Shown: in pieces, positions 1 through 64,000 of the stretch
Numbering within the stretch: position 1 is the stretch's first letter
Layout of the letters: every line of letters starts with the position of its first letter
NCBI RefSeq assembly: GCF_009812055.1
Contig: NZ_WQNH01000045.1
Location: 1 to 64,000 of the forward strand
Direction of reading: 5' to 3'
From: Chelativorans xinjiangensis
GTDB lineage: Bacteria > Pseudomonadota > Alphaproteobacteria > Rhizobiales > Rhizobiaceae
DNA: 64,000 nucleotides
Program-made: the position numbers and the translations under genes
Notes under the pieces: generated by a model
Told to the model about the DNA's origin: nothing
Seen by the model: only the letters and a program-made list of their open reading frames with translations
Database searches by the model: none

Positions 1-64
1 CGCCAGTAAAATGCGCCGCGCAAACTGGAATAGAGACTTCTTCCATGAGCTCTTTACTCATATG

Positions 65-120
65 CGATAGCCCTGCCCTCGTGGGGGAGATGCCCGGCAG
101 GGCAGAGGGGGCGCGAAGGG
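65..120. repeat. Half copy of a RIME-like palindromic element
   Basis: A GC-rich stretch with the stem GCCCTGCC (70-77) and GGCAGGGC (96-103) around GTGGGGGAGAT. It matches the right-hand half of the element at 45187-45358 (GTGGGGGAGAT, CCGGCAGG, CAGAGGGGG). Only one half is present, so this is a truncated copy. Bases 1-160 otherwise show no gene. Confidence 0.7.
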
Positions 121-189
121 GCGTTATGCTTTCCATTTAGCTGAATTCACTTTTGGTGCGTTGGAGATGGCTGGAGCCGCCCGCAGCAT

Positions 190-265
190 TTTCCTCGTAA
201 ACGTTTCCGATTCCCTGTTGACACGAATGCGCGGCCGATTCTACCGTCGTAAACGTTTACGGGCA
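190..265 (+). promoter_or_regulatory. Promoter region with two LacI-family operators
   Basis: CGTAAACGTTTCCG lies at 196-209 and the perfect 14-bp palindrome CGTAAACGTTTACG at 248-261, 52 bp apart, which is about five helical turns. Between them is a TTGACA -35 box (218-223); a weak -10 would fall near 239-246, so the downstream operator would cover the transcription start. The AACGTT core is typical of LacI-family regulators. No LacI gene is in the window. This probably controls the sugar operon starting at 329. Confidence 0.7.
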
Positions 266-328
266 AGAGCGGCCGCAGCCGGGAGGGCTGGAGGTCGGGC
301 CGGAAGACGTTCGGGAGGAGGAAGCTGC

Positions 329-1360
329 GTGACATTCAAGGCCGTTCTGGTGGGATGCGGGGGCATGGCCAAGGGCTGGCTCAGGGCCGTGCGGGAGACA
401 CCCGCGCTTGCCGGCCGCATCGAGATCGCCGGGCTGGTGGATGTCGACGAGGGCGCGGCCCGCGCCTTGGTGGACGAGTTTGCGCTCCCGGCGCGCACTG
501 GCTCCGACCTTCCTGCGATGCTTCAGGCGGCTGGCGCCGACCTTCTGTTCGACGTCGTGCCGCCGGCGGCGCGAAAGCCGGTGGTGCTGGCGGGGCTCGA
601 GCACGGGTGCCATGTGCTGAGCGAGAAGCCGATGGCGACCTCGCTTCAGGATGCGCGGCTTCTGATCCAGGCGGCGGAGCGGGCGGGACGCCTCCACGCC
701 GTCGTCCAGAACCGGCGCTTCATTTCCGGAGTACGGCGCATCCGCGCCTTTCTGGAAAGCCGGGCACTGGGGGACCTGACCGGGCTCCACTGCGACTTCT
801 TCCTCGGCCCCCATTTCGGCGGCTTCCGCGAGGAGATGGACCATCCGCTGCTGCTCGACATGGCGATCCACACCTTCGACGCTGCGCGCTTCATGGCGGG
901 CAAGGTGCCGCTGGCGGTCTACGCGCTCGAGACCAACCCGACGGGTTCCTGGTATGCGCAAGGGGCGGCGGCGAGCGCCATCTTCGAATTCTCCGACAAT
1001 GTGACCTTCACCTATCGCGGCTCGTGGTGCGCGGAGGGGGCGCCGACGAGCTGGGAGGCGGCGTGGCGCTTTACCGGCACGAAAGGCTCGCTCCTCTGGG
1101 ACGGGGCGGAAGGCTTTGATGCGCGAGTGGTGGCGAGCGAAGGAAAATTCTTGAACGACCTTGCGCCGGTCGACGTTCCCGAAGCGCCGGAGGCGGCGAA
1201 GACGCACGGGCATGCCAGCGTCATCGCCGAGTTCCTGGCGGCGATCGAGGAAGGGCGCAGGCCCGAGACCGACGGAACCGACAACATCAAGAGCCTGGCC
1301 ATGGTGTTCGCGGCCATCGAGAGCGCGGCGACCCACGCCCGTGTCGAAATCAGGGAATGA
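329..1360 (+). CDS. Gfo/Idh/MocA family NAD(P)-dependent oxidoreductase
   Basis: A 343-residue cytoplasmic dehydrogenase, of a family that oxidises sugars, inositols or their derivatives. The N-terminal Rossmann motif is VLVGCGGMA (residues 6-14). The family E-K-P motif is at 99-101 and the catalytic-type H-x-x-D at about 181-184 (MAIHTFDAARF). I place the start at GTG 329, with GGGAGGAGG 7-8 bp upstream. The reading frame is open back to an ATG at 161, but that stretch is R/G-rich junk-like sequence and crosses both LacI operators. First gene of a sugar ABC operon; it overlaps the next gene by ATGA. Substrate unknown. Confidence 0.9.
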   Translation: MTFKAVLVGCGGMAKGWLRAVRETPALAGRIEIAGLVDVDEGAARALVDEFALPARTGSDLPAMLQAAGADLLFDVVPPAARKPVVLAGLEHGCHVLSEKPMATSLQDARLLIQAAERAGRLHAVVQNRRFISGVRRIRAFLESRALGDLTGLHCDFFLGPHFGGFREEMDHPLLLDMAIHTFDAARFMAGKVPLAVYALETNPTGSWYAQGAAASAIFEFSDNVTFTYRGSWCAEGAPTSWEAAWRFTGTKGSLLWDGAEGFDARVVASEGKFLNDLAPVDVPEAPEAAKTHGHASVIAEFLAAIEEGRRPETDGTDNIKSLAMVFAAIESAATHARVEIRE

Positions 1361-2274
1361 GGGAAGGAAAGACGTTGAGCGATCCAGCCAAGACCATCCG
1401 CATCGGCACCATGATCAAGGGCAACCGCGCCCGCGCGGACGAGACCATCGCCGCCATCGCCGACCACGGATTCGAAAGCTTCCAGCCCTTCTTCTGGCAG
1501 ACGACGGAGGGGCAGGATCTGGCGGAACTCGGCAGGCGGTGCCGCGAGGCGATCGGTGACCGCGACATCACCATCTCCACCATCGGCATGTTCGGCAATC
1601 CGCTGGAGGAGCGGCCGCTCGACCGGGAGACGCTGGAAGGGTGGATAAAGTGCATCGATAACGCCCATCATTTCGGCGCCACATGCGTTGCCGGCTTCAC
1701 CGGGCGCATCCGCAACATGCCCATCGAGGACAGCCTTCCGCGCTACAGGCAAGTCTGGTCCGAGCTTGCAAGGCGCGCTGCCGACAAAGGGGTGAAGATC
1801 GCCTTCGAGAATTGCGCGATGGACGGCAACTGGCAGACGGGCGACTGGAACATCGCCCACAACCCCGACGCCTGGGAGCTGATCTTCAACGAGACGCCGG
1901 ACGAGCATATCGGTCTCGAATGGGAGCCGTGCCACCAGATGATCTATCTCATCGATCCGCTGCCGCAGATCCGCAAATGGGCGCACAAGTTCTTCCACAT
2001 CCACGGCAAGGACGCGACCATCCGCCGGGACGTGATCCGCGAGCACGGGATCTTCGGCAAGCACCCGTTCGTCTTCATGCGCACGCCGGGCTTCGGCGAC
2101 AGCAACTGGACGGACATCATCTCCGAACTGCGGCTCGCCGGCTGGAGCGGCTCCATCGACATCGAGGGCTGGCACGACCCGGTCTACCGCGACGCGCTGG
2201 AGATGACCGGGCAGATGCGTGCGCTGGAATATCTGAAGAGATGCCGGGGCGGCGCGTTCGTCGCAGCCGGATGA
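1357..2274 (+). CDS. Sugar phosphate isomerase/epimerase family TIM barrel protein
   Basis: A 305-residue xylose-isomerase-like TIM barrel. Likely metal ligands are seen in order: an Glu in FENCAMDG, Glu/His in EWEPCHQ, a His in HIHGKD and a Glu in DIEGWHD. The family interconverts or dehydrates keto-sugars; paired with a Gfo/Idh dehydrogenase it could act on a 3-keto sugar (inference). ATG 1357 overlaps the preceding stop. A TTG at 1375 preceded by GGAAGGA is an alternative start that removes six residues. Co-transcribed with the ABC transporter genes that follow. Confidence 0.85.
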   Translation: MREGKTLSDPAKTIRIGTMIKGNRARADETIAAIADHGFESFQPFFWQTTEGQDLAELGRRCREAIGDRDITISTIGMFGNPLEERPLDRETLEGWIKCIDNAHHFGATCVAGFTGRIRNMPIEDSLPRYRQVWSELARRAADKGVKIAFENCAMDGNWQTGDWNIAHNPDAWELIFNETPDEHIGLEWEPCHQMIYLIDPLPQIRKWAHKFFHIHGKDATIRRDVIREHGIFGKHPFVFMRTPGFGDSNWTDIISELRLAGWSGSIDIEGWHDPVYRDALEMTGQMRALEYLKRCRGGAFVAAG

Positions 2275-2349
2275 CGAGCCGTGCCGGCCGGGGGGAATGG
2301 CCGGCAGGCGGCACAATGCGGGCGAAGGGTCCGCCAAGTGGAGGAGAAG

Positions 2350-3561
2350 ATGAGACTGAAGTCATGTATCCATGCCGTTGCCGGGCTTCTGGCCTCGACG
2401 GCCATCGTGTCGGCACAAGAGGTGAGCCTCGATCTTTGGACGATCGACGATCCGGGCGAATACCACTACGTGCTCGCCGAAGAGTTCATGGAGAAGCACC
2501 CGGACATCAAGATCAACGTGCGCACGGTGCAGTTCGAGGACATGGTCAACGACCTCGCCCGCGCCGTGGCGACGGGGACCGGCCCGGACATTACCTATAT
2601 CGACAACCCGGAAGTGGCTCTGTTCGCCTCGCGCGGGCTGCTGATGGATCTGAAGCCCTATATCGACAAGTCCGAGATCGTGAATGTCGAGGACATCTAT
2701 CCCGGCCCGCTCGCCTCGGTAACCTACGAGGGCGGCATCTACGGCCTGCCGCGCGGGGCCAACACCATCGCGCTCTATTACAACGCCGACATGTACCGCG
2801 AAGCGGGCCTTAATCCGGATAATCCGCCCAAGACCTGGGACGAGCTTTACGAGGCGGCGAAGACGCTGACCAAGCCGGAGGAGAATGTCTACGGTATCGC
2901 CTTCTCGGCGGTGGCGACGGAGGAGGGCACGTTCCAGTTCCTGCCCTGGCTGCAGATGACGGGAGGCGATTATGACAACGTCGCGACCGAGGGCGGCGCC
3001 CGCGCGCTCAACTTCTGGAAGCGCCTGCTCGACGAGCGGCTGGCCTCGCCCGACACGCTGATCCGCGGGCAGTGGGATTCGACCGGCACCTTCAACGCCG
3101 GAAGTGCCGCCATGTCGATCTCAGGCCCCTGGGAACTGCCGCGCATGAGCGAAGAGGCCGACTTCGAGTATCGGGCCGCACTCCTGCCGGTGCCGGAGGA
3201 GGGGGCGACACGGGCCTCCGCGCTCGGTGAGGGCGACAACGTGATCCTGGCGAGCACGGACAATCCGGACGAGGCCTTTATGTTCGTCGAGTTCCTTTAC
3301 GAGCAGATGCCGCGCGTGTGGAACGAGTTCGGCTACCTGCCGGCCTCGGATGTGGAGGTCAGCGATCCCAACAACGCGGAGATCTATGCCGTCTTCGAGG
3401 AGAGCATGAAATATGCGCGCAACCGCGGGCCGCATCCCGAATGGCCGCGCATCTCGCAGGCGATCCAGCAGGCCATCCAGTCGACGCTGACCGGGCAGGC
3501 CGAGGCGGAAGCCGCGCTTGAAACGGCTCAGCAGAAGATCGACGGGGTGCTGGGGGATTGA
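2350..3561 (+). CDS. ABC transporter extracellular sugar-binding protein (family 1)
   Basis: A 403-residue periplasmic solute receptor of the CUT1 type. A signal peptide is visible (MRLKSCIHAVAGLLASTAIVSAQ, cleavage near 22-23), followed by the usual start of the mature lobe (EVSLDLWTIDD). Start ATG 2350 has GAGGAGA immediately upstream; an in-frame GTG-type extension back to 2281 is rejected because it lacks a signal peptide. Delivers a mono- or oligosaccharide, or a glycoside, to the permeases at 3821 and 4735. A large hairpin element separates it from them, which would let the receptor be made in excess. Confidence 0.92.
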   Translation: MRLKSCIHAVAGLLASTAIVSAQEVSLDLWTIDDPGEYHYVLAEEFMEKHPDIKINVRTVQFEDMVNDLARAVATGTGPDITYIDNPEVALFASRGLLMDLKPYIDKSEIVNVEDIYPGPLASVTYEGGIYGLPRGANTIALYYNADMYREAGLNPDNPPKTWDELYEAAKTLTKPEENVYGIAFSAVATEEGTFQFLPWLQMTGGDYDNVATEGGARALNFWKRLLDERLASPDTLIRGQWDSTGTFNAGSAAMSISGPWELPRMSEEADFEYRAALLPVPEEGATRASALGEGDNVILASTDNPDEAFMFVEFLYEQMPRVWNEFGYLPASDVEVSDPNNAEIYAVFEESMKYARNRGPHPEWPRISQAIQQAIQSTLTGQAEAEAALETAQQKIDGVLGD

Positions 3562-3589
3562 GGTAAGGCAGTGGCCGTGCGCCCATTCC

Positions 3590-3780
3590 CTCCCCGCAAG
3601 GGGCGGGGCTATCGCATATGGGTTCTGAGTCCTTGATCGGACCCCCACCCCTCACCCCTCCCCTCAAGGGGGAGGGGGATTCTGGGACGTCGGCGGCCCC
3701 TCCCCCTTGAGGGGAGGGGTAAGGGGTGGGGGTACCGGCGAAGCCGGCATATGGGATAGCCCTGCCGCAAAGGGAGGGAA
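3590..3780. repeat. Nested inverted-repeat element inside the ABC operon
   Basis: The 259-bp gap between the binding-protein and permease genes holds a G/C-homopurine hairpin. Arm 3642-3678 (starts CCCCCACCCC) pairs with 3697-3732 at about 35 of 36 positions, around an 18-nt loop. An outer, imperfect pair (GGGCTATCGCATATGGG near 3605-3621 and GGCATATGGGATAGCCC near 3747-3763) encloses it. There is no T-run. It looks like an interspersed palindromic element and could block exonucleases and attenuate downstream expression. Confidence 0.75.
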
Positions 3781-3820
3781 GGGCGCGCGGCCGTGATGGC
3801 ACCGCCAAGGAGGATCGTTC

Positions 3821-4723
3821 ATGGCACGTTTCATACGCTCCGTGCGGGACGCCCGCGGCCTGGATGCGGTTCTGGTGTGGCTGGCGCTCGGTTATCTCGG
3901 GGTCTTCTCGGCCTTTCCGCTGGTCTACAACATCGTCATTTCGCTGCAGACGGTGGACCTCTTCTCGCTGGCCTCCTTCGAGCGGCCCTTCGTCGGACTG
4001 CAGAACTACCGCGACGTGCTGGGCGATCCGGTCGCCGGCACCGTTCTGTGGAACACGATACAGTTCGTGGTGCTGTCGGTTGTCTTCCAGCTCGCGATCG
4101 GCTTCGGCCTGGCGCTGTTCTTTCAGCAGGACTTTCCCGGCGCCACATATCTGCGTGGGCTGTTCCTGGCCGGCTGGATCATGCCGGCGCTGGTGGTCGG
4201 GGCGGTCTGGAGCTGGATTCTTGCCGGCGATTTCGGCGTCCTCAACTACGTGCTGCGCTCGCTCGGCATCACCGACAGAAACATCTTCTGGCTCTCCGAT
4301 CCGAACGTTTCGCTTTATTCGGTCATCATCGCCAATATCTGGCTCGGCATTCCCTTCAACATGATCCTCCTGTCGGTCGGCCTCGCCGCGATCCCGCGTG
4401 ACGTCTACGAGGCGGCCGAATTAGACGGGGCGGGCGCCTGGCAGCGCTTCTTCACCATCACGCTGCCCCTGATGCGCGCGCCGCTGGGCGCCGTTATCTC
4501 GCTCGGCATCATCTTCACGCTGCAGCAGTTCGACCTCTTCGCCGCGCTGACCCAGGGCGGGCCGTCGAACGCCTCCAACGTAGCTCAGTACTGGTCCTGG
4601 CAACTTTCCTTCCAGACCTACCAGATCTCCTACGGCTCGGTGGTGTCGGTGCTGATGATCGTCTTCGTGGTGGCGGTGGCGGCGGTCTATACCCGCTCCA
4701 CGCGGCACGAACAGAGCTATTGA
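3821..4723 (+). CDS. Carbohydrate ABC transporter permease (MalF type)
   Basis: A 300-residue inner-membrane permease with about six hydrophobic segments. The ATPase-docking EAA loop is seen as EAAELDGAGAWQRFF at about residue 197. Start ATG 3821 has AAGGAGGA 6 bp upstream. It pairs with the MalG-type permease at 4735. Its last codons overlap a TTG possible start of the next gene. Confidence 0.93.
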   Translation: MARFIRSVRDARGLDAVLVWLALGYLGVFSAFPLVYNIVISLQTVDLFSLASFERPFVGLQNYRDVLGDPVAGTVLWNTIQFVVLSVVFQLAIGFGLALFFQQDFPGATYLRGLFLAGWIMPALVVGAVWSWILAGDFGVLNYVLRSLGITDRNIFWLSDPNVSLYSVIIANIWLGIPFNMILLSVGLAAIPRDVYEAAELDGAGAWQRFFTITLPLMRAPLGAVISLGIIFTLQQFDLFAALTQGGPSNASNVAQYWSWQLSFQTYQISYGSVVSVLMIVFVVAVAAVYTRSTRHEQSY

Positions 4724-4734
4724 GGAGCGGGGCC

Positions 4735-5562
4735 ATGACAAAAGCGGCCATGAGAAAATACGCTCTACTGGCGCTCGCCATCCTGTTCGTGGCGCTCTAC
4801 CTCTTCCCGCTTTACTGGATGTATGTGACGGCGCTGAAGTCCGGCTCAGAGATCTTCCGCTTCCCGCCGACCTTCTGGCCCGAGACGCTTCATTTCAACG
4901 TCGCCGACGTCTGGGTGCGGCTGCGCATGGACCGGTTCCTGACGAACTCGCTGATCATCGCTGCGGGCACCACGACCATCATCGTGGCGGTCGGCACCGG
5001 CTGTGCCTATGCGCTGGCCAGGGTGCGCTCCATCTGGATGGATGTGGCCATGTTCACGACGCTGATGATGCAGGTGCTGCCGTCCTCGCTGATGATCACG
5101 CCGATCTTCGTGTCGTTCAATCATGTCGGGCTGCTCGACTATCCGCGCCTGGCGGTGGTGCTGGCGCAGGCGGCGAAGCTTCTGCCGCTCTATATCGTCC
5201 TGTGCCGCACGGCCTTCATGCAGGTGCCGCGGGAACTGGAGGAGGCGGGGCTGGTGGACGGCAATTCGCGGCTCGGCGCTTTCCTGCAGATCGCCATTCC
5301 GCTGGCGCGCAACGGCATCCTCGTGACGGCGGTGCTCGTCTTTCTCTTGTCCTTCGGCGAATATGTCTATTCGCGCTCGCTCATCGGCGAACGGGCGCTG
5401 CAGCCGGCCACCGTCGGCCTGCAGTCCTTCATGGGACCCAACACCAGCGACTGGTCGGGCGTCATGACCTATTCGGCCATCTACGTAACGCCGATCCTTT
5501 TCATCTTCGTGCTGCTGCAGCGGCGCATCGTCAGCGGACTGACCGCGGGAGCCCTGAAATGA
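4735..5562 (+). CDS. Carbohydrate ABC transporter permease (MalG type)
   Basis: A 275-residue inner-membrane permease. It has an N-terminal membrane segment (YALLALAILFVALYLFPLYW) and an EAA-loop variant (LEEAGLVDGNSRLGAF) near residue 168. ATG 4735 has GAGGAG 7-8 bp upstream and is preferred over TTG 4720. The stop overlaps the ATG of the ATPase gene (ATGA). Second half of the permease heterodimer. Confidence 0.92.
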   Translation: MTKAAMRKYALLALAILFVALYLFPLYWMYVTALKSGSEIFRFPPTFWPETLHFNVADVWVRLRMDRFLTNSLIIAAGTTTIIVAVGTGCAYALARVRSIWMDVAMFTTLMMQVLPSSLMITPIFVSFNHVGLLDYPRLAVVLAQAAKLLPLYIVLCRTAFMQVPRELEEAGLVDGNSRLGAFLQIAIPLARNGILVTAVLVFLLSFGEYVYSRSLIGERALQPATVGLQSFMGPNTSDWSGVMTYSAIYVTPILFIFVLLQRRIVSGLTAGALK

Positions 5563-6632
5563 CCTCACCGCAGATCGAACTGGAGCATGTGGACAAGCAT
5601 TACGGGCATTTCCATGCGCTCAAGGATATCAACCTCGAGATCGGCAAGGGCCGGTTCGTCGCCCTGGTCGGGCCGTCGGGCTGCGGGAAGTCGACGCTCC
5701 TGCGTTCGCTGGCGGGGCTGGAATCGATCACCGGCGGCACGATGAAGATTGCCGGCGAGACGATGAACGGCGTGCCGCCGCGCCGGCGCGACGTGGCCAT
5801 GGTGTTCCAGTCCTACGCGCTCTACCCGCATATGACGGTGAAGGAGAACCTCACCTATTCCATGCGCTTGAAGCGCAAGCCGAGGGAGGAGCGCGACAAG
5901 GCCGCCAAGGAGGTGGCGGAGATCACCGGCCTTGGGAACCTGCTCGACCGCTACCCGCGCGAGCTTTCCGGCGGCCAGCGCCAGCGCGTTGCGATGGGCC
6001 GCGCCATCATCCGCCATCCGAAGGCCTTCCTCTTCGACGAGCCGCTATCGAACCTCGATGCCGCGCTTCGCGTCCACATGCGCAAGGAGATCCGCGCGCT
6101 GCACGACCGGCTGGGCGCGACGTCCGTCTATGTCACGCACGACCAGGTGGAGGCGATGACCATGGCCGACCACGTGGTGGTGATGCGCGAGGGCGTGATC
6201 GAGCAGGCCGGCGCTCCGCTCGATCTCTACGACCACCCCGCCAACCGTTTCGTCGCCGGTTTCATCGGCTCGCCGGCGATGAACTTCGTCGAGGCGGCGG
6301 TGGCGGAGACGGGCGACGCGGTGGCGCTCGAAGGGTACGACGGCGCGGTGCTGCCGCTCGGCCGCAAGCTGGAGCCGGGACGGCGGGTGGTCGCCGGCCT
6401 CAGGCCGGAGCATCTGAGCCTCGGGGAGCCGGACAGGAGCCAGATCCGCGTCGGCGTCGGTGTCGTCGAGTTCACGGGTGCGGCGAGCTATCTCTCGTCG
6501 GCCGGCGAACCGGAGCTGACGGTTTTCCATGCGGGTCGCACCGAGGTGCGACCGGGTGAGACCGTGGGGCTCACCATCGCGCCGCAGCACGTGCATCTGT
6601 TCGACCCGGAAACGGGACGGCGGGTCGGGTAG
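5559..6632 (+). CDS. Sugar ABC transporter ATP-binding protein (MalK/UgpC type)
   Basis: A 357-residue ATPase. Walker A GPSGCGKST is at 38-46, the signature LSGGQRQR at about 136-143 and Walker B FLFDEP at about 157-162, followed by a switch His (VTHDQ). The C-terminal third is the TOBE/OB-type regulatory domain of the CUT1 family (LRPEHLSLGE, then IAPQHVHLFDP). An in-frame extension upstream of 5559 is out of frame with the permease and has no start signal. Last gene of the operon, followed by a terminator. Confidence 0.94.
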   Translation: MTSPQIELEHVDKHYGHFHALKDINLEIGKGRFVALVGPSGCGKSTLLRSLAGLESITGGTMKIAGETMNGVPPRRRDVAMVFQSYALYPHMTVKENLTYSMRLKRKPREERDKAAKEVAEITGLGNLLDRYPRELSGGQRQRVAMGRAIIRHPKAFLFDEPLSNLDAALRVHMRKEIRALHDRLGATSVYVTHDQVEAMTMADHVVVMREGVIEQAGAPLDLYDHPANRFVAGFIGSPAMNFVEAAVAETGDAVALEGYDGAVLPLGRKLEPGRRVVAGLRPEHLSLGEPDRSQIRVGVGVVEFTGAASYLSSAGEPELTVFHAGRTEVRPGETVGLTIAPQHVHLFDPETGRRVG

Positions 6633-6660
6633 TTTCGCATAAGACGGTGACCGGCATCCC

Positions 6661-6710
6661 GCCCTCATGGTTGGCCCTCGACAAGCTCAGGGCTCAGGTG
6701 AGGGCTTTTT
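6661..6710 (+). terminator. Rho-independent-like terminator after the first ABC operon
   Basis: Outer stem GCCCTCA (6661-6667) with TGAGGGC (6699-6705), an inner stem GCCCT (6674-6678) with AGGGC (6689-6693), then TTTTT (6706-6710). It lies 28 bp after the ATPase stop. The sequence is itself related to the interspersed repeat that follows, so it may be a repeat recruited as terminator. Confidence 0.6.
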
Positions 6711-6718
6711 GAAGGCAA

Positions 6719-6894
6719 GCGCCAAGCGCCCTCGTGGTTCGACAAGCTCACCATGAGGGCTACTGCGAGGTCGCCCCTTCCTGCTCATAGGGAAACTCTC
6801 CGCTCATCTCCCCTCCTTGGACCGGCGTCGAAGGGGCGCCGAGTCTCCAGTAGCCCTCATGGTGAGCTTGTCGAACCACGAGGGCGCTTGGCGC
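6719..6894. repeat. 47-bp perfect inverted repeat pair
   Basis: Arm 6719-6765 is the exact reverse complement of 6848-6894, with an 82-bp centre (6766-6847). Each arm contains TTCGACAAGCTCACCATGAG, a sequence I know as an interspersed repeat of Mesorhizobium-like genomes. It fills most of the roughly 300 bp between the convergent ABC operon and MarR gene. No coding potential of its own is evident. Confidence 0.85.
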
Positions 6895-6939
6895 CTGAGC
6901 CTGTCGAAGGCGAGGGTGAAGGCACGCGCCTTCATTTCA

Positions 6940-7404
6940 CTACTCCACCAGCTTCCACAGAAGCGGCAGAAGCTGCTCCCGGCCCCCGGGGCCCAGCTTG
7001 CGCGCGAAGTGCGCCTCGTGCTCGGCCTGCAATTGCCGCGCCTCGCCGAGCAGCGCCCTGCCTTCCTTCGTCAGATGCAGCGCGTAGGAGCGGCGGTCCT
7101 TCTTGGAGGGCCGGCGCTCGATCAGGTTTCGCTTCTCCAGGTGGTCGACCATCGTCACGAAATTGGTGCGCTGGACGCCCAGCGCCGCGCTTACCTCGGA
7201 CTGGTTGAGACCGGGGTTCTCGTCGATGATGATGAGGGCCGAGAAATAGGCCGGCCTCAAGTCGACGGTCTCCAGCGTGCGGATGAAGTCGTCGAAGATG
7301 ACGAGTTGGGCGCGGCGCAGGGCGTATCCGATAAAGCCCGGGAGGGGCCCGAGACTGACGCCGTTGGGCGCTGCAGTTGCGCCGCGGTCTTCACTATTGT
7401 CCAT
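6940..7404 (-). CDS. MarR family transcriptional regulator
   Basis: About 154 residues from ATG 7404 (MDNSEDRG), which has GGGAGG upstream; an in-frame ATG at 7428 is the alternative. The winged helix covers LNQSEVSAALGVQRTNFVTM and the wing EKRNLIERRPSKKDRRSYAL, and a dimerisation helix is at the C-terminus. The LPGFIGYALRR start and LGVQR helix resemble MarR proteins that respond to hydroxycinnamoyl-CoA (known from CouR/FerC-type regulators). That would fit the synthetase/crotonase locus 13 kb away; this link is inference. It is divergent from the operon at 7634 and may instead control that. Confidence 0.88.
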   Translation of the reverse strand: MDNSEDRGATAAPNGVSLGPLPGFIGYALRRAQLVIFDDFIRTLETVDLRPAYFSALIIIDENPGLNQSEVSAALGVQRTNFVTMVDHLEKRNLIERRPSKKDRRSYALHLTKEGRALLGEARQLQAEHEAHFARKLGPGGREQLLPLLWKLVE

Positions 7405-7538
7405 AAACAAGCGGTCCTCCCAAACCATCCGCGCCGCAATAGCACACTATAGCCGGGTCTCAAGCCTTCACCAGACCTGCGGCATTCCGCCTGGCTCGGG
7501 TTTCGGGGCACCAGGAGCGACGACCACCGCGCGCGCTC

Positions 7539-7611
7539 TTGACTGGGCGCGGGGTTTCTGCTTTTGATAAAACAACAAATGAGCATATTTCGCTCATTTG
7601 TTGTTTTATCA
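7539..7611 (+). promoter_or_regulatory. Promoter with a 20-bp-arm palindromic operator
   Basis: The -35 TTGACT (7539-7544) and -10 TTTGAT (7563-7568) are 18 bp apart. Overlapping the -10 and start region is a perfect inverted repeat: TGATAAAACAACAAATGAGC at 7565-7584 and its reverse complement at 7592-7611, around ATATTTC. The position fits a repressor site. Candidate binders are the SorC protein encoded at 11279 or the divergent MarR protein at 6940. Confidence 0.6.
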
Positions 7612-7633
7612 TCGTTCAACGGGAGGAGCACGC

Positions 7634-8611
7634 ATGTTCGGATTTTCAAGGATTGTTTCAGCGCTTGCCGCGCTGCCGCTTGCCGTGGTGGTGGGTGCGG
7701 GAGTGGCGGGTGCGGAGGGGCTGAAGATCGGCTTCAGCCAGGTGACGCTGCAGTCGCCGTTCTACGTGCAGCTCAAGAACGGCGCCGAGGCGGCGGCCGA
7801 GGCGGGCGGCGACACGCTGATCTTCCTCGACGCCAATGGCGACGTCAGCAAGCAGAACAACGATATCCAGGATCTCATCACCCAGGGCGTGGATGCGATC
7901 ATCATCAACCCGGTCAACCCGGATGCGGTGGTGCCTTCGCTCGAAGCGGCGACGGCGGCGGGCATTCCCGTCATCACCGTCGACCGCAGCATCAACGGCG
8001 AGGGCGTCACCGCCCATATCGGCCGCGACAACAAGAAGATGGGAGCGCTCGTCGGCGAGGCCTTGGTCGAGCGCCTGAAGGCCGACGGCGTCGAGGGGGC
8101 GAAGATCATCGAGATCCAGGGCGACGCCGGCGGCGCCGTCATGATGGACCGCCGCGACGGCTTCCATGCCGCGCTCGAAGGGTCGGGCCACACGATCGTT
8201 GAGGGGCCGTATGCCGAATATATCCGCGCCAATGCCGTGGTCGCCATGCAGGATCTTCTGCAAGCGCACATCGATGTGAAGGTGGTCTATGCACACAATG
8301 ACGACATGGCGCTCGGCGCCTTGCAGGTGCTCCAGGAAAGCGGCCGCGACGACGTGCTGATCGCCGGCGTCGACGGGCTGTCCGAGGCGCTCAGTGTGAT
8401 GGAGGCGGGCGGCAACTACATCGCCACCACGCTCAACGACCCGCAATATCTGGGCGACGTGACCATCCAGGTGGCGCGCGAGGCGGCGGCCGGCAAGAAG
8501 GTGCCCGGCTTCGTCGACGCGGGCACCACCCTGGTGACACCGGAGAATGTAGGCGAGTTCCCGCATGATGCCCTGTTCGCGGAATACCGGCCCGAGGTTC
8601 TGGCCAGGTAA
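7634..8611 (+). CDS. Sugar ABC transporter substrate-binding protein (ribose/LsrB type)
   Basis: A 325-residue periplasmic-binding protein of the RbsB class. The signal peptide runs to about residue 26 (VVVGAGVAGA), and the mature chain begins EGLKIGFSQVTLQSPFY. Family landmarks are the DLITQGVDAIIINPVNPDA loop, the HIGRDNKKMGALVGE stretch and YAHNDDMALGALQVL. ATG 7634 follows GGGAGGAG. First gene of the deoC-containing operon. The ligand cannot be read from sequence; a pentose, deoxy-sugar, polyol or AI-2-like compound is possible. Confidence 0.92.
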   Translation: MFGFSRIVSALAALPLAVVVGAGVAGAEGLKIGFSQVTLQSPFYVQLKNGAEAAAEAGGDTLIFLDANGDVSKQNNDIQDLITQGVDAIIINPVNPDAVVPSLEAATAAGIPVITVDRSINGEGVTAHIGRDNKKMGALVGEALVERLKADGVEGAKIIEIQGDAGGAVMMDRRDGFHAALEGSGHTIVEGPYAEYIRANAVVAMQDLLQAHIDVKVVYAHNDDMALGALQVLQESGRDDVLIAGVDGLSEALSVMEAGGNYIATTLNDPQYLGDVTIQVAREAAAGKKVPGFVDAGTTLVTPENVGEFPHDALFAEYRPEVLAR

Positions 8612-8697
8612 GGCTCCCAAGACGGCGCGCACGGTGGGCTCGTTCCGCCGTGCGCGCGACCCGCGGGTTTCTCAAAAGATTGAAACAGGAACAGACA

Positions 8698-9720
8698 ATG
8701 CGCGCAGCAGTGCTCCATCGTCCCGGCGATATCCGCGTCGAGGACGTCCCCGCCCCCCGGCTTCATGACAACCACGCCCTGGTGCGTGTGGCCTCGGTCG
8801 GGGTCTGCGGTTCGGACCTGCCGCGCATGCTGATCAAGGGCGCGCACCGGATGCCGCTCATCTGCGGGCACGAGTTTTCCGGCCATGTCGCGGAGATTGG
8901 CGAGGGGTTGGAGGGGTTCACGGTCGGTGATCTCGTCGTCGTGCCGCCGATGCTGCCGTGCCATGCCTGCGACCAGTGCCTGAAAGGGCAGTTCTCGCGC
9001 TGCCGCGACTACGACTATTTCGGCTCGCGGCGCGACGGCGCCTATGCCGAATATGTCTCGGTCCCTGCCTCCAACCTTCTGAAGGTGCCGGCCGGTGCCG
9101 ACCCGAGGGCGGTAGCCATGGCCGATCCCGCCTCCATCGCCCTTCATGCCATCTGGAAGGCGGGCGGGATCGCCGTCGGCCAGCGCGGCGGCGTGATCGG
9201 CTGCGGGCCCATCGGCCTTTTCGCCATCCAGTGGATGCGGCTCATGGGTGTGAGCGAGGTCGTGGCGGTCGATGTTTCCGAGCGCAAGCTGGCGCTGGCG
9301 AAGGAGGCGGGCGCCACCCACTCTATCCTGGCCGGCGACGGGGCGGCCGGCGACCTGCCGTGCGACGTGATTGTCGAGGCGGCGGGAAACGCCGCCGCCA
9401 TCACTGCTGCCGTGCGGCTTGCGGCCCCCGGCGGGCATGTCGTCTTCATCGGCATTCCGGTTGGCGAGGTGGCGCTGCCCAACGCCGCCTTCCAGCATTT
9501 TCTGCGCCAGGAGGTTTCTCTGCACGGCTCCTGGAATTCCTTCGGCGCCCCCTTTCCGGGGCCGCAATGGGCCGCCACGCTGGAAGCGCTTGGCACCGGC
9601 CGTCTGAAATGGGAGTTTCTCATCAGCCACGATCTGGACCTTGCCGAATTGCCCGGTATGTTCGCGCGGTTCCGCGACGAGCCGGACATGTTCTATTCCA
9701 AGGTCATGTTCCGGCCGTAG
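8698..9720 (+). CDS. Zinc-dependent alcohol/polyol dehydrogenase (MDR family)
   Basis: A 340-residue medium-chain dehydrogenase. The catalytic zinc ligands C37 (GVCGSD) and H58-E59 (CGHEF) and the four structural cysteines C88, C91, C94 and C102 are all present. The Rossmann motif GVIGCGPIGL lies near residue 163. It resembles galactitol-1-phosphate 5-dehydrogenase and related polyol dehydrogenases, so it would oxidise a secondary alcohol with NAD+. ATG 8698 is preferred; a GTG at 8650 gives an unlikely extension. It sits between receptor and kinase, so it probably acts on the imported substrate or its phosphate. Confidence 0.9.
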   Translation: MRAAVLHRPGDIRVEDVPAPRLHDNHALVRVASVGVCGSDLPRMLIKGAHRMPLICGHEFSGHVAEIGEGLEGFTVGDLVVVPPMLPCHACDQCLKGQFSRCRDYDYFGSRRDGAYAEYVSVPASNLLKVPAGADPRAVAMADPASIALHAIWKAGGIAVGQRGGVIGCGPIGLFAIQWMRLMGVSEVVAVDVSERKLALAKEAGATHSILAGDGAAGDLPCDVIVEAAGNAAAITAAVRLAAPGGHVVFIGIPVGEVALPNAAFQHFLRQEVSLHGSWNSFGAPFPGPQWAATLEALGTGRLKWEFLISHDLDLAELPGMFARFRDEPDMFYSKVMFRP

Positions 9721-9767
9721 CATTGTGCGTCGGCCCGGCGGGGCATGCGTGGTGGGAGGAGAGACAG

Positions 9768-11282
9768 ATGACACTTGTCCTGGGATTCGATCTGGGAACG
9801 GGAAGCGTCCGCGCCGGCGTCTACGACCTCGACGGCGGCACGATGCGCGGCAGCGCGGAAGAGCGCTACGAGACCGTCTACCCACACCCGGGCTGGGCGG
9901 AACAGCAGCCGGAGGAGTGGTGGAGGGCCCTTATCGTCGCCGGCAGGCGGGCGGTTGAGGCGGCGGGCAGCCGCGATATCGCCGCCGTCTGCGTGGCCGC
10001 CACGGCATCCACCGTCGTCGCCTGCCGGCGCGACAGCACGCCGGTCTACCCGGCTATACTGTGGATGGACTGCCGGGCCACACGCGAGGCGCATGAGACC
10101 GGCAGGCTCGCCCATCCCGTCATGGCCTATAGCGGCGGCGAGGACGCCGCCGAATGGCTGGTTCCCAAGGCGATGTGGCTGGCGCGGCACGAGCCGGAAG
10201 TGTTCGCCCGGGCCGAGGTGATGTGCGAGGCCCTCGACTACATCAACTACCGGCTCTGTGGCGAATGGGCCGGCTCGCGCATGAACGCCACCTGCAAGTG
10301 GAACTACGATGCGGCCGCCGGGCGCTATGTGCCGGAGATCTACGAAACGCTGGGCGTTGCCGCACTGATCGACAAGCTGCCGTCACGCATCGTGCCGGTT
10401 GGCGGTGTGGTGGGCCATGTGCGCGCCGAGATCGCGGCCGAACTCGGCCTCACCTCCACGCCGCTTCTGACGCAGGGCGGCATCGACGCGGAGATGGGCA
10501 TGCTGGGAGCGGGGACGATCGATCCCGGCAGCATGCTCATCGTCGGCGGCACATCGGTCGCTCACCTCACGCATCTCGATGCGCAGCGCCCGCTTCCCGG
10601 CTTCTGGGGGCCCTATCCCAATGCGCTGATGGACGGGCGCTGGCTGGTCGAGGGCGGGCAGGTCTCGGCCGGCTCCATCCTCAACTGGCTGGCCGGGAAG
10701 ATTTTCGGGCTGGACGAGGCCGGTCATCACGCGCTCATCGCCGAAGCGTCCCGGCTTGTCCCGGAGAAGACAGGCCTGATGGTGCTCGACTACTGGATGG
10801 GAAACCGCACGCCCTATCGCGACGCCGGTCTGCGCGGCGCCATCCTCGGTCTTTCGCTCGGCCATGGCCGGGCGGAGATATACCGTTCGGCGGTCGATGC
10901 GGTGGCGCTCGGTACGGTCAACGTCCTGCGGGCGCTGGAGAAGGAGGGCGTCTTGATCGAGCGGATCGTCATGGGCGGCGGCATCTGCCACAATCCGCTG
11001 TGGCTGCAGGCGACGGTTAACGCGCTCGGCCGGCCGGTGCAGCTGGTGCGCGAGGAGAACCTCTCGCTTCTCGGTGCCGTTGTCAGCGCGGCCTGCGGCC
11101 TCGGTCTTTACCCGGACCTTGCCTCGGCCTCGCACGCGCTCGCCGTCGGCGGATCGGCGATGATGCCGGAGCCGGAGCGGACATCCTGGTATGATGGCGC
11201 TCTGGCCCGGTATGACGAGCTCACCAGCATGCTCGCGCCCGCCTTGCACCGGCTTTCGGCATCGGAGGACGGCGCCCCATGA
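9768..11282 (+). CDS. FGGY family carbohydrate kinase
   Basis: A 504-residue kinase of the xylulokinase/glycerol kinase superfamily. The N-terminal phosphate-binding motif is LGFDLGTGSVRAGVYD. The FGGY signature-like region and the C-terminal ATP site (RIVMGGGICHNPLWLQATVNAL) are both present. ATG 9768 follows GGGAGGAG. It would phosphorylate the sugar or polyol so that DeoC can act downstream. LsrK and erythritol kinases belong to the same family. Its stop overlaps the regulator start by ATGA. Confidence 0.92.
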   Translation: MTLVLGFDLGTGSVRAGVYDLDGGTMRGSAEERYETVYPHPGWAEQQPEEWWRALIVAGRRAVEAAGSRDIAAVCVAATASTVVACRRDSTPVYPAILWMDCRATREAHETGRLAHPVMAYSGGEDAAEWLVPKAMWLARHEPEVFARAEVMCEALDYINYRLCGEWAGSRMNATCKWNYDAAAGRYVPEIYETLGVAALIDKLPSRIVPVGGVVGHVRAEIAAELGLTSTPLLTQGGIDAEMGMLGAGTIDPGSMLIVGGTSVAHLTHLDAQRPLPGFWGPYPNALMDGRWLVEGGQVSAGSILNWLAGKIFGLDEAGHHALIAEASRLVPEKTGLMVLDYWMGNRTPYRDAGLRGAILGLSLGHGRAEIYRSAVDAVALGTVNVLRALEKEGVLIERIVMGGGICHNPLWLQATVNALGRPVQLVREENLSLLGAVVSAACGLGLYPDLASASHALAVGGSAMMPEPERTSWYDGALARYDELTSMLAPALHRLSASEDGAP

Positions 11283-12271
11283 GCGTGGCCAGGACCCCGC
11301 CCGTCCGTCTGCCCTCCGACGAGCAGCGCGAGTATCTGATGGTGCGCGCGGCGAAGCTCTATTACGACCTGCAGCGCACGCAGGGTGAGATCGCCAAGGA
11401 ATTGGGCCTCACCCGCTGGCAGATCGGCCGGCTGCTGACCGAGGCGCGCGAATTGGGTGTCGTGCGTATCGAGATCACCCCGCGCTCCAGCCGCGCCACC
11501 GACCTGGAGGTGGCGTTGCAGCAGGCGTTCGGGCTTAGCGATGCCGTGGTCGTGCCCCATGGAGAAAGCCACGACGGCGACGTGCTTCTGGAGGCGGTGG
11601 CGCAGGCGGCCAGCAAATATATCGCCGGGCTCAAGCCTCAGGTCTCGCTTATGGGCGTTTCGTGGGGGCGCACCATGTCCGCGGTCGCCCGCTTCCTGCC
11701 GGCCAACTGGAATCCGGGGCTGCACGTGGTATTGGTCAACGGCGCGACGAATTTCCGCTCGACGTCGGATCGCGTGATCGCCGTGGCGGAAGAGTTCGCG
11801 CGCAGCGCCAACGGCATGGCGACGCTGCTGCCGGTGCCGGCCATCGTCGGCAAGAAGAGCACGCGCGAAGTGTTGGAGCAGGACCCGGTGATCGAGAAGG
11901 TGCTGGAGCTTGCCGCCGAGGCGGAAGTCGTGTGCTTCAGCATGGGCGGTCTTTCGCATGAATCCGTGCTGGTGACCTCCGGCTATATCGATGCGGACCA
12001 TATCGACCGGCTCGGAGAAGAGGGCGCCGTCGGCGACATTCTGGGCCGCTTCATCGACGCGTCGGGGGCCGTCGTCGACGAGGAGCTCGACGGCCGCACC
12101 ATCGGCCTGCGCCTCGATCTCCTGAAGAAAAAGGAGCGCTCGATCGGCATCGCCTCGGGGCCGGAGAAGCACGCCGTGACGCTTGCCGCGCTCAAGGCCG
12201 GCTACCTATCCGTCCTGATCACAGACGAAACCACGGCGCGCGCCGCGTTGGAGGGTGCGGATGGCCGATGA
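11279..12271 (+). CDS. SorC/DeoR-type sugar-binding transcriptional regulator
   Basis: A 330-residue regulator. The N-terminal helix-turn-helix is RTQGEIAKELGLTRWQIGRLLTEA (about 34-58), followed by the SorC sugar-phosphate-binding domain (LMGVSWGRTMSAV, then CFSMGGLSHES). Relatives are LsrR, EryD and Bacillus DeoR, which respond to phosphorylated sugars made by the kinase and aldolase of their own operons (established knowledge). It is embedded in the operon it probably controls, overlapping the kinase gene before it and the ATPase gene after it. Confidence 0.92.
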   Translation: MSVARTPPVRLPSDEQREYLMVRAAKLYYDLQRTQGEIAKELGLTRWQIGRLLTEARELGVVRIEITPRSSRATDLEVALQQAFGLSDAVVVPHGESHDGDVLLEAVAQAASKYIAGLKPQVSLMGVSWGRTMSAVARFLPANWNPGLHVVLVNGATNFRSTSDRVIAVAEEFARSANGMATLLPVPAIVGKKSTREVLEQDPVIEKVLELAAEAEVVCFSMGGLSHESVLVTSGYIDADHIDRLGEEGAVGDILGRFIDASGAVVDEELDGRTIGLRLDLLKKKERSIGIASGPEKHAVTLAALKAGYLSVLITDETTARAALEGADGR

Positions 12272-13754
12272 CGTGCTTGTCGTGGAGAACGTGTCGAAGC
12301 GTTTTCCCATGAACATCGTCGCCCTGGAACAGGCTTCGCTGACGGTGCGCCGCGGCGAGATCCACTGCCTTTTGGGCGCCAACGGCGCGGGGAAGTCGAC
12401 GCTGTTGAAGATGGTCGCCGGCGCGCTGAAACCGTCCGGCGGGCGCATCAGCCTCGAGGGCCGGGCGCTCGATCTCCACTCGCCGGCCGATGCCGCGCGC
12501 GCCGGCATCTCGATGATCTATCAGGAGCTCGACCTCGTTCCCCAGCTCACCGTGGAGCAGAACCTGTTCCTCGGCCATGCGCCGGGCAAGGCCGGGGTGA
12601 TCGACCGCCGCGTGCGCAGCGAGCGTGCCCGCGAGGCGCTTCAGCGCATCGGCGCGCGCTTTTCGCCGAGGGCGCGGGTGGAGCAGCTTTCGGTGGCCAA
12701 CCAGCAACTCACCGCCATCGCCCGCTCGCTGACCATGAACGCCAAGATCATCATCATGGACGAGCCCTCCGCCGCGCTCAACGAGACGGAACTGGAAGCC
12801 GTGTTCGAGGTGATCCGCGACCTGGTGCGCCAGGGCGTGTCCATCCTCTATGTCAGCCACCGGCTGGCCGAGCTGCGCGAGATCGGCGACCGCGTCACCG
12901 TTCTGCGCGGCGGGCGCACCATCGCCACCTACGATGTCGCCGATACGCCGGACACGGCACTGGTGGAGGCGGTGATCGGCAAGGCGCGCACACTGGTCGA
13001 GCGCAAGGCGTGCCCGCCGGTCGCCGGCGAGGTGGCGTTGTCGGTCAGCCAGATGCGCGGTGCGGATGGGCTCATGGTGGAGAATTTCGCCGTACGCTGG
13101 GGCGAGGTGACGGGCCTCACCGGCCTCAACGGCTCCGGCCGCACCACGTTCCTGCGTTCGCTGTTCGGCGATCTCAGGTTCGAGGGAGCGGTGGAGGTCG
13201 GCGGCCGGCCTTACCGCCCCACCCATCCTGCGCATGCGATCCGGCGTGGCCTGGGCCTGGTGCCGGAAAGCCGCAAGACCCACGGCCTCGTTCTCGATGC
13301 GCCGATCTACAAGAACGCCACGCTCGCCTCGCTTGGCGGCCGGTTCGCCATGCGCCATCGCCGCGAGCGGGAGAGGGTGCGGCCCGTGCTCGACCGGCTG
13401 TCGACCAGATATGCCGACCTGGAACAGGCGGTCATCCAGCTTTCGGGCGGCAACCAGCAGAAGGTGGTGCTCGCCAAGTGGGTGGTGAACGGGGCGAAGA
13501 TCCTGCTGCTCGACGAGCCGAGCCGCGGGCTCGACGTTGGCGCGAAGGCCGACCTTTACGCGCTGGTCGAGAAGCTGGCGGCCGACGGCGCCGCCGTGAT
13601 CGTGGCGAGCAGCGAGCTCGATGAGCTTTACGCGGCCTGCGATTCCATCTGGGTGTTCCACGAAGGCCGGATTCTCGACCGCTACGACCCCTCGGTCATC
13701 GACCGAGAGGCGATACTGAAGGCGACCATCCTTGGAGACCAGCATGTCCACTGA
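12261..13754 (+). CDS. Sugar ABC transporter ATP-binding protein (RbsA/MglA type, two NBDs)
   Basis: A 497-residue tandem ATPase. NBD1 has Walker A GANGAGKST at 39-47 and a modified signature LSVANQQ. NBD2 has the degenerate Walker A GLNGSGRTT (Lys replaced by Arg, usual in this family) and the signature LSGGNQQKVVLAKW. ATG 12261 lies inside the end of the regulator gene and follows GGAGGG. It drives the single permease gene at 13744. Confidence 0.94.
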   Translation: MADDVLVVENVSKRFPMNIVALEQASLTVRRGEIHCLLGANGAGKSTLLKMVAGALKPSGGRISLEGRALDLHSPADAARAGISMIYQELDLVPQLTVEQNLFLGHAPGKAGVIDRRVRSERAREALQRIGARFSPRARVEQLSVANQQLTAIARSLTMNAKIIIMDEPSAALNETELEAVFEVIRDLVRQGVSILYVSHRLAELREIGDRVTVLRGGRTIATYDVADTPDTALVEAVIGKARTLVERKACPPVAGEVALSVSQMRGADGLMVENFAVRWGEVTGLTGLNGSGRTTFLRSLFGDLRFEGAVEVGGRPYRPTHPAHAIRRGLGLVPESRKTHGLVLDAPIYKNATLASLGGRFAMRHRRERERVRPVLDRLSTRYADLEQAVIQLSGGNQQKVVLAKWVVNGAKILLLDEPSRGLDVGAKADLYALVEKLAADGAAVIVASSELDELYAACDSIWVFHEGRILDRYDPSVIDREAILKATILGDQHVH

Positions 13755-14742
13755 CAACGCGATCGCCGAACGGGCGCCGGCCCACCGGCGCCTCGCCAAT
13801 CTCTTGATCGAGTACAACTTCATCGCCATCTTCGTGGTCGTGGTGGTGATCGCCGCCGCGCTCTCCGATAACTTCCTGACTTTCGTCAACATCGCCAACC
13901 TGTTCCAGCAGGCGGCCGTTGTAGGCGTGGTGGCGATCGGCATGACGTTCGTGATCCTCACCGGCAACATCGACCTGTCGGTGGGCTCGCTGACCGCGCT
14001 CTGCGGCATGGTGGTGGCGGTGCTGATGGCGGCGGGATGGGACCCGGCGCTCGCCGTCGTGGCCACCGCTCTCGTGGGGCTTTTATGCGGGGCGGCGATG
14101 GGGGCGACGAGCGCCTATGGGCAGGTGCCGAGCTTCATCGTCACGCTCGCCGGCCTCGTCTCCTTCCGCGGCATCACCTATCTCCTGACGGACGGCGTGC
14201 CGGTGAGCGGGCTGCCGCCGTCCTTCGCCGCCATCTCGTCCTCTGTCATCCCCATCCTGCCCGGCCTCGGCCTGACGTCGATGGCGCTGATCTTCATTTG
14301 CCTGTGCATCGCCGGCGGGCTGGTGCTGCGCTTTACCGTGTTCGGCGAGTACGTCTATGCGACCGGCGGCAACCCGGAAGCGGCGCGCCTGTCGGGCCTG
14401 CCGACACGGCTGATGATCACCGCCGTCTTTGCCATCTCCGGCGTGACGGCCGCCATTGCCGGCATTCTCCTGACCTCACGCCTGCGCATCGGCCAGCCGA
14501 CGGCGGCGCAGGGGCTGGAGCTGGACGCCATCGCCGCGGTGGTGCTGGGCGGCACCAGCCTCTTCGGCGGGCGCGGCAGTCTTCTCGGCACGTTCTTCGC
14601 CGTCATGCTCTTGCAGGTGCTGCGCAACGTTTTCAACCTGCTGGGGCTCGGATCGTTCTATCAAATGACGGTGACCGGCTTTATCATAGTGGCCGCCGTT
14701 CTGCTCAACCGTTTCATCGAGATGAGGAGGGGTCGCGGATGA
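13744..14742 (+). CDS. ABC transporter permease (RbsC type)
   Basis: A 332-residue inner-membrane permease of the branched-chain/ribose family with eight or more hydrophobic segments. Family signatures are GMTFVILTGNIDLSVGSL, TLAGLVSFRGITYLLT and GLELDAIAAVVLGGTSLFGGRGS. Only one permease gene is present, so it should form a homodimer, unlike LsrC/LsrD. ATG 13744 overlaps the ATPase stop; its own stop overlaps the deoC start by ATGA. Confidence 0.93.
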   Translation: MSTDNAIAERAPAHRRLANLLIEYNFIAIFVVVVVIAAALSDNFLTFVNIANLFQQAAVVGVVAIGMTFVILTGNIDLSVGSLTALCGMVVAVLMAAGWDPALAVVATALVGLLCGAAMGATSAYGQVPSFIVTLAGLVSFRGITYLLTDGVPVSGLPPSFAAISSSVIPILPGLGLTSMALIFICLCIAGGLVLRFTVFGEYVYATGGNPEAARLSGLPTRLMITAVFAISGVTAAIAGILLTSRLRIGQPTAAQGLELDAIAAVVLGGTSLFGGRGSLLGTFFAVMLLQVLRNVFNLLGLGSFYQMTVTGFIIVAAVLLNRFIEMRRGRG

Positions 14743-15749
14743 TCCTGCCGGAAAAGCACCCGACAATCAAAGCCGTCCCCGAGGCCGGAAGCGGGCCGCA
14801 CGAGGTCCGCAATCGCGGCACGGCGCTGACCCCCGGATGGTTCGAGGACGTGGCGGTGAACCTCTCCGCCGCCGAGCGGCGGGCGGCGACGCTGGCGACC
14901 CGGCGCTCCGTGAAAAAGGCGTGGCAGGCGGCGTGGCTGGTCCGCGCCATCACCTGCATCGACCTCACCACGCTCGCCGGCGACGACACGGCCGGCCGCG
15001 TGCGCCGGCTGTGCGCCAAGGCGAAGAAGCCGCTCTCCGATGAGCTGCTGACCGCGTTGGGGCTGGAGGAGGAGCGCATCACCACGGGCGCTGTCTGCGT
15101 TTATCCCACCATGGTGCCGCCCGCGGTGAAGGCGCTGGAGGGCTCGGGCGTTCCCGTGGCCTCGGTCGCAACCGGCTTTCCCGCAGGCCTTACGCCGCTG
15201 CCGCAGCGGCTTGCCGAAATCCGCTATGCGGTCGAGGCGGGGGCGGCGGAGATCGACATCGTGATCACCCGCGAATATGTGCTGACGCAGAATTGGCCGG
15301 CACTCTATGACGAAGTCCGCGCCATGCGCGAGGCCTGCGGGCCCGCGCATCTGAAGGCGATCCTCGCCACCGGCGACATTGCCACGCTGCGCAACGTCTA
15401 CCGCGCCTCGATGGTGGCCATGCAGGCGGGTGCCGACTTTATAAAGACCTCCACAGGCAAGGAGGCGGTGAATGCCGTCCTGCCCGTCGGGCTTACCATG
15501 GTGCGGGCGATCCGCGACTATGGCGCGCTGTCGGGAGAGATTGTCGGCTTCAAGCCGGCGGGCGGCATGCGTACCGCCAAGGACGCGCTCTCCTGGCTCA
15601 TCCTCATGAAGGAGGAGCTCGGCACGGCCTGGACGATGCCCGACCGCTTCCGCCTCGGCGCCAGCTCCATGCTGGGCGATATCGAACGCCAGCTCGAACA
15701 TTACGCCACCGGGCGCTACTCGGCGTCCTACCGTCACGCACTCGCCTGA
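14739..15749 (+). CDS. deoC: Deoxyribose-phosphate aldolase
   Basis: A 336-residue class I aldolase that cleaves 2-deoxyribose 5-phosphate to acetaldehyde and glyceraldehyde 3-phosphate. The Schiff-base lysine lies in ADFIKTSTGK. The partner Asp is in ITCIDLTTLAGDDT and the second Lys in GFKPAGGMRT. It is longer than the roughly 250-residue E. coli enzyme, with about 60 extra N-terminal residues, a form common in alphaproteobacteria. The next gene encodes an aldehyde dehydrogenase suited to removing the acetaldehyde. Overlaps the permease stop. Confidence 0.93.
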   Translation: MILPEKHPTIKAVPEAGSGPHEVRNRGTALTPGWFEDVAVNLSAAERRAATLATRRSVKKAWQAAWLVRAITCIDLTTLAGDDTAGRVRRLCAKAKKPLSDELLTALGLEEERITTGAVCVYPTMVPPAVKALEGSGVPVASVATGFPAGLTPLPQRLAEIRYAVEAGAAEIDIVITREYVLTQNWPALYDEVRAMREACGPAHLKAILATGDIATLRNVYRASMVAMQAGADFIKTSTGKEAVNAVLPVGLTMVRAIRDYGALSGEIVGFKPAGGMRTAKDALSWLILMKEELGTAWTMPDRFRLGASSMLGDIERQLEHYATGRYSASYRHALA

Positions 15750-15757
15750 GGCCACTC

Positions 15758-18154
15758 ATGGAACAGATCAGGGACATCATGCGCACCATGGAATACGGGC
15801 CGGCCCCGGAGGCGGGCGAGGAGGTCGCCGCGTGGCTGAAGGCGCGGGCTGCCGGCATCGGCCATTTTATCGGCGGCAAGTTCGTCGCCCCGGGCAAGGA
15901 GCGCTTCGCGACCGTGAACCCGGCCACCGAGGCCGAGCTTGCCCGCGTGGCGCAGGGCAGCGAGGCGGAGGTCGACGCGGCGGTGAAGGCGGCGCGCGGG
16001 GCCTTCGGCAAATGGTCGAAGCTGCCGGGCCACGAGCGGGCGCGCTATCTCTACGCCATCGCCCGGCATATCCAGAAGCGCGAGCGCTTCTTCGCCGTGC
16101 TCGAATCGATGGACAACGGCAAGCCGATCCGTGAGACGCGCGATATCGACATTCCGCTGGTCGCCCGCCACTTCTACCACCATGCCGGCTGGGCGGAGAT
16201 GGTGGAGAGCGAGTTCGAGGGCTTCTCGCCGGTCGGCGTCTGCGGGCAGATCATCCCGTGGAACTTCCCCCTCCTGATGCTCGCCTGGAAGATCGCGCCG
16301 GCGCTTGCAGCGGGCAACACGGTGGTCCTGAAGCCGGCCGAGCAGACACCGCTGACGGCGGCCGCCTTTGCCGAGATCTGCGAGGAGGTCGGCCTGCCGG
16401 CGGGTGTCGTCAACATCGTCTATGGCGACGGGCGCACGGGGGCTGCGATCACGGCGCACGAGGATATCGACAAGATCGCCTTCACCGGCTCGACGGAGGT
16501 CGGGCGCATCATCCGCGAGGCGCTGGCCGGTTCGGGCAAGAAGCTGTCGCTGGAGCTCGGCGGCAAGTCGCCCTTCATCGTCTTCGAGGACGCCGATCTC
16601 GACGGCGCGGTGGAAGGTGTGGTGGACGCCATCTGGTTCAACCAGGGCGAGGTGTGCTGCGCGGGCTCGCGCATCCTCGTGCAGGAGGGCGTTGCCGAGC
16701 GCTTCTATGACAAGCTGCGCCGGCGCATGGAGACGCTGCGCGTCGGCGACCCGCTGGACAAAGGGATCGACGTCGGCGCTGTCGTCTCGGCCGAGCAGCT
16801 GCAGCGGGTCTCGACGCTGGTGAAGCAGGGTGAGGAAGAGGGCGGCCGGCTCTGGCGAGCGCCGGGAGCGCTGCCGGAGAAGGGCTATTTCTTCTCGCCG
16901 TCCTTCTTCACGGAGGTGGACCCCGCCTCGACCGTGTGCGGGGTGGAGATCTTCGGGCCGGTCGCCGTCGCCATGACGTTCCGCACCCCGGCGGAAGCCG
17001 TGGAACTCGCCAACAACACGCGCTACGGCCTTGCCGCCTCCGTCTGGTCGGAGAACATCAACCTGGCGCTTGATGCCGCGGCCAAGGTGAAGGCCGGTGT
17101 CGTGTGGGTGAACTGCACCAACATGCTCGACGCGGGCTCCGGCTTTGGTGGCTACCGGGAGAGCGGCTTCGGCCGCGAAGGCGCGCGCGAGGGGCTATAC
17201 GAATATCTGGTGAGCGATGTCGAGAAAGCGCTGAAGCCGGCCAAGGAGCAGGCCGTCTTCACGCCACGCGGCGCGCGGGAAGAGGAGCGCCGCTTCGCCG
17301 GCCTCGGCCATATCGACCGTACGGCGAAGAACTATGTGGGCGGGAAGCAGGCGCGGCCTGACGGCGGCTACTCTTACGACGTCATCGGCAAGGGCGGCGC
17401 CGTCATCGGCCAGGCGCCGCTCGGCAACCGCAAGGACATCCGCAACGCAGTGGAGGCGGCAGCGAAGGCTGGAGGCTGGGGCGGCGTGACGGCGCACAAC
17501 CGAGCGCAGGTGCTCTACTACGTCGGCGAGAACCTGGACGCGCGGCGCGAGGAGTTCGAGGCACTTCTTGCCGAAAGCACGGGCCAGAGCGCCAAGGCCG
17601 CTTCCGCCGAGTTCGACGTCGCCCTGCGGCGCATCTTCTATTACGCCGCGCAGGCCGACAAATATGACGGCGCCGTGCATGCCACCAAGTCGCGGCATGT
17701 GACGCTGGCCATGAACGAGCCCTGGGGCGTGATGGGGATCGTGGCGCCGGAGGAGGCGCCGCTTGCCGCCTTCGTGTCGCTCGTGCTGCCGGCGATCGCC
17801 ATGGGAAACCGGGTCGTGGCGGTGCCTTCGACGCGCCATCCGCTTCTGGCCGCCAATCTCTACCAGGTGTTCGATACCTCCGACGTGCCGGGCGGTGTGG
17901 TGAACATCGTCTCGGGCGAGAAGGACGCGCTGGCGAAGACGCTGGCCGAGCACGACGAGGTGGCGGCCATGTGGTATTTCGGCGGCAGGGAAGGCAGCGC
18001 CATGGTCGAGCGCGCCTCCTGCGGCAACCTCAAGGCCACCTGGGTGAACGACGGCAAGGCGCGGGACTGGCTGGATGATCGCCAGGCGCGGGGACGGGAG
18101 TTTCTGCGCCGGGCGACGCAGGTCAAGAACATCTGGGTGCCTTACGGGGAGTGA
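15758..18154 (+). CDS. Fused aldehyde dehydrogenase (one complete plus one truncated ALDH domain)
   Basis: A 798-residue protein. Residues about 30-500 form a complete NAD+-dependent aldehyde dehydrogenase: IIPWNFPLLMLAWKIAPAL, E266 in LELGGKSP, and the catalytic Cys at about 300 in NQGEVCCAG. Note GEV where many enzymes have GQC. Residues about 520-798 repeat only the N-terminal NAD-binding half (EPWGVMGIVAPEEAPLAAF, then AAMWYFGG) and end before any catalytic Glu or Cys. It starts 8 bp after deoC, so the likely substrate is DeoC-derived acetaldehyde. The second domain may be structural. Confidence 0.9.
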   Translation: MEQIRDIMRTMEYGPAPEAGEEVAAWLKARAAGIGHFIGGKFVAPGKERFATVNPATEAELARVAQGSEAEVDAAVKAARGAFGKWSKLPGHERARYLYAIARHIQKRERFFAVLESMDNGKPIRETRDIDIPLVARHFYHHAGWAEMVESEFEGFSPVGVCGQIIPWNFPLLMLAWKIAPALAAGNTVVLKPAEQTPLTAAAFAEICEEVGLPAGVVNIVYGDGRTGAAITAHEDIDKIAFTGSTEVGRIIREALAGSGKKLSLELGGKSPFIVFEDADLDGAVEGVVDAIWFNQGEVCCAGSRILVQEGVAERFYDKLRRRMETLRVGDPLDKGIDVGAVVSAEQLQRVSTLVKQGEEEGGRLWRAPGALPEKGYFFSPSFFTEVDPASTVCGVEIFGPVAVAMTFRTPAEAVELANNTRYGLAASVWSENINLALDAAAKVKAGVVWVNCTNMLDAGSGFGGYRESGFGREGAREGLYEYLVSDVEKALKPAKEQAVFTPRGAREEERRFAGLGHIDRTAKNYVGGKQARPDGGYSYDVIGKGGAVIGQAPLGNRKDIRNAVEAAAKAGGWGGVTAHNRAQVLYYVGENLDARREEFEALLAESTGQSAKAASAEFDVALRRIFYYAAQADKYDGAVHATKSRHVTLAMNEPWGVMGIVAPEEAPLAAFVSLVLPAIAMGNRVVAVPSTRHPLLAANLYQVFDTSDVPGGVVNIVSGEKDALAKTLAEHDEVAAMWYFGGREGSAMVERASCGNLKATWVNDGKARDWLDDRQARGREFLRRATQVKNIWVPYGE

Positions 18155-18160
18155 GGCGGT

Positions 18161-18192
18161 TCAGGAAGGCCGATAGCCTTTCCTGAGCTTTT
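18161..18192 (+). terminator. Possible terminator at the end of the deoC operon
   Basis: TCAGGAAGGC (18161-18170) pairs with GCCTTTCCTGA (18176-18186), with one bulged base, around CGATA. It is followed by GCTTTTCC. It also encodes the last codons of the convergent WGR gene. The T-run is short, so support is modest. Confidence 0.4.
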
Positions 18193-18403
18193 CCGCCAGG
18201 AACTGCGCCTGCGCCCGCCTCGCAGCCTGCTCGTCGTCGTGGAGGTCCAGCCGTTGCCGGCCCCACGTGCCGATGCGCCCCCAGTTGCGCCGGAGGGCGA
18301 TCACGCCGAACAGCGTCGGCTCGACCGATAGCAGGTAAAAGCGCGCCATGTTGCGGGCGGGGTCGATGCGCGTGAGGAGGAGAGGTTCGTCGGCGGTTTC
18401 CAT
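18161..18403 (-). CDS. WGR domain mini-protein
   Basis: About 80 residues from ATG 18403 (METADEPLLL); an in-frame ATG at 18439 would add 12 residues. Nearly the whole chain is one WGR domain: ARFYLLSVEPTLFGVIALRRNWGRIGTWGRQRLDLHDDEQAA ends with a basic tail. The W-G-R triplet occurs twice (NWGRIG, TWGRQR). In PARP enzymes WGR domains bind DNA ends or nucleic acid. Free-standing WGR proteins are common in rhizobia and have no agreed role. It lies between two catabolic units, convergent with the aldehyde dehydrogenase gene. Confidence 0.8.
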   Translation of the reverse strand: METADEPLLLTRIDPARNMARFYLLSVEPTLFGVIALRRNWGRIGTWGRQRLDLHDDEQAARRAQAQFLAEKLRKGYRPS

Positions 18404-18487
18404 GCCGCCATCTTTCCCGCCGCCTCCGCACGGGTCCAATGACTAATTTGAATCGGTCGATCCCAAGCGATTCATGGGGCTTATGGA

Positions 18488-20341
18488 TCAGACGCACACC
18501 ACCAGCACCCGCTCGTCCGGCGGCTCGGCGTACAGGGCCTCCACATCCGCCGCCCGGTGCTCCAGCACGGCGCGCTGGTTGATCGAGCCCTTGTCGGTGA
18601 CCTCGCCGGCGTCGATGGAGGGAGGGGTGTCGAGCAGGATCGCGCGCATGACGCGGGTGGAGGAGCCGCCGGGGAGTTTGGCAAGGCTGTCGAGATGGGC
18701 CTGCATGGCGCTGCGCACGGCTGGATGGCGCACGATCTCGGCGAGAGCGGCGTCGGCGGAAAGATCGCCGGCGAGCCGACGGCATTCCTGCGGGTCGACG
18801 ATGATCAATGCCGTCAGATAGTCGCGGTTGATAGCGGCGAGCACGACGTCGCGGATGAGAGGGGCGGCGTGGGCGATCATGCGGGCGCGCAGGGGACCGA
18901 CGCTGACCCACGTGCCGCTTGCCAGCTTGAAGTCCTCCGAGATGCGGCCGTCGAAGATAAAGCCTTCCTCCGGACGGTCCTCGTCGACGAATTTCAGGGC
19001 ATCGCCGAAGCGGTAGAAACCTTCCTCGTCGAAAGCATTCGCCGTCTTGTCCGCCTCGCGCCAGTAGCCGGGCGTAACGTTCGGCCCCTTCACCCGCGCC
19101 TCCAGTTTGCCGTCGACGGGGAAAAGCTTCAGCCGGTTGCCGGGCACGGGAACGCCGACGCGCCCGGAAGCGGCGGTGTGCGGCGTGCAGCTGAGCGAGA
19201 ACGGCGCGGTCTCGGTGGCGCCGAGGCCGGTGAGGATGGGAATGCGGGCGCCGATCGAGGCGACGGCAAGCGCGTCGAGCGCGCTCCAGACATGCGGCGA
19301 GAGCCCCGCCCCGGCGAAGAAGAGCGCCTGGACGCGTGAGAAGAAGTGGTCGCGCAGCCCCTTGTCTTCCTTCAGGAACGGCACCAGCGCCTCGTAGCCC
19401 TTGGGCACGTTGAAATAGATCGACGGCGCGATCTCGCGCAGGTTTCTCACCGTGGCGGCGATGCCCGCAGGCGTCGGCAGCCCGTCGTCGATATAGAGAG
19501 AGCCGCCATTGTAGAGCACGAGGCCGATATTGTGGTTGCCGCCGAAGGTGTGGTTCCAGGGCAGCCAGTCGATGATGGTGGGGCCGTCCTTCAGGAAGGT
19601 GAGCGCGTAGCGCAGCATTTCCTGGTTGGCCGTCAGCATGCGTTGGGTGGTGATGACGGCCTTGGGGCCACCGGTCGAGCCGGAGGTCATGAGGAACTTG
19701 GCGATGGTATCCGGGCCGACTTTCGCGCGGGCGCGATCGAGGGCGGCGTCGGGCTCGGCATTGTAAAGTGTGTAGAGTGGGATCGCCTCGCGGCCTTCCG
19801 GGGCGCCGCGGGTGAACACAGTCGGCGCGGCGGGCGGCCAGACGGCATCGAGCGCCTTTGAGAAAGCCGCGCCATCGGCCACGAACACGAGGCCGGGGGT
19901 GATGAGCTTGAAGATGTGCTTCAGCTTGCCGTGGTCGGTGGAGACCAGCGAATAGGCGGGCGAGACGGGGGCGTGCGGTACGCCGATATGCATGGCGGCG
20001 AGCGCGATGAGCGCATGGTCGATGCCGTTGCCCGACAGGATCGCCAGCGGCCGCTCTTCGGAAAGCCCGAAGGGCAGAAGAGCCGCACCAAGGCGGCGGA
20101 CCGCCTCGAGTGCCTCGCGATAGGTGATCCTGCGCCAGCCTTCGCCCTGACGCTCGGCCATGAAGACCTTGTCCGGCTTCTCCAAAGCCCATCTCTCAAG
20201 ACAATCGCACATGGAGGGGGCATAGTCGGGAAGAGTATTCACCGGCGCCACGAAGATGGCGCCGTCGTCGCGGCGCTCCAGCATGATGTCGAGATTGCCG
20301 AACGGGACATCCCGGAACGAACTTGAAACCTGTGCGCTCAT
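18488..20341 (-). CDS. Feruloyl-CoA synthase-like AMP-dependent acyl-CoA synthetase
   Basis: A 617-residue ANL-superfamily ligase. The P-loop is [16 protein letters not shown], the second core motif is [10 protein letters not shown], and the hinge region is [20 protein letters not shown]. The last is typical of the feruloyl-CoA synthase subgroup. It would activate a hydroxycinnamate to its CoA thioester with ATP. The start at ATG 20341 (MSAQVSSSF) has GGGAGGAG upstream; the frame is open to 20431 but without a good signal. Divergent from a crotonase gene, the usual partner that hydrates and cleaves the CoA ester. Confidence 0.88.
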
Positions 20342-20455
20342 GCCACCACTCCTCCCAAGCGGATAATGCATCTCCGCCCCTCGTCTGCCCACATCTTTTC
20401 CCGTTCCGCAACGCTCTTCCGACGACGGCATTCCTGGGGCAAGACCATCGATATA

Positions 20456-20474
20456 TTGTTATTGTGTATAACAA
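20456..20474. promoter_or_regulatory. Palindromic operator candidate between synthetase and crotonase genes
   Basis: TTGTTAT (20456-20462) and ATAACAA (20468-20474) flank TGTGT, a 19-bp palindrome in the AT-rich divergent promoter. TATAAC at 20467-20472 could be a plus-strand -10. The size and spacing suit a MarR-type dimer. No regulator gene adjoins; the MarR gene at 6940 is the nearest candidate. Confidence 0.5.
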
Positions 20475-20514
20475 AATTCTGCGCTATCATTCAAGCCATT
20501 GCATGAGGCCGTCG

Positions 20515-21297
20515 ATGAACGAGAATCCCGCCTTTGACGACGTGCTGTCTGTCCGCGTGAAAGACGGCATCGCCCACCTTACGCTGACGCGGCCCGGAAA
20601 ACAGAACGCGCTCAACGACTTGGTGATCGACGCGCTCGACCGCTTCTTTTCCAAGCCGGGCGAGGATGCGCGCGTGGTGGTGCTTGCGGGCGCGGGAAAT
20701 CACTTTTCGGCCGGCCTCGACCTCGGCGAGCACGTGGAGCGGAGCGCGGCCGAGACCATGCATCACTCGCGCAACTGGCACCGGGTGATGGACCTGATAC
20801 AGTTCGGCGGGCTGCCGGTGGTCTCCGCGCTTCATGGCGGGGTGATCGGCGGCGGGCTGGAATTGGCGGCGGCCACCCATGTGCGGGTGGCCGAGCCTTC
20901 GGCGTTCTTCCAGTTGCCCGAGGGGCGGCGCGGCATCTTCGTGGGCGGAGGGGCCTCGGTACGCATCGGCCGCATCCTCGGCCCGGACCGGCTGACGGAG
21001 ATGATGCTGACGGGCCGCAAATACGCAGCCGACGAGGCGCTTTCCCTCGGCCTCGTGCACTATCGCGTGGGCGAAGGGGAGGCGCTTGCCAAAGCCGAGG
21101 AGCTGGCGCGCCAGATCGCCGGCAATGCGCAGCTCTCCAACCATCTCATCATCCAGAGTCTGGCGCGCATCGATGACATGTCGCGGACGGACGGGCTGTT
21201 TGCCGAAAGCCTCGCCGCAGCACTTTCGGTCTCCAGCGAGGACGCGCGGGAGGGACTGACGGCTTTTCTCGAAAAGCGCTCGCCGCGGTTCCGCTAG
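20515..21297 (+). CDS. Crotonase/enoyl-CoA hydratase family protein
   Basis: A 260-residue crotonase-fold enzyme. The oxyanion-hole motifs are HFSAGLDLG and GGVIGGGLELA, and the acid/base Glu is in LPEGRRGIF. Divergent from the feruloyl-CoA synthase-like gene, so hydration and retro-aldol cleavage of hydroxycinnamoyl-CoA is the leading idea; a simple enoyl-CoA hydratase is possible. ATG 20515 has GAGG 6 bp upstream and is preferred over ATG 20503, which has none. Confidence 0.85.
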   Translation: MNENPAFDDVLSVRVKDGIAHLTLTRPGKQNALNDLVIDALDRFFSKPGEDARVVVLAGAGNHFSAGLDLGEHVERSAAETMHHSRNWHRVMDLIQFGGLPVVSALHGGVIGGGLELAAATHVRVAEPSAFFQLPEGRRGIFVGGGASVRIGRILGPDRLTEMMLTGRKYAADEALSLGLVHYRVGEGEALAKAEELARQIAGNAQLSNHLIIQSLARIDDMSRTDGLFAESLAAALSVSSEDAREGLTAFLEKRSPRFR

Positions 21298-21409
21298 GGA
21301 GGTGAAGCAAAAAAGGAGCTTGCTGCGAGGAAACGGGAATGGACTGCATCTGACCCCGCGTGGAGGAGGCGAAGACCCCAGTACGCGGGCTCGAACCAGG
21401 GAGGAAACC

Positions 21410-22468
21410 ATGACTGACAAGAGACATTCCATCACACGCCGCCGCACGCTCGGCCTTATCGGCGGCGCGCTGGCCGCACCCGCCTATATCCGCGACCTGC
21501 ACGCGGCCGAGGTGACCATGCGCCTGTCGCACATGCTGCCGCCGGTCTCGCCCATGCATGCCCAGGTGCTGGAGCCCTGGGCCAAGGAGATCGGCGAGAA
21601 GAGCGAGGGGCGCATCGACGTGCAGATCTTCCCGGCCATGCAGCTCGGCGGCAAGCCGCCGCAGCTTGCCGACCAGGTGCGCGACGGCATCGCCGACATC
21701 GCCTGGACGCTGGTGGTCTACACGCCTGGCCGCTTTCCCCTGTCGGAGACCGGCAGCCTGCCCTTCATGGTGACGACGGCGGAGAACACCTCCGTCGCGC
21801 TGCACAAGTTCATGGAGGAGATGGGCATGGACGAATACAAGGGCGTCAAGCCGCTCGCCTTCCACGCCCATGCGCCGGGGAAATTCCACATGCGCGAGAA
21901 AGCCATCGAGAAGGCGGCGGACATGAAAGGCCTGAAGATCCGCGCCCCCAACGAGACCTTCGGCAAGGCGCTGGAGATCCTCGGCGCCGAGCCGGTCTTC
22001 TTTCCCGTCACGGAAATGGCCGTGGGGCTTGCCAACGGTGTCATCGACGGCACGCTCCTGCCCTACGAGGTGGTGCCGGTCTTCAAGCTGCAGGAGCTGA
22101 CGAGTGTGCACTGTGCGGCGGCGCCGGTCGGCCGCGGGTTCTATTCGAACACCTTCAACGTGCTGATGAACAGCCAGGTCTACGAAGGTCTGCCGGATGA
22201 CTTGCGGGCAGTCGTGGACGAGCATTCGGGTGTCGAGTTCGCGCGCCGGATCGGTGCCAATTTCGATACCTTCGAGGAGGTGGGCCGCAAGCTTTGCGAG
22301 GAGCAGGGCAACACCTTCGTGGAGGTGCCGGGCGAGGAGGTGGAAAGCTGGCGCGAGATGGTGCAGCCGGTGGTCGACGACTGGATCACCACGCTCAACG
22401 ACAAGGGCATCGACGGCGCCCATGCGGTCGAGCGCCTCAACGCCCTGATCGACGCCGAGAGCGCGTGA
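21410..22468 (+). CDS. TRAP transporter substrate-binding protein (DctP type), Tat-exported
   Basis: A 352-residue periplasmic receptor. The N-terminus carries a twin-arginine signal (RRRTLGLIGGALAAPAY) rather than a plain Sec signal. The mature part begins EVTMRLSHMLPPVSPMHAQVLEPWAKEI, typical of DctP/DctB. ATG 21410 follows GGGAGGAAA. With the permease genes at 22476 and 23027 it forms a complete TRAP system. Next to the synthetase and crotonase, an aromatic acid such as p-coumarate or ferulate is the likely ligand (inference, by analogy to TarPQM). Confidence 0.92.
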   Translation: MTDKRHSITRRRTLGLIGGALAAPAYIRDLHAAEVTMRLSHMLPPVSPMHAQVLEPWAKEIGEKSEGRIDVQIFPAMQLGGKPPQLADQVRDGIADIAWTLVVYTPGRFPLSETGSLPFMVTTAENTSVALHKFMEEMGMDEYKGVKPLAFHAHAPGKFHMREKAIEKAADMKGLKIRAPNETFGKALEILGAEPVFFPVTEMAVGLANGVIDGTLLPYEVVPVFKLQELTSVHCAAAPVGRGFYSNTFNVLMNSQVYEGLPDDLRAVVDEHSGVEFARRIGANFDTFEEVGRKLCEEQGNTFVEVPGEEVESWREMVQPVVDDWITTLNDKGIDGAHAVERLNALIDAESA

Positions 22469-22475
22469 CGCGCGC

Positions 22476-23030
22476 ATGGAGCGGCCTGGCAAGGATGATG
22501 GCCCGGCAGGACAGCGCGGCGTTCTTGCCGCGTTGAACCGGCTTATCGACTTTCTCTGCTGGGCCGCGGCGACGCTTGCCGGCGTGGTGGTGCTGGGCGT
22601 TTCGCTCGCCGTGGTGTGGTCGGTGGCGGGAAGCGCGCTGGGCTTCGGCGGGATTCGCGGCGAGTTCGAGCTGGTGGAATATGGCTGCGGCGTTTCCGCC
22701 TTCCTGTTCCTGCCGCTCGCCCAGCTCCGGCGCGCCCACATCATCGTCGATCTCTTCTCGAACTGGCTGCCGGAGCGCGGGCGATATGGGCTGGAAGGCC
22801 TGTGGGAGATCGTCTTCGCCGCCGCCTGGCTGGTGATCGCCTGGCGCTTCACCGACGGCATGGCCGGCGCACTCGATTATGACGACCGCTCCATGCTTTT
22901 GAAGATACCGCTGTGGGCGATGTATGTGCCGGCGCTGTTTGGCGCGGTGCTTTCCGCCATCGTTGCCGTACGCCACGGCGTCACGCTCCTTCGCGGCAAG
23001 GCGGTCGGGCATGCGGCGGTGGCCCAATGA
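22476..23030 (+). CDS. TRAP transporter small permease (DctQ type)
   Basis: A 184-residue inner-membrane protein with four predicted helices and the family pattern ELVEYGCGVSAFLFLPLAQLRRAHIIVDLF. It starts 7 bp after the receptor gene and overlaps the large permease gene by ATGA. Confidence 0.9.
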   Translation: MERPGKDDGPAGQRGVLAALNRLIDFLCWAAATLAGVVVLGVSLAVVWSVAGSALGFGGIRGEFELVEYGCGVSAFLFLPLAQLRRAHIIVDLFSNWLPERGRYGLEGLWEIVFAAAWLVIAWRFTDGMAGALDYDDRSMLLKIPLWAMYVPALFGAVLSAIVAVRHGVTLLRGKAVGHAAVAQ

Positions 23031-24349
23031 GCCCCATCGAGGTCTTCACCGCCATGGTGGTGGTGCTGCTGGCGCTGATCGTGCTGCGTGCGCCCATCGC
23101 GCTCGCCATGGGGCTTGTGGGGGCGGCGGGCTACATCCTGCAGGCCGGCTGGCCGCCGCTTTCGGCCTATCTGAAGACGGCGATGGTCGACAAGTTCGTC
23201 TCCTACGACCTTGCGGTCGTGCCGCTCTTCATCCTCATGGGGCAGATCGCCATGCGCACGGGCATGAGCCGGGCGATCTTCTCCGCCTCCAATGCATGGC
23301 TGGGGCACCACCGCGGCGGGTTGGCCATGGCGTCGGTGGCGGGCTGCGCGGCCTTCGGCTCGATCTGCGGCTCGTCCATCGCCACCGCCTCCACCATGGC
23401 GCAGGTGGCGCTGCCCGAGATGCGCCGTCACGGCTATTCGGGCGCGCTCAGCGCGGGGTCGCTGGCTGCCGGCGGCACGCTCGGCATCCTCATCCCGCCG
23501 TCGATCGTGCTCATCATCTATGCGCTTTTGACGGAGCAGAACATCGTCAAGCTGTTCCTCGCCGCCACCGTGCCGGGGTTGATGGCGGTGGTGGGGTTCG
23601 TGTTGGCGATCGCCGTCTATGTCCGCGTCTTCCCTGGAGAGGCGGCGGCGAGCGAGCGGATGCCGTATGCCGCCCGTTTCCGCTCGCTGCTCGATGTCTG
23701 GCATGTAGTGCTGGTCTTCGTCGGCGTGCTCGGCGGCATCTATGCCGGCTTCTTCACGCCTGCCCAGGGGGCGGCCGTCGGGGTCGTCATGGTGGCGGCG
23801 GTAGGGTTTCTCCTGCGCACCCTGACGGCCAGGAACCTGTTCGACTGCATCATCGAAACGGCGGCCACCTCGGCCATGATCTTCGCCATTATCTTCGGCG
23901 CCGACCTCTTCAACGTGGCGCTGGCGCTGACACGCATCCCCACGCTTGCCGCCGGCTGGCTGCAGGCAGCGGAGATTTCGCCCATGCTGGTGCTGATCGT
24001 GCTGATCGGCTTCTATCTGGTGATGGGCTGCATCATGGACAGTCTGTCGATGATCCTGCTCACCGTCCCGGTGCTCTTCCCTGCCTTCATGGGGCTCGAT
24101 TTCGGCATGACCGAACTGCACCAGGCCATGTGGTTCGGCATCATCACGCTGATCGTGGTGGAACTCGGCATGATCACACCGCCGGTGGGGCTCAACCTGT
24201 TCGTCATCTCCGCCCTGGCGCCGGAGATAAAGACACATGAGGTCTTTCGCGGTGCCGTGCCCTTCATCCTGGCGGAGTTCCTGCGCATCGCCCTCGTTGT
24301 CATGGTGCCGGCCACGACCTACTGGCTGGTCGATCTCGTCATGCCGTGA
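23027..24349 (+). CDS. TRAP transporter large permease (DctM type)
   Basis: A 440-residue membrane protein with about a dozen hydrophobic segments. Landmarks are AFGSICGSSIATASTMAQVALPEMRRHGYS, GTLGILIPPSIVLIIYALLTEQ and ELGMITPPVGLNLFVISALAP. It carries the Na+-coupled translocation path. The last 11 bases overlap the convergent DapA-like gene, so no terminator lies between the two operons. Confidence 0.94.
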   Translation: MSPIEVFTAMVVVLLALIVLRAPIALAMGLVGAAGYILQAGWPPLSAYLKTAMVDKFVSYDLAVVPLFILMGQIAMRTGMSRAIFSASNAWLGHHRGGLAMASVAGCAAFGSICGSSIATASTMAQVALPEMRRHGYSGALSAGSLAAGGTLGILIPPSIVLIIYALLTEQNIVKLFLAATVPGLMAVVGFVLAIAVYVRVFPGEAAASERMPYAARFRSLLDVWHVVLVFVGVLGGIYAGFFTPAQGAAVGVVMVAAVGFLLRTLTARNLFDCIIETAATSAMIFAIIFGADLFNVALALTRIPTLAAGWLQAAEISPMLVLIVLIGFYLVMGCIMDSLSMILLTVPVLFPAFMGLDFGMTELHQAMWFGIITLIVVELGMITPPVGLNLFVISALAPEIKTHEVFRGAVPFILAEFLRIALVVMVPATTYWLVDLVMP

Positions 24350-25298
24350 GGCGCTCTCCGCCTTCGCGCGATAACGCCCGGATGCGCGCGCGGAACCCCT
24401 CCGTCCCCTGGATGACCGCATCGACAATCGCGTCGAGCGCCCAGAAACGCTGGCGGACGTCGTAGTCGATCACGCGGCAGCGGGCGCTTTTCATCGTTCC
24501 AAGGCGCTGATGGTAGAGCTTGGCGATAGCGGGGTAGCCGTAGGCCTCCGAAAGGGCGGCGAGGGTGAGATGAGCGGCGAGTTCGCCGGCGAGTTCCGGC
24601 CACCTGGCGCCGTGGTCGGCGAGCCAGCGATAGAGGTCGGGGTGATAGTTGTTGGCGATGCCGCAGAAGCCCGGTGCGCCGGCCTGCAGTGCCGGCCAGG
24701 CGATGGCCGCGTTGGCGTTGACCACCGCGAGCGGCGACCCCTTCGCCAGCGCCAGCCGGCGCTTGAGCACGTCGAGGTCGCAAGAGACGTCCTTGAGGAC
24801 GGCAAAGCGCCCGCTGTCGCAGCAGAACGTGAACTCGTCGTCGCTCAGGAGGCGGCGATGGGGCGAGGGGCACTCGTAGAGCCCCAACGGCAGGTCGGCG
24901 GGGAGTGCCGCGAAGAGGGCCTCGAGGTTGGAACGGAAGGTCTCCGCGCCCGCCTGCGCCGGGTCGAGGCGGTTGGTGACGAGCACCAGCCCGTCGATGC
25001 CGGTGTCGGCCATGGTGACAAGCTCGGCCTTTTGCGTTTCCGGGTCGTCCGCCACATGACCGGAGGCGACGACCGGCAGCCGCCCGCCCGCCGCCTTGGC
25101 CGTGAAGCGCGCCAGCGCGACGCGCTCTTCGATGCTCAGGCTTGCCATCTCGCTGGACTGGCAGACCGCGAATAGCGCCGACGAGCCGTTGGCGATGTAC
25201 CACTCTATCAGGGCTTCGAGATCCTCCCAGTCTATGCGCCCCTCATCGTCGAACGGGGTCAGCATGACGGGGATGATTCCATCGATGGGGGCGATCAT
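24339..25298 (-). CDS. Dihydrodipicolinate synthase (DapA) family aldolase/lyase
   Basis: About 319 residues; TIM-barrel pyruvate-type aldolase fold. The Schiff-base Lys is in FAVLKDVS and the Tyr in LYECPSP. The usual GTTGE is replaced by FAVCQSSE, so this is not the lysine-pathway enzyme. Family members in such settings act on keto-deoxy acids, hydroxyproline derivatives or N-acetylneuraminate. Last gene of the minus-strand TRAP operon, 30 bp after dctM. Start ATG 25298 (MIAPIDGII) is chosen; ATG 25313 is an alternative with no better ribosome site. Confidence 0.88.
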   Translation of the reverse strand: MIAPIDGIIPVMLTPFDDEGRIDWEDLEALIEWYIANGSSALFAVCQSSEMASLSIEERVALARFTAKAAGGRLPVVASGHVADDPETQKAELVTMADTGIDGLVLVTNRLDPAQAGAETFRSNLEALFAALPADLPLGLYECPSPHRRLLSDDEFTFCCDSGRFAVLKDVSCDLDVLKRRLALAKGSPLAVVNANAAIAWPALQAGAPGFCGIANNYHPDLYRWLADHGARWPELAGELAAHLTLAALSEAYGYPAIAKLYHQRLGTMKSARCRVIDYDVRQRFWALDAIVDAVIQGTEGFRARIRALSREGGERLTA

Positions 25299-25343
25299 GG
25301 TTGGACTTCTCATGGCAGGCGGGAGGGGCCTTGGGGTTGAGGT

Positions 25344-26636
25344 TCAGCGGTATCCGAAAAGCTCGGGCAGGAACAAAACGGTCTGCGGGAACAGGATCAT
25401 GACCAGGAGGGCCGCGAGGAGGACGCCCATGAAGGGCCAGATCTCGCGGATGATGTCCTTGAGCGGAATGTCCGTTACGGCGTTGATGACGAACAGCAGC
25501 ACGCCGTAGGGCGGTGTGATGAGCCCGACCATGATGTTGATGACGATGACGACGCCGAAATGCACCGGATCGATGCCCAGCGTCGTCACGGTAGGCAGGA
25601 ACAGGGGAACGACGACGAGCAGGAGCGTCGTGGCGTCGAACAGGCAGCCGAGCGCCAGGAACAGAAGATTGACGGCGATGAGGAAGAGGACCGGCGGGAC
25701 GTCCAGGCCGGCAAGGCTCTCGGCGACGATGCCCGGGATATTCTCGCTCGCCACCAGATAGTTGAACACCAGGGCGGCGGCGATGATCATGCCGATGGCG
25801 GCGGTGGAGCGGGCGCTGCCCAGAACCAACTCGTGGAACTGCCGCCAGCTCATGGCGCGGTAGACGAGGGCGGCGAGCACCAGCGCGTAGGCGGCGGCCA
25901 CCGCCGCGGCCTCGGTCGGCGTCGTCACGCCGCCATAGATCCCCGTCAAAAGGATGACCGGCAGCATGAGTGCCGGAAAGGCCCGGAAGGTGATCGCGGG
26001 CAGCGCCTTGAGGGGCACCACCTCATCGGTGTGGAAGTTGCGGCGCCGCGCTGTCCAGGCGTTGAAGACCATCAGCGTGGCGCCGATGATCAGCCCGGGA
26101 ACGATGCCGCCGAGGAACAGGTAACCGATCGAGCTGCCCGAGATCAGCGCGTAGAGCACCATGGGGATCGACGGCGGGATGATGGGGCCGATAACCGCCG
26201 AGGCGGCCGTGAGTGCGGCGGCGTAGCCGGCCGGATAGCGGCCATCCTTGCGCATCATGTCGATGATGATCCGGCCGATGCCGGCGGCATCGGCGATGGC
26301 CGAGCCCGACATGCCCGAGAAGATCAGGCTCGCCACCACGTTGACTTGCGCCAGCCCGCCGCGGAAGCGCCCCACCAGGGCGACGCAGAACGTCAGGAGT
26401 CGATCCGTCACCGTACCGGCGTTCATGAAGTTGGCGGCGAGGATGAACAGCGGGACGGCCAGAAGCACAAAGGAGCCGAACAGCCCGTTCAGGCTTTGCT
26501 CGGCGATAAGGCCGACATCCTGGCCGCTCATGAACAGATAGGCGATGGCCGCCGCGAACATGGCGAAGGCGATCGGCAGGCCGCCGCCGGACAGGATGAA
26601 AAAGCCGGCGACGGCAAGGAGAAACGGTGTGCTCAT
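25344..26636 (-). CDS. TRAP transporter large permease (DctM type)
   Basis: A 430-residue multi-pass inner-membrane protein. Family motifs are FSGMSGSAIADAAGIGRIIIDMMRKDGRYP, IIPPSIPMVLYALISGSSIG and MVGLITPPYGVLLFVINAVTD. It overlaps the small permease gene upstream by ATGA. Second TRAP system of the window. Confidence 0.94.
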   Translation of the reverse strand: MSTPFLLAVAGFFILSGGGLPIAFAMFAAAIAYLFMSGQDVGLIAEQSLNGLFGSFVLLAVPLFILAANFMNAGTVTDRLLTFCVALVGRFRGGLAQVNVVASLIFSGMSGSAIADAAGIGRIIIDMMRKDGRYPAGYAAALTAASAVIGPIIPPSIPMVLYALISGSSIGYLFLGGIVPGLIIGATLMVFNAWTARRRNFHTDEVVPLKALPAITFRAFPALMLPVILLTGIYGGVTTPTEAAAVAAAYALVLAALVYRAMSWRQFHELVLGSARSTAAIGMIIAAALVFNYLVASENIPGIVAESLAGLDVPPVLFLIAVNLLFLALGCLFDATTLLLVVVPLFLPTVTTLGIDPVHFGVVIVINIMVGLITPPYGVLLFVINAVTDIPLKDIIREIWPFMGVLLAALLVMILFPQTVLFLPELFGYR

Positions 26637-27121
26637 GGGTTTTCCGCCGCGCGCTCGTTTACCGCTATGCCGTCCCGCAGGGTGCGGTAAAGCGCAAGGA
26701 CCGACCGGATGACGACCGCGACGGCAAACACCGCGAAGATCGAGAAGACGTAGTCGAAGCGGATGCGGGTGATCGGCGTGGAGTCGATCTTCATGAAGGC
26801 GATGTAGTCGACGATGGCCGGCAATGCGCTGGCGAAGGCGACCGCCAGCACGGCGTGGCCGATCAGGCTCAGGACCCAGCGCGGGCGGGGGGCGAGCGCA
26901 TCGGACAGGATGGAGAAAGTGATGTGCTCGCGCTCCTCCAGAAGAAAGGCGGAGGTCCAGAACACTGCCCAGATATAGAGGATGACGCAGGCCTCCGACG
27001 TCCAGCCGAGCGGATGGTTGACGACATAGCGCATGAAGACCTGCAAGAGGAACGAGGCAAACATGGCCGTGAGCAAGCCCACGGCCACGATCTCAGCGAA
27101 TTTGCGCCATTTGCCGATCAT
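26633..27121 (-). CDS. TRAP transporter small permease (DctQ type)
   Basis: A 162-residue, four-helix membrane protein with the pattern MRYVVNHPLGWTSEACVILYIWAVFWTSAFLLEEREHI. It lies 21 bp after the receptor gene and overlaps dctM. Confidence 0.9.
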   Translation of the reverse strand: MIGKWRKFAEIVAVGLLTAMFASFLLQVFMRYVVNHPLGWTSEACVILYIWAVFWTSAFLLEEREHITFSILSDALAPRPRWVLSLIGHAVLAVAFASALPAIVDYIAFMKIDSTPITRIRFDYVFSIFAVFAVAVVIRSVLALYRTLRDGIAVNERAAENP

Positions 27122-27142
27122 CGACTGGACGTGTCCTGTGCG

Positions 27143-28141
27143 CTACTCGACGGCGTTGACGCGGTCGACGATGCCTTCAGGCCAGTCGGCGGCGAACTCG
27201 GATTCCAGGTACATCTTCTGCACCCGCTCGCGGAAGGCTTCGCGGTCGGGCTCGTAGACCTTGAGGCCTTCACTCTCGAAGAAGGACACCAGTTCCGCCT
27301 CGTCGGCGATGCGGTTCTCGTCGTTATAGGCGGTGGCCTTCTCGGCGGCGGCGGTGACCGCTTCCTTCTGACTGTCGGACAGCGCGTCCCAGGTCTCGCC
27401 CGACATGGACAGGAAGATCGCGTCCACCAGATGCGAGGTCAGCACGATCTGCTTGGTGACCTCGTAGAACTTCGCCGCCTTGTTGGTGGGCAGCGGGTTG
27501 TCCTGACCGTCGACGACACCGGTCTGCAGCGCCGTGTAAACCTCACCGAAGGCGATCGCCACCGGCGAGGCGCCGAGGGCCGTTCCCAGGAACTGCCAGG
27601 CATCCGATCCCGGCATGCGCAGCTTCACGCCGGCCAGGTCCTCGGGTGTGCGGATCTCGTCGTCGGTGCGGAGGTTTAGCTGGCGGGTCCCGAGATAGCC
27701 GACGTCAAGGATGTGGATGCCCATCTCATCCTCGACCATGCCGTAGAACTCGGCGCCGACGTCGCCGCGGAACACCTTCTTCTGATGCTCCGGGTCGCGG
27801 ATGAGGTAGCCGGCGGTGAAGACCGACCAGGCGGGGATCTGCTTGGCGATGTCCTGGGCGGAGATCATCGCCATGTCGAGATTGCCGCGCTGCATGGCGG
27901 CCGGCTCCGTGCCCTGCTTGAAGAGCGTGGCATTGAGATGGATCTCGACGTCGAACTCGCCCGGCGCCGCGCTTTCAAGCTCGTCCTTGAACACGGTCAG
28001 CATCTTGGCGTGCCAGTCGGATTCCACCGCCGGCGTCGAGATCCTCAGCTTGACGGCGTCCGCCGCCGCAAGGGCCGGCATTGCCGTGGAAAGGGCCAGC
28101 GCACCCATGGCGGCTAGCATAAGACGTCTGGTCAAATGCAT
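27143..28141 (-). CDS. TRAP transporter substrate-binding protein (DctP type)
   Basis: A 332-residue periplasmic receptor with a Sec signal peptide (MHLTRRLMLAAMGALALS, cleaved after ALAAA). Conserved parts are MRMPGSDAWQFLGTALG-like and VVDGQDNPLPTNKAAKFYEV, typical of the DctP family that binds organic acid carboxylates through a conserved Arg. It heads the operon with dctQ, dctM and the DapA-like gene, so the ligand is probably a sugar acid or keto-acid precursor. Confidence 0.92.
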   Translation of the reverse strand: MHLTRRLMLAAMGALALSTAMPALAAADAVKLRISTPAVESDWHAKMLTVFKDELESAAPGEFDVEIHLNATLFKQGTEPAAMQRGNLDMAMISAQDIAKQIPAWSVFTAGYLIRDPEHQKKVFRGDVGAEFYGMVEDEMGIHILDVGYLGTRQLNLRTDDEIRTPEDLAGVKLRMPGSDAWQFLGTALGASPVAIAFGEVYTALQTGVVDGQDNPLPTNKAAKFYEVTKQIVLTSHLVDAIFLSMSGETWDALSDSQKEAVTAAAEKATAYNDENRIADEAELVSFFESEGLKVYEPDREAFRERVQKMYLESEFAADWPEGIVDRVNAVE

Positions 28142-28223
28142 TCTTCACTCCTCCCTGATCGCAGTTAAGTTCGGATTCCCATTTGCCGGGAACGATGCTA
28201 TTAGAATGCAAACGCAGAGTAAC

Positions 28224-28236
28224 ATGTCAATGACAT
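28224..28236. promoter_or_regulatory. GntR-type operator candidate
   Basis: ATGTCA-A-TGACAT, a 13-bp palindrome in the 110-bp divergent region between the TRAP operon and the GntR gene. It lies 15 bp before the GntR start codon, so the regulator could control itself and the transporter. Confidence 0.5.
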
Positions 28237-28251
28237 TTCACGAGTGGCGGA

Positions 28252-28923
28252 ATGCTGAAGTCTGAAAATGGCCTGAAGACGCTTCGTGCGGAGGCCTACG
28301 GCCGCATTGTCGATCTCCTCAATACCCAGGAGGTGCATCCGGGCCAGGTGGTGACCCAGCGCGAGCTTGTCGAGCGCACGAACACCTCGCTTGCCGCCGT
28401 GCGCGAGGCTATCCCGCGTCTCGAGGCGGAGGGCCTGATCGTCACGCTGCGCCAGCGCGGGCTCATGTTTCCGAATGTCGACGTGGCCTTCATACGCAAC
28501 GCCTATCAGTTGCGCGTCATTCTGGAGCTCGAGGCGATCGCCAATGTGCCGCGCAACATCCAGCCTTCCACCATCGAGGATTGGGAGCGGGAGCACCGGG
28601 ACATCCTGCGGCGCCTGCAGGAGGATGCTACGGAAGAGCTGGCGCGGAAGGCGCAGGCCCTGGACTGGGGGATGCACGAGCAGCTCATCCGCTCGCTGGG
28701 CAACGATCTGATTGCCGAAGTCTATCGCGTCAACGCCATCAAGGTGCGCATGGCGGCGCAAAAGCGCCTTCTGGTCACGCCCTTGAACGCCATCCGCGTC
28801 ATGAACGAGCATCTCGCAATCCTCGAGGCGCTGCGCCGTCAAAAGGGGGAGGGGGCTGCGGCGGCGATGCGCAAGCACATCGGCAACTCGATGCAGCTCG
28901 CGCTCGGAGGGGAGATCGACTGA
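28252..28923 (+). CDS. GntR family transcriptional regulator with FCD domain
   Basis: A 223-residue regulator. The N-terminal winged helix is GQVVTQRELVERTNTSLAAVREAIPRLEAEGLI. The helical ligand domain has the FCD-type acidic/His positions (LDWGMHEQLIRSLG, MNEHLAILEAL, AAMRKHIGNSM). Divergent from the TRAP/DapA-like operon, its probable target. The ribosome site is weak. Confidence 0.9.
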   Translation: MLKSENGLKTLRAEAYGRIVDLLNTQEVHPGQVVTQRELVERTNTSLAAVREAIPRLEAEGLIVTLRQRGLMFPNVDVAFIRNAYQLRVILELEAIANVPRNIQPSTIEDWEREHRDILRRLQEDATEELARKAQALDWGMHEQLIRSLGNDLIAEVYRVNAIKVRMAAQKRLLVTPLNAIRVMNEHLAILEALRRQKGEGAAAAMRKHIGNSMQLALGGEID

Positions 28924-28986
28924 GGGCAGGCGGCCCGCTTTGCCCTCTCCTGTCCGTCCCGAGTTTGTGGCCTATATGCATTTCGC

Positions 28987-30435
28987 ATGACGGTTCAACG
29001 GCAGATTGCACGGCCTGCAGGCGGTTTGCGCCGCCCGGTGCGGCTGCTTGCCTCGCTGCTTCTCGTTCTGGCCGGTCTTTTCGGCCTCGCGCTCCCGCTG
29101 TCCCCGCAGGAGGGCGGGACGGCGCTGATGCTGCGGCTGGAGGGCGCGGTCAGTCCGGCAACGGCGGACTTTGTGCAGCGCGGGCTCGAAGAGGCGGCGG
29201 AACGCAACGCGGCGCTGGTGATCCTGCAGATGGATACGCCCGGCGGCCTCGACACCTCCATGCGCGACATCATCCGCGCCATCCTGGCCTCGCCCGTGCC
29301 GGTGGCGAGTTTCGTGGCGCCGAGCGGCGCACGGGCGGCGAGCGCCGGCACCTATATCCTTTATGCCAGCCACCTGGCTGCCATGGCGCCGGGTACCAAC
29401 CTGGGCGCGGCAACACCGATCGCCATCGGTGGCGGCGGTTTTCCCTTCGGCGGCGACGAGGGGACGGATGAGCAGAAGGAGAACGAGGAGGGCGGCGAGA
29501 ACGCACCGGCCCCACGCAACGCGGCGGAGGCCAAGGCGGTCAACGATGCCGTGGCCTATATCCGCGGCTTGGCGGAGCTGCGTGGCCGCAACGTCGAGTG
29601 GGCCGAGAAGGCCGTGCGCGAGGCGGCGAGCCTGTCCTCTTCCGCAGCGTTGCGTGAGGGTGTCATCGATCTTATGGCCGCAAACCTCGGTGAGCTGCTC
29701 GCCAAGGCGGACGGGCGCACAGTGCGTCTCGGCGAAGAAGATACCACGCTGAAGACAGCCGGGCTTGCCGTGGAGGAGCTGGAGCCCAACTGGCGCACGC
29801 AGCTGCTCTCCGTCATCACCGATCCCAACGTCGCACTCATCCTCATGATGATCGGCATCTACGGGCTCGTCTTCGAGTTCCTCAATCCCGGCGCATTGCT
29901 GCCGGGCACCATAGGCGCCGTCAGCCTGCTTACCGGCCTTTATGCGCTGGCGGTGTTGCCGGTCAGCTATGCCGGAGCCGCGCTGATGGTGCTGGGGATG
30001 GCGCTGATCGTGGCCGAGGCGTTTGCGCCGTCCTTCGGCATTCTCGGCCTCGGCGGCACCGTGTCGCTGGTGCTGGGCGCCACCATCCTGTTCGACACGG
30101 AGGTACCCGGCTTCGGGCTCTCCTGGGAGGTGGTGGGTGCCGTGGCGGCGGCGAGCCTGGGCATGACGCTTCTTATCGTCCGGCTTGCCTGGAGTTCGCG
30201 TCAGCGCACCGTGGTTACCGGCGAGCAAGGGATGATCGGTGCCGTCGGACAGGTGCGGAACTGGAACGGAAGCGAGGGTTACGTGCTTGTCCATGGCGAG
30301 CGCTGGAAAGCGGTCTCCCCCGCGCCGCTTCAGGTCGGCGCGGTGGTGCGCGTCACTGACATAAAGGGGCTCACCCTGAAAGTCGTCGCCATGGACGGGC
30401 AGGCGCCCGCGAGCGCGAGAGGAGAAGAACCATGA
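28987..30435 (+). CDS. nfeD: NfeD-family membrane serine protease
   Basis: A 482-residue protein. It has a signal/anchor near residues 18-36 ([19 protein letters not shown]), then a ClpP-like protease domain with [11 protein letters not shown] and the serine motif [13 protein letters not shown]. An acidic low-complexity insert follows ([16 protein letters not shown]), then several membrane helices and a C-terminal OB-fold ([15 protein letters not shown]). Established partners are slipins, as here: the next gene overlaps by ATGA. It may act in membrane-protein quality control. Confidence 0.92.
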
Positions 30436-31208
30436 ACCTGTTCGGCGGTTTCACCTTCTATGCCGTCCTGATCGTCATCCTGCTGTTCATCCTTGCCTCG
30501 GCGATCAAAATCCTCAGGGAATATATGCGTGGCGTGGTCTTCACCCTTGGCCGCTTCACGGCGGTGAAGGGGCCGGGGCTGATCCTGATCGTCCCCTTCG
30601 TGCAGCAGATGGTGCGGGTCGACCTGCGCACGCTCGTGCTCGACGTACCGAGCCAGGATGTCATCTCCCACGACAATGTTTCAGTGCGCGTCAACGCGGT
30701 GATCTATTTCCGCGTCGTCGATCCCGAAAAAGCGACGATCCAGGTCGAGGACTTCATGATGGCGACCAGCCAGCTCGCCCAGACGACGCTGCGCTCGGTG
30801 CTTGGCAAGCACGATCTGGACGAGATGCTGGCCGAGCGCGACAAGCTCAACAACGACATCCAGGAAATCCTCGACGAACAGACCGACGCCTGGGGCATCA
30901 AGGTCGCCAATGTCGAGATCAAGCATGTCGACATCAACGAATCCATGATCCGCGCCATCGCCCGCCAGGCCGAGGCCGAGCGCGAGCGACGCGCCAAGAT
31001 CATCAACGCCGAGGGCGAGCAGCAGGCGGCCCAGAAGCTGCTCGAGGCGGCGCAAATCCTGTCCCGGCAGCCCGAGGCCATGCAGCTCCGCTATTTGGCA
31101 TCGCTCAATGTGGTGGCGGGCGAGAAGAACTCCACCATCGTCTTCCCCTTCCCGATGGAGCTCGCCAGTCTCATACCCGGCATGACCAAAGAGAAGCCGG
31201 CTGAATGA
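30432..31208 (+). CDS. Slipin, SPFH/band 7 family protein
   Basis: A 258-residue protein with an N-terminal hydrophobic hairpin ([20 protein letters not shown]), the SPFH core ([25 protein letters not shown], then [13 protein letters not shown]) and a coiled-coil-prone region rich in Ala/Glu ([20 protein letters not shown]). It forms oligomeric membrane microdomains and is cleaved by NfeD-type proteases in archaeal homologues. Confidence 0.94.
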
Positions 31209-31245
31209 CGGGTTTGGACAAGTCGGCGGTCGACGTCCATTCCCA

Positions 31246-31992
31246 CTACTCCTCCATCGTAAGGTCGGCCACCACCGGCAGGTGGTCCGATGCGTTGCGT
31301 GCGGCGGGGTCGGTCCAGCTTTTGAGCAGCATCCCGGTCGGCCGGCAATAGACGCGGTCGAGGGCGAGGAGGGGATAGAACGCGGGGTAAGTCTTCATGT
31401 GGCTATGCCCTGGGAACAGGCGGTTGAGCGTCTTCTGCACCGAACCGCGCCATATCCAGTCGTTGAAGTCGCCGAGCATGACCGTACGGTTGGGCCCGCT
31501 CTGGCAAATCCGGGCGAGAAATCGCGCCTGATGGCGCCGTTCCGCAAAGCTCAGCCCCAGATGCACGGCGGCAAGATGGAGCGGGCCGCGGGGTGTGCTG
31601 ACGAACGTCTCGATGACGGCGCGCGGCTCGCGCCGACGATAGGAGATGTCGTGGCACTGCGTCTTTGATATCGGCCAGCGGCTGATGACGGCATGGCCGT
31701 AGTCGCCGTCCGGCGCGGTGATCAGCCGGGTTTCGCTGGAATTGCCGCCCAGAGCCGCGGCGAGAAAGGCGAAGGCGTCCGACGTTTCCGTCAGCGGCTT
31801 GCGAGAGTCGATCTCTTGCAGGGCGACGATATCCGGTGCATGCCGCCGCACGAGCGCCACCACGCGCTGCAGGTCGCGGCGGCGGTCGGAGCCGAGGCCG
31901 CCATGGATGTTCCAGGTCATCACCCGCACGGTGGCCGGGTCAACACCGGCGGCCCTTTCCGCGTCTGCCATGTCAGAGGTATCGGGTTTCAT
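31246..31992 (-). CDS. Endonuclease/exonuclease/phosphatase family protein
   Basis: A 248-residue EEP-fold hydrolase. The ordered motifs are MTWNIHGG, ALQEIDSRKP, HLGLSF, LGDFNDWIW and ASDHLPVVADL, which provide the metal Glu/Asp and catalytic His. The family includes phospho- and sphingolipid phosphodiesterases as well as nucleases. No signal peptide. The same-strand phospholipase D gene is 120 bp upstream; the pair may form a lipid-head-group hydrolase unit (inference). Confidence 0.88.
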   Translation of the reverse strand: MKPDTSDMADAERAAGVDPATVRVMTWNIHGGLGSDRRRDLQRVVALVRRHAPDIVALQEIDSRKPLTETSDAFAFLAAALGGNSSETRLITAPDGDYGHAVISRWPISKTQCHDISYRRREPRAVIETFVSTPRGPLHLAAVHLGLSFAERRHQARFLARICQSGPNRTVMLGDFNDWIWRGSVQKTLNRLFPGHSHMKTYPAFYPLLALDRVYCRPTGMLLKSWTDPAARNASDHLPVVADLTMEE

Positions 31993-32111
31993 ATGAGGCC
32001 AATTTGGCTACCCTGGTCACCAATGCGCCGGGCGGGTGTCGTGGAAAGCGTGGTCCTTCTCCTGCTGCTCCCCGCGAAGCTGATCGGCGCCGGGCTCGTG
32101 TTCCGCTTCGC

Positions 32112-33662
32112 CTATTTTCTCCTGCCACCCGTGCGCGGCACCATTTTGCTGGTCTCCTCGACGCTCGTCCCGTCGCGCTCGGCCGGGACGTCGTGAGCCG
32201 GTCCGCGGCCGAGAAGCTCGCGCAGCCTTTCGACGAGGCGGAAGGGACGCTCGGGATCGAGGAGGCGCGTGCCTGGAAAGGAGCCGGTCGGTCCACGATA
32301 GACTGTCAGCGGCCGCAGTCCGCGGCTGTTGTGGTTGAGGCTCTCGATGGCCCGGCTGAGACTGCCTTCACGGCGGACCGCCGCGCGCACAAGCGCCGGA
32401 TCGACACCGAGGTGTTCGGCCATCAGCCTCTCACGGCAGCCGGCGATGGCGGCGCGGGTCTCCGGCTGGTCGGCCTCGATCACCACGTCGCATTCGGTGT
32501 CGAGACCGACGGAACGGTTGTTGAGGTTGGACGAGCCGACGCGCATCACCCTGTCGTCGACGATCATCAGCTTGGCATGGACCAGAACGCGGTGGTCGCC
32601 GGTGAGGCCGGGCACGACAGGATAGTGAACATGCAGGCGATTGTGACGGTCGGCGCGCTTGAGGGCCCGCAGCAGCCGCTCGCGGTTTGCCCCCATGATG
32701 AAGCGCTCGATCACGCCATTGGCCGTACGCGAGCAGATCACCACGATGTCAGGTCCGCGCGGCCGCGATAGGCTTTCCCCGAGGATGCCGCGCAGGCGCC
32801 TTGCGGTGAAGTATTGGGCTTCGATGTAGACGGTGTGCCTTGCCGCCCGCAGCATGTCCTCGATCAACTGGGCGGACTCCTCCACCGGGCGGCGTCCGCC
32901 GAGGCGCGGCGCTGTGCGGGCCACGGCCATGGGCACATCGGTGAAGTTGGCCTGAAGCCCCTCCGGCCACCGCTCGACCGGGGGTCCAAGGGGTCTTCCC
33001 TCGCCGACTGCGTCCCGCCAGCGTTCGCGCACGACCTGTGCCACGACACGCGCGACCGGGCCGTCAGCCACCATCTGCAAGTCGTGCACCGGATCGTAGG
33101 GCGTGCCGTCGGGGGAGCGGCGCAGCGGATGATCGGCCTCGTGGTGGGGCGTGTCCCACCGCTCGATGGTCAGGTCCATTCCGCCGACGAAGGCAATGGA
33201 ATCGTCGATCAGCACGATTTTCTGGTGATGCGCGGCATGGGGCGGGTGATGGGTGTCCAGGCGCAGATGGATGCGCGGATGTTTCTGCCACTCCTCGCCC
33301 AGCACCAGGGGCAGCGTTGCGCCTGGTGCATGCACGGCCGCCAGGCTCCAGACGAGGACGGAGACCTCCAGTTCCGGACGCTCCTCCACCAGCGCGCGCA
33401 GAAGGCGGCCAAGCGCCAGCGCGTCCGGCCCGTCCTGCGGACGCAGGCGGATGCGCGCATCGAAATCCCAGGCGATGATATAGATCGATCGCGTCGCCAT
33501 ACGCAGCGCTTTGTCGAGCTCCGCGAAATAGGCTTCGGCGTCGACCAAAAGGGCAGCACGCCGCGCCGTGGCGACCGCGCAGCAATTGCGGCCCGGCACC
33601 AGCAGCTTTCGTCGCCTCCGATGTGATCCTGCTGCGCCTTTCACCTCTATCTCACCTTGCAT
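32112..33662 (-). CDS. Phospholipase D-like (cardiolipin synthase-like) protein
   Basis: A 516-residue protein with two HKD motifs: HHQKIVLIDDSIAFVGGMD and VHAKLMIVDDRVMRVGSSN. Both are complete, so the enzyme should be active as a phosphodiesterase or transphosphatidylase. There is no clear membrane anchor, unlike classical cardiolipin synthases. Start ATG 33662 (MQGEIEVKG) is chosen; a frame open to 33968 runs antisense through the M24 gene promoter and lacks homology-like sequence. Confidence 0.88.
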   Translation of the reverse strand: MQGEIEVKGAAGSHRRRRKLLVPGRNCCAVATARRAALLVDAEAYFAELDKALRMATRSIYIIAWDFDARIRLRPQDGPDALALGRLLRALVEERPELEVSVLVWSLAAVHAPGATLPLVLGEEWQKHPRIHLRLDTHHPPHAAHHQKIVLIDDSIAFVGGMDLTIERWDTPHHEADHPLRRSPDGTPYDPVHDLQMVADGPVARVVAQVVRERWRDAVGEGRPLGPPVERWPEGLQANFTDVPMAVARTAPRLGGRRPVEESAQLIEDMLRAARHTVYIEAQYFTARRLRGILGESLSRPRGPDIVVICSRTANGVIERFIMGANRERLLRALKRADRHNRLHVHYPVVPGLTGDHRVLVHAKLMIVDDRVMRVGSSNLNNRSVGLDTECDVVIEADQPETRAAIAGCRERLMAEHLGVDPALVRAAVRREGSLSRAIESLNHNSRGLRPLTVYRGPTGSFPGTRLLDPERPFRLVERLRELLGRGPAHDVPAERDGTSVEETSKMVPRTGGRRK

Positions 33663-33800
33663 GCGCGGATCCCTTTCGGCCCGATTGTCTGCGTGATCTG
33701 CCTGCTCAACGCGCGGACGCGGCATTAGGTTCGCTGCAGCGAAGTTTCCCGCGGCCAGAACCGTTGGGTGCTCTGGACCTCGTCCGATCGAAATGACAAA

Positions 33801-33813
33801 CTGGTCGGACCAG
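33801..33813. promoter_or_regulatory. TGGT-N3-ACCA operator before the M24 gene
   Basis: CTGGTC-G-GACCAG, a perfect 13-bp palindrome 43 bp before the M24 start codon. Member of a five-site family with 40223, 40401, 50424 and 50601; the core fits FadR-subfamily GntR regulators. Confidence 0.55.
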
Positions 33814-33855
33814 ATGCGCCCGCCCGTCAGGCGCATGATTGAGAGGAGGAGCGTT

Positions 33856-35037
33856 ATGCAGGCGGAAAGCGGCTTGGCCCTGGAAGTCCCGTTCGACACG
33901 GAGCGGCTCGACCGGCTGATGGAGGGGGCGGGCATCGACGTGCTCCTGACAACGTCGAAGCACAACACGCAGTACTTGCTGGGCGGCTACAAGTTCATCT
34001 TCTTTGCCGCGATGGATGCCATCGGCCATAGCCGCTATCTCCCCATCGTCATCTATGAGAAGGGACGGCCGGAGCGGGCGGCCTACATCGCCAACCGCAT
34101 GGAGGGCGGCGAGCACCAGAACAAGCCGTTCTGGACGCCAGCATTTCACCCCGCCGCCTGGGGTACCCTGGATGCCGCCGAAGTGGCGGTGGAGCATATC
34201 GGGAAGATCGGCGGGGCGGGCCGGCGCATCGGCATCGAGCCGGCCTTTTTGCCGGTGGACGCCTACCGGCTGTTGAACGCCCGGCTGGAGGGCGCCTCTT
34301 TCGTCGATGCCACGGGCGCGCTGGAACGCATGCGCGCGATTAAGACGCCCGTTGAACTGGAAAAACTGCGTCTGGCGTCGGAGCTGATCACGGATTCGAT
34401 GCTGGCGGCGATCGGCTGGGCGCGCGAGGGCACCACGAAGGCCGAGATCATCGAGCGGCTGCGCCGGGAAGAGACGGAACGCGGCCTGACCTTCGAATAT
34501 TGCCTGCTGACGCTGGGCGCCAGCCACAACCGCGCCGCCTCACCGCAAGCCTGGAGGCGGGGCGAGGTGCTGTCGATCGATTCCGGCGGCAACTACCATG
34601 GCTATGTCGGCGACCTTTGCCGCATGGGCGTTCTCGGCGAGCCGGATGCGGAGCTTCAGGATTTGCTGGCGGAGGTGGAAGCCGTGCAGCAGGCGGCTTT
34701 CTCCAAGGTGAGGGCTGGTACGCTGGGCGGCGATATGATCGCCCGCGCGCAAGAGACCCTGAAGTCCTCGCCCGGCGCCGCCTTCACGGATTTCTTCGCT
34801 CACGGCATGGGGCTGATCACCCACGAGGTGCCGTTTCTGATGACCAACCACCCCGTTACCTACGAAGGCGTCGATGCCGCGCGCCCGCTGGAGGCGGGCA
34901 TGGTGCTCTCGGTGGAGACGACCATGCTCCATCCCACCCGCGGCTTCATCAAGCTCGAAGACACGCTGGCGGTGACGGCCGACGGCTATGAGATGTTCGG
35001 CAACCGTGGCAGGGGATGGAACAGGGGCGGGGGGTGA
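33856..35037 (+). CDS. M24 family metallopeptidase (Xaa-Pro aminopeptidase/creatinase fold)
   Basis: A 393-residue enzyme. The N-terminal creatinase-like domain (VLLTTSKHNTQYLLGGYKF) is followed by the pita-bread domain with all five metal ligands in place: Asp in SIDSGGNY and GDLCRMG, His in AHGMGLITHEVP, Glu in SVETTM and in KLEDTL. It hydrolyses Xaa-Pro bonds or related amides such as creatine-like compounds. ATG 33856 follows GAGGAGG. The frame is open back to 33793, but that crosses the operator at 33801. Confidence 0.9.
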   Translation: MQAESGLALEVPFDTERLDRLMEGAGIDVLLTTSKHNTQYLLGGYKFIFFAAMDAIGHSRYLPIVIYEKGRPERAAYIANRMEGGEHQNKPFWTPAFHPAAWGTLDAAEVAVEHIGKIGGAGRRIGIEPAFLPVDAYRLLNARLEGASFVDATGALERMRAIKTPVELEKLRLASELITDSMLAAIGWAREGTTKAEIIERLRREETERGLTFEYCLLTLGASHNRAASPQAWRRGEVLSIDSGGNYHGYVGDLCRMGVLGEPDAELQDLLAEVEAVQQAAFSKVRAGTLGGDMIARAQETLKSSPGAAFTDFFAHGMGLITHEVPFLMTNHPVTYEGVDAARPLEAGMVLSVETTMLHPTRGFIKLEDTLAVTADGYEMFGNRGRGWNRGGG

Positions 35038-35042
35038 CGCTC

Positions 35043-35142
35043 TAGACCAGTTCATCGTTTCATGGAATCGATGAACTGGTCTAACTCCTTGTTTGTCGCA
35101 GTTCCGGACGGAAAACCGGTTTCCACTTTTCCTGGAATTGCT
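35043..35142. repeat. Palindromic interspersed element, copy 1
   Basis: A 15-bp perfect stem (35043-35057 with 35069-35083, loop TTTCATGGAAT) is followed by CCGGACGGAAAACCGG and TTTTCCTGGAATTG, a second palindrome. It ends exactly at the stop codon of the cytochrome c gene. The sequence is nearly identical, in the same orientation, to 35560-35667. It is of the type widespread between rhizobial genes and may serve as a 3' transcript end. Confidence 0.85.
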
Positions 35143-35475
35143 CTATTCCGGCATCTCGACCGTGATATTGATCGACGAATACCAGGCTGCGACGTTCGCG
35201 ATATCGTCGTCCGTGAGGTCCTTCGCCACCACGTCCATCATCTCGTTCGTCCGCTTGCCTGAGCGGAAAGCCTTCAACTGCGTCTGCAGATAGATCTCGC
35301 TTTCGCCCGCCAGATGAGGCGCGACGGGGATTTGTGCGATCCCGTCGAGCCCGTGGCACGTGCGGCATTGGGCGCTTGCGATCTGCCGGCCCGCCTGCAT
35401 ATCGCCGGCAGCGGCCACGCCCGTTAGTGCCGCGAGGCCAAATGCAGTGAAAAGCAGTTTGATGATCGATGCCAT
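35143..35475 (-). CDS. Small class I c-type cytochrome
   Basis: About 110 residues from ATG 35475 (MASIIKLLF); ATG 35487 adds four. A signal peptide (LLFTAFGLAALTGVAAAG) and one haem-binding C-R-T-C-H are present. The distal Met is probably in TNEMMDVVA. It is a periplasmic electron carrier. The neighbouring same-strand PQQ-type sugar dehydrogenase at 35678 is the likely electron donor. Confidence 0.88.
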   Translation of the reverse strand: MASIIKLLFTAFGLAALTGVAAAGDMQAGRQIASAQCRTCHGLDGIAQIPVAPHLAGESEIYLQTQLKAFRSGKRTNEMMDVVAKDLTDDDIANVAAWYSSINITVEMPE

Positions 35476-35559
35476 TTCAGTGCCCAATAGAAGGCGCCCG
35501 CCGCTTGGCGGCAGGCGACGCTTGAATGGATGCCCCCGTACGGGAAACGCAAGAGGCCG

Positions 35560-35667
35560 CTCGACCAGTTCATCGTTTCATGGAATCGACGAACTGGTCT
35601 AACTCTTTGTTTTGTCGCAATTCCGGACGGAAAACCGGTTTCCACTTTTCCTGGAATTGCTCTCGTG
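35560..35667. repeat. Palindromic interspersed element, copy 2
   Basis: Direct repeat of 35043-35142, differing at a handful of positions (GACGAACTGG instead of GATGAACTGG, TTTGTTTTG instead of TTGTTTG). It ends about 10 bp from the stop codon of the sugar dehydrogenase gene. The two copies bracket the cytochrome c gene. Confidence 0.85.
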
Positions 35668-35677
35668 CCCACCCTTC

Positions 35678-36928
35678 CTATTCGTACGAGATGCGGTAGA
35701 GCGCCCCCACCAGATCGTCGGAGACGATGATGGAGCCGTCGCGCAACTGCGCCACATCCACCGGACGGCCAAGATATTCGCCGTTCTCGTCCAGCCAGCC
35801 TTCCGCGAAGACCTCGGTCTCTCCGGCGGTGCCGTCCTCGTTGACGGCAGTGAACATCACACGCGCGCCAATGGGTGTGGTGCGGTTCCACGAGCCGTGC
35901 TGGGCGGAAAAGATGCCGCCACGATATTTGGCGGGGAACTGCTGCCCGGTATAGAAGGTCATGCCGAGATCGGCCGCATGGGCGTCCATTTCCACTGCCG
36001 GCATGATGACGTCATCCGGCGGTTCCTCGCCCTTATATTCCTCCGTGCGCACCGAGCCGCCGCCATACCAGGGAAAGCCGAAGTTCTGGCCGGCCTCCGT
36101 CTGGCGGTTGATCTCGCCGGGCGGGATGTCGTCGCCCATCCCATCCACCTGGTTATCGGTAAACCAAAGTTCGCCATTGGCCGGATTGAAGTCGTGACCG
36201 ACCGAATTGCGCACGCCATAGGTATAGACTTCTCGGCCTGTCCCATCCTGATTGATGCGGATGATGCCGCCGATGCCATACTGCCTGTAGAGTTCCAGCT
36301 TCTCCGGCGGCGGAACGTTGAAGGGCTGGCCAAGGGAAATGTAGAGCTTGCCGTCGGGCCCGACGCGGCAGACGCGAGCGGTGTGGTTGTAGCTTTCCTC
36401 CTCGACAGGGATCAGCTCGCCCTGTTTCACCACCTCGCTGGCGGCAACGTCGGGGCTCTCGTAGAAGAATTCGGCGGCCGGATAGACTATCACGCGGTTC
36501 TGCTCGACGATGTAGAGCATGCCGTCCGGCGAGAAGCACGGTCCGTTTGGTATAGCCATGGCCAACGGCGGCGCGAAGTCCTTGACTTCATCGGCAACGC
36601 GATCCTTGTCGCGGTCGGTCACGGCCCAGACTTTTGTCTTGCGGGTGCCGACGAATGTGACGACGCCTTGCGGCCCGACCGCCATGTGCCGGGCATCGGG
36701 CACGATTGCATAAAGGCTGATCTGGAAGCCGTCAGGCAGTTTGATCTTCTCGAGCGTGCGACTGATGGCCTCGGCTTTTGCCCCGCCTTGCTCGATTTCG
36801 GTGAACTCGGTGGTGCCGGTGGTCTTGAAAGAGCTCAGCCGCTCGAGATTGTCCGATTGCTGCTGTCCATAAGCCAGCGCCGTCGTGCCGATCAACATGG
36901 CCAGCGAAGCCGCAATTGTCCTCGTCAT
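35678..36928 (-). CDS. PQQ-dependent sugar dehydrogenase (GSDH/sorbosone dehydrogenase family)
   Basis: A 416-residue periplasmic beta-propeller enzyme. The signal peptide is MTRTIAASLAMLIGTTALAYG. Propeller strands include MAVGPQGVVTFVG, NHTARVCRVGPDGKLYISLGQP and GVRNSVGHDFNPANGELWFTDNQ; the last carries a His expected near PQQ/Ca. Family enzymes oxidise aldoses to lactones and pass electrons to cytochrome c, here likely the gene at 35143. Start ATG 36928; a longer open frame upstream to 37444 crosses the cupin gene and is spurious. Confidence 0.9.
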   Translation of the reverse strand: MTRTIAASLAMLIGTTALAYGQQQSDNLERLSSFKTTGTTEFTEIEQGGAKAEAISRTLEKIKLPDGFQISLYAIVPDARHMAVGPQGVVTFVGTRKTKVWAVTDRDKDRVADEVKDFAPPLAMAIPNGPCFSPDGMLYIVEQNRVIVYPAAEFFYESPDVAASEVVKQGELIPVEEESYNHTARVCRVGPDGKLYISLGQPFNVPPPEKLELYRQYGIGGIIRINQDGTGREVYTYGVRNSVGHDFNPANGELWFTDNQVDGMGDDIPPGEINRQTEAGQNFGFPWYGGGSVRTEEYKGEEPPDDVIMPAVEMDAHAADLGMTFYTGQQFPAKYRGGIFSAQHGSWNRTTPIGARVMFTAVNEDGTAGETEVFAEGWLDENGEYLGRPVDVAQLRDGSIIVSDDLVGALYRISYE

Positions 36929-37086
36929 TGCTTCCTCCCAGAGCTTGCGTGCGGATGACGCAGTCCAATGTCGACCGAAACCCGGGAAATGACAATCGTC
37001 GTCATGCCACGAATGGCCGCACAGGCGGCTGCCTGTCCATTCCGCATCGGTCTTGAGCCACGCTCGCCCGGCGGGGAGTTTCGTTC

Positions 37087-37503
37087 CTATCCCTTTGCCG
37101 GCACAAGCCGGAAGTCGGGCAGTTCCCGCAGCGCCTGCTCGGGTCCGGCCGGGGCGTAGACCACGAAGAGCCGCATCGGGCCGTCGCCCGTGTTGAGCGT
37201 CGAGTGGTAGCGGCTTTCGGGTACGTAGACCGTGCAGCCGGGGCGCACCTCGCGTACGACCGGGTTGCCTTCCTCGTCCTCGACCATCTGCTCGCCGGTG
37301 CCGGCGATCACGAAGATGATCTCCTCCGCGCCGGGGTGGTTGTGGCGGGCGTGGCCCTGGCCTTTCTCGAGATCGACCACGCCGCCGGAAAAGCGCCCAG
37401 CGCCGTTTACTTCCGGCCCCACCGTCAGGGCCAGGCGGCCCCAATCGAAGGCGAAGGTGTCGACCTCCTCCGGATAGACGAAGATCCTTTCCATGCCGCT
37501 CAT
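37087..37503 (-). CDS. Cupin domain protein
   Basis: A 138-residue single-domain cupin. Metal-ligand residues are seen in HARHNHPGAEEIIFVIAGTGE (cupin motif 1) and in the YHSTLNTGDGP region (motif 2 His). It starts one base after the stop of the TIM-barrel gene upstream, so it belongs to the Tm-1-like operon. It may isomerise or oxidise a sugar-like intermediate; no specific function is claimed. Confidence 0.88.
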   Translation of the reverse strand: MSGMERIFVYPEEVDTFAFDWGRLALTVGPEVNGAGRFSGGVVDLEKGQGHARHNHPGAEEIIFVIAGTGEQMVEDEEGNPVVREVRPGCTVYVPESRYHSTLNTGDGPMRLFVVYAPAGPEQALRELPDFRLVPAKG

Positions 37504-37504
37504 C

Positions 37505-38359
37505 TCATCCTCCCGCTGAAGCTGGCATCCGCAATGGCAGTGCCTTGAAGCTGGCGATCTGATCGCGGATCGCTACCTCGGCCGGCAGGCGCTCCATCGA
37601 GCTGGCGCCGTAGAAGCCGTGGCAACCTTCGGCGCGCTCCAGGACGTAGCGCGCGTCTTCCGGCATGGCGATCGGCCCGCCGTGACACAAGACGATGACA
37701 TCCTCGCGCACCGTGCGCGCGGCGGCGGCGATGGTCTCGATCTCGGCAACGCATTCGTCGAGGGACTTGGCCGAGGTGGCACCGATCGTGCCGCCGGTGG
37801 TCACGCCCATATGGGCGACGACGATATCGGCACCGGCCTTGGCCATGGCGGCGGCCTCGTCCGTGTTGAAGACATAGGGCGTCGTCAGAAGGTCGAGTTC
37901 GTGGGCGGCGGCTATCATGTCGACCTCGAGGCCGTAGCCCATGCCGGTCTCCTCGAAACTCTGCCGCATACGGCCGTCGAACAGGCCGATGGTGGGGAAA
38001 TTCTGCACACCCGAAAAGCCCATCGCCTTCAATTCGGCCAGGAACTGCGGCATCAGCACGAAGGGGTCGGTGCCGTTGACGCCGGCCAGAACCGGGGTGT
38101 TCCTTACCACCGGCAGCACCTCGACGGCCATCTCCCTGACGATCTCGTTGGCGTTCCCGTAGGCGAGCAGGCCGGCGGCCGAGCCGCGGCCGGCCATGCG
38201 GTAACGGCCGGAATTGTAGATGATGATGAGGTCGATGCCGCCGGCCTCCTCCGCCTTGGCCGAAAGGCCGGTGCCCGCGCCGCCGCCGACGATTGGCCGG
38301 CCCTCGGCGATCATCGCGCGGAATTTCTCCAGAATAGTCTTGCGGGGGATGGCGGGCAT
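37505..38359 (-). CDS. Phosphoenolpyruvate hydrolase family TIM-barrel protein (Tm-1 C-terminal domain type)
   Basis: About 284 residues of the TIM-barrel family Pfam PEP_hydrolase (old name TIM-barrel signal transduction). Typical segments are [52 protein letters not shown] and [19 protein letters not shown]. In plants this domain is fused behind a UPF0261 domain in the Tm-1 resistance protein; here the two are separate neighbouring genes. A GTG at 38371 overlapping the upstream stop is an alternative start. The natural reaction is not established. Confidence 0.88.
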
Positions 38360-38367
38360 GCGGGGTC

Positions 38368-39465
38368 TCACTTTCTGACCATTTCGAGGAAGGCGGCGAC
38401 CGCCGCCTCGGCGAATTCGGGATCGTTGATATTGAACGGCAAGCGCTCGATGCGCCGGTTGGCGGCGGGCTTCAGCGCGCTCTCGATGCCGGCGAAAAGC
38501 TCCGCGTCGGCCTCGGGATCGAAGAACGCGCCGCCCTCGATGTCGAGGGCGGAGACGCCCTTTTCCGGAATGAGGAAGCGCAATGGCCCCTCGCAGGCGT
38601 CAAGCCGCGTGCCGATCCATTCGCCGATGGCGCGGCACTCTTCGGCATTCGTGCGCATCAGTGTCACGTTGGGGTTGTGGCGGTAGAGATTGCGGTTGCG
38701 ATACCGTTCCGGCACCGTCTCCGGCGCCCAGAAGTTGACCATGTCGCAGGCACCCGGCGCGCCGACGTAAGGCAGCCTGGTGCGCGCCACGGCGCCGAAG
38801 CGATCCTCCGTTGCGGGCAGCACGCCGCCGAATAAGAGATCGCAGACCTCGGTGGTGGTGATGTCGAGGAGGCCGGCGAGCATGGCGCTGTCGGCGAGTT
38901 TTTCCATGGTGCGCCCGCCGGTGCCGGTGGCATGGAAGACCATGCAGTCGTAGTCGTCGCGCAGGCGCTGCGTGATCGACGTTACGCAGGGCGTGGTGAC
39001 GCCGAACATGGTGAGCCCGAGCGCCGGCTTTCCTTCCGCCCGCGGTGCCGGGCGCATGGCCATGCCGGCGATGGCTTGCGCCGCGTTGTGCAGGATGGTG
39101 CGGCTCAAGCCGTTGAGGCCGGCCATGTCGGTCACCGACGGCATCATGATGATGTCGGAAATATCGACATAAGGGGTGGTATCGCCGGAAGCGAGCGTGG
39201 AGACCATCAGCTTGGGCACGCCGTAGGCAAGCCGCCGCATGCCGGTGGTGACGATCGACGTGCCGCCACCGCCGCCGATGCCGATCACCGCGGCGACATC
39301 CTCGCGCTCGGCGATGAAATTGGCGAAGGCCTCGCCCATCGCCGCGACCGCCTTGCCGCGGTCGTCGCCGCCGAGTACCGCCTCGACGCCCGCTGGATGG
39401 TGCGCGGCGACCTCGGCGGCACTTACCTCGACCTCCACAGTGCGATCCTGACAGATGGTCCCCAT
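38368..39465 (-). CDS. Tm-1-like ATP-binding (UPF0261) protein, N-terminus missing
   Basis: A 365-residue frame. The second half of the family fold is intact ([64 protein letters not shown]). Family members known to me are about 400 residues and open with a G-T-x-D-T-K-G-x-E nucleotide-site motif; that is absent. The only start, ATG 39465, has no ribosome site and lies inside the loop end of a perfect 20-bp palindrome (39439-39481). I read this as a 5'-truncated gene, possibly inactive. It is otherwise tightly linked to the PEP-hydrolase-like and cupin genes. Confidence 0.8.
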
Positions 39466-39481
39466 CTGTCAGGATCGCACT
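39439..39481. repeat. Perfect 20-bp palindrome with 3-nt loop at a gene breakpoint
   Basis: AGTGCGATCCTGACAGATGG (39439-39458) and its exact reverse complement (39462-39481) flank TCC. The left arm is coding sequence of the UPF0261 gene (minus strand), so the right arm is an inverted copy of that gene's own bases. The pattern fits a fold-back rearrangement or an assembly artefact. Confidence 0.9.
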
Positions 39482-39567
39482 ACCAGATTAATAGCTCGCC
39501 CCGCTCGCCGCGGCTCCTCCCGAAAGAATGCCGTTGCAAATTTTTGAGACACGCGTATCATATTGAT

Positions 39568-40209
39568 ATGGACGTCTCACGTCAACAATCGGAACTGGTG
39601 GAGGAGACCGAGCGGGGCCCGCGGGCGCGAACCCGGCGGTTGATGCTGGAGACGGCGACGCGGTTGATGCAGGCCGGCGCCACGCCGTCGGTCAGCGAGG
39701 TGGCGGAGGCTGCCGGCGTGTCGCGCGCCACCGCCTACCGCTATTTCCCCAGCCAGGCCGCGCTCGTGCACGCGGTGGTCGACGAGGCGCTGGGGCCGAT
39801 CCTGACTTGGCGGTCGACATCGGATAGCGCCGGTGAGCGCGTGGCCGATCTTTTCGCGTTCTCGCTGCCGCGCATCGAGGAGTTTGAAGCCACCTTCAAG
39901 GCAGCGCTGAAACTGTCGCTGGAACAGTGGGCGCAGCGCCAGACAGGTTCTCTGGACAACGAGCCGCAGTTCACGCGCGGCCACCGCGTCGACCTTCTGC
40001 GGCAGGCGTTGGCGCCACTTAAGGGCGAGCTTTCCAAGGGGCAGATCGACCGGCTGGCGCAGGCCCTGTCGTTGACCTTCGGCGTCGAGACGCTGATTGT
40101 TCTGAAGGACATCTGGGGCCTCGATGCCGGCCGGACGCAGGCCGTGGCGCAATGGGCGGCGAGCGCGCTCGTGCGCGCAGCGGTGGAGGAGGCAAAGTCC
40201 GCGAAGTAG
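39568..40209 (+). CDS. TetR family transcriptional regulator
   Basis: A 213-residue regulator with the helix-turn-helix TPSVSEVAEAAGVSRATAYRYFPSQAALVHAVV near residues 30-65 and a helical ligand domain. ATG 39568 overlaps a 13-bp palindrome (TATCA-TAT-TGATA, 39556-39568), and TGAGAC/GTCTCA arms lie at 39546 and about 39573; either could be an autoregulatory site. It is divergent from the truncated UPF0261 gene, so it may once have controlled that operon. Confidence 0.87.
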   Translation: MDVSRQQSELVEETERGPRARTRRLMLETATRLMQAGATPSVSEVAEAAGVSRATAYRYFPSQAALVHAVVDEALGPILTWRSTSDSAGERVADLFAFSLPRIEEFEATFKAALKLSLEQWAQRQTGSLDNEPQFTRGHRVDLLRQALAPLKGELSKGQIDRLAQALSLTFGVETLIVLKDIWGLDAGRTQAVAQWAASALVRAAVEEAKSAK

Positions 40210-40222
40210 GGAGAGTGGAAGG

Positions 40223-40241
40223 AATCTGGTTCGACCAGATT
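40223..40241. promoter_or_regulatory. TGGT-N3-ACCA operator, distal site of the ABC operon
   Basis: AATCTGGT-TCG-ACCAGATT, a perfect 19-bp palindrome just after the TetR gene and about 325 bp before the binding-protein gene. The 357 bp between the two genes (40210-40566) hold this site, the promoter at 40386 and a GGGAGG ribosome site, with no other gene seen. Confidence 0.6.
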
Positions 40242-40385
40242 GGGTTTTTATCGAAAAGTCTGAAATAATGCGGTTGATCCTTTACAAGCCGCAAGCCCGA
40301 TCCTGATCGAGCGAGAGGAGCAAGAAAGGCCAGAATACAAGGATGTATTGAGAAGGATCAGCGGGAGGAACGCGCTACAAAGAGC

Positions 40386-40417
40386 TTGACGGAACTTTAC
40401 ATTTGGTAATACCAGAT
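40386..40417 (+). promoter_or_regulatory. Promoter with overlapping TGGT-N3-ACCA operator
   Basis: A -35 TTGACG (40386-40391) stands 18 bp before the operator core TGGT-AAT-ACCA (40404-40414, flanks ATT and GAT), which covers the expected -10 position. The promoter at 50586 has the same geometry. Repression by a GntR-type protein is implied. Confidence 0.6.
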
Positions 40418-40566
40418 CGAGGAGGAGGTTGCGGGCCCATCGGGTTCGCGGCCGGACGGGCGAAGCCGGGGAGGGCTTCGCTCAGGGAGGCGGCAACGCG
40501 GAGGAGTACCGGAGCCGGCGCCGCCGGCATCCTGAAATGCGTAGGTATGATTGGGAGGAATTCGTC

Positions 40567-41877
40567 ATGCGCATGAAACTGACCGGCATGCTCGCCGGAA
40601 TAGGCCTTGCTTTGTCCAGCGGAACGTCCGTGTTCGCGCAGGAACTCACCATCTTCTGGGCCGAATGGGATCCCGCCAACTATTTGCAGGAACTGGTCAA
40701 CGAGTACACGGCCGAAACCGGCGTCACGGTCAGGGTCGAGACGACACCCTGGGCGGACTTCCAGACCAAGGCTTTCGCCGAGTTCAACGCGCACGGTGAC
40801 GCCTATGACCTGGTGGTCGGCGATTCACAGTGGCTGGGGGCCGGCTCGGAGGGCGGACACTATGTCGATCTGACCGAGTTCTTCGAGGAGCACAAGATCG
40901 CAGAGACCTTCGTGCCGGCGACGGTCAGCGCCTATGCCGAGTATCCGAAAGCCAGCGGCAAGTACTGGGCGGTTCCGACGGAGGGCGACGCCAATGGCTG
41001 GGCCTACCGCAAGGACTGGTTCGAGGACCCGGAAGAGATGGCCGCCTTCAAGGAGAAATACGGCTACGACCTCGACGTGCCGAAGGACTACAAGCAACTC
41101 CGCGACATCGCCGAGTTCTTCCATCGCCCGGACGAGGGCCGCTACGGCATCGCCCTTTATACCGACAACTCCTATGACGGCCTGATCATGGGTGTGGAGC
41201 AGACGATCTTCACTTATGGCGGCGAGCTCGGCGACTACGAGACGTTCCAGGTCCAGGAGGTCACGAACTCGCCCGAGAACGTCGAAGCGCTCGAGATGTA
41301 CCGCGAGCTCTATGAGTTCACGCCGCCCAACTGGGGCAAGACTTTCTTCCTTGAGAACAACCAGGCCATTACCGAGGGCCTGGCGGCGATGAGCATGAAC
41401 TATTTCGCCTTCTTCCCGGCGCTCGCCAATCCGGCGACCAACCCGAACGCGGATTCCACCGGCTACTTCGTCAATCCGCCCGGACCGACGGGCGCGCAAC
41501 ATGCCGCTCTCGGTGGCCAGGGGCTGTCGATCGTCAGCTATTCGCAGAACCAGGAAGAAGCCTTCAAGTTCCTGGAGTGGTTCATCCAGGAGGACGTGCA
41601 GAAGAAGTGGGCCGAGCTCGGCGGCTACACCTGCCATGCGGCGGTTCTGGAATCGGAGGAGTTCCGCAACGCCACGCCGTTCAACGAGGCCTTCTACCAG
41701 TCGATGCAGATCGTGAAGGACTTCTGGGCGGTGCCGGAATACGCGGAGTTGCTCACCCAGATGAACAACCGCGTCTATCCCTTTGTGGTCGGCGGCGAGG
41801 GCACCGCGAAAGACGCCCTCGACGGGCTCGCCGCGGATTGGGAAGAGACATTCAAGAGGTATGGCCGTCTGAAATAG
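40567..41877 (+). CDS. ABC transporter sugar-binding protein (family 1)
   Basis: A 436-residue periplasmic receptor. The signal peptide MKLTGMLAGIGLALSSGTSVFAQ is followed by ELTIFWAEWDPANYLQELVNEYTAETG, the usual family-1 opening. ATG 40567 follows GGGAGG; the frame is open to 40429, but that stretch lacks a signal peptide. Receptor for the CUT1 system encoded to 46492. Operator context suggests its ligand is the sugar acid handled by the block at 46561-53422. Confidence 0.92.
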   Translation: MRMKLTGMLAGIGLALSSGTSVFAQELTIFWAEWDPANYLQELVNEYTAETGVTVRVETTPWADFQTKAFAEFNAHGDAYDLVVGDSQWLGAGSEGGHYVDLTEFFEEHKIAETFVPATVSAYAEYPKASGKYWAVPTEGDANGWAYRKDWFEDPEEMAAFKEKYGYDLDVPKDYKQLRDIAEFFHRPDEGRYGIALYTDNSYDGLIMGVEQTIFTYGGELGDYETFQVQEVTNSPENVEALEMYRELYEFTPPNWGKTFFLENNQAITEGLAAMSMNYFAFFPALANPATNPNADSTGYFVNPPGPTGAQHAALGGQGLSIVSYSQNQEEAFKFLEWFIQEDVQKKWAELGGYTCHAAVLESEEFRNATPFNEAFYQSMQIVKDFWAVPEYAELLTQMNNRVYPFVVGGEGTAKDALDGLAADWEETFKRYGRLK

Positions 41878-41932
41878 GGGCGGGGAAGGCGGAGGGGGCG
41901 CCTGCTCCCTCCGCCTCTCAAGCAACTTGCCG

Positions 41933-42865
41933 ATGACTGACGTGGAAAGGAACCGGGTCGTGACGACGGTCGCCCTTGAAAGGCTGGATCCCCGCTCGCG
42001 CGCTGCCGCCCGCGGCTGGAGCGATCTTACGATCCGCAACATGTTCATCATTCCGACGATCGTCTTCCTGATCGTCTTCAACATCTTCCCGCTGCTCTAT
42101 TCGCTCGGCTATTCCTTCACCGACTTTCGCGCGTCGGTCAGTGCGCCGGCAAATTTCGTCGGCCTCGACAACTATCAGCGGCTCCTTTCCGACCCGAACA
42201 TCTGGCGCAACTTCACGGTGACGGCGAAATACGTGATCGTCTCGGTCGGCGGGCAGATGATCGTCGGCTTCGGCGTGGCGCTCCTGCTCAATCGCAGCTT
42301 CCCCTTCAAGGGCTTTGTGACGACGCTGCTGCTTCTGCCGATGATGATGTCGATGGCGGTCGTCGGCCTTTTCTGGAAGCTGCTCTACGATCCGTCCTGG
42401 GGCATCATCAATTACGCCCTTGGCCTTGGCCGGTTCGACTGGCTGTCCAACCCCGACATGGCGCTCTACGCGGTGGCCATCACAGATATCTGGATGTGGT
42501 CGCCCTTTGTGATGCTTCTGTCGCTGGCGGGCCTCTCGGCCGTGCCGAAGCATCTCTACGAGGCGGCGGCGATCGACCGTGCCAGCAACTGGTACACCTT
42601 CACCCATATCACGCTGCCGCTGGTATCGCCGCTTCTCCTCATCGCCCTCATCTTCCGCACGATGGAGGCGTTCAAGAGTTTCGACCTTCCCTTCATCATG
42701 AGCGGGCAGCCGACCACCGAGGTGGTCGCCATACGCCTCTACAAGATGGCCTTCCAGGAATGGCAGACCGGGCTTTCCTGCGCGCTCGCCTACATCATGC
42801 TGATCGTCGTGATCGCGATCACCAACATCTACGTCAAATATCTGAACCGCGTGAAGGAGCGCTGA
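41933..42865 (+). CDS. Carbohydrate ABC transporter permease (MalF/UgpA type)
   Basis: About 310 residues. The first membrane helix is MFIIPTIVFLIVFNIFPLLYSL, and the EAA loop is EAAAIDRASNWYTFTHITLPLV near residue 208. ATG 41933 (MTDVERNR) is preferred over TTG 41927. One base separates it from the next permease gene. Confidence 0.92.
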   Translation: MTDVERNRVVTTVALERLDPRSRAAARGWSDLTIRNMFIIPTIVFLIVFNIFPLLYSLGYSFTDFRASVSAPANFVGLDNYQRLLSDPNIWRNFTVTAKYVIVSVGGQMIVGFGVALLLNRSFPFKGFVTTLLLLPMMMSMAVVGLFWKLLYDPSWGIINYALGLGRFDWLSNPDMALYAVAITDIWMWSPFVMLLSLAGLSAVPKHLYEAAAIDRASNWYTFTHITLPLVSPLLLIALIFRTMEAFKSFDLPFIMSGQPTTEVVAIRLYKMAFQEWQTGLSCALAYIMLIVVIAITNIYVKYLNRVKER

Positions 42866-42866
42866 G

Positions 42867-43823
42867 ATGGCCGCCGTCAAGACGCCGCGTCAGAAGGTGG
42901 CGAACCAGCTGGCCATCGCGGCCGTCATCGTCATCGCCATCATCTTCCTGGCTCCGATCTATTGGATCGGCTCCACGGCCTTCAAGCCGCGGGCGCTCGC
43001 CACCACCGTGCCGCCGACCGTTCTCTTCCAGCCGGAGGTCACGCCCTTCGTCAAACTGTTCACCAGGCGCGTCCAGCTCAACCGGCCGGTCGAGCCCGGA
43101 GCCTACGAGGCCGCGCCCTGGTGGGAAAAGCGGATCTATGACGGCGGCGAGCGGGTGCTGCGCGTGGGCGAGGATGTGCAGCTCTCCGGCTATCCCGATC
43201 GTTTCCTGAACAGCCTGATCATTGCCGTCACCAGCACCCTCCTCGCCGTCTCGATGGGCACGCTGACGGCTTACGGGTTCTCGCGCTTCAGAGTGGCAGG
43301 CGAGCAGGACTGGCTCTTCTTCATCCTGTCGACGCGCATGCTGCCGCCGGTCGTCGTGGCGATCCCGATGTTCCTCATGTACCGCGTCGTGGGCATGACC
43401 GACACGCATATCGGCCTCATCATCCTCTACACCGCCTTCAATCTCTCCTTCTCGGTGTGGCTCATGAAGGGCTTCATCGACGAGATCCCGAAGGAATACG
43501 AGGAGGCCGCGCTGGTCGACGGCTACACGCGCATGCAGGCCTTCTTCAAGATCGTGCTGCCGGAGGCGGCCACAGGCATCGCCGCAACGGCCGTCTTCTG
43601 CTTCATCACGGCCTGGAACGAATATGCCTTCGCGCTGATGATGACCAACCGGCGCGCCCAGACCGCGCCGCCCTTCATCCCCGCCCAGGTCGGTTCCGGC
43701 TTGACCGACTGGACGACGATCGCCGCCGGCACGTTCCTGTTCCTGCTGCCGGTCGCCATCTTCACGTTCCTGCTTCGCAACCATCTGCTGCGCGGCATGT
43801 CCTTCGGAGCGATACGCAAATGA
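42867..43823 (+). CDS. Carbohydrate ABC transporter permease (MalG type) with enlarged first loop
   Basis: A 318-residue permease with EAA loop EEAALVDGYTRMQAFFKIVLPEA. It is longer than the usual 275-280 residues because of about 40 extra residues after helix 1 (FTRRVQLNRPVEPGAYEAAPWWEKRIYDGG), predicted periplasmic. Its stop overlaps the ATG of the 73-residue gene. Confidence 0.92.
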   Translation: MAAVKTPRQKVANQLAIAAVIVIAIIFLAPIYWIGSTAFKPRALATTVPPTVLFQPEVTPFVKLFTRRVQLNRPVEPGAYEAAPWWEKRIYDGGERVLRVGEDVQLSGYPDRFLNSLIIAVTSTLLAVSMGTLTAYGFSRFRVAGEQDWLFFILSTRMLPPVVVAIPMFLMYRVVGMTDTHIGLIILYTAFNLSFSVWLMKGFIDEIPKEYEEAALVDGYTRMQAFFKIVLPEAATGIAATAVFCFITAWNEYAFALMMTNRRAQTAPPFIPAQVGSGLTDWTTIAAGTFLFLLPVAIFTFLLRNHLLRGMSFGAIRK

Positions 43824-44041
43824 GCTTCCGCAGGCTGAACCGGAAATATCTCGTGCCGGGGGCGCAGACCGTGATGATCCTCGGCATCGCCGCGCTTTGC
43901 CAGCCCTGGAACCTGTTCCTGCATCGCTACGGCGTGACGATCACCCTCATCGGGCTCGTGGCCTTCATCATCACCTCCCATATCGGGCCCGAGCAGGAGG
44001 CGCCCGAAGAGGACACGCGTGACGGGAGGCTGGCGGAATGA
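43820..44041 (+). CDS. Small two-helix membrane protein of the ABC operon
   Basis: A 73-residue protein with two hydrophobic segments (TVMILGIAALCQPWNLFLH and VTITLIGLVAFIITSHIG) and an acidic tail (EQEAPEEDTRDGR). It overlaps by ATGA both the permease gene before it and the ATPase gene after it, so translation is coupled. I do not recognise a named family. The position suggests an accessory subunit of the transporter. Confidence 0.8.
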   Translation: MSFRRLNRKYLVPGAQTVMILGIAALCQPWNLFLHRYGVTITLIGLVAFIITSHIGPEQEAPEEDTRDGRLAE

Positions 44042-45147
44042 CGCATATCGAGCTTCGCGGCGTGCAAAAATTTTTCGGCGAGGTTCAGGTCATCAAGGAC
44101 ATGAACCTTGTCATTGAGGACAACGAGTTCATCGTCATGCTGGGGCCGTCGGGCTGCGGCAAGACGACGACGCTGCGCGCCGTCGCCGGCCTCGAGACGA
44201 TCGACGAGGGCGACATCCTGATCGACGGCAAGGTGGTGCAGCATCTGAAGGCCGCCGACCGCGACATCGCCTTCGTGTTCCAGTCCTTCTCGCTCTACCC
44301 GCACATGACTGTCTACGAGAACATCGCCTTCCCGCTGCGCGCGACGCGGCAGAGCAAGGCGGAGGTCGACCGGGCGGTGCGCCAGGTGGCGGACGTGCTG
44401 CGGATCGCGCCGCTCCTGAAGCGCCGGCCGTCGGCCCTGTCGGGCGGCGACATGCAGCGCGTGGCGATCGGCCGTGCGCTGGTGCGCAGTCCCAAGGCGC
44501 TTTTGATGGACGAGCCCATCGGCGCGCTCGACGCCAAGCTGCGTGAGGAGATGCGCACCGAAATAAAGCGCCTGCACATGAAGCAGGGCTCCACCACCAT
44601 CTACGTCACCCACGACCAGGTGGAGGCGATGGCACTCGCCGACCGCATCGTCATCATGAACGACGGCGTGCTGCAGCAGGTGGGCACGCCGGACGACGTC
44701 TATACCCACCCCGCCAATCTCTTTGTCGCACAGTTCGTCGGCAGCCCGGTGATGAACGTTGCGGAAGCGCACGTGGCCGAGACGGCGTCGGAAGCCCGCG
44801 TCGTCATGCCGGGCGCGGCAGAGGGTTTTGTCTTCCCGCGAACTCTTCTCGGCCGGCTCGAAGCTGGCGGAGCGAAGGGGGACGGTCTCGCGCTCGGCAT
44901 CCGCCCTGAGGGCGTGCTTGTCGAGCGCGAGCGCCGGGAGGGCTACCTGCCGGTCGAGGCACACATCATCGAGCCGCTCGGCTCGCACGATATCATCGAC
45001 CTCAAGGTCGGCACGCAGATGCTGAGGGCACGCACAAAGGCCGGTTTCGTGCCGCGCCCAGGCGAAAAAGTGTGGGTCAGGATCGATCCCGCCCAGGCGC
45101 ATTTCTTCGATGCGGAAAGCGGCAGGTCTTTCGGGGTGAGGTTGTGA
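44038..45147 (+). CDS. Sugar ABC transporter ATP-binding protein 1
   Basis: A 369-residue CUT1-type ATPase: Walker A GPSGCGKTT, signature LSGGDMQRV (D-M in place of the usual Q-R or Q-Q), Walker B LLMDEPIGALD and switch His in VTHDQVEAM. A C-terminal TOBE-type domain follows (LGIRPEGVLVE). It is one of two ATPases in this operon; they probably form a heterodimer. Confidence 0.93.
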   Translation: MTHIELRGVQKFFGEVQVIKDMNLVIEDNEFIVMLGPSGCGKTTTLRAVAGLETIDEGDILIDGKVVQHLKAADRDIAFVFQSFSLYPHMTVYENIAFPLRATRQSKAEVDRAVRQVADVLRIAPLLKRRPSALSGGDMQRVAIGRALVRSPKALLMDEPIGALDAKLREEMRTEIKRLHMKQGSTTIYVTHDQVEAMALADRIVIMNDGVLQQVGTPDDVYTHPANLFVAQFVGSPVMNVAEAHVAETASEARVVMPGAAEGFVFPRTLLGRLEAGGAKGDGLALGIRPEGVLVERERREGYLPVEAHIIEPLGSHDIIDLKVGTQMLRARTKAGFVPRPGEKVWVRIDPAQAHFFDAESGRSFGVRL

Positions 45148-45186
45148 TGGCAATGCGCCCGGTGTTGCAAGGATTATACGGCGGTG

Positions 45187-45358
45187 TCCCTTCGCGCCCC
45201 CCTCTGTCCTGCCGGACATCTCCCCCACGAGGGGGGAGATCGGCCATCGCGGACGGCTTCGCTAATCGCCAACATTGCAGAAGAAATGCCGGAGCAAGCG
45301 GCCGGCACAATCTCCCCCCTTGTGGGGGAGATGTCCGGCAGGACAGAGGGGGGCAACA
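45187..45358. repeat. RIME-like palindromic element between the two ATPase genes
   Basis: Left arm CCCCTCTGTCCTGCCGGACA then TCTCCCCCACGAGG (about 45200-45233) is the near-exact inverse of GTGGGGGAGATGTCCGGCAG then GACAGAGGGG (about 45321-45353). The centre (GCGGACGGCTTCGC, GCCGGAGCAAGCGGCCGGC) contains smaller palindromes. This is the full-length form of the element whose half lies at 65-120. It occupies most of the 265-bp gap in an operon whose other joints overlap or nearly touch. Confidence 0.88.
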
Positions 45359-45412
45359 TAGAGCGCCTGCTTCCCGATTTTGTCGCCCTCGCGCCGTGGG
45401 AGCGCTCTGAAG

Positions 45413-46492
45413 ATGGCCCATATCGAGCTGAAAAACACCACAAAGAAGTTCGGTGCCACGACCGCTCTCCGCAACCTGGACCTGGAGATCGCCGACGGCG
45501 AGTTCTTCGTCCTGCTCGGCGAGACGGGGGCAGGCAAGACGACGACGCTGCGGCTGATCGCCGGCCTGGAAAGGCCGACCGAAGGGCAGATCCTCATCGA
45601 TGGCGCGGATGTCAGCAACTGGGGACCGGCCGAGCGCGACGTGGCGCTGGTGCTGCAGCAATACTCGCTCTATCCGCGCTATACGGTGCGCGAGAACCTC
45701 GAATTTCCGCTGAAGGCGAAGATCCGGCATGTCGAGCCGGAGGAGATAAGGAATCAGGTGGCCCGCGCAGCAAAAATCCTGCGCATCGAGCACCTGCTCG
45801 ACCGCAAGACGGACAGGCTGTCGGGCGGCGAGATGCAGCGTGTCTCCATCGGCCGCGCCATCGTGCGCAGGCCGCGCGTCTTCCTGATGGACGAGCCGCT
45901 GTCCGCACTCGACGCCAAGCTGCGCGAGGCGCTGCGCACGGAACTGAAAAACCTGCAGATGACGCTCGGCGCCACCTTCCTCTTCGTCACGCATGACCAG
46001 ATCGAGGCCATGTCGATGGGCGACAAGATCGGCGTTTTGGACAGGGGCCGACTGGTGCAGACGGGCACGCCCTACGAGATCTACAACAATCCGCGCAGCA
46101 CCTTCGTCGCCCGTTCCGTTGGTTCGCCGCCGATGAACCTCCTCGACGGCCGGCTGGTGGAAGGACGGGCGGTCGTCGCGCCGAAGCGTTTCGAGTTGCC
46201 GCTGAACGGGCAGGCAGGCGCAGTTTCGGAAGGGCGCCCGCTCGTCTTCGGCATTCGCCCGGAAGACCTCACCGTGGAGCCCGGCGCGCCCGTCGAGGCG
46301 ACGGTGCACGACGTGGAGAACCACGGCGTCGAAAAAATCCTCACCCTGCGTGCCGGCGATGCCATGCTGCACGCCACCGTTTCCGCCCGGATGAACGTCG
46401 CGGTGGACGAGACGGTGCAGTTCGCGTGGAACCCCGAAAAGGTTGTCCTTTTCGATGATGCCAGCGGCTTGAGCCTGCGGCACGGAGGGTAG
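45413..46492 (+). CDS. Sugar ABC transporter ATP-binding protein 2
   Basis: A 359-residue ATPase with the Walker A variant GETGAGKTT, signature LSGGEMQRV, Walker B FLMDEPLSALD and switch His VTHDQIEAM. The TOBE-type end is FGIRPEDLTVEPG. It differs clearly from ATPase 1 and is not a recent duplicate. ATG 45413; the frame open to 45380 has no start signal. End of the operon; no clear terminator is seen in the 68 bp before the convergent dehydrogenase gene. Confidence 0.93.
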   Translation: MAHIELKNTTKKFGATTALRNLDLEIADGEFFVLLGETGAGKTTTLRLIAGLERPTEGQILIDGADVSNWGPAERDVALVLQQYSLYPRYTVRENLEFPLKAKIRHVEPEEIRNQVARAAKILRIEHLLDRKTDRLSGGEMQRVSIGRAIVRRPRVFLMDEPLSALDAKLREALRTELKNLQMTLGATFLFVTHDQIEAMSMGDKIGVLDRGRLVQTGTPYEIYNNPRSTFVARSVGSPPMNLLDGRLVEGRAVVAPKRFELPLNGQAGAVSEGRPLVFGIRPEDLTVEPGAPVEATVHDVENHGVEKILTLRAGDAMLHATVSARMNVAVDETVQFAWNPEKVVLFDDASGLSLRHGG

Positions 46493-46560
46493 GCGGCTGT
46501 CGGTACGCCGGGAATAGGGCCGGGGGGCTGCCGCAGCCGACCGGCCTGGCCCAACTCACG

Positions 46561-47529
46561 TCACTGAAATCGCTTCCGATAAAGCTCCATCGCCTCCGGA
46601 TTGCAAAGGTTCTTGGGCAATTGTCCGTCGAGCACCCGGATCGCCTCTTCAGCCGCGCCCGTTCCCATCCTCATCATGCTTTCCTCAGTGATGCCGGCGG
46701 CGTGCGGCGTGAGGATGACGTTGTCGAAGGTGAAATAGGGATGATCGGCCGGCAGCGGGTGGGAATCGAAAACGTCGAGTGCGGCACCCGCAATGCGGCC
46801 CTCGCCAAGGGCGGCGATGAGCGCCTCCTGGTCGACGACGGGGCCGCGCGAGACGTTGACGAGCAGGGCCGAAGGCTTCATGCGCGCGATGCGCTCCCGG
46901 CTGATGAGACCCCGCGTGTCGGGCGTCAGCGGGCAGCACAGCACGATGATGTCGCTTTCCTCGATGAGCTGGTCGAGGTTTGCCGGTCGCGCACCCTCGG
47001 GCAGGGTGGCGGGCGTGCGCGTGTTGACCACGAGGTCAAGACCGAAACCTCGTGCGACGCGGAAGACGGCGCGGCCCACATTGCCCATGCCGACGATACC
47101 CATAGTGCGGCCGCCGAGTTCGGCGCCGTGGTCGGCATGGGCACGGCCGGCAAACCATCCCGTCGCCCTCAGGTCGCGGTCCATGCGGCGGAAACGCCGG
47201 AGAAGCGCCAGCGTGACCAGGAAAACATGCTCGGCCACCGTTCGTGCGTTGGCGCCCGGGACGTTGGCGACCAGCACGCCGGCCGCCGTCGCCGCCTCGA
47301 CCGGGATCATGTCGAGCCCGGCGCCGTGGCGGATGGCGGCGCGCAGGCGGGGTGCGGCGGAAAAGAGCGAGGCCGGCAACGGCGCGCGGACGATGACGAT
47401 ATCGGCTTCGCGGCCTTCCTCAAGCAGCGTCTCGGGATCGGCGTTGCTCGCAATGCGCAGCTCGCCGGCCTCGGCCAGCATGGCCTCCGCGCGCGGATGA
47501 AGCGCGTTGGTGGAAAGGATAACCGGCAA
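46561..47529 (-). CDS. D-isomer-specific 2-hydroxyacid dehydrogenase
   Basis: About 322 residues. The NAD motif is MGIVGMGNVGRAVF. The catalytic Arg is in NVSRGPVVDQEAL, the Glu/Asp in the DVFDSHPLP region, and the His in LTPHAAGITEES. It oxidises or reduces a 2-hydroxy acid such as glycerate or a keto-sugar acid. The start is unclear: TTG 47529 (LPVILSTNALHP) lies 11 bp after the GntR stop; no ATG fits. Last gene of the minus-strand block. Confidence 0.85.
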   Translation of the reverse strand: MPVILSTNALHPRAEAMLAEAGELRIASNADPETLLEEGREADIVIVRAPLPASLFSAAPRLRAAIRHGAGLDMIPVEAATAAGVLVANVPGANARTVAEHVFLVTLALLRRFRRMDRDLRATGWFAGRAHADHGAELGGRTMGIVGMGNVGRAVFRVARGFGLDLVVNTRTPATLPEGARPANLDQLIEESDIIVLCCPLTPDTRGLISRERIARMKPSALLVNVSRGPVVDQEALIAALGEGRIAGAALDVFDSHPLPADHPYFTFDNVILTPHAAGITEESMMRMGTGAAEEAIRVLDGQLPKNLCNPEAMELYRKRFQ

Positions 47530-47540
47530 AGGACCCGTAC

Positions 47541-48245
47541 CTATGCTTGCTCGACCGCCCCGGACTCTACGCCGCCGATCAGGCCCTTCCAATAGCTCTC
47601 CGCCCCCTTGAGATGCGCGCTCATCAGGGCTTGCGCCAGATTGCCGTCGCGGCGCTGGAGCGCCTCGTAGATTTGGATGTGCTCGGCGTGCGAGCGCCGC
47701 GCGCGCTCCGGGTCGCTGAAATAGATCGGCAGGCGCTGTTCGCCCATCAGATAGTAGACGCTGCAGACCTTGTGGAAAACGCTGTTCTGGGTGGCGCGTA
47801 CGATCTCCAGATGGAAGTCGCGGTCCTCCCGCCACAGGCCTTCGCCAGCGGCAAGCCGCTGCTCCGAGGCGTTCAGGATCTCGCGCAGCCGCTCGAAATT
47901 TTCCTCCGTCGCGCGTTCGCAGGCAAGCTCCGCCGCCTTGATCTCGTGGATCTTGCGCAATTCCACCGTCTCATAGATCTGGATCGGGTCGAGCGGCACG
48001 CCGGCTCTGGCGAACAGCGCCATCGCCTCGACGCTCGCCTGGTTCGTCGTAAGATAGATGCCGGATTTTGCACGGCGCTCGACGATGCGCATGGCCTCGA
48101 GGATCGCCAGGGCCTCGCGGACCTGGCCACGGCTAACGGCAAAATGCTCGGCCAGCTCGCGCTCGGACGGCGTGCGCCCGTTCGCTGCATTGGAGCGGGA
48201 ATAGAGATAGGCTGCCAGGTCCGGCAGGAGGTTGTTCTCCTTCAT
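47541..48245 (-). CDS. GntR family regulator, FadR/FCD subfamily
   Basis: A 234-residue regulator. The winged helix is GRTPSERELAEHFAVSRGQVREALAILEAMRIVERR. The FCD domain has the expected Asp/His set (EDRDFHLEIV, RSHAEHIQIYEAL, SAHLKGAESYW), which binds a metal and an acid ligand in this family. It overlaps the enolase-superfamily gene by ATGA. Best candidate to bind the TGGT-N3-ACCA sites at 33801, 40223, 40401, 50424 and 50601, giving one regulon for uptake and breakdown. Confidence 0.9.
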   Translation of the reverse strand: MKENNLLPDLAAYLYSRSNAANGRTPSERELAEHFAVSRGQVREALAILEAMRIVERRAKSGIYLTTNQASVEAMALFARAGVPLDPIQIYETVELRKIHEIKAAELACERATEENFERLREILNASEQRLAAGEGLWREDRDFHLEIVRATQNSVFHKVCSVYYLMGEQRLPIYFSDPERARRSHAEHIQIYEALQRRDGNLAQALMSAHLKGAESYWKGLIGGVESGAVEQA

Positions 48246-49414
48246 GGGCTCTTCTGCGCGTGCGCCTCCAGGAACTTTTCGCGTACCGTGAAGCCCAGGC
48301 CCGGCTTTTCCGGAATCCGGACCATGCCATCGCTCGCCTCCACCTTTTCCTCGATCAGGTCGTGGATCATGGGATTGGCGCCGAGGGAATATTCGACGAT
48401 GAAACTCGCCGGCGAGGCCGCGCATACATGCAAGCCGGCGAAGAAACAAGGCGCCCCGGCCCACAAATGCGGCGCCAGCCGCAGGTTGAAGGCACTGGCA
48501 AGCGCGCCGATATGCATGGCCTCGGTGATGCCACCGCAGAAGCCGGGATCGGGCTGGAAGATGTCCGCGGACCTAAGAAGCGCAAGCTCGCGGAAAGCGA
48601 ACCGCGTTGCCTCGCTCTCGCCGGCAGCCACCGGAACGCTGCTTGAGGCGCGCACCTCCGCCATGCCCCTCTTGTCGTCGGCGATCACCGGCTCCTCGAA
48701 CCAGGCAAGGTCGCAGTCGGCGACGAGATGGGTGAAGCGCTTTGCCTCGGCCACGGTATAGGTGCCGTGCGCATCCGCCATCAGATCGATATCCGGACCG
48801 AGGGTTGCCCGTGCCGCGCGCACCCGCGCGGCCGAGACCTGCACCGGCCCGTCCTGGGCGCCGACGCGCATCTTGACCGCCTTGAAGCCGCCCGTCTCGA
48901 CATAGGCCAGCAATTGTTCGCCGATCGTCTCCGGCCCCGCCCAGCCGCCGGAGGCATAGGCCGGCAGGCGCTCGGCCTTGCGGCCGCCGAGAAGCCGCCA
49001 GACCGGCTGGCCGAGGGATTTGCCCAGAATGTCCCACAATGCGATGTCGACGGCACTGATGGCCGCCACCGTCAGCCCGCGCCGGGCGAGTATCGGCATG
49101 GCGTGGCCGCTGGATGCCGCCGTCTCGTGGCGCGCGTCGTTATAGAGCATCTCCCAGATGACGCTTATATCGGCCGGGTCGCGGCCGATCAGCCTCGGGC
49201 CGATCTCGTGGTTGAGAAGGTAGACGAGGGCGGCGTAGGTGCCGGCACTTCCCGCGGCGTTCTTGCCTTCCCCCCAGCCGACGAGGCCGTCATCGGTCGT
49301 AATCCGCAGGATCGCCGCGTCGAAGGTGGCCGTCTGGCCGAAATCGCTGCGGTGCTGGCGACCTTCCTCGATGGGTATGCGCACCCACCACGCCTCTACT
49401 TGTCTGATCCGCAT
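48242..49414 (-). CDS. Mandelate racemase/muconate lactonizing enzyme family protein
   Basis: A 390-residue enolase-superfamily enzyme. The barrel shows KMR in AVKMRVG (Arg at the second K of the usual K-x-K), metal ligands Asp in LMADAHGTY, Glu in WFEEPV and Glu in AAGESE, and a His in LAPHLWAG. Such enzymes dehydrate or cycloisomerise sugar acids. The K-x-R variant makes a simple mandelate-racemase assignment unsafe. Between an epimerase-like gene and its regulator, it is probably the dehydratase step of the block. Confidence 0.9.
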   Translation of the reverse strand: MRIRQVEAWWVRIPIEEGRQHRSDFGQTATFDAAILRITTDDGLVGWGEGKNAAGSAGTYAALVYLLNHEIGPRLIGRDPADISVIWEMLYNDARHETAASSGHAMPILARRGLTVAAISAVDIALWDILGKSLGQPVWRLLGGRKAERLPAYASGGWAGPETIGEQLLAYVETGGFKAVKMRVGAQDGPVQVSAARVRAARATLGPDIDLMADAHGTYTVAEAKRFTHLVADCDLAWFEEPVIADDKRGMAEVRASSSVPVAAGESEATRFAFRELALLRSADIFQPDPGFCGGITEAMHIGALASAFNLRLAPHLWAGAPCFFAGLHVCAASPASFIVEYSLGANPMIHDLIEEKVEASDGMVRIPEKPGLGFTVREKFLEAHAQKSP

Positions 49415-49444
49415 GCCCGTTCCCCGACCCGCCGCCTGGTGCCG

Positions 49445-50332
49445 CTACCTGATGAGCGGCAGGATGGTCTCGGCCGTGATCCGCATCTGGTCGGAATAGA
49501 ACTCCTCCGTCAGCAGGCTGGAGCCGTGATCCTGGATGAACTTGAGCTGCTCGGGCGGGATGTCGACCGGATTGCGCTCCACCATGTTCGGATATTTCGC
49601 CGCCGGCGTGCGGTCGACGGGCGCAACGAACTCGTTGGTGAGCGCGCCGTCATAGCCGATCTCCTTCAGCGTGCCGACGATCTTTTCCCAGTCGAGCATT
49701 CCGAGCCCGCAGGCGAAGCGGTTGTTGTCGGCCACGTGGAAGTCGTAGAGGCGCTTTCCGGCAAGCCGGATCGCCTCGTACATGTCCTCTTCCTCGATGT
49801 TGAGGTGGAAAGCGTCGAGACAGACACCGCAGTCGGGATGCACCGCGTCCGCCAGGGCGAGGGCCTGCGCCGCGCGATTGAAGAGATAGGTCTCGAAGCG
49901 GTTGAGCGGCTCGATCGCCACGCGCACACCTTTGGCCTGGGCATGGGCGAAGCACTCCTTGGTGGCATCCACCACCCATTTCCACTCTTCCTCCTCGGTA
50001 CCGTCCGGCACGACCTTGCCGACCGTCGCCGGCACCAGGGTAATGATCTCGCCGTCCAGCTCCGAGACCATGGTGATGACGCTCTTCACGTAGTCGACCG
50101 AACGGGCGCGCTGGCCTTCGTCCCTGGCCGCCAGATTGCGCTCGCCGAGCGTCAGCGTCACCGCACCCCAGCAGCGTATGCCGTGCTCCTTGAGGGCTGC
50201 ACGGGTCTCACTCGGGTCGTACTGGTCGGGCTCACCCGAAATCTCGATGCTCTCGTAGCCGAATTTCTTGATCCGCCGCAGCGTCGTTTCCAGCGGCTCC
50301 GCACGCATCCAGTTGTGCGTCGAAAGATGCAT
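49445..50332 (-). CDS. Sugar phosphate isomerase/epimerase (tagatose 3-epimerase-like)
   Basis: About 295 residues; TIM barrel with metal ligands Glu in AIEPLNRFETY, Asp/His in CLDAFHLNIEEEDM, His in DFHVADNNR and Glu in LTNEFV. This is the set of ketose 3-epimerases. ATG 50332 (MHLSTHNW) has GGGGAGG upstream; ATG 50347 is less likely. First gene of the minus-strand block, divergent from a second member of the family at 50654. Confidence 0.88.
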   Translation of the reverse strand: MHLSTHNWMRAEPLETTLRRIKKFGYESIEISGEPDQYDPSETRAALKEHGIRCWGAVTLTLGERNLAARDEGQRARSVDYVKSVITMVSELDGEIITLVPATVGKVVPDGTEEEEWKWVVDATKECFAHAQAKGVRVAIEPLNRFETYLFNRAAQALALADAVHPDCGVCLDAFHLNIEEEDMYEAIRLAGKRLYDFHVADNNRFACGLGMLDWEKIVGTLKEIGYDGALTNEFVAPVDRTPAAKYPNMVERNPVDIPPEQLKFIQDHGSSLLTEEFYSDQMRITAETILPLIR

Positions 50333-50423
50333 GATGTTCCTCCCCAATCCGATACTTGCGCTTGCGCAGGACTGAAAGCCGGCGCGCCTTTACCTCCTCA
50401 AGCCGCCCCAGCATTTCGGCTAA

Positions 50424-50436
50424 CTGGTTCGACCAA
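50424..50436. promoter_or_regulatory. TGGT-N3-ACCA operator, minus-strand block
   Basis: Core TGGT-TCG-ACCA at 50425-50435, 92 bp before the start of the minus-strand operon. It shares the spacer TCG with the 40223 site. The 321 bp between the divergent genes (50333-50653) hold this and the 50601 site and show no other gene. Confidence 0.55.
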
Positions 50437-50585
50437 ATATGCATGGAAGGAAGCTCTAGCGCACTTTTCACCTTGCAGCAAGCAGGCGGGGAGGGAAGTT
50501 CTGGGAAGCGCGGTTCCCTTATATTTCCATGTGATTTCGCGCTCTTTCGGCTTTGAACCTGACCGTCAGCGCAGCCGGTGTGTCC

Positions 50586-50617
50586 TTGACCCATTCGTCA
50601 TTTTGGTATTACCAAAA
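50586..50617 (+). promoter_or_regulatory. Promoter with overlapping TGGT-N3-ACCA operator, plus-strand block
   Basis: A -35 TTGACC (50586-50591) lies 18 bp before the core of TTTTGGT-ATT-ACCAAAA (50601-50617), a perfect 17-bp palindrome over the expected -10. Geometry is identical to the 40386 promoter. Confidence 0.62.
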
Positions 50618-50653
50618 GAAGCCGGCTGGCGGGGTGGGCTCGGGAGGGAATGC

Positions 50654-51505
50654 ATGAAGATCGGCATGTGCATGTATCTGTGGACGACGAACGTCTCCGC
50701 AAGGCACGAGGCGCTGCTGCGCGATATCAAGGCGACCGGCTTCGACGGTGTCGAAATCCCCGTCATGGCCGGAAACCCGGCGAAATACCGCCGGCTGGGC
50801 GCCATGCTCGACCGGATCGGCCTGGAGCGCACGGCGGTCTCGGCCATCGGCGATCCGGAGCGGAATTTGATCTCGCCCGATGCGCGCACGCACAAGGCCG
50901 GCATCGCCTACATGCGGCAGGCCATCGACTGCGCGGCCGCACTCGGTGCGACCACGCTCTCGGGGCCGCTGCACTCCACCCTCGGCCATTTCTCCGGCAA
51001 AGGCCCGACGCCGGCCGAGCGCCGGCGTTCCGTCGACGCGCAGCGGCTGATCGGCGACCACGCGGCACGCCGCGGCGTGACCATCGGGCTCGAGGCGCTC
51101 AACCGCTTCGAATGCTATTTGGTCAACACCATGGACGCGCTCTCGGCCCATATCGACGAGATCGGTCATCCCAACATCAAGGCGCTCTACGACACCTTCC
51201 ACGCCAATATCGAGGAAGCCGATCCCATCGGCGCCTTCACGCGCAACGCGGGGAACATCGTCCATGTCCACATCTCCGAAAACGACCGCGGCGTGCCCGG
51301 CCGCGGTAACATCCCCTGGGCGGAGACCTTCGCCGCCATCCGCAAGAGCGGCTACGACGGGTGGCTGACCATCGAGTCCTTCGGCCGGGGGCTCAAGGAC
51401 CTCGCCGCGGCCACCAAGGTCTGGCGCGACTTCGCCGAAAGCCCCGAGGCGGTCTATCGCGAGGGCTACCGGCATATCCGTGAGGGTTGGGCCGCGGCGG
51501 CCTAG
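50654..51505 (+). CDS. Sugar phosphate isomerase/epimerase (ketose 3-epimerase-like)
   Basis: A 283-residue TIM barrel with Glu in GLEALNRFECY, Asp/His in LYDTFHANIEEADP, His in HVHISENDRG and Glu in LTIESFG as the metal set. It closely parallels the product at 49445, so the two may be successive or alternative epimerases on related keto-sugars or keto-acids. ATG 50654 follows GGGAGGGAA. Heads the operon with the DenD-like and SDR genes. Confidence 0.88.
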   Translation: MKIGMCMYLWTTNVSARHEALLRDIKATGFDGVEIPVMAGNPAKYRRLGAMLDRIGLERTAVSAIGDPERNLISPDARTHKAGIAYMRQAIDCAAALGATTLSGPLHSTLGHFSGKGPTPAERRRSVDAQRLIGDHAARRGVTIGLEALNRFECYLVNTMDALSAHIDEIGHPNIKALYDTFHANIEEADPIGAFTRNAGNIVHVHISENDRGVPGRGNIPWAETFAAIRKSGYDGWLTIESFGRGLKDLAAATKVWRDFAESPEAVYREGYRHIREGWAAAA

Positions 51506-51663
51506 CATCGTTGCGACCGGGCTATCCGGCCAGTACAACTCGACCTCGCCGTCTGTCTGTCCTACGCTTGCGCGGAGAATCGTGGCATACCGCTGCTCTA
51601 TCAGGGCGCCGATCGTTCGGTGACAGATCTCGCCACCGGCGCGACATGGGAGGACTGCTTTAG

Positions 51664-52647
51664 ATGCATGTGCTGGTGATCGGTGCCGCCGGAATGGTCG
51701 GCCGCAAGCTGGTCGAGCGGCTGGCCGCGGAGGAGGGCGTGCTCGGCACTGAGGTAAGCTGCCTGTCGCTCGTCGATATCGTCGAGCCGCCGGTGCCGGC
51801 CGCACTTGCCGGGATCGCTTCGCCCATGGCGATGGACCTTTCCGCGCCCGGCAGCGCTGAAAAGCTCGCCGCCCAGCGCCCCGACGTCATCTTCCACCTT
51901 GCGGCCATCGTCTCCGGCGAGGCGGAGGCGGATTTCGAGAAGGGATACCGGGTCAATCTCGACGGGACGCGGGCGCTGTTCGAGGCGATCCGTCTGGAGG
52001 GACTAAAGGAGCCCTACCGGCCGCGCCTCGTCTTCGCCTCCTCCATCGCCGTCTTCGGCGCGCCGTTCCCGGACAGGATCGGCGATGAGTTTTTTGCAAC
52101 GCCGCTGACGAGCTACGGCACCCAGAAGGCGATTACGGAGCTTCTTCTGTCCGACTATTCCCGGCGCGGCTTTTTCGACGGCATCGGCCTCAGGCTTCCC
52201 ACCATCTGCATTCGTCCCGGCACGCCGAACAAGGCGGCATCCGGCTTCTTCTCCAACATCCTGCGTGAGCCGTTGGCCGGCCAGGAGGCTGTGCTGCCGG
52301 TGGAAGAGGACGTGCGCCACTGGTTCGCCAGCCCGCGCGCGGCGGTCGGCTTCTTCATCCATGCGGCCAGGCTCGACCTGTCGCAGGTGGGGCCGCGGCG
52401 CAACCTCACCATGCCGGGGCTTTCGGCGCTGGTGGGCGAGGAAATCGCGGCGCTGAAGCGCGTGGCCGGGGAAAAGGCGGTGCGGCTGATCCGCCGCGAG
52501 CCGGACCCGACGATCCGCAAGATCGTCGCTGGCTGGCCGACGAATTTCGACGCGAGGCGTGCCGAGGGGCTGGGCTTTGCGGCAGAGAAGAGCTTCGACG
52601 ATATCATCCGGATTCATATCGAGGACGAACTTGGTGGGACGATCTGA
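51664..52647 (+). CDS. NAD-dependent epimerase/dehydratase family protein, D-erythronate dehydrogenase-like
   Basis: A 327-residue extended short-chain dehydrogenase. The cofactor motif is VIGAAGMVG, followed by [25 protein letters not shown], the catalytic Ser region SSIAVFG and the Y-G-T-Q-K motif ([13 protein letters not shown]). Its organisation matches DenD, which oxidises D-erythronate to 2-oxo-tetronate, but the usual partners OtnK, OtnC and OtnI are not here. Another aldonate is therefore possible. A 158-bp gap precedes it. Confidence 0.85.
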
Positions 52648-52648
52648 C

Positions 52649-53422
52649 ATGGCAGAGAAAAAATCGGCAGCGGGCAGGATTGCCCTGGTGACGGGCGGTG
52701 GTACCGGCGTAGGGCGCGGCATCGCCGAGGCGCTGGGAGCGGAGGGCTATACCGTGGTCGTCTCGGGCCGGCGCGCCGATGTGCTGGAGGCGGCGGCGAG
52801 CGAGATGGCCGCGGCAACGGGCGGTACCTTCCGGGCGATCTCCGCCGATGTCGGCGATCCGCAGTCGGTGGCGGCTCTTTTCGCCGAGATCGAGAAGACC
52901 TTCGGCCGCCTCGACCTCCTGGTGAACAATGCCGGCACCAACGTGCCGGCCGTGCCCATGGAGGAGATCACCTTCGACCAGTGGAGCACCATCGTCGCGG
53001 CCAATCTCACCGGCGCCTTCCTGTGCACGCAGCAGGCCATGCGGCTGATGAAGAAGCAGACGCCGCACGGGGGACGCATCATCAACAACGGTTCCATCTC
53101 GGCGACGACGCCGCGGCCTTATTCCGCGCCCTATACGGCCACCAAGCACGCGATCACCGGCCTCACCAAGTCGACGGCGCTCGACGGCCGGCCCTTCGAC
53201 ATCGCCTGCGGCCAGATCGACATCGGCAACGCGGCAACCGACATGACGTCGCGGATGAGCGCCGGCGTGCTGCAGGCCAACGGCGAGATCGCCAGCGAGC
53301 CGACCATTCCGGTCAGCCAGGTGGCGGAGGCTGTGGTCTACATGGCCGGCCTGCCGCTGGAGGCCAATGTGCTCAACCTGACGGTCATGGCCACCAAGAT
53401 GCCGCTGGTCGGCCGGGGGTAG
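52649..53422 (+). CDS. SDR family NAD(P)-dependent oxidoreductase
   Basis: A 257-residue classical short-chain dehydrogenase: [12 protein letters not shown] cofactor motif, NNAG, Ser in NNGSISA and catalytic YTATK (Tyr/Lys). ATG 52649 follows the DenD-like stop by one base; the frame open to 52559 is inside that gene. Probably a second redox step in the same pathway. Confidence 0.92.
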
Positions 53423-53488
53423 CCGGGCGGGCCGGAGGGCGCGGCCTATAGTCCACCGCCTCGCTGGCCTATTGATCGCCGGCCTTTC

Positions 53489-53521
53489 GCTTGTCAGGAA
53501 TGGCGTTGCTTGTCAGGAATG
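53489..53521. repeat. Tandem direct repeat, 19-bp period
   Basis: GCTTGTCAGGAATG occurs at 53489-53502 and again at 53508-53521. A short hairpin follows (CCGTGGC at about 53531 with GCCACGG at about 53542). It sits between the SDR and aminotransferase genes and may be a regulatory site for the latter. Confidence 0.45.
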
Positions 53522-53576
53522 ACAGGGAGCCGTGGCGGCGTGCCACGGTCGACGCCAACAAACCGAGAGGCCCGAC

Positions 53577-54932
53577 ATGAGCCGCCTGCCCAACTCCCTC
53601 GAAGCGCGTGACATCGCCTACCACCTCCACTCCTACACAGACGCGCGCAAGCACGAGGAAACGGGGCCGCTCGTCATAGAGCGGGGCGAGGGCGTCCATG
53701 TCTACGACAACAACGGCAAGCGCTATATCGAGGGCATGGCCGGGCTTTGGAGCGTGGCTCTGGGTTTCGGCGAGAAGCGCCTGGCGGAGGCCGCGGCGCG
53801 GCAGATGGAGAAGCTGCCCTACTACCACACCTTCGCGCATAAATCGCACGGGCCATCGGTGGAACTTGCCGAAAAGCTGGTGGCCATGGCGCCGGTGCCC
53901 ATGTCCAAGGCCTACTTCACCAATTCCGGCTCCGAGGCCAACGACACGGCCATCAAGATGATCTGGTATCGCTCGAACGCGTTGGGCGAGCCGCAGCGCA
54001 AGAAGATCATCTCGCGCGTGAAGGGCTATCACGGCGTCACGCTGGCCTCGGCGAGCCTCACGGGCCTGCCCAACAACCACCGCTCCTTCGACCTGCCGCT
54101 TGCCGGCATCCTGCACACCACCTGCCCGCACTACCGCACCATGAAGGAGGAGGGCGAGAGCGAAGGGGACTTCGCAAAACGCTGCGCCCGGGACCTGGAG
54201 GTGCTGATCGTCGAGGAAGGGCCGGAGACCATCGCCGCCTTCTTTGCCGAGCCGGTGATGGGGGCGGGCGGCGTCATCGTGCCGCCGGAAGGCTATTGGG
54301 AGGCGATCCAGCCGGTTCTGAAGAAATACGGCATCCTCTTCGTGGCCGACGAGGTGATCTGCGGATTTGGGCGGACAGGCGAGCTGTTCGGCTCGACCAC
54401 CTATGGCCTCGAGCCCGATATCATGACGTTGTCGAAGCAGCTTTCCTCCTCCTACCTGCCGATCTCCGCGCTGCTCGTCAACGAGAAGGTCTATGCGCCG
54501 CTGGCCGATGAGTCCCACGCAATCGGCACCTGGGGCCACGGTTTTACCGCCAGCGGGCATCCGGTGGCCGCTGCCGTGGCGCTGGAGAACCTGAAGATCA
54601 TGGAGGAGCGCGATGTGCTCGGCCATGTGCGGGAGGTCGCCCCGCGCTTCCTGGCACGGCTCGAAGCGCTGGGCGGGCGTGCGCTGGCGGTGGAGGCGCG
54701 CGGCGTCGGCTTGATCGGCGCCGTCGAGTTCGCGCATCCGGCGCTCGCCGACACGCCCGGCGCCCTCGGCGACCGCATCAACCAGGCCACGCAGGACCGC
54801 GGCCTGATCTCACGCAACCTTGGCGACACGCTTGCTTTCTGCCCTCCGCTCGTCATTTCCGAAAAGGAGATCGACGAGATGTTCGACATCGCGGAAGCGG
54901 CGGTGGCGGACGTGGCGAAGGGGGTAGGGTAG
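53577..54932 (+). CDS. Class III (omega) aminotransferase, PLP-dependent
   Basis: A 451-residue aminotransferase. Landmarks are YFTNSGSEANDTAIKM (phosphate site), KGYHGVTLASASLTG, LFVADEVICGFGRTG (Asp to the pyridine N) and the PLP Lys in TLSKQLSSSY, then GHGFTASGHPVAAAV. Members use beta-alanine, taurine, putrescine or similar amines with pyruvate. It has its own upstream gap; no clear link to the sugar-acid genes before it. Confidence 0.93.
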   Translation: MSRLPNSLEARDIAYHLHSYTDARKHEETGPLVIERGEGVHVYDNNGKRYIEGMAGLWSVALGFGEKRLAEAAARQMEKLPYYHTFAHKSHGPSVELAEKLVAMAPVPMSKAYFTNSGSEANDTAIKMIWYRSNALGEPQRKKIISRVKGYHGVTLASASLTGLPNNHRSFDLPLAGILHTTCPHYRTMKEEGESEGDFAKRCARDLEVLIVEEGPETIAAFFAEPVMGAGGVIVPPEGYWEAIQPVLKKYGILFVADEVICGFGRTGELFGSTTYGLEPDIMTLSKQLSSSYLPISALLVNEKVYAPLADESHAIGTWGHGFTASGHPVAAAVALENLKIMEERDVLGHVREVAPRFLARLEALGGRALAVEARGVGLIGAVEFAHPALADTPGALGDRINQATQDRGLISRNLGDTLAFCPPLVISEKEIDEMFDIAEAAVADVAKGVG

Positions 54933-55044
54933 CTCGCTTTCCCCTCAAGGGGTCGGGTGGGGCGTTTATGATACCGGCATGCTGCCCAGGTCTTTGAGCG
55001 CGTTGTGCGGCAGATGGAGTTCGGCCGCAGCGAGGCTGCACGCC

Positions 55045-55848
55045 TCAATCGACGCTGACCGCAGCGACGGAGCTGCGAAGCGCGTCGGCAAAGTCCGGAT
55101 GGCCATAGAGGTCGTTGTGACCAGACGCGATCGTGATGTCTTTGCGCAGGTCGCGGGCCGCCTCGCGAACGGGCGCTGAGCGCGCCGCGGGAACGACGAC
55201 GTCGTTTGCCGCCGTGATGACGGCCGCCGGCATGTCGAGGCCACACAAGGTTTCCGCCGTCTCCATACGATGCCGCAGCAAGAGGCGCACTGGAAGCCAA
55301 GGATAATGGTGAGCGGCAAGTTCCTCGAGCGAGTCGAACGGGGTTACGACGACGATACCCTGCAGAGATCGGGTAACTGCCAAATCCACCGCAACCGCAG
55401 CACCGACGCTGAGGCCGACCGCGACGATGCCTGTTTCGACCTCACCGGCGAGGTGATCGTACGCGCGCTGGGCATCGTCGAACAGGGCAGCCGCCGATGG
55501 GCGCCCGCTGCTCGGCCCATATCCGCGGTAGTGCAACGCGGCGACCTCATATTCAGGGAATATCTGGCGCAGCATTAGGACAAGCGCGTCGGCGTTCCAG
55601 GCGTTGCCGCCGAAGCCCAGCAGGAGCGGCCGTGGTTCGGCCGTCGGCCGCTCCGCCGGCAGGCGCACCAGGACGACATGCTCCCCGTCCTTCGTCGCCA
55701 GTTCGACACGGCGTGCTCCGGCAGGCAGTTCGGGCCCGAAAGCTGCAAGGCCGGCCGGAAAGATCATCCAGGTCTGAAGGGCATACGCGACGGCGACGAC
55801 GACCGCGTACAACCCGGCGAGCGCCAGCGTCAGTTTCAGGAGCCACAT
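55045..55848 (-). CDS. Membrane-anchored alpha/beta hydrolase
   Basis: About 267 residues from ATG 55848 (MWLLKLTLALAG), which gives an N-terminal hydrophobic anchor; ATG 55908 is the alternative. The nucleophile elbow is VGLSVGAA, an oxyanion region is LGFGGNAWNAD, and the catalytic His is near the end (ASGHNDLYGHPDF). It resembles BEM46/ABHD13-like serine hydrolases. Confidence 0.85.
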   Translation of the reverse strand: MWLLKLTLALAGLYAVVVAVAYALQTWMIFPAGLAAFGPELPAGARRVELATKDGEHVVLVRLPAERPTAEPRPLLLGFGGNAWNADALVLMLRQIFPEYEVAALHYRGYGPSSGRPSAAALFDDAQRAYDHLAGEVETGIVAVGLSVGAAVAVDLAVTRSLQGIVVVTPFDSLEELAAHHYPWLPVRLLLRHRMETAETLCGLDMPAAVITAANDVVVPAARSAPVREAARDLRKDITIASGHNDLYGHPDFADALRSSVAAVSVD

Positions 55849-55959
55849 CGCCGGAATTTCGCCCAACGCTCCTGATCTGGCAATGGCGGACGCAGAGCGC
55901 GAGAGCAACGCCCCGTGCCAGCGTGCAGTGCCGAGCAGTCGGAAATGCGTAAGCGGCGG

Positions 55960-57195
55960 CTACGCCACGAGCGTTGCGGACCGTTCCACGAGCCACCAGG
56001 CCGACACGACAGCGATGCCGGCGAGCGTGGCCGCGCGCAGGACCGGCGTGAGCGAAGCCGAAAGCCGCGTTACGACGGCCACCGCCAGCAAGGTTGCCGC
56101 AATGATCGTCAACTGGCCGATTTCGATGCCGACATTGAAAGCCGCCAGCGCGGGCACGAGGTTGGGCGCGTCACGGCCAAGAATGTCGCCGAGAACGAAG
56201 GAAAAGCCGAGCCCGTGCAGCAGGCCGACACCTGCGATCGGCAGGATCGAATCCATCCTGCCCAATAGAGCGGCGACCGCCGCATAAAGCACCGTCGCCG
56301 CGATGGCGGCTTCGACCGCCGGAATGAACCAGGGCCAGGAAGGCGCCGCGCCCAGGAAGGTGGCGATCAGCGTCACCGAATGGCCAAGCGTGAACGCCGT
56401 CACGATCCACAACAGCCGACCGCGCGCGCCGATGCCAAGCGCCAGGCAGACAACCAGGAAGACATGGTCCAGCCCCTCGACAATGTGCAGCATGCCCTGC
56501 CAGACGAATTCGCCGACGGTGCGCCAGAGCGAGGCGTCGATCGCGGCGGGTCGCTCCAATTGTCCCGGTCGCGTGTAGGAAACCGGCACCTTTCCACGCG
56601 CGTCGATGATGTGGTTGTCGATGGTCACGCCGTCGGGGACCGGCAGCGGCGGATAGGCCGAGCGCGCTGCCACCGGGCCGGCGACGTCCAGTGGCGACAG
56701 GCTGACTGCGAAATCCACATAGGCCTCGCCAAAAACCGGATCGAGGCCGCTGCTTGCGCCCGCGATCGCGGCTTCCGCCGCTTCCCGGTCGTCGAAAGGG
56801 CCCGCCGGCATGCGCGCGTGAACGCGCATGGCAACGAGGCGGGCAGCGATTTCCCGGCCGTTCTGCGACCAGGACATGGCATGTTCGAGCCGTTCCCGGA
56901 ACGCGGACTCGTTGGCCGCTATAGCCTCCATGGAGACCCTGTAGCGACCTCCCGCCCCGGTCTCTTCGAAATAGAGGAACGGCGTGTCCAGCGCTTGGCT
57001 GCTTGCCTGTGCGCTCGTGACCACGTCGGAAAAGACGAGCGGCAGCGGCGCGCGCACATAGGCGGTCAATGTCTCCCCGTGCGGCGCGATCAGGATAGTC
57101 CGCAGTTTGGTGCCCTGCGCAAAATGCGCGCGCGCGGTCCCTGCATGGGCAAGAAGCGCGGCCAGGATCAGGACGACGTTGACGATGATACGCAC
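55960..57195 (-). CDS. HupE/UreJ family membrane protein
   Basis: About 411 residues. A signal peptide (VRIIVNVVLILAALLAHAGTARA) leads into a roughly 220-residue periplasmic domain, then the C-terminal HupE/UreJ-like helices starting IVEGLDHVFLVVCLALG with GLLHGLGFSF. The latter His-bearing helices are seen in nickel/cobalt permease-like proteins. GTG 57195 has GGAG upstream. It lies 120 bp downstream of the phosphoesterase gene on the same strand; a joint role is not established. Confidence 0.82.
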   Translation of the reverse strand: MRIIVNVVLILAALLAHAGTARAHFAQGTKLRTILIAPHGETLTAYVRAPLPLVFSDVVTSAQASSQALDTPFLYFEETGAGGRYRVSMEAIAANESAFRERLEHAMSWSQNGREIAARLVAMRVHARMPAGPFDDREAAEAAIAGASSGLDPVFGEAYVDFAVSLSPLDVAGPVAARSAYPPLPVPDGVTIDNHIIDARGKVPVSYTRPGQLERPAAIDASLWRTVGEFVWQGMLHIVEGLDHVFLVVCLALGIGARGRLLWIVTAFTLGHSVTLIATFLGAAPSWPWFIPAVEAAIAATVLYAAVAALLGRMDSILPIAGVGLLHGLGFSFVLGDILGRDAPNLVPALAAFNVGIEIGQLTIIAATLLAVAVVTRLSASLTPVLRAATLAGIAVVSAWWLVERSATLVA

Positions 57196-57315
57196 ATCGG
57201 CTCCGCAGGTGGTTTGCCCGGGCGATTCAACGTCCGGGCAAGAGGTTCCGTTTCTTCCGGATGCGTTCGGATCGAGGCGCTGTTTGCAGCCGCCCGGCCT
57301 GAACCGCAACAGACC

Positions 57316-59253
57316 TTAATTGAACAAACCCTCGTTCCAGTCGGGATAGGGAAGTTCGCTCACCACCTCGAAGGTAAGCTTGTGGACGAAGGTCCGGCCG
57401 TAACGATCGGTCGTCTTCACCTCAAGCACATGAACGCCCTCGGCCAGGGTTTCCGGCAGGTCGGCGCGCCACAGATGGCTGGAATTGTCGGTCAGAAGTC
57501 CACGCGACAGCGGCCCCGGCACGCCTGCCGCGCGGCTGCCGCGACCGGTGGTGAAGCCGGCAGTGTCCTCGCCGCCCCGGGCGGAACGGAATGCCACTCG
57601 GCCGACGGTCGCCTGTGTGATCAGCGCCAGCGGATCGGCATATTCCGGCCCCCTGAGCTTTGCTTCGCCATTGCCTGGCTGGGTGCGCTCGGCCTGGATT
57701 GCCGCCCCGCCGTCGATGGAGATCGACACCGTGTCGCCCTTGGCGCCACTCCACACATTGGCCGCTACCCAGGTGCCGTCTTTCAGGTCGTCAAGCGTGA
57801 TCATGTTTATGTCGCCAAGGTCGTTGACAGTGACCGGCGGCAGGATGCCGTTTGGTGTCTCGTAAAGATCGGCAAAGGCCATCAGGTCTGCCGCCCATTC
57901 ACGGAAACGCGGCGTGTTGAAGGAGGCATGCATCTGCTCGTCCTTCGTGCCGCCGAAGCGGACGAAGGTCTCGACATAATCCGATCCGTCGAACTCGAAG
58001 ACGAAGTAGCCGCGCGGATTGCCGAGGCGCTGGGTGGAGCGTGGAACGCCCCGGTCGTCCAGGTCACCGGACCACCAGGAGCCCGACACGGCACCCGTGA
58101 CGATCTGATGGAATTTCGCCGGACCGGTGTTGGTGGCTTCCGCCCAGCCCTCGAAATGCTCGCCCGGCATGATCTGCTCGGTGGTGTGCGTGTGGCCGGT
58201 CAACCCAAGTGCGGGACGGTCGCCGATGATCTCGTAGAGAACGTCGAGATTGTCGGTCTGGTGCTTCTGTGCGGTGTTGTCGGTGAAGGTGACGAAAGGA
58301 ATGTGAGCGTTGAGGACGATCAGCTTGTCCTGCGGCACATGCGCCAGGTCGTTGCGCAGCCACTCGAGCTGGCGGTCGTGAATGACGCCGTTGTAGGTGG
58401 GGCTTTCGGCGGGATCGCAGAAGGGGTGGTCGTCGACGCCGTTGCAGGGATAGCGCACGTTGTCGAGCACCACGAAATGCACATTGCCGATGTCGAAGGA
58501 ATAGTATTCCGGACCCCATTCGCGGCGGAACGTGTCGTAGGAGTCGGCATCGCTCTCGGCGTCGAAATCGAGGTCGTGATTGCCGGGGACGAAATATTGC
58601 GGCACCCGGCCGGTCGCCACGATTTTCTTGAAACGGGGATAGAGCGACAGGTCGTCGCCGATCACATCGCCCTCGAAGATGAGGCATTCGGTGTTCGTGT
58701 TATCGCGGTTGGCGAGCATGGTGCCGACTGTCTCGCGCACATAGCCGACCTCGCGGTTGTTGTAGGGCTGGGGATCGCCGAAGACCAGGCAGGAGAAACG
58801 GTCGCCGGTGTCGTCCTCGACCAGCGGGAAGTTGATTGCCTCAGGCAGTGCGCCTGTAGGCTCGATGCCGCCGAAGCGCAGGTCGGGCGAGCCCGCGGTC
58901 TTGTGAACGTAATGGAATTGCGGAACCATGTCCTCGCTGACCGGCACGGCATAGCCGGCTGGCTTGGTGATGAAGAGGTTCATGTCGTCATAGGCGGGCA
59001 ACTCGTAATGGCCGCTGGCGTCGCTCTTCACGACCTCGCGCCCGTTGGAGACCAGCACTCCTTCCACGCCGACTTCGCCCTCGTCCAGCCTGGCGTTGCG
59101 GTTAGCGTCGAGGAAGACCTTGCCGCGCGCCATGTCGGCCGTTGTGCCGGAAACCGTGTGAACCGAACCGATATAGGACGTATCCTTTGCGGCGGCCGGC
59201 ACGGCGAGCGCCGTGGAAGCTGCGAGGAGAAGAAATGTGGATAGTCGCGTCAT
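57316..59253 (-). CDS. Secreted calcineurin-like phosphoesterase with N- and C-terminal accessory domains
   Basis: A 645-residue protein. Signal peptide MTRLSTFLLLAASTALAVPAAA; then a Ig/SdrD-like domain (GKVFLDANRNARLDEGEVGVEGVLVSNG). The metallophosphatase core follows with FGDPQPYN, EGDVIGDD, GNHDLDF, NAHIPF and GHTHTTEQ. The C-terminal beta domain ends VLEVKTTDRYGRTFVHKLTFEVV. All metal ligands are present, so an active periplasmic phosphodiesterase or phosphatase is expected. Confidence 0.92.
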   Translation of the reverse strand: MTRLSTFLLLAASTALAVPAAAKDTSYIGSVHTVSGTTADMARGKVFLDANRNARLDEGEVGVEGVLVSNGREVVKSDASGHYELPAYDDMNLFITKPAGYAVPVSEDMVPQFHYVHKTAGSPDLRFGGIEPTGALPEAINFPLVEDDTGDRFSCLVFGDPQPYNNREVGYVRETVGTMLANRDNTNTECLIFEGDVIGDDLSLYPRFKKIVATGRVPQYFVPGNHDLDFDAESDADSYDTFRREWGPEYYSFDIGNVHFVVLDNVRYPCNGVDDHPFCDPAESPTYNGVIHDRQLEWLRNDLAHVPQDKLIVLNAHIPFVTFTDNTAQKHQTDNLDVLYEIIGDRPALGLTGHTHTTEQIMPGEHFEGWAEATNTGPAKFHQIVTGAVSGSWWSGDLDDRGVPRSTQRLGNPRGYFVFEFDGSDYVETFVRFGGTKDEQMHASFNTPRFREWAADLMAFADLYETPNGILPPVTVNDLGDINMITLDDLKDGTWVAANVWSGAKGDTVSISIDGGAAIQAERTQPGNGEAKLRGPEYADPLALITQATVGRVAFRSARGGEDTAGFTTGRGSRAAGVPGPLSRGLLTDNSSHLWRADLPETLAEGVHVLEVKTTDRYGRTFVHKLTFEVVSELPYPDWNEGLFN

Positions 59254-59431
59254 TGTCGGAACTCCCTCCTGAGGAATGCATCACATCCAGACAGGGGAGC
59301 ATCGCCGCGGCACATGAAATGCGCTTGACCGCTGCATTAAACTTCCGTGACTGTTTCCACAGCCCCGAAGGCAGCGCGTTCGCAGTGATCTTTTCATGCG
59401 CGAGCGCTGCCTGCCAACTGGACCTGCTCGT

Positions 59432-60388
59432 TTAGCCGGCGCGTCGCGACGAGCGGGATCGCCCGGTACCGTAGAGCCACCCCATCAGGATCGGGGTCAG
59501 ATACATGGGGATCTGGTAGCAGCCGATGAACAGAAGCAGGGGGTCGGTTACCGCCGCCGGCAGAGCGGTCAGGAAGAGGGCGATGTTGCGGTTGCCGGCG
59601 ACGATGCCGAAGGGGGCGGCAAGGTGCGGATTGCCTGCGCGGCGCAGCGCGGCGGCCACCAGGATCTGCAGCCCGAAATTACCGGCGAAGGCGGCGAAGA
59701 GGGCAACCCCGAGCGCTTGCGGGGCGCTGCGGATCGCCGGGCCCACGGCCGACATCAGCCCCACGACGACGACAGCCATGACGATCGCCGAAAGCCCGTC
59801 GATGCCGGCCACGGCAGCGGGGGAGGGGGTCTTGAGGGCGAGCCCGCGGATGAGGAAGGCGGCAGCCGCCGAAAGCGCGATGATGGCGAGCAGCCTGCCG
59901 GCGGCGGCAAGCACCTCTCCCACCTCCCCGAGCGCGGGCGACAGCCAGAAGACGGGGATGACGGTCAGCGGCAGAAGCGCCGTGCCGACGACGAGCTGGC
60001 GTAGGGCCGGAGCCGGGTCGTTGCCGGTGAGCATGGTGAGGTTCGGGCTGCCGGAGATCGGCGAGGCCGCCATCATCAGGACGAGCGCGATCGCGAGCGC
60101 TCCCGCCCATCCTACGGCTTGAAAGGCGATGAGAGCGGCGACGGGAAGGGCGACCTGGAAGACGAGCGCAAAGCCGATGGAGTTGCGAAGGTCGCTGAGC
60201 GCGCCGACCGCCTGGCGCGGCCCGACGCGAAGTGCTGCGAGGAACAGGAGCGCTGCGATAAGCGATCCGATCCACGGCCGCAGGGCGAGGGCGAGGCCGG
60301 GAAGCGCGATGCCGGCGACAAGGCCGAGGATAAGGACCAGGCGCCCGTAGCGGGCGGCAAGGCCGAGGAGGTTGAGGGCTGCGGTCAC
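59432..60388 (-). CDS. Bile acid:sodium symporter (SBF)-like transporter
   Basis: A 318-residue protein with about nine or ten hydrophobic segments. ASPISGSPNLTML and GIVAGNRNIALFL resemble the crossover motifs of SBF/BASS carriers. It starts 10 bp after the TRAP large permease gene, so it seems to be the last gene of that operon. Substrate unknown. Confidence 0.78.
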   Translation of the reverse strand: MTAALNLLGLAARYGRLVLILGLVAGIALPGLALALRPWIGSLIAALLFLAALRVGPRQAVGALSDLRNSIGFALVFQVALPVAALIAFQAVGWAGALAIALVLMMAASPISGSPNLTMLTGNDPAPALRQLVVGTALLPLTVIPVFWLSPALGEVGEVLAAAGRLLAIIALSAAAAFLIRGLALKTPSPAAVAGIDGLSAIVMAVVVVGLMSAVGPAIRSAPQALGVALFAAFAGNFGLQILVAAALRRAGNPHLAAPFGIVAGNRNIALFLTALPAAVTDPLLLFIGCYQIPMYLTPILMGWLYGTGRSRSSRRAG

Positions 60389-60398
60389 GCCGGCTCTC

Positions 60399-61712
60399 TC
60401 AACTGCCCGCTGCCGGTTGCATATTGTCGGGCAGCCACGTCGCCAGCTCCGGGAAGGCGATCAGCAGGAACACCATCAGCACCATGATCACGAACATGGG
60501 AAGTGCCGCGCGGGCGATGAAGTTCATCTCGTGGCCGGTCATCCCCTGCAGCACGAAGAGGTTGAAGCCGATGGGCGGCGTGATCTGCGCCATCTCCACC
60601 ACCAGCACGACGAAGATGCCGAACCAGATGATGTCGATGCCGGTCTGGCGGATCATCGGCTCGACGATGGCGATGGTCAGCACCACGATGGAGATGCCGT
60701 CGAGGAAGCAGCCGAGCACGATGTAGAAGACCATCAGCACCATGAGAAGCTCGAAGCGGGAGAGCTCCATCGCCGCGATCGCCGTCGCCAGGCCGCGCGG
60801 CAGGCCGGTGAACCCCATGGCGAGCGACAGGAAGGCCGCGCCTGACAGGATAAGGGCGATCATGGCCGATGTGCGCGCCGCCCCCATCAGGGTCTCGAAG
60901 AACGTGCTGAGAGAAAGCGAGCGCTGCCAGGCGGCAAGGAGAAGCGAGCCGATGACGCCGATGGCGGCGGCCTCCGTCGCCGTCGCCACGCCCATATACA
61001 TGGAGCCGATGACGAGCAGGATCAGAATGAAGACGGGAACCAGGAACCGCGACCGGCGGACCTTCTCCATAAAGGTCATCGGCGGCTCCGGCGTGGGCCG
61101 ATAGCTTTTCGAGAGCTGCGAGGCGCCCACGACATAGACCATGAACATCGCCGCCAGGATGAGGCCCGGCAGGATGCCGGCGATGAAGAGCTTGGTGATC
61201 GATTCGTTGATGCTGACGCCGTAGACGATGAGGGTGAGGGAAGGCGGGATCATCAGCCCCAGCGTGGCGGAGCCGGCGAGCGTGCCGATCACCATGCGCT
61301 CCGGATAGTTCCGCTTGCGCAGCTCCGGGATCGTCATCTTGCCGACGGTGGTGAGCGTGGCGGCGGAGGAGCCCGAGACGGCGGCAAAGACAGTGCAACC
61401 GGCGATGTTGGTGTGCATCAGCCCGCCGGGGAGCCGCGCCATCCAGGGGGCGAGGCCCCTGAACATGTCTTCGGAAAGCCGTGTGCGGTAGAGAATCTCG
61501 CCCATCCATATGAACATCGGCAACGCCGTCAGCGACCACGAGGAGGCCGAGCGCCACATCACCGTCATCATGGCGTCACCGATGGGCCGCGCGGTGAAGA
61601 TCTCCATGCCGACATAGGCGACGCCCAAGAGCGCCAGCCCGATCCACACGCCCGAGCCGAGCAGCAGGAACAGGACGAAGAGGAAGAGGCCGATGGCGTA
61701 GACCTGGTCCAT
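60399..61712 (-). CDS. TRAP transporter large permease (DctM type)
   Basis: A 437-residue multi-pass membrane protein. Motifs are CTVFAAVSGSSAATLTTVGKMTIPELRKRNYP, GLMIPPSLTLIVYGVSI and EMAQITPPIGFNLFVLQGMTG. Third TRAP system in the window; two bases after the small permease gene. Confidence 0.94.
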   Translation of the reverse strand: MDQVYAIGLFLFVLFLLLGSGVWIGLALLGVAYVGMEIFTARPIGDAMMTVMWRSASSWSLTALPMFIWMGEILYRTRLSEDMFRGLAPWMARLPGGLMHTNIAGCTVFAAVSGSSAATLTTVGKMTIPELRKRNYPERMVIGTLAGSATLGLMIPPSLTLIVYGVSINESITKLFIAGILPGLILAAMFMVYVVGASQLSKSYRPTPEPPMTFMEKVRRSRFLVPVFILILLVIGSMYMGVATATEAAAIGVIGSLLLAAWQRSLSLSTFFETLMGAARTSAMIALILSGAAFLSLAMGFTGLPRGLATAIAAMELSRFELLMVLMVFYIVLGCFLDGISIVVLTIAIVEPMIRQTGIDIIWFGIFVVLVVEMAQITPPIGFNLFVLQGMTGHEMNFIARAALPMFVIMVLMVFLLIAFPELATWLPDNMQPAAGS

Positions 61713-61714
61713 GG

Positions 61715-62248
61715 TTACTCCGCCCTGCTCTGTTGGCTAAGGTCGGGGCGGATGTTGTCGCGGCCGGCCAGAAGCAATGTCACCAGATTGTCGATGAAGG
61801 AGACGGCGAGGATGACGGCGCCGACCGCCATCGGTGTCTGGGCGATCCATAGCGGAGTGGCGTCCTGACCCTGGCTGACGTCGCCGAGCCTCCACGACCA
61901 ATAGACGGCCCTGACCGCGAACCAGGCGAGATAGGTCGAGGCGGCCGACGCGATGACGAGACACCACAACTCTCCCCAGAAGCGCCGCTCGCCGAGCGCG
62001 GTGAGAAACAGGTTGACCCTGATATGGGCGCCGCGATTGAGCGTGTGAGCGAAGGCGAGGAAGGACGCGGCGGCCATGAGATAGCCGGCATATTGGCTGG
62101 ACCCGGGGAAGGGGATTCCCGCCCAGCGCGCCACCACCTGCGTGGAGATCACGACGAGGATGGCGAGTAGGCAGAGTGCGGCCAATGCGCCCGCCCCGTC
62201 ATAGACGGCGTCGAGGCTGCGGCGGATCGCGCGCGCGACTGTTGACAT
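61715..62248 (-). CDS. TRAP transporter small permease (DctQ type)
   Basis: About 177 residues from ATG 62248 (MSTVARAIRRSL), with four membrane segments and the family pattern SSQYAGYLMAAASFLAFAHTLNRGAHIRVNLF. The frame is open to 62359, but that part overlaps the receptor gene and the hairpin at 62268. Confidence 0.88.
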   Translation of the reverse strand: MSTVARAIRRSLDAVYDGAGALAALCLLAILVVISTQVVARWAGIPFPGSSQYAGYLMAAASFLAFAHTLNRGAHIRVNLFLTALGERRFWGELWCLVIASAASTYLAWFAVRAVYWSWRLGDVSQGQDATPLWIAQTPMAVGAVILAVSFIDNLVTLLLAGRDNIRPDLSQQSRAE

Positions 62249-62259
62249 TCCAGGCTCCA

Positions 62260-62290
62260 GAAAAGATGCGGCCCGGAGGATCCGGGCCGC
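62260..62290 (-). terminator. Intra-operon attenuator hairpin
   Basis: On the minus strand GCGGCCCGG (62290-62282) pairs with CCGGGCCGC (62276-62268) around ATCCT, followed by ATCTTTTC. It lies between the receptor and small permease genes and would reduce read-through so the receptor is made in excess. Confidence 0.6.
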
Positions 62291-62303
62291 GCTGTCAAAT
62301 GGA

Positions 62304-63278
62304 CTACTGGGCGCGGTAGGCGTCGATGATGGCCTTGCCGTCCTCGCCGGCGCTCTCAAGCCATTCGTCGGTCATCGTCGCACCGAAGGCGGCGAGCTCC
62401 TCCCTGAGCTGGTCGCTCGGTGGGGAAACGGTCATGCCGTTTTCGGCAAGGGTCTTCAGATAGCCGGCTGAAAGCTCCTCAGACTTCTTCGCGCCCTCGG
62501 CGGCGATCTCGTCGCCGCATGTGGCGATGGCCTGCTGCGCCGCCTCGTCGAGCGCGTCCCAGGCATCCTTGTTGACGAACACGACATTGCGCGGCAGCCA
62601 GGCCTGCACGTCGTAGAAGTGGGTCAGGCTCTCCCAGGCCTTGGAATCGACGCCAGTGGAGCCGGAAGAGATGAAGCTCTCGACCACGCCGGTGGCCAGC
62701 GCCTGGCTGAGCTCGGCCGCCTCGATCTGCACCGGCGCCATGCCGGCGAGTTCGGCGATGCGGGCGGTCGCGGCGTTGTAGGCGCGGAACTTGATGCCCT
62801 GCATGTCGGCGGTCGAGTTGACCTCCTTCTTGAAGTAGAAGCCCTGCGGCGGCCACGGCACGGCGTAGACATAGACGAGGTTCTGGTTCTCCAGTTCCGC
62901 CGCCAGCTTGTCGCGTGCGGCCTGCCAGAGCTTTTCCGATTCCTCGTAGGAGGTGGCCAGGAACGGGATGGAATCGACGCCGAACAGCGGGTTCTCGTTG
63001 GCGTGAGCGGAGATCAGGCGCTCGCCGATCGGCGCCTGGCCCGTCTGGACCGCGCGCTTGATGTCGTTGCCGGAAAACAGCGAGCCGTTCGGGTGCGTCA
63101 CGATGTCGATCTCGCCGTCCGTGCCCTCGCGCACGCATTCGGCGAATACCTCGGCATTCTCCGAGTGGAAATTGGTCGCCGGATAGGCAAGCGGCATATC
63201 CCATGTTTCGGCCTGGGCCGCGCCCACTGCGGTCGCGGCTGCGGCCACCGACGCGAAAAGAACTGAACTACCCTTCAT
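62304..63278 (-). CDS. TRAP transporter substrate-binding protein (DctP type)
   Basis: A 324-residue periplasmic receptor with signal peptide MKGSSVLFASVAAAATAVGAAQA and mature start ETWDMPLAYPATNFHSENAEVFAE. The GIKFRAYNAATARIAELAG stretch carries the conserved Arg that contacts a carboxylate. ATG 63278; the frame open to 63371 has no signal peptide. The divergence from usual DctP sequences (AYNAATARI) suits the sub-branch seen near amino-acid or aromatic genes. Confidence 0.9.
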   Translation of the reverse strand: MKGSSVLFASVAAAATAVGAAQAETWDMPLAYPATNFHSENAEVFAECVREGTDGEIDIVTHPNGSLFSGNDIKRAVQTGQAPIGERLISAHANENPLFGVDSIPFLATSYEESEKLWQAARDKLAAELENQNLVYVYAVPWPPQGFYFKKEVNSTADMQGIKFRAYNAATARIAELAGMAPVQIEAAELSQALATGVVESFISSGSTGVDSKAWESLTHFYDVQAWLPRNVVFVNKDAWDALDEAAQQAIATCGDEIAAEGAKKSEELSAGYLKTLAENGMTVSPPSDQLREELAAFGATMTDEWLESAGEDGKAIIDAYRAQ

Positions 63279-63339
63279 CGTAATGCTCCCATTTTCTGGC
63301 GGAATCTTCGGTGTTGTTCCCGGTTCTGAAGTCAAGCGC

Positions 63340-64000
63340 CTATTGGAAACGCGAAGGCGCATATGGTGCAAGGTCTAAATTCGGCGCTGTACCGGAAATG
63401 AGTTGCGCCAGGATGTGGCCGGTCTTCGGCCCGCCGGTGAGCCCCACATGATGGTGGCCGAAGCCGAGAAAGGCGCCTTTTACGCCCGGCACCTCTCCGA
63501 TCAGCGGGATGGAGTCGACGGGCGCGGGGCGATGGCCCATCCATTCGCTGGTTTCTTTCCATGTAAGGCCGGGCATGGCGGCCTGGATGTTTCTCGTCAA
63601 GAGGGCGAAAGGCGCGCGCGAAGCCGGCGCCTCCAGCCCGCCGAACTCGACGATGCCGGCAAGCCGCAGCCGCCCCTCCATCGGTGTTATGACGAACTTG
63701 TCCGCGGCGACCATGACCGGCGAGCGCGGCATGAGGCTCGGCTCCCACAGCTCCACATGATAGCCGCGCTCGCTCTCCAGCGGCACGTCGAGGCCGAGCT
63801 TGCGGCAAAGCGGCTTCGACCAGACGCCGGTGGCAAGCACCGCCGCCGAAGAGGCGAGCGTCTCCCCGCCGATCCGCACGCCCGTGATGCATCCGTTCTC
63901 GCGCACGAGGTCGCCCACCTCGCCCTTGACGATCCTGCCGCCGGATGCTGCGACATGGGCGGCGAGATCCTTCACATAGCGCCCCGGATCGGAAATGCGG
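63340..64000 (-). CDS. FAD-dependent D-amino acid dehydrogenase-like protein (partial, 5' end off window)
   Basis: The C-terminal 220 residues of a DAO-family flavoenzyme. The frame continues through the right edge (RISDPGRYVKDLAAHVAASGG). Visible parts are VLATGVWSKPLCRKLG and the FAD-contact end FLGFGHHHVGLTGGPKTG. It resembles DadA-type enzymes that oxidise D-amino or N-methyl amino acids to keto acids. It is 62 bp upstream of the TRAP receptor gene on the same strand, so the TRAP ligand may be its substrate. Confidence 0.85.
   Translation of the reverse strand, partial: RISDPGRYVKDLAAHVAASGGRIVKGEVGDLVRENGCITGVRIGGETLASSAAVLATGVWSKPLCRKLGLDVPLESERGYHVELWEPSLMPRSPVMVAADKFVITPMEGRLRLAGIVEFGGLEAPASRAPFALLTRNIQAAMPGLTWKETSEWMGHRPAPVDSIPLIGEVPGVKGAFLGFGHHHVGLTGGPKTGHILAQLISGTAPNLDLAPYAPSRFQ

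Follow-up and report, generated by a model that had tools for sequence, protein, structure and literature searches.

The locus and its genes

The window analysed here (one stretch of 64,000 nt) harbours an M24 peptidase-like gene, the genes of an ABC importer and a two-armed block of enzyme genes which includes the gene of a GntR-type regulator (Table 1). The importer block encodes a solute-binding protein (SBP), two permeases, a small protein and two ATPases. Its NCBIfam matches (41927..46492) are UgpA/UgpC-like and below cut-off, and its assignment is also supported by synteny, in a comparison that drew on 20 of 22 query translations and set aside those of PLD and PQQ dehydrogenase. The nearest solved structures of the SBP are sugar, trehalose and maltose binding proteins, which are uninformative on the substrate. 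In the enzyme block, both TIM1 and TIM2 match D-tagatose 3-epimerases in the PDB, while the best NCBIfam model of the enolase-superfamily enzyme is a galactonate/arabinonate dehydratase (below cut-off) and many of its structure matches are without assigned function. Next after TIM2 comes a gene resembling D-erythronate dehydrogenase (DenD); among the source genome and four congeners it was found only in the source genome and one congener (G002).

Table 1. Genes, predicted operators and promoter elements of the locus (window coordinates).
Feature	Position	Strand	Remarks
Operator 1	33802..33812		TGGT-CGG-ACCA; 54 bp upstream of M24 start
M24 (creatinase/prolidase-type) peptidase-like gene	33856..35037	+	Pfam PF00557, PF01321
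TetR-type box	39545..39579		TGAGAC-N23-GTCTCA; conserved, at TetR gene start; outside GntR regulon
TetR gene	39568-40209		Stop codon 18 bp before operator 2
Operator 2	40227..40237		TGGT-TCG-ACCA; distal operator of ABC operon, 177 bp before operator 3
TTGAC	40386..40390	+	Putative -35 of ABC operon promoter
Operator 3	40404..40414		TGGT-AAT-ACCA; overlaps putative -10 (TAATAC)
SBP of ABC importer	40567..41877	+	Pfam SBP_bac_1/SBP_bac_8
Importer permeases	41927-42865, 42867-43823	+	
Small protein of importer block	43820-44041	+	
Importer ATPases	44038-45147, 45413-46492	+	
2-Hydroxyacid dehydrogenase	46561..47508	-	Pfam 2-Hacid_dh; last gene of predicted TIM1 operon
GntR/FadR-subfamily (FCD) regulator	47541..48245	-	Pfam GntR + FCD; 234 aa; predicted repressor
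Enolase-superfamily, acid-sugar-dehydratase-like enzyme	48242..49414	-	Pfam MR_MLE
TIM1, ketose 3-epimerase-like TIM barrel	49445..50332	-	Pfam AP_endonuc_2; first gene of minus operon
Operator 4	50425..50435		TGGT-TCG-ACCA; TIM1 side
TTGAC	50586..50590	+	Putative -35 of TIM2 promoter
Operator 5	50604..50614		TGGT-ATT-ACCA; TIM2 side; overlaps putative -10 (TATTAC)
TIM2, ketose 3-epimerase-like TIM barrel	50654..51505	+	
DenD-like gene	51664..52647	+	NCBIfam NF043036, 366.5 bits (cut-off 325)

The regulator, hereafter GntR, combines an N-terminal winged helix-turn-helix (HTH; PF00392, 43.3 bits, cut-off 27) with a C-terminal FCD domain (PF07729, 87.1 bits, cut-off 24.3). An earlier sequence-only reading had placed its gene at 47541; the gene is present there, but this position is its stop end. 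In an alignment of 24 sequences the HTH is nearly invariant (PSER..LA.HF.VSRGQ.RE), and D141, H145, H189 and H211, which we take to be the Asp/His metal ligands of the FCD domain, are invariant.

Between the M24 gene and the transporter lies an operon for a UPF0261 protein, a PEP-hydrolase and a cupin. The UPF0261/PEP-hydrolase pair is known from plant Tm-1-like proteins, and none of the papers listed in searches of open-licence PMC described its metabolic role.

A local cluster of palindromes

The sequence-only reading reported five TGGT-N3-ACCA palindromes. All five are exact, intergenic and carry the central triplets that it gave, except that the first starts at 33802 and not at 33801. The window contains six exact matches, against 0.30 expected (mean of 100 dinucleotide shuffles, largest 3); the sixth, at 16634, lies within a coding frame (aldehyde dehydrogenase-like by eye) and is treated as chance.

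The check set by the sequence-only reading, motif frequency in these promoters against background, came out in favour of its proposal. Across the 5,689,708 bases of the source genome the bare core matches 35 times, fewer than the 60 matches of a reversed-pattern control, so that there is no genome-wide enrichment of the bare core and this idea was rejected. The motif signal is instead a local cluster, with five sites in 916 intergenic bases (a figure whose bounds depend on the gene starts chosen in the analysis) where the rest of the genome would predict 0.005. That the palindromes arose by chance in GC-rich DNA, as the commoner reversed pattern might suggest, is extremely improbable in the face of this clustering and of the conservation and co-occurrence described below.

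The A/T-rich flank attributed to the sites was borne out by flank tabulation, which also revealed a Y/R step adjoining the core; the 134 site instances tabulated display a palindromic operator with TKGT/ACMA boxes at a spacing of 3 nt. When core and flanks are combined (WYTGGTN3ACCARW), the source genome yields eight matches against four for the control, and five of the eight are the window sites. The other three (C44:26436, C86:80908 and C100:2100) are not above the control count, hence no clear wider regulon emerges and further members in this genome were rejected. C86:80908 adjoins another FCD-type match, and C44:26436 is flanked by genes that by eye are DJ-1-like and DUF805-like.

Promoter layout

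The TTGAC box said to stand exactly 18 bp upstream of two cores does so in the source genome (cores at 40404 and 50604), while among relatives the distance ranges from 17 to 19 bp: it is 17-19 bp in 25/25 importer-proximal promoters and 18-19 bp in the TIM2 promoters of 30 out of 36 genomes. The proposal that the operator covers the -10 also stands, as the N3 spacer belongs to the putative -10 element at both the importer-proximal and the TIM2 promoter, and RNA polymerase would thus be blocked directly. Operator 4 is possibly located just downstream of the TIM1 promoter.

At the remaining two classes of sites, M24 promoters (0/12) and distal importer sites (0/25), no TTGAC was found at the matching distance. 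Most FadR-subfamily catabolic regulators are repressors, and the position of the M24 and distal sites says little because no promoter was recognised at either. Action of GntR as an activator or dual regulator at these sites, where no -35/-10 overlap was found, is consistent with the missing TTGAC and with the paired sites, 190 bp apart, of the FCD protein Atu1419 (PMC7797058), but we regard it as unlikely.

The two operators between TIM1 and TIM2 are 175-180 bp apart in 29 of the 36 genomes and show weak helical phasing (Rayleigh P 0.0006-0.0012, without ancestry correction), whereas the importer pair shows none (P 0.13-0.20). As proof of looping, strict helical phasing finds no support in the importer pair.

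Conservation and co-occurrence

In 36 genomes with a GntR ortholog (the source genome, four congeners and 31 other genera), the TIM2 operator is exact throughout and the TIM1 operator is exact in 30, with a single mismatch in the other six. The M24 operator is exact in all 12 stand-alone M24 promoters with upstream sequence. For the importer, the proximal operator is exact in 25/25 and the distal one in 17, seven more having one mismatch; in the last case (G030) the pair is exact, with 65 bp between the sites. Among the importer orthologs, of which 35 out of 80 were examined, the proximal operator is always exact and both operators are exact in 33, as opposed to one of nine paralogs, which has a single exact core with flanks that do not fit. 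Thirteen proximal importer sites, all exact, lie on another contig than gntR or more than 40 kb from it, although separate contigs of a draft assembly are no proof that the sites are far apart. Distant M24 orthologs retain an exact operator in 15/20 cases versus 0/6 paralogs (P 0.002; our P values are not corrected for common ancestry or, in the case of TIM1, for physical linkage). Among 23 M24 orthologs from genomes with gntR, six are without a core within one mismatch and two have a one-mismatch core only.

The target genes also accompany the regulator: across 394 genomes of the family, gntR co-occurs with the importer in 79/80, with M24 in 82/83 and with TIM1 in 83/84 cases, and at the thresholds used four gntR-bearing genomes have no match to the importer and one has none to M24. 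The sole congener with M24 but without a gntR ortholog, which also has no importer ortholog, shows no M24 site within one mismatch (a single case). In one fragmented assembly (G104) importer and M24 sites are present though no gntR was found. The cluster and most operators also occur in Sinorhizobium meliloti 1021 (pSymA) and Rhizobium johnstonii 3841 (pRL12).

The core is a general signature of the FadR subfamily and the GntR query finds 18 more matches in the source genome (E<=0.001), so a paralog could bind the operators and leave the linked GntR a small or redundant part. Two other exact cores, C86:80910 and C72:20880, point the same way, as both are close to paralog genes (at a distance of 2.5 kb for C72:20880). 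Yet the operators accompany the linked GntR ortholog in the 32 genera examined and are absent in the congener mentioned above, and gntR resides inside a block that itself carries an operator, which makes binding mainly by a paralog very unlikely.

A proposed second circuit beside the GntR sites

The proximity of the TetR stop codon to operator 2 raises the question whether the TetR protein binds the operators near it. Its own gene start, however, carries a different conserved box, the gap at this box contains the exact GntR core in 0/21 genomes (a one-mismatch core in three), and one genome (G028) keeps importer and TIM sites with no TetR match in its stretch. TetR as a binder of TGGT-N3-ACCA was rejected on the grounds of its own box and of the gap, and is highly improbable. 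Judged by these motifs, the UPF0261-PEP-hydrolase-cupin operon, for which no exact GntR core was seen in the 21 genomes, is not under a GntR operator, and it would belong to a second, TetR-type circuit beside the first.

Proposed regulation

The sequence-only reading had placed the enzyme block, with both its arms, in one GntR regulon together with the M24 gene and the two-ATPase ABC operon, and conservation, co-occurrence and local clustering argue for this prediction. The arrangement looks real and of an ordinary kind, because many related bacteria of soil and root nodules retain the same operators. Sites, conservation, co-occurrence, retention at a distance and absence in one regulator-less genome can be read from the DNA itself; from these we infer direct binding, the operon structure, repression rather than activation and the nature of the inducer.

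We consider it very likely that GntR is a FadR-subfamily repressor that acts at the five operators to switch off four transcription units. It would bind AWYTGGT-N3-ACCARWT and repress M24, the importer operon, the unit TIM1-MR_MLE-gntR-2-hydroxyacid dehydrogenase, and TIM2 together with the genes that follow it; as gntR is part of the predicted TIM1 operon, GntR would also repress itself. The TIM1 operator may act as a roadblock just downstream of the start, and an inducer, probably an acidic intermediate at the FCD metal site, would release GntR. Besides the M24 protein and an importer with a sugar-type SBP, the predicted targets comprise two enzymes resembling ketose 3-epimerases, one resembling acid-sugar dehydratases and a 2-hydroxyacid dehydrogenase. 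None of the papers listed in the literature search, which covered open-licence PMC papers only, described this regulon.

More tentatively, and with somewhat less than even confidence, we suggest that GntR and TetR together control one undescribed catabolic pathway, that M24 switched circuits and that the paired operators loop DNA. GntR would govern the importer, epimerases, dehydratase, dehydrogenase and M24, and TetR the UPF0261/PEP-hydrolase pair, the cupin and, in other genera, M24; such a switch of M24 would mark both circuits as parts of the same pathway. This pathway would be conserved across the Rhizobiaceae, and nodulating rhizobia would bear it on large plasmids.

A motif sighting has hereby become a predicted regulon with defined targets, a promoter architecture and a second regulator alongside. 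Since the cluster is also present in S. meliloti 1021 and R. johnstonii 3841, the inducer can be sought by ordinary reporter work in laboratory strains and, if found, would give a substrate for the transporter and both epimerase-like enzymes, and perhaps also for the UPF0261/PEP-hydrolase pair.

Comparison with known systems

Two-ATPase sugar-type importers exist in rhizobia, e.g. GlpSTPQV. The importer block has the same layout, in that a pair of permeases, a small protein and a pair of ATPases accompany the SBP; the likeness is one of gene content, and the ATPases are below the UgpC cut-off. GntR shares HTH and FCD domain with the FadR subfamily (FadR, LldR, PdhR, GlcC, UxuR, DgoR, NanR), but scores only 67-97 bits against the NCBIfam models of NanR (96.7 of 260), UxuR (67.5 of 442) and LldR (66.9 of 311), passing none of these cut-offs, and its target genes differ. 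The usual operators of the subfamily have GT-N3-AC spacing of 3 nt and TKGT/ACMA boxes, a general signature that the window operators share (PMC4494728). Among solved structures the best match in sequence and fold is PmiR of Pseudomonas aeruginosa (PDB 7xp0/7xp1), although identity in the fold alignment is 26%. Atu1419, a VanR-type FCD repressor of Agrobacterium fabrum, ranks seventh among the structure matches to the predicted GntR monomer, with 18-20% identity in the aligned chains. Its palindromes likewise overlap -10 boxes and its sites are paired (PMC7797058), but it has a palindrome of its own, ATGTATACAT, and other genes and another effector.

Candidate operators in the window and in the genome

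The sequence-only reading had assigned five TGGT-N3-ACCA palindromes (cores) to one GntR regulon covering an M24 peptidase-like gene, a two-ATPase ABC operon and both arms of a sugar-acid block. All five cores are present, although the first lies one base from the coordinate then given, and both TTGAC boxes do stand 18 bp ahead of the cores at 40404 and 50604. The window contains six exact core matches, whereas 100 shuffled versions averaged 0.30. Over the whole genome the bare core is not enriched (35 matches versus 60 for the reversed control); the conspicuous feature is the local group of five cores within 916 intergenic bases. The chance of an exact core is about 0.0009 per 170-base stretch. 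The extended motif WYTGGTN3ACCARW has eight matches in this genome, five of them the window operators (control, four).

Of the 29 other cores in the genome, only that at C44:26438 (around 10001 of the fetched stretch L067) fits at all six flank positions; inspected by eye, it is flanked by DJ-1/PfpI-like and DUF805-like genes. On another contig, the core at C86:80910 lies 34 bp ahead of an FCD-type match (C86:80262-80876), as would be expected of an autoregulated FCD paralog.

Features of the cluster, with predicted operators (SBP, solute-binding protein; TIM1 and TIM2, ketose 3-epimerase-like TIM-barrel genes)
Feature	Position	Strand
Operator 1 (M24)	33802	
M24	33856-35037	
Cupin/PEP-hydrolase/UPF0261 block	37087-39465	minus
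Perfect 19-bp inverted repeat, 3-base loop (TCC)	39440-39480	
TGAGAC-N23-GTCTCA palindrome	39545-39579	
TetR	39568-40209	
Operator 2 (importer distal)	40227	
Operator 3 (importer proximal)	40404	
Importer: SBP, two permeases, small protein, two ATPases	40567-46492	
TIM1, enolase-superfamily enzyme, GntR, 2-hydroxyacid dehydrogenase	50332 to 46561	minus
Operator 4 (TIM1 side)	50425	
Operator 5 (TIM2 side)	50604	
TIM2, D-erythronate-dehydrogenase-like gene behind		plus
D-erythronate-dehydrogenase-like and SDR genes behind TIM2	51664-53422	

The D-erythronate-dehydrogenase-like and SDR genes are shared with congener G002 and were not found in the stretches from G008, G007 and G012; judged by gene content, the pair is a lineage-specific addition under the predicted operator 5.

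Conservation of the operators

A gntR ortholog occurs in four of 15 congeners and in 83 of 394 genomes of the family sample, representing 33 of 109 genera (E<=1e-50). In those four congeners every one of these promoters again has its operator, and a single base, in the distal importer site of G007, is all that departs from the exact core. In a set of 36 genomes, composed of one stretch per genus (31 genera), the genome under study and the four congeners, with the best core scored per promoter, the TIM2 operator is exact in 36/36, the TIM1 operator in 30 (six with one mismatch) and the proximal importer operator in 25/25. The distal importer operator (n=25) is exact in 17, differs by one base in seven and was mis-anchored in scoring in one, and the M24 operator is exact in all 12 stand-alone M24 promoters with upstream sequence covered. 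A second collection comprises 80 named loci, mostly from Mesorhizobium and overlapping the former sets; among its 79 assessable loci the TIM2 operator is exact in every one and the TIM1 operator in 77, with one mismatch in two. One locus (L126, genome G247) bears two exact cores on the TIM2 side, at 15101 and 15133, 32 bp apart.

Sinorhizobium meliloti 1021 (pSymA) and Rhizobium johnstonii 3841 (pRL12) have the cluster as well. In each, three cores are exact, one on the TIM2 side and two at the importer, and the TIM1-side core has one mismatch; gene identities in 1021, whose record is without annotation, follow from position and synteny with the annotated strain RCAM1750. GntR orthologs occur in 122 plasmid records (Sinorhizobium 64, Rhizobium 56, Phyllobacterium 2).

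Regulation versus linkage

Among the 35 importer orthologs examined, out of 80, the proximal operator is exact in all and both operators in 33. Thirteen of these importers are either on a different contig from gntR (eight) or 42-83 kb from it on the same contig (five), and all 13 retain the exact proximal operator; one of nine importer paralogs has a single exact core, with flanks that do not fit. The 23 M24 orthologs fetched from the 82 in gntR-bearing genomes were mostly picked for distance: 15 have an exact core, two a one-mismatch core (flanks fitting in G263, not in G287), and six (G047, G095, G118, G189, G234, G148) no core within one mismatch. Among the 20 M24 orthologs separated from gntR by 400 kb or more, or by a contig boundary, the core is exact in 15, versus none of six paralogs (P 0.002, descriptive only because the sequences share ancestry). 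The M24 operator is absent from congener G011, which has M24 at 79% and lacks orthologs of both gntR and the importer. One genus is represented by four genomes: in G208 (L289), G143 (L298) and G045 (L300) an extra one-mismatch core precedes the exact M24 operator by 13 bp, and G263 (L290) has the one-mismatch M24 core only.

Across the 394 genomes, gntR accompanies the importer in 79 of 80 cases, M24 in 82 of 83 and TIM1 in 83 of 84. The sole gntR-less exception is the same genome throughout (G104), an assembly of ~770 contigs with TIM1 on a 4.1-kb contig and exact sites at importer and M24; we read the absence as an assembly gap. Conversely, an importer match is missing in four gntR-bearing genomes (G058, G148, G279, G284) and an M24 match in one (G339).

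Promoter architecture

TTGAC stands 17-19 bp before the core in 25/25 importer-proximal and 30/36 TIM2 promoters, and at that spacing in 0/12 M24 and 0/25 distal importer sites. In the two former classes, operator positions 4-9 mostly read TAATAC, TACTAC, TATTAC or TATGAC and may fairly be taken as a -10 element; the N3 there would therefore probably be dictated by the promoter rather than the protein. For TIM1, TTG and TAGA about 17 bp apart, both ahead of the operator in 19/36, hint more weakly at an operator just past the start site.

A probable separate circuit on the UPF0261/TetR side

Between UPF0261 and TetR, an exact GntR core is found in 0/21 genomes and a one-mismatch core in three. 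Instead, a TGAGAC-N23-GTCTCA palindrome overlaps the TetR start, exact in the window and in 11 of the 21 genomes (one mismatch in seven, two in two, three in one), with no exact copy found in two S. meliloti stretches; it is likely the TetR operator, a second one different from the GntR core. In ten fetched genera M24 lies behind cupin on the same strand, without an exact GntR core ahead, and this shift suggests that the GntR and TetR circuits serve one pathway.

The inverted repeat listed in the table spans the UPF0261 frame start. The first 30 residues of this UPF0261 copy do not align with congeners, and its residue 31 lies 193 bp from the TetR start, versus 258-351 bp in 20 relatives; either the 5' end of this copy seems to have changed, or the assembly is in error at that point.

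The GntR protein and known regulators

The protein combines a GntR HTH with an FCD domain and is presumably a repressor, as most catabolic regulators of the FadR subfamily are. Across 24 sequences, down to 60% identity, its recognition region is nearly invariant, and D141, H145, H189 and H211, which we take to be the FCD metal ligands, show no variation. It scores below every cut-off of the NCBIfam models for NanR, UxuR, LldR, ExuR, GlcC and PdhR. The paired operators may act by looping. Those of the importer are 165-180 bp apart in 22/25 (others 65, 143 and 184) and those of the TIM pair 175-180 bp apart in 29/36; helical phasing is weak at one pair and was not detected at the other. The predicted GntR structure (mean pLDDT 84) matches the fold of the FCD-type regulators PmiR, NanR and Atu1419; for Atu1419, looping has been proposed between sites 190 bp apart (PMC7797058).
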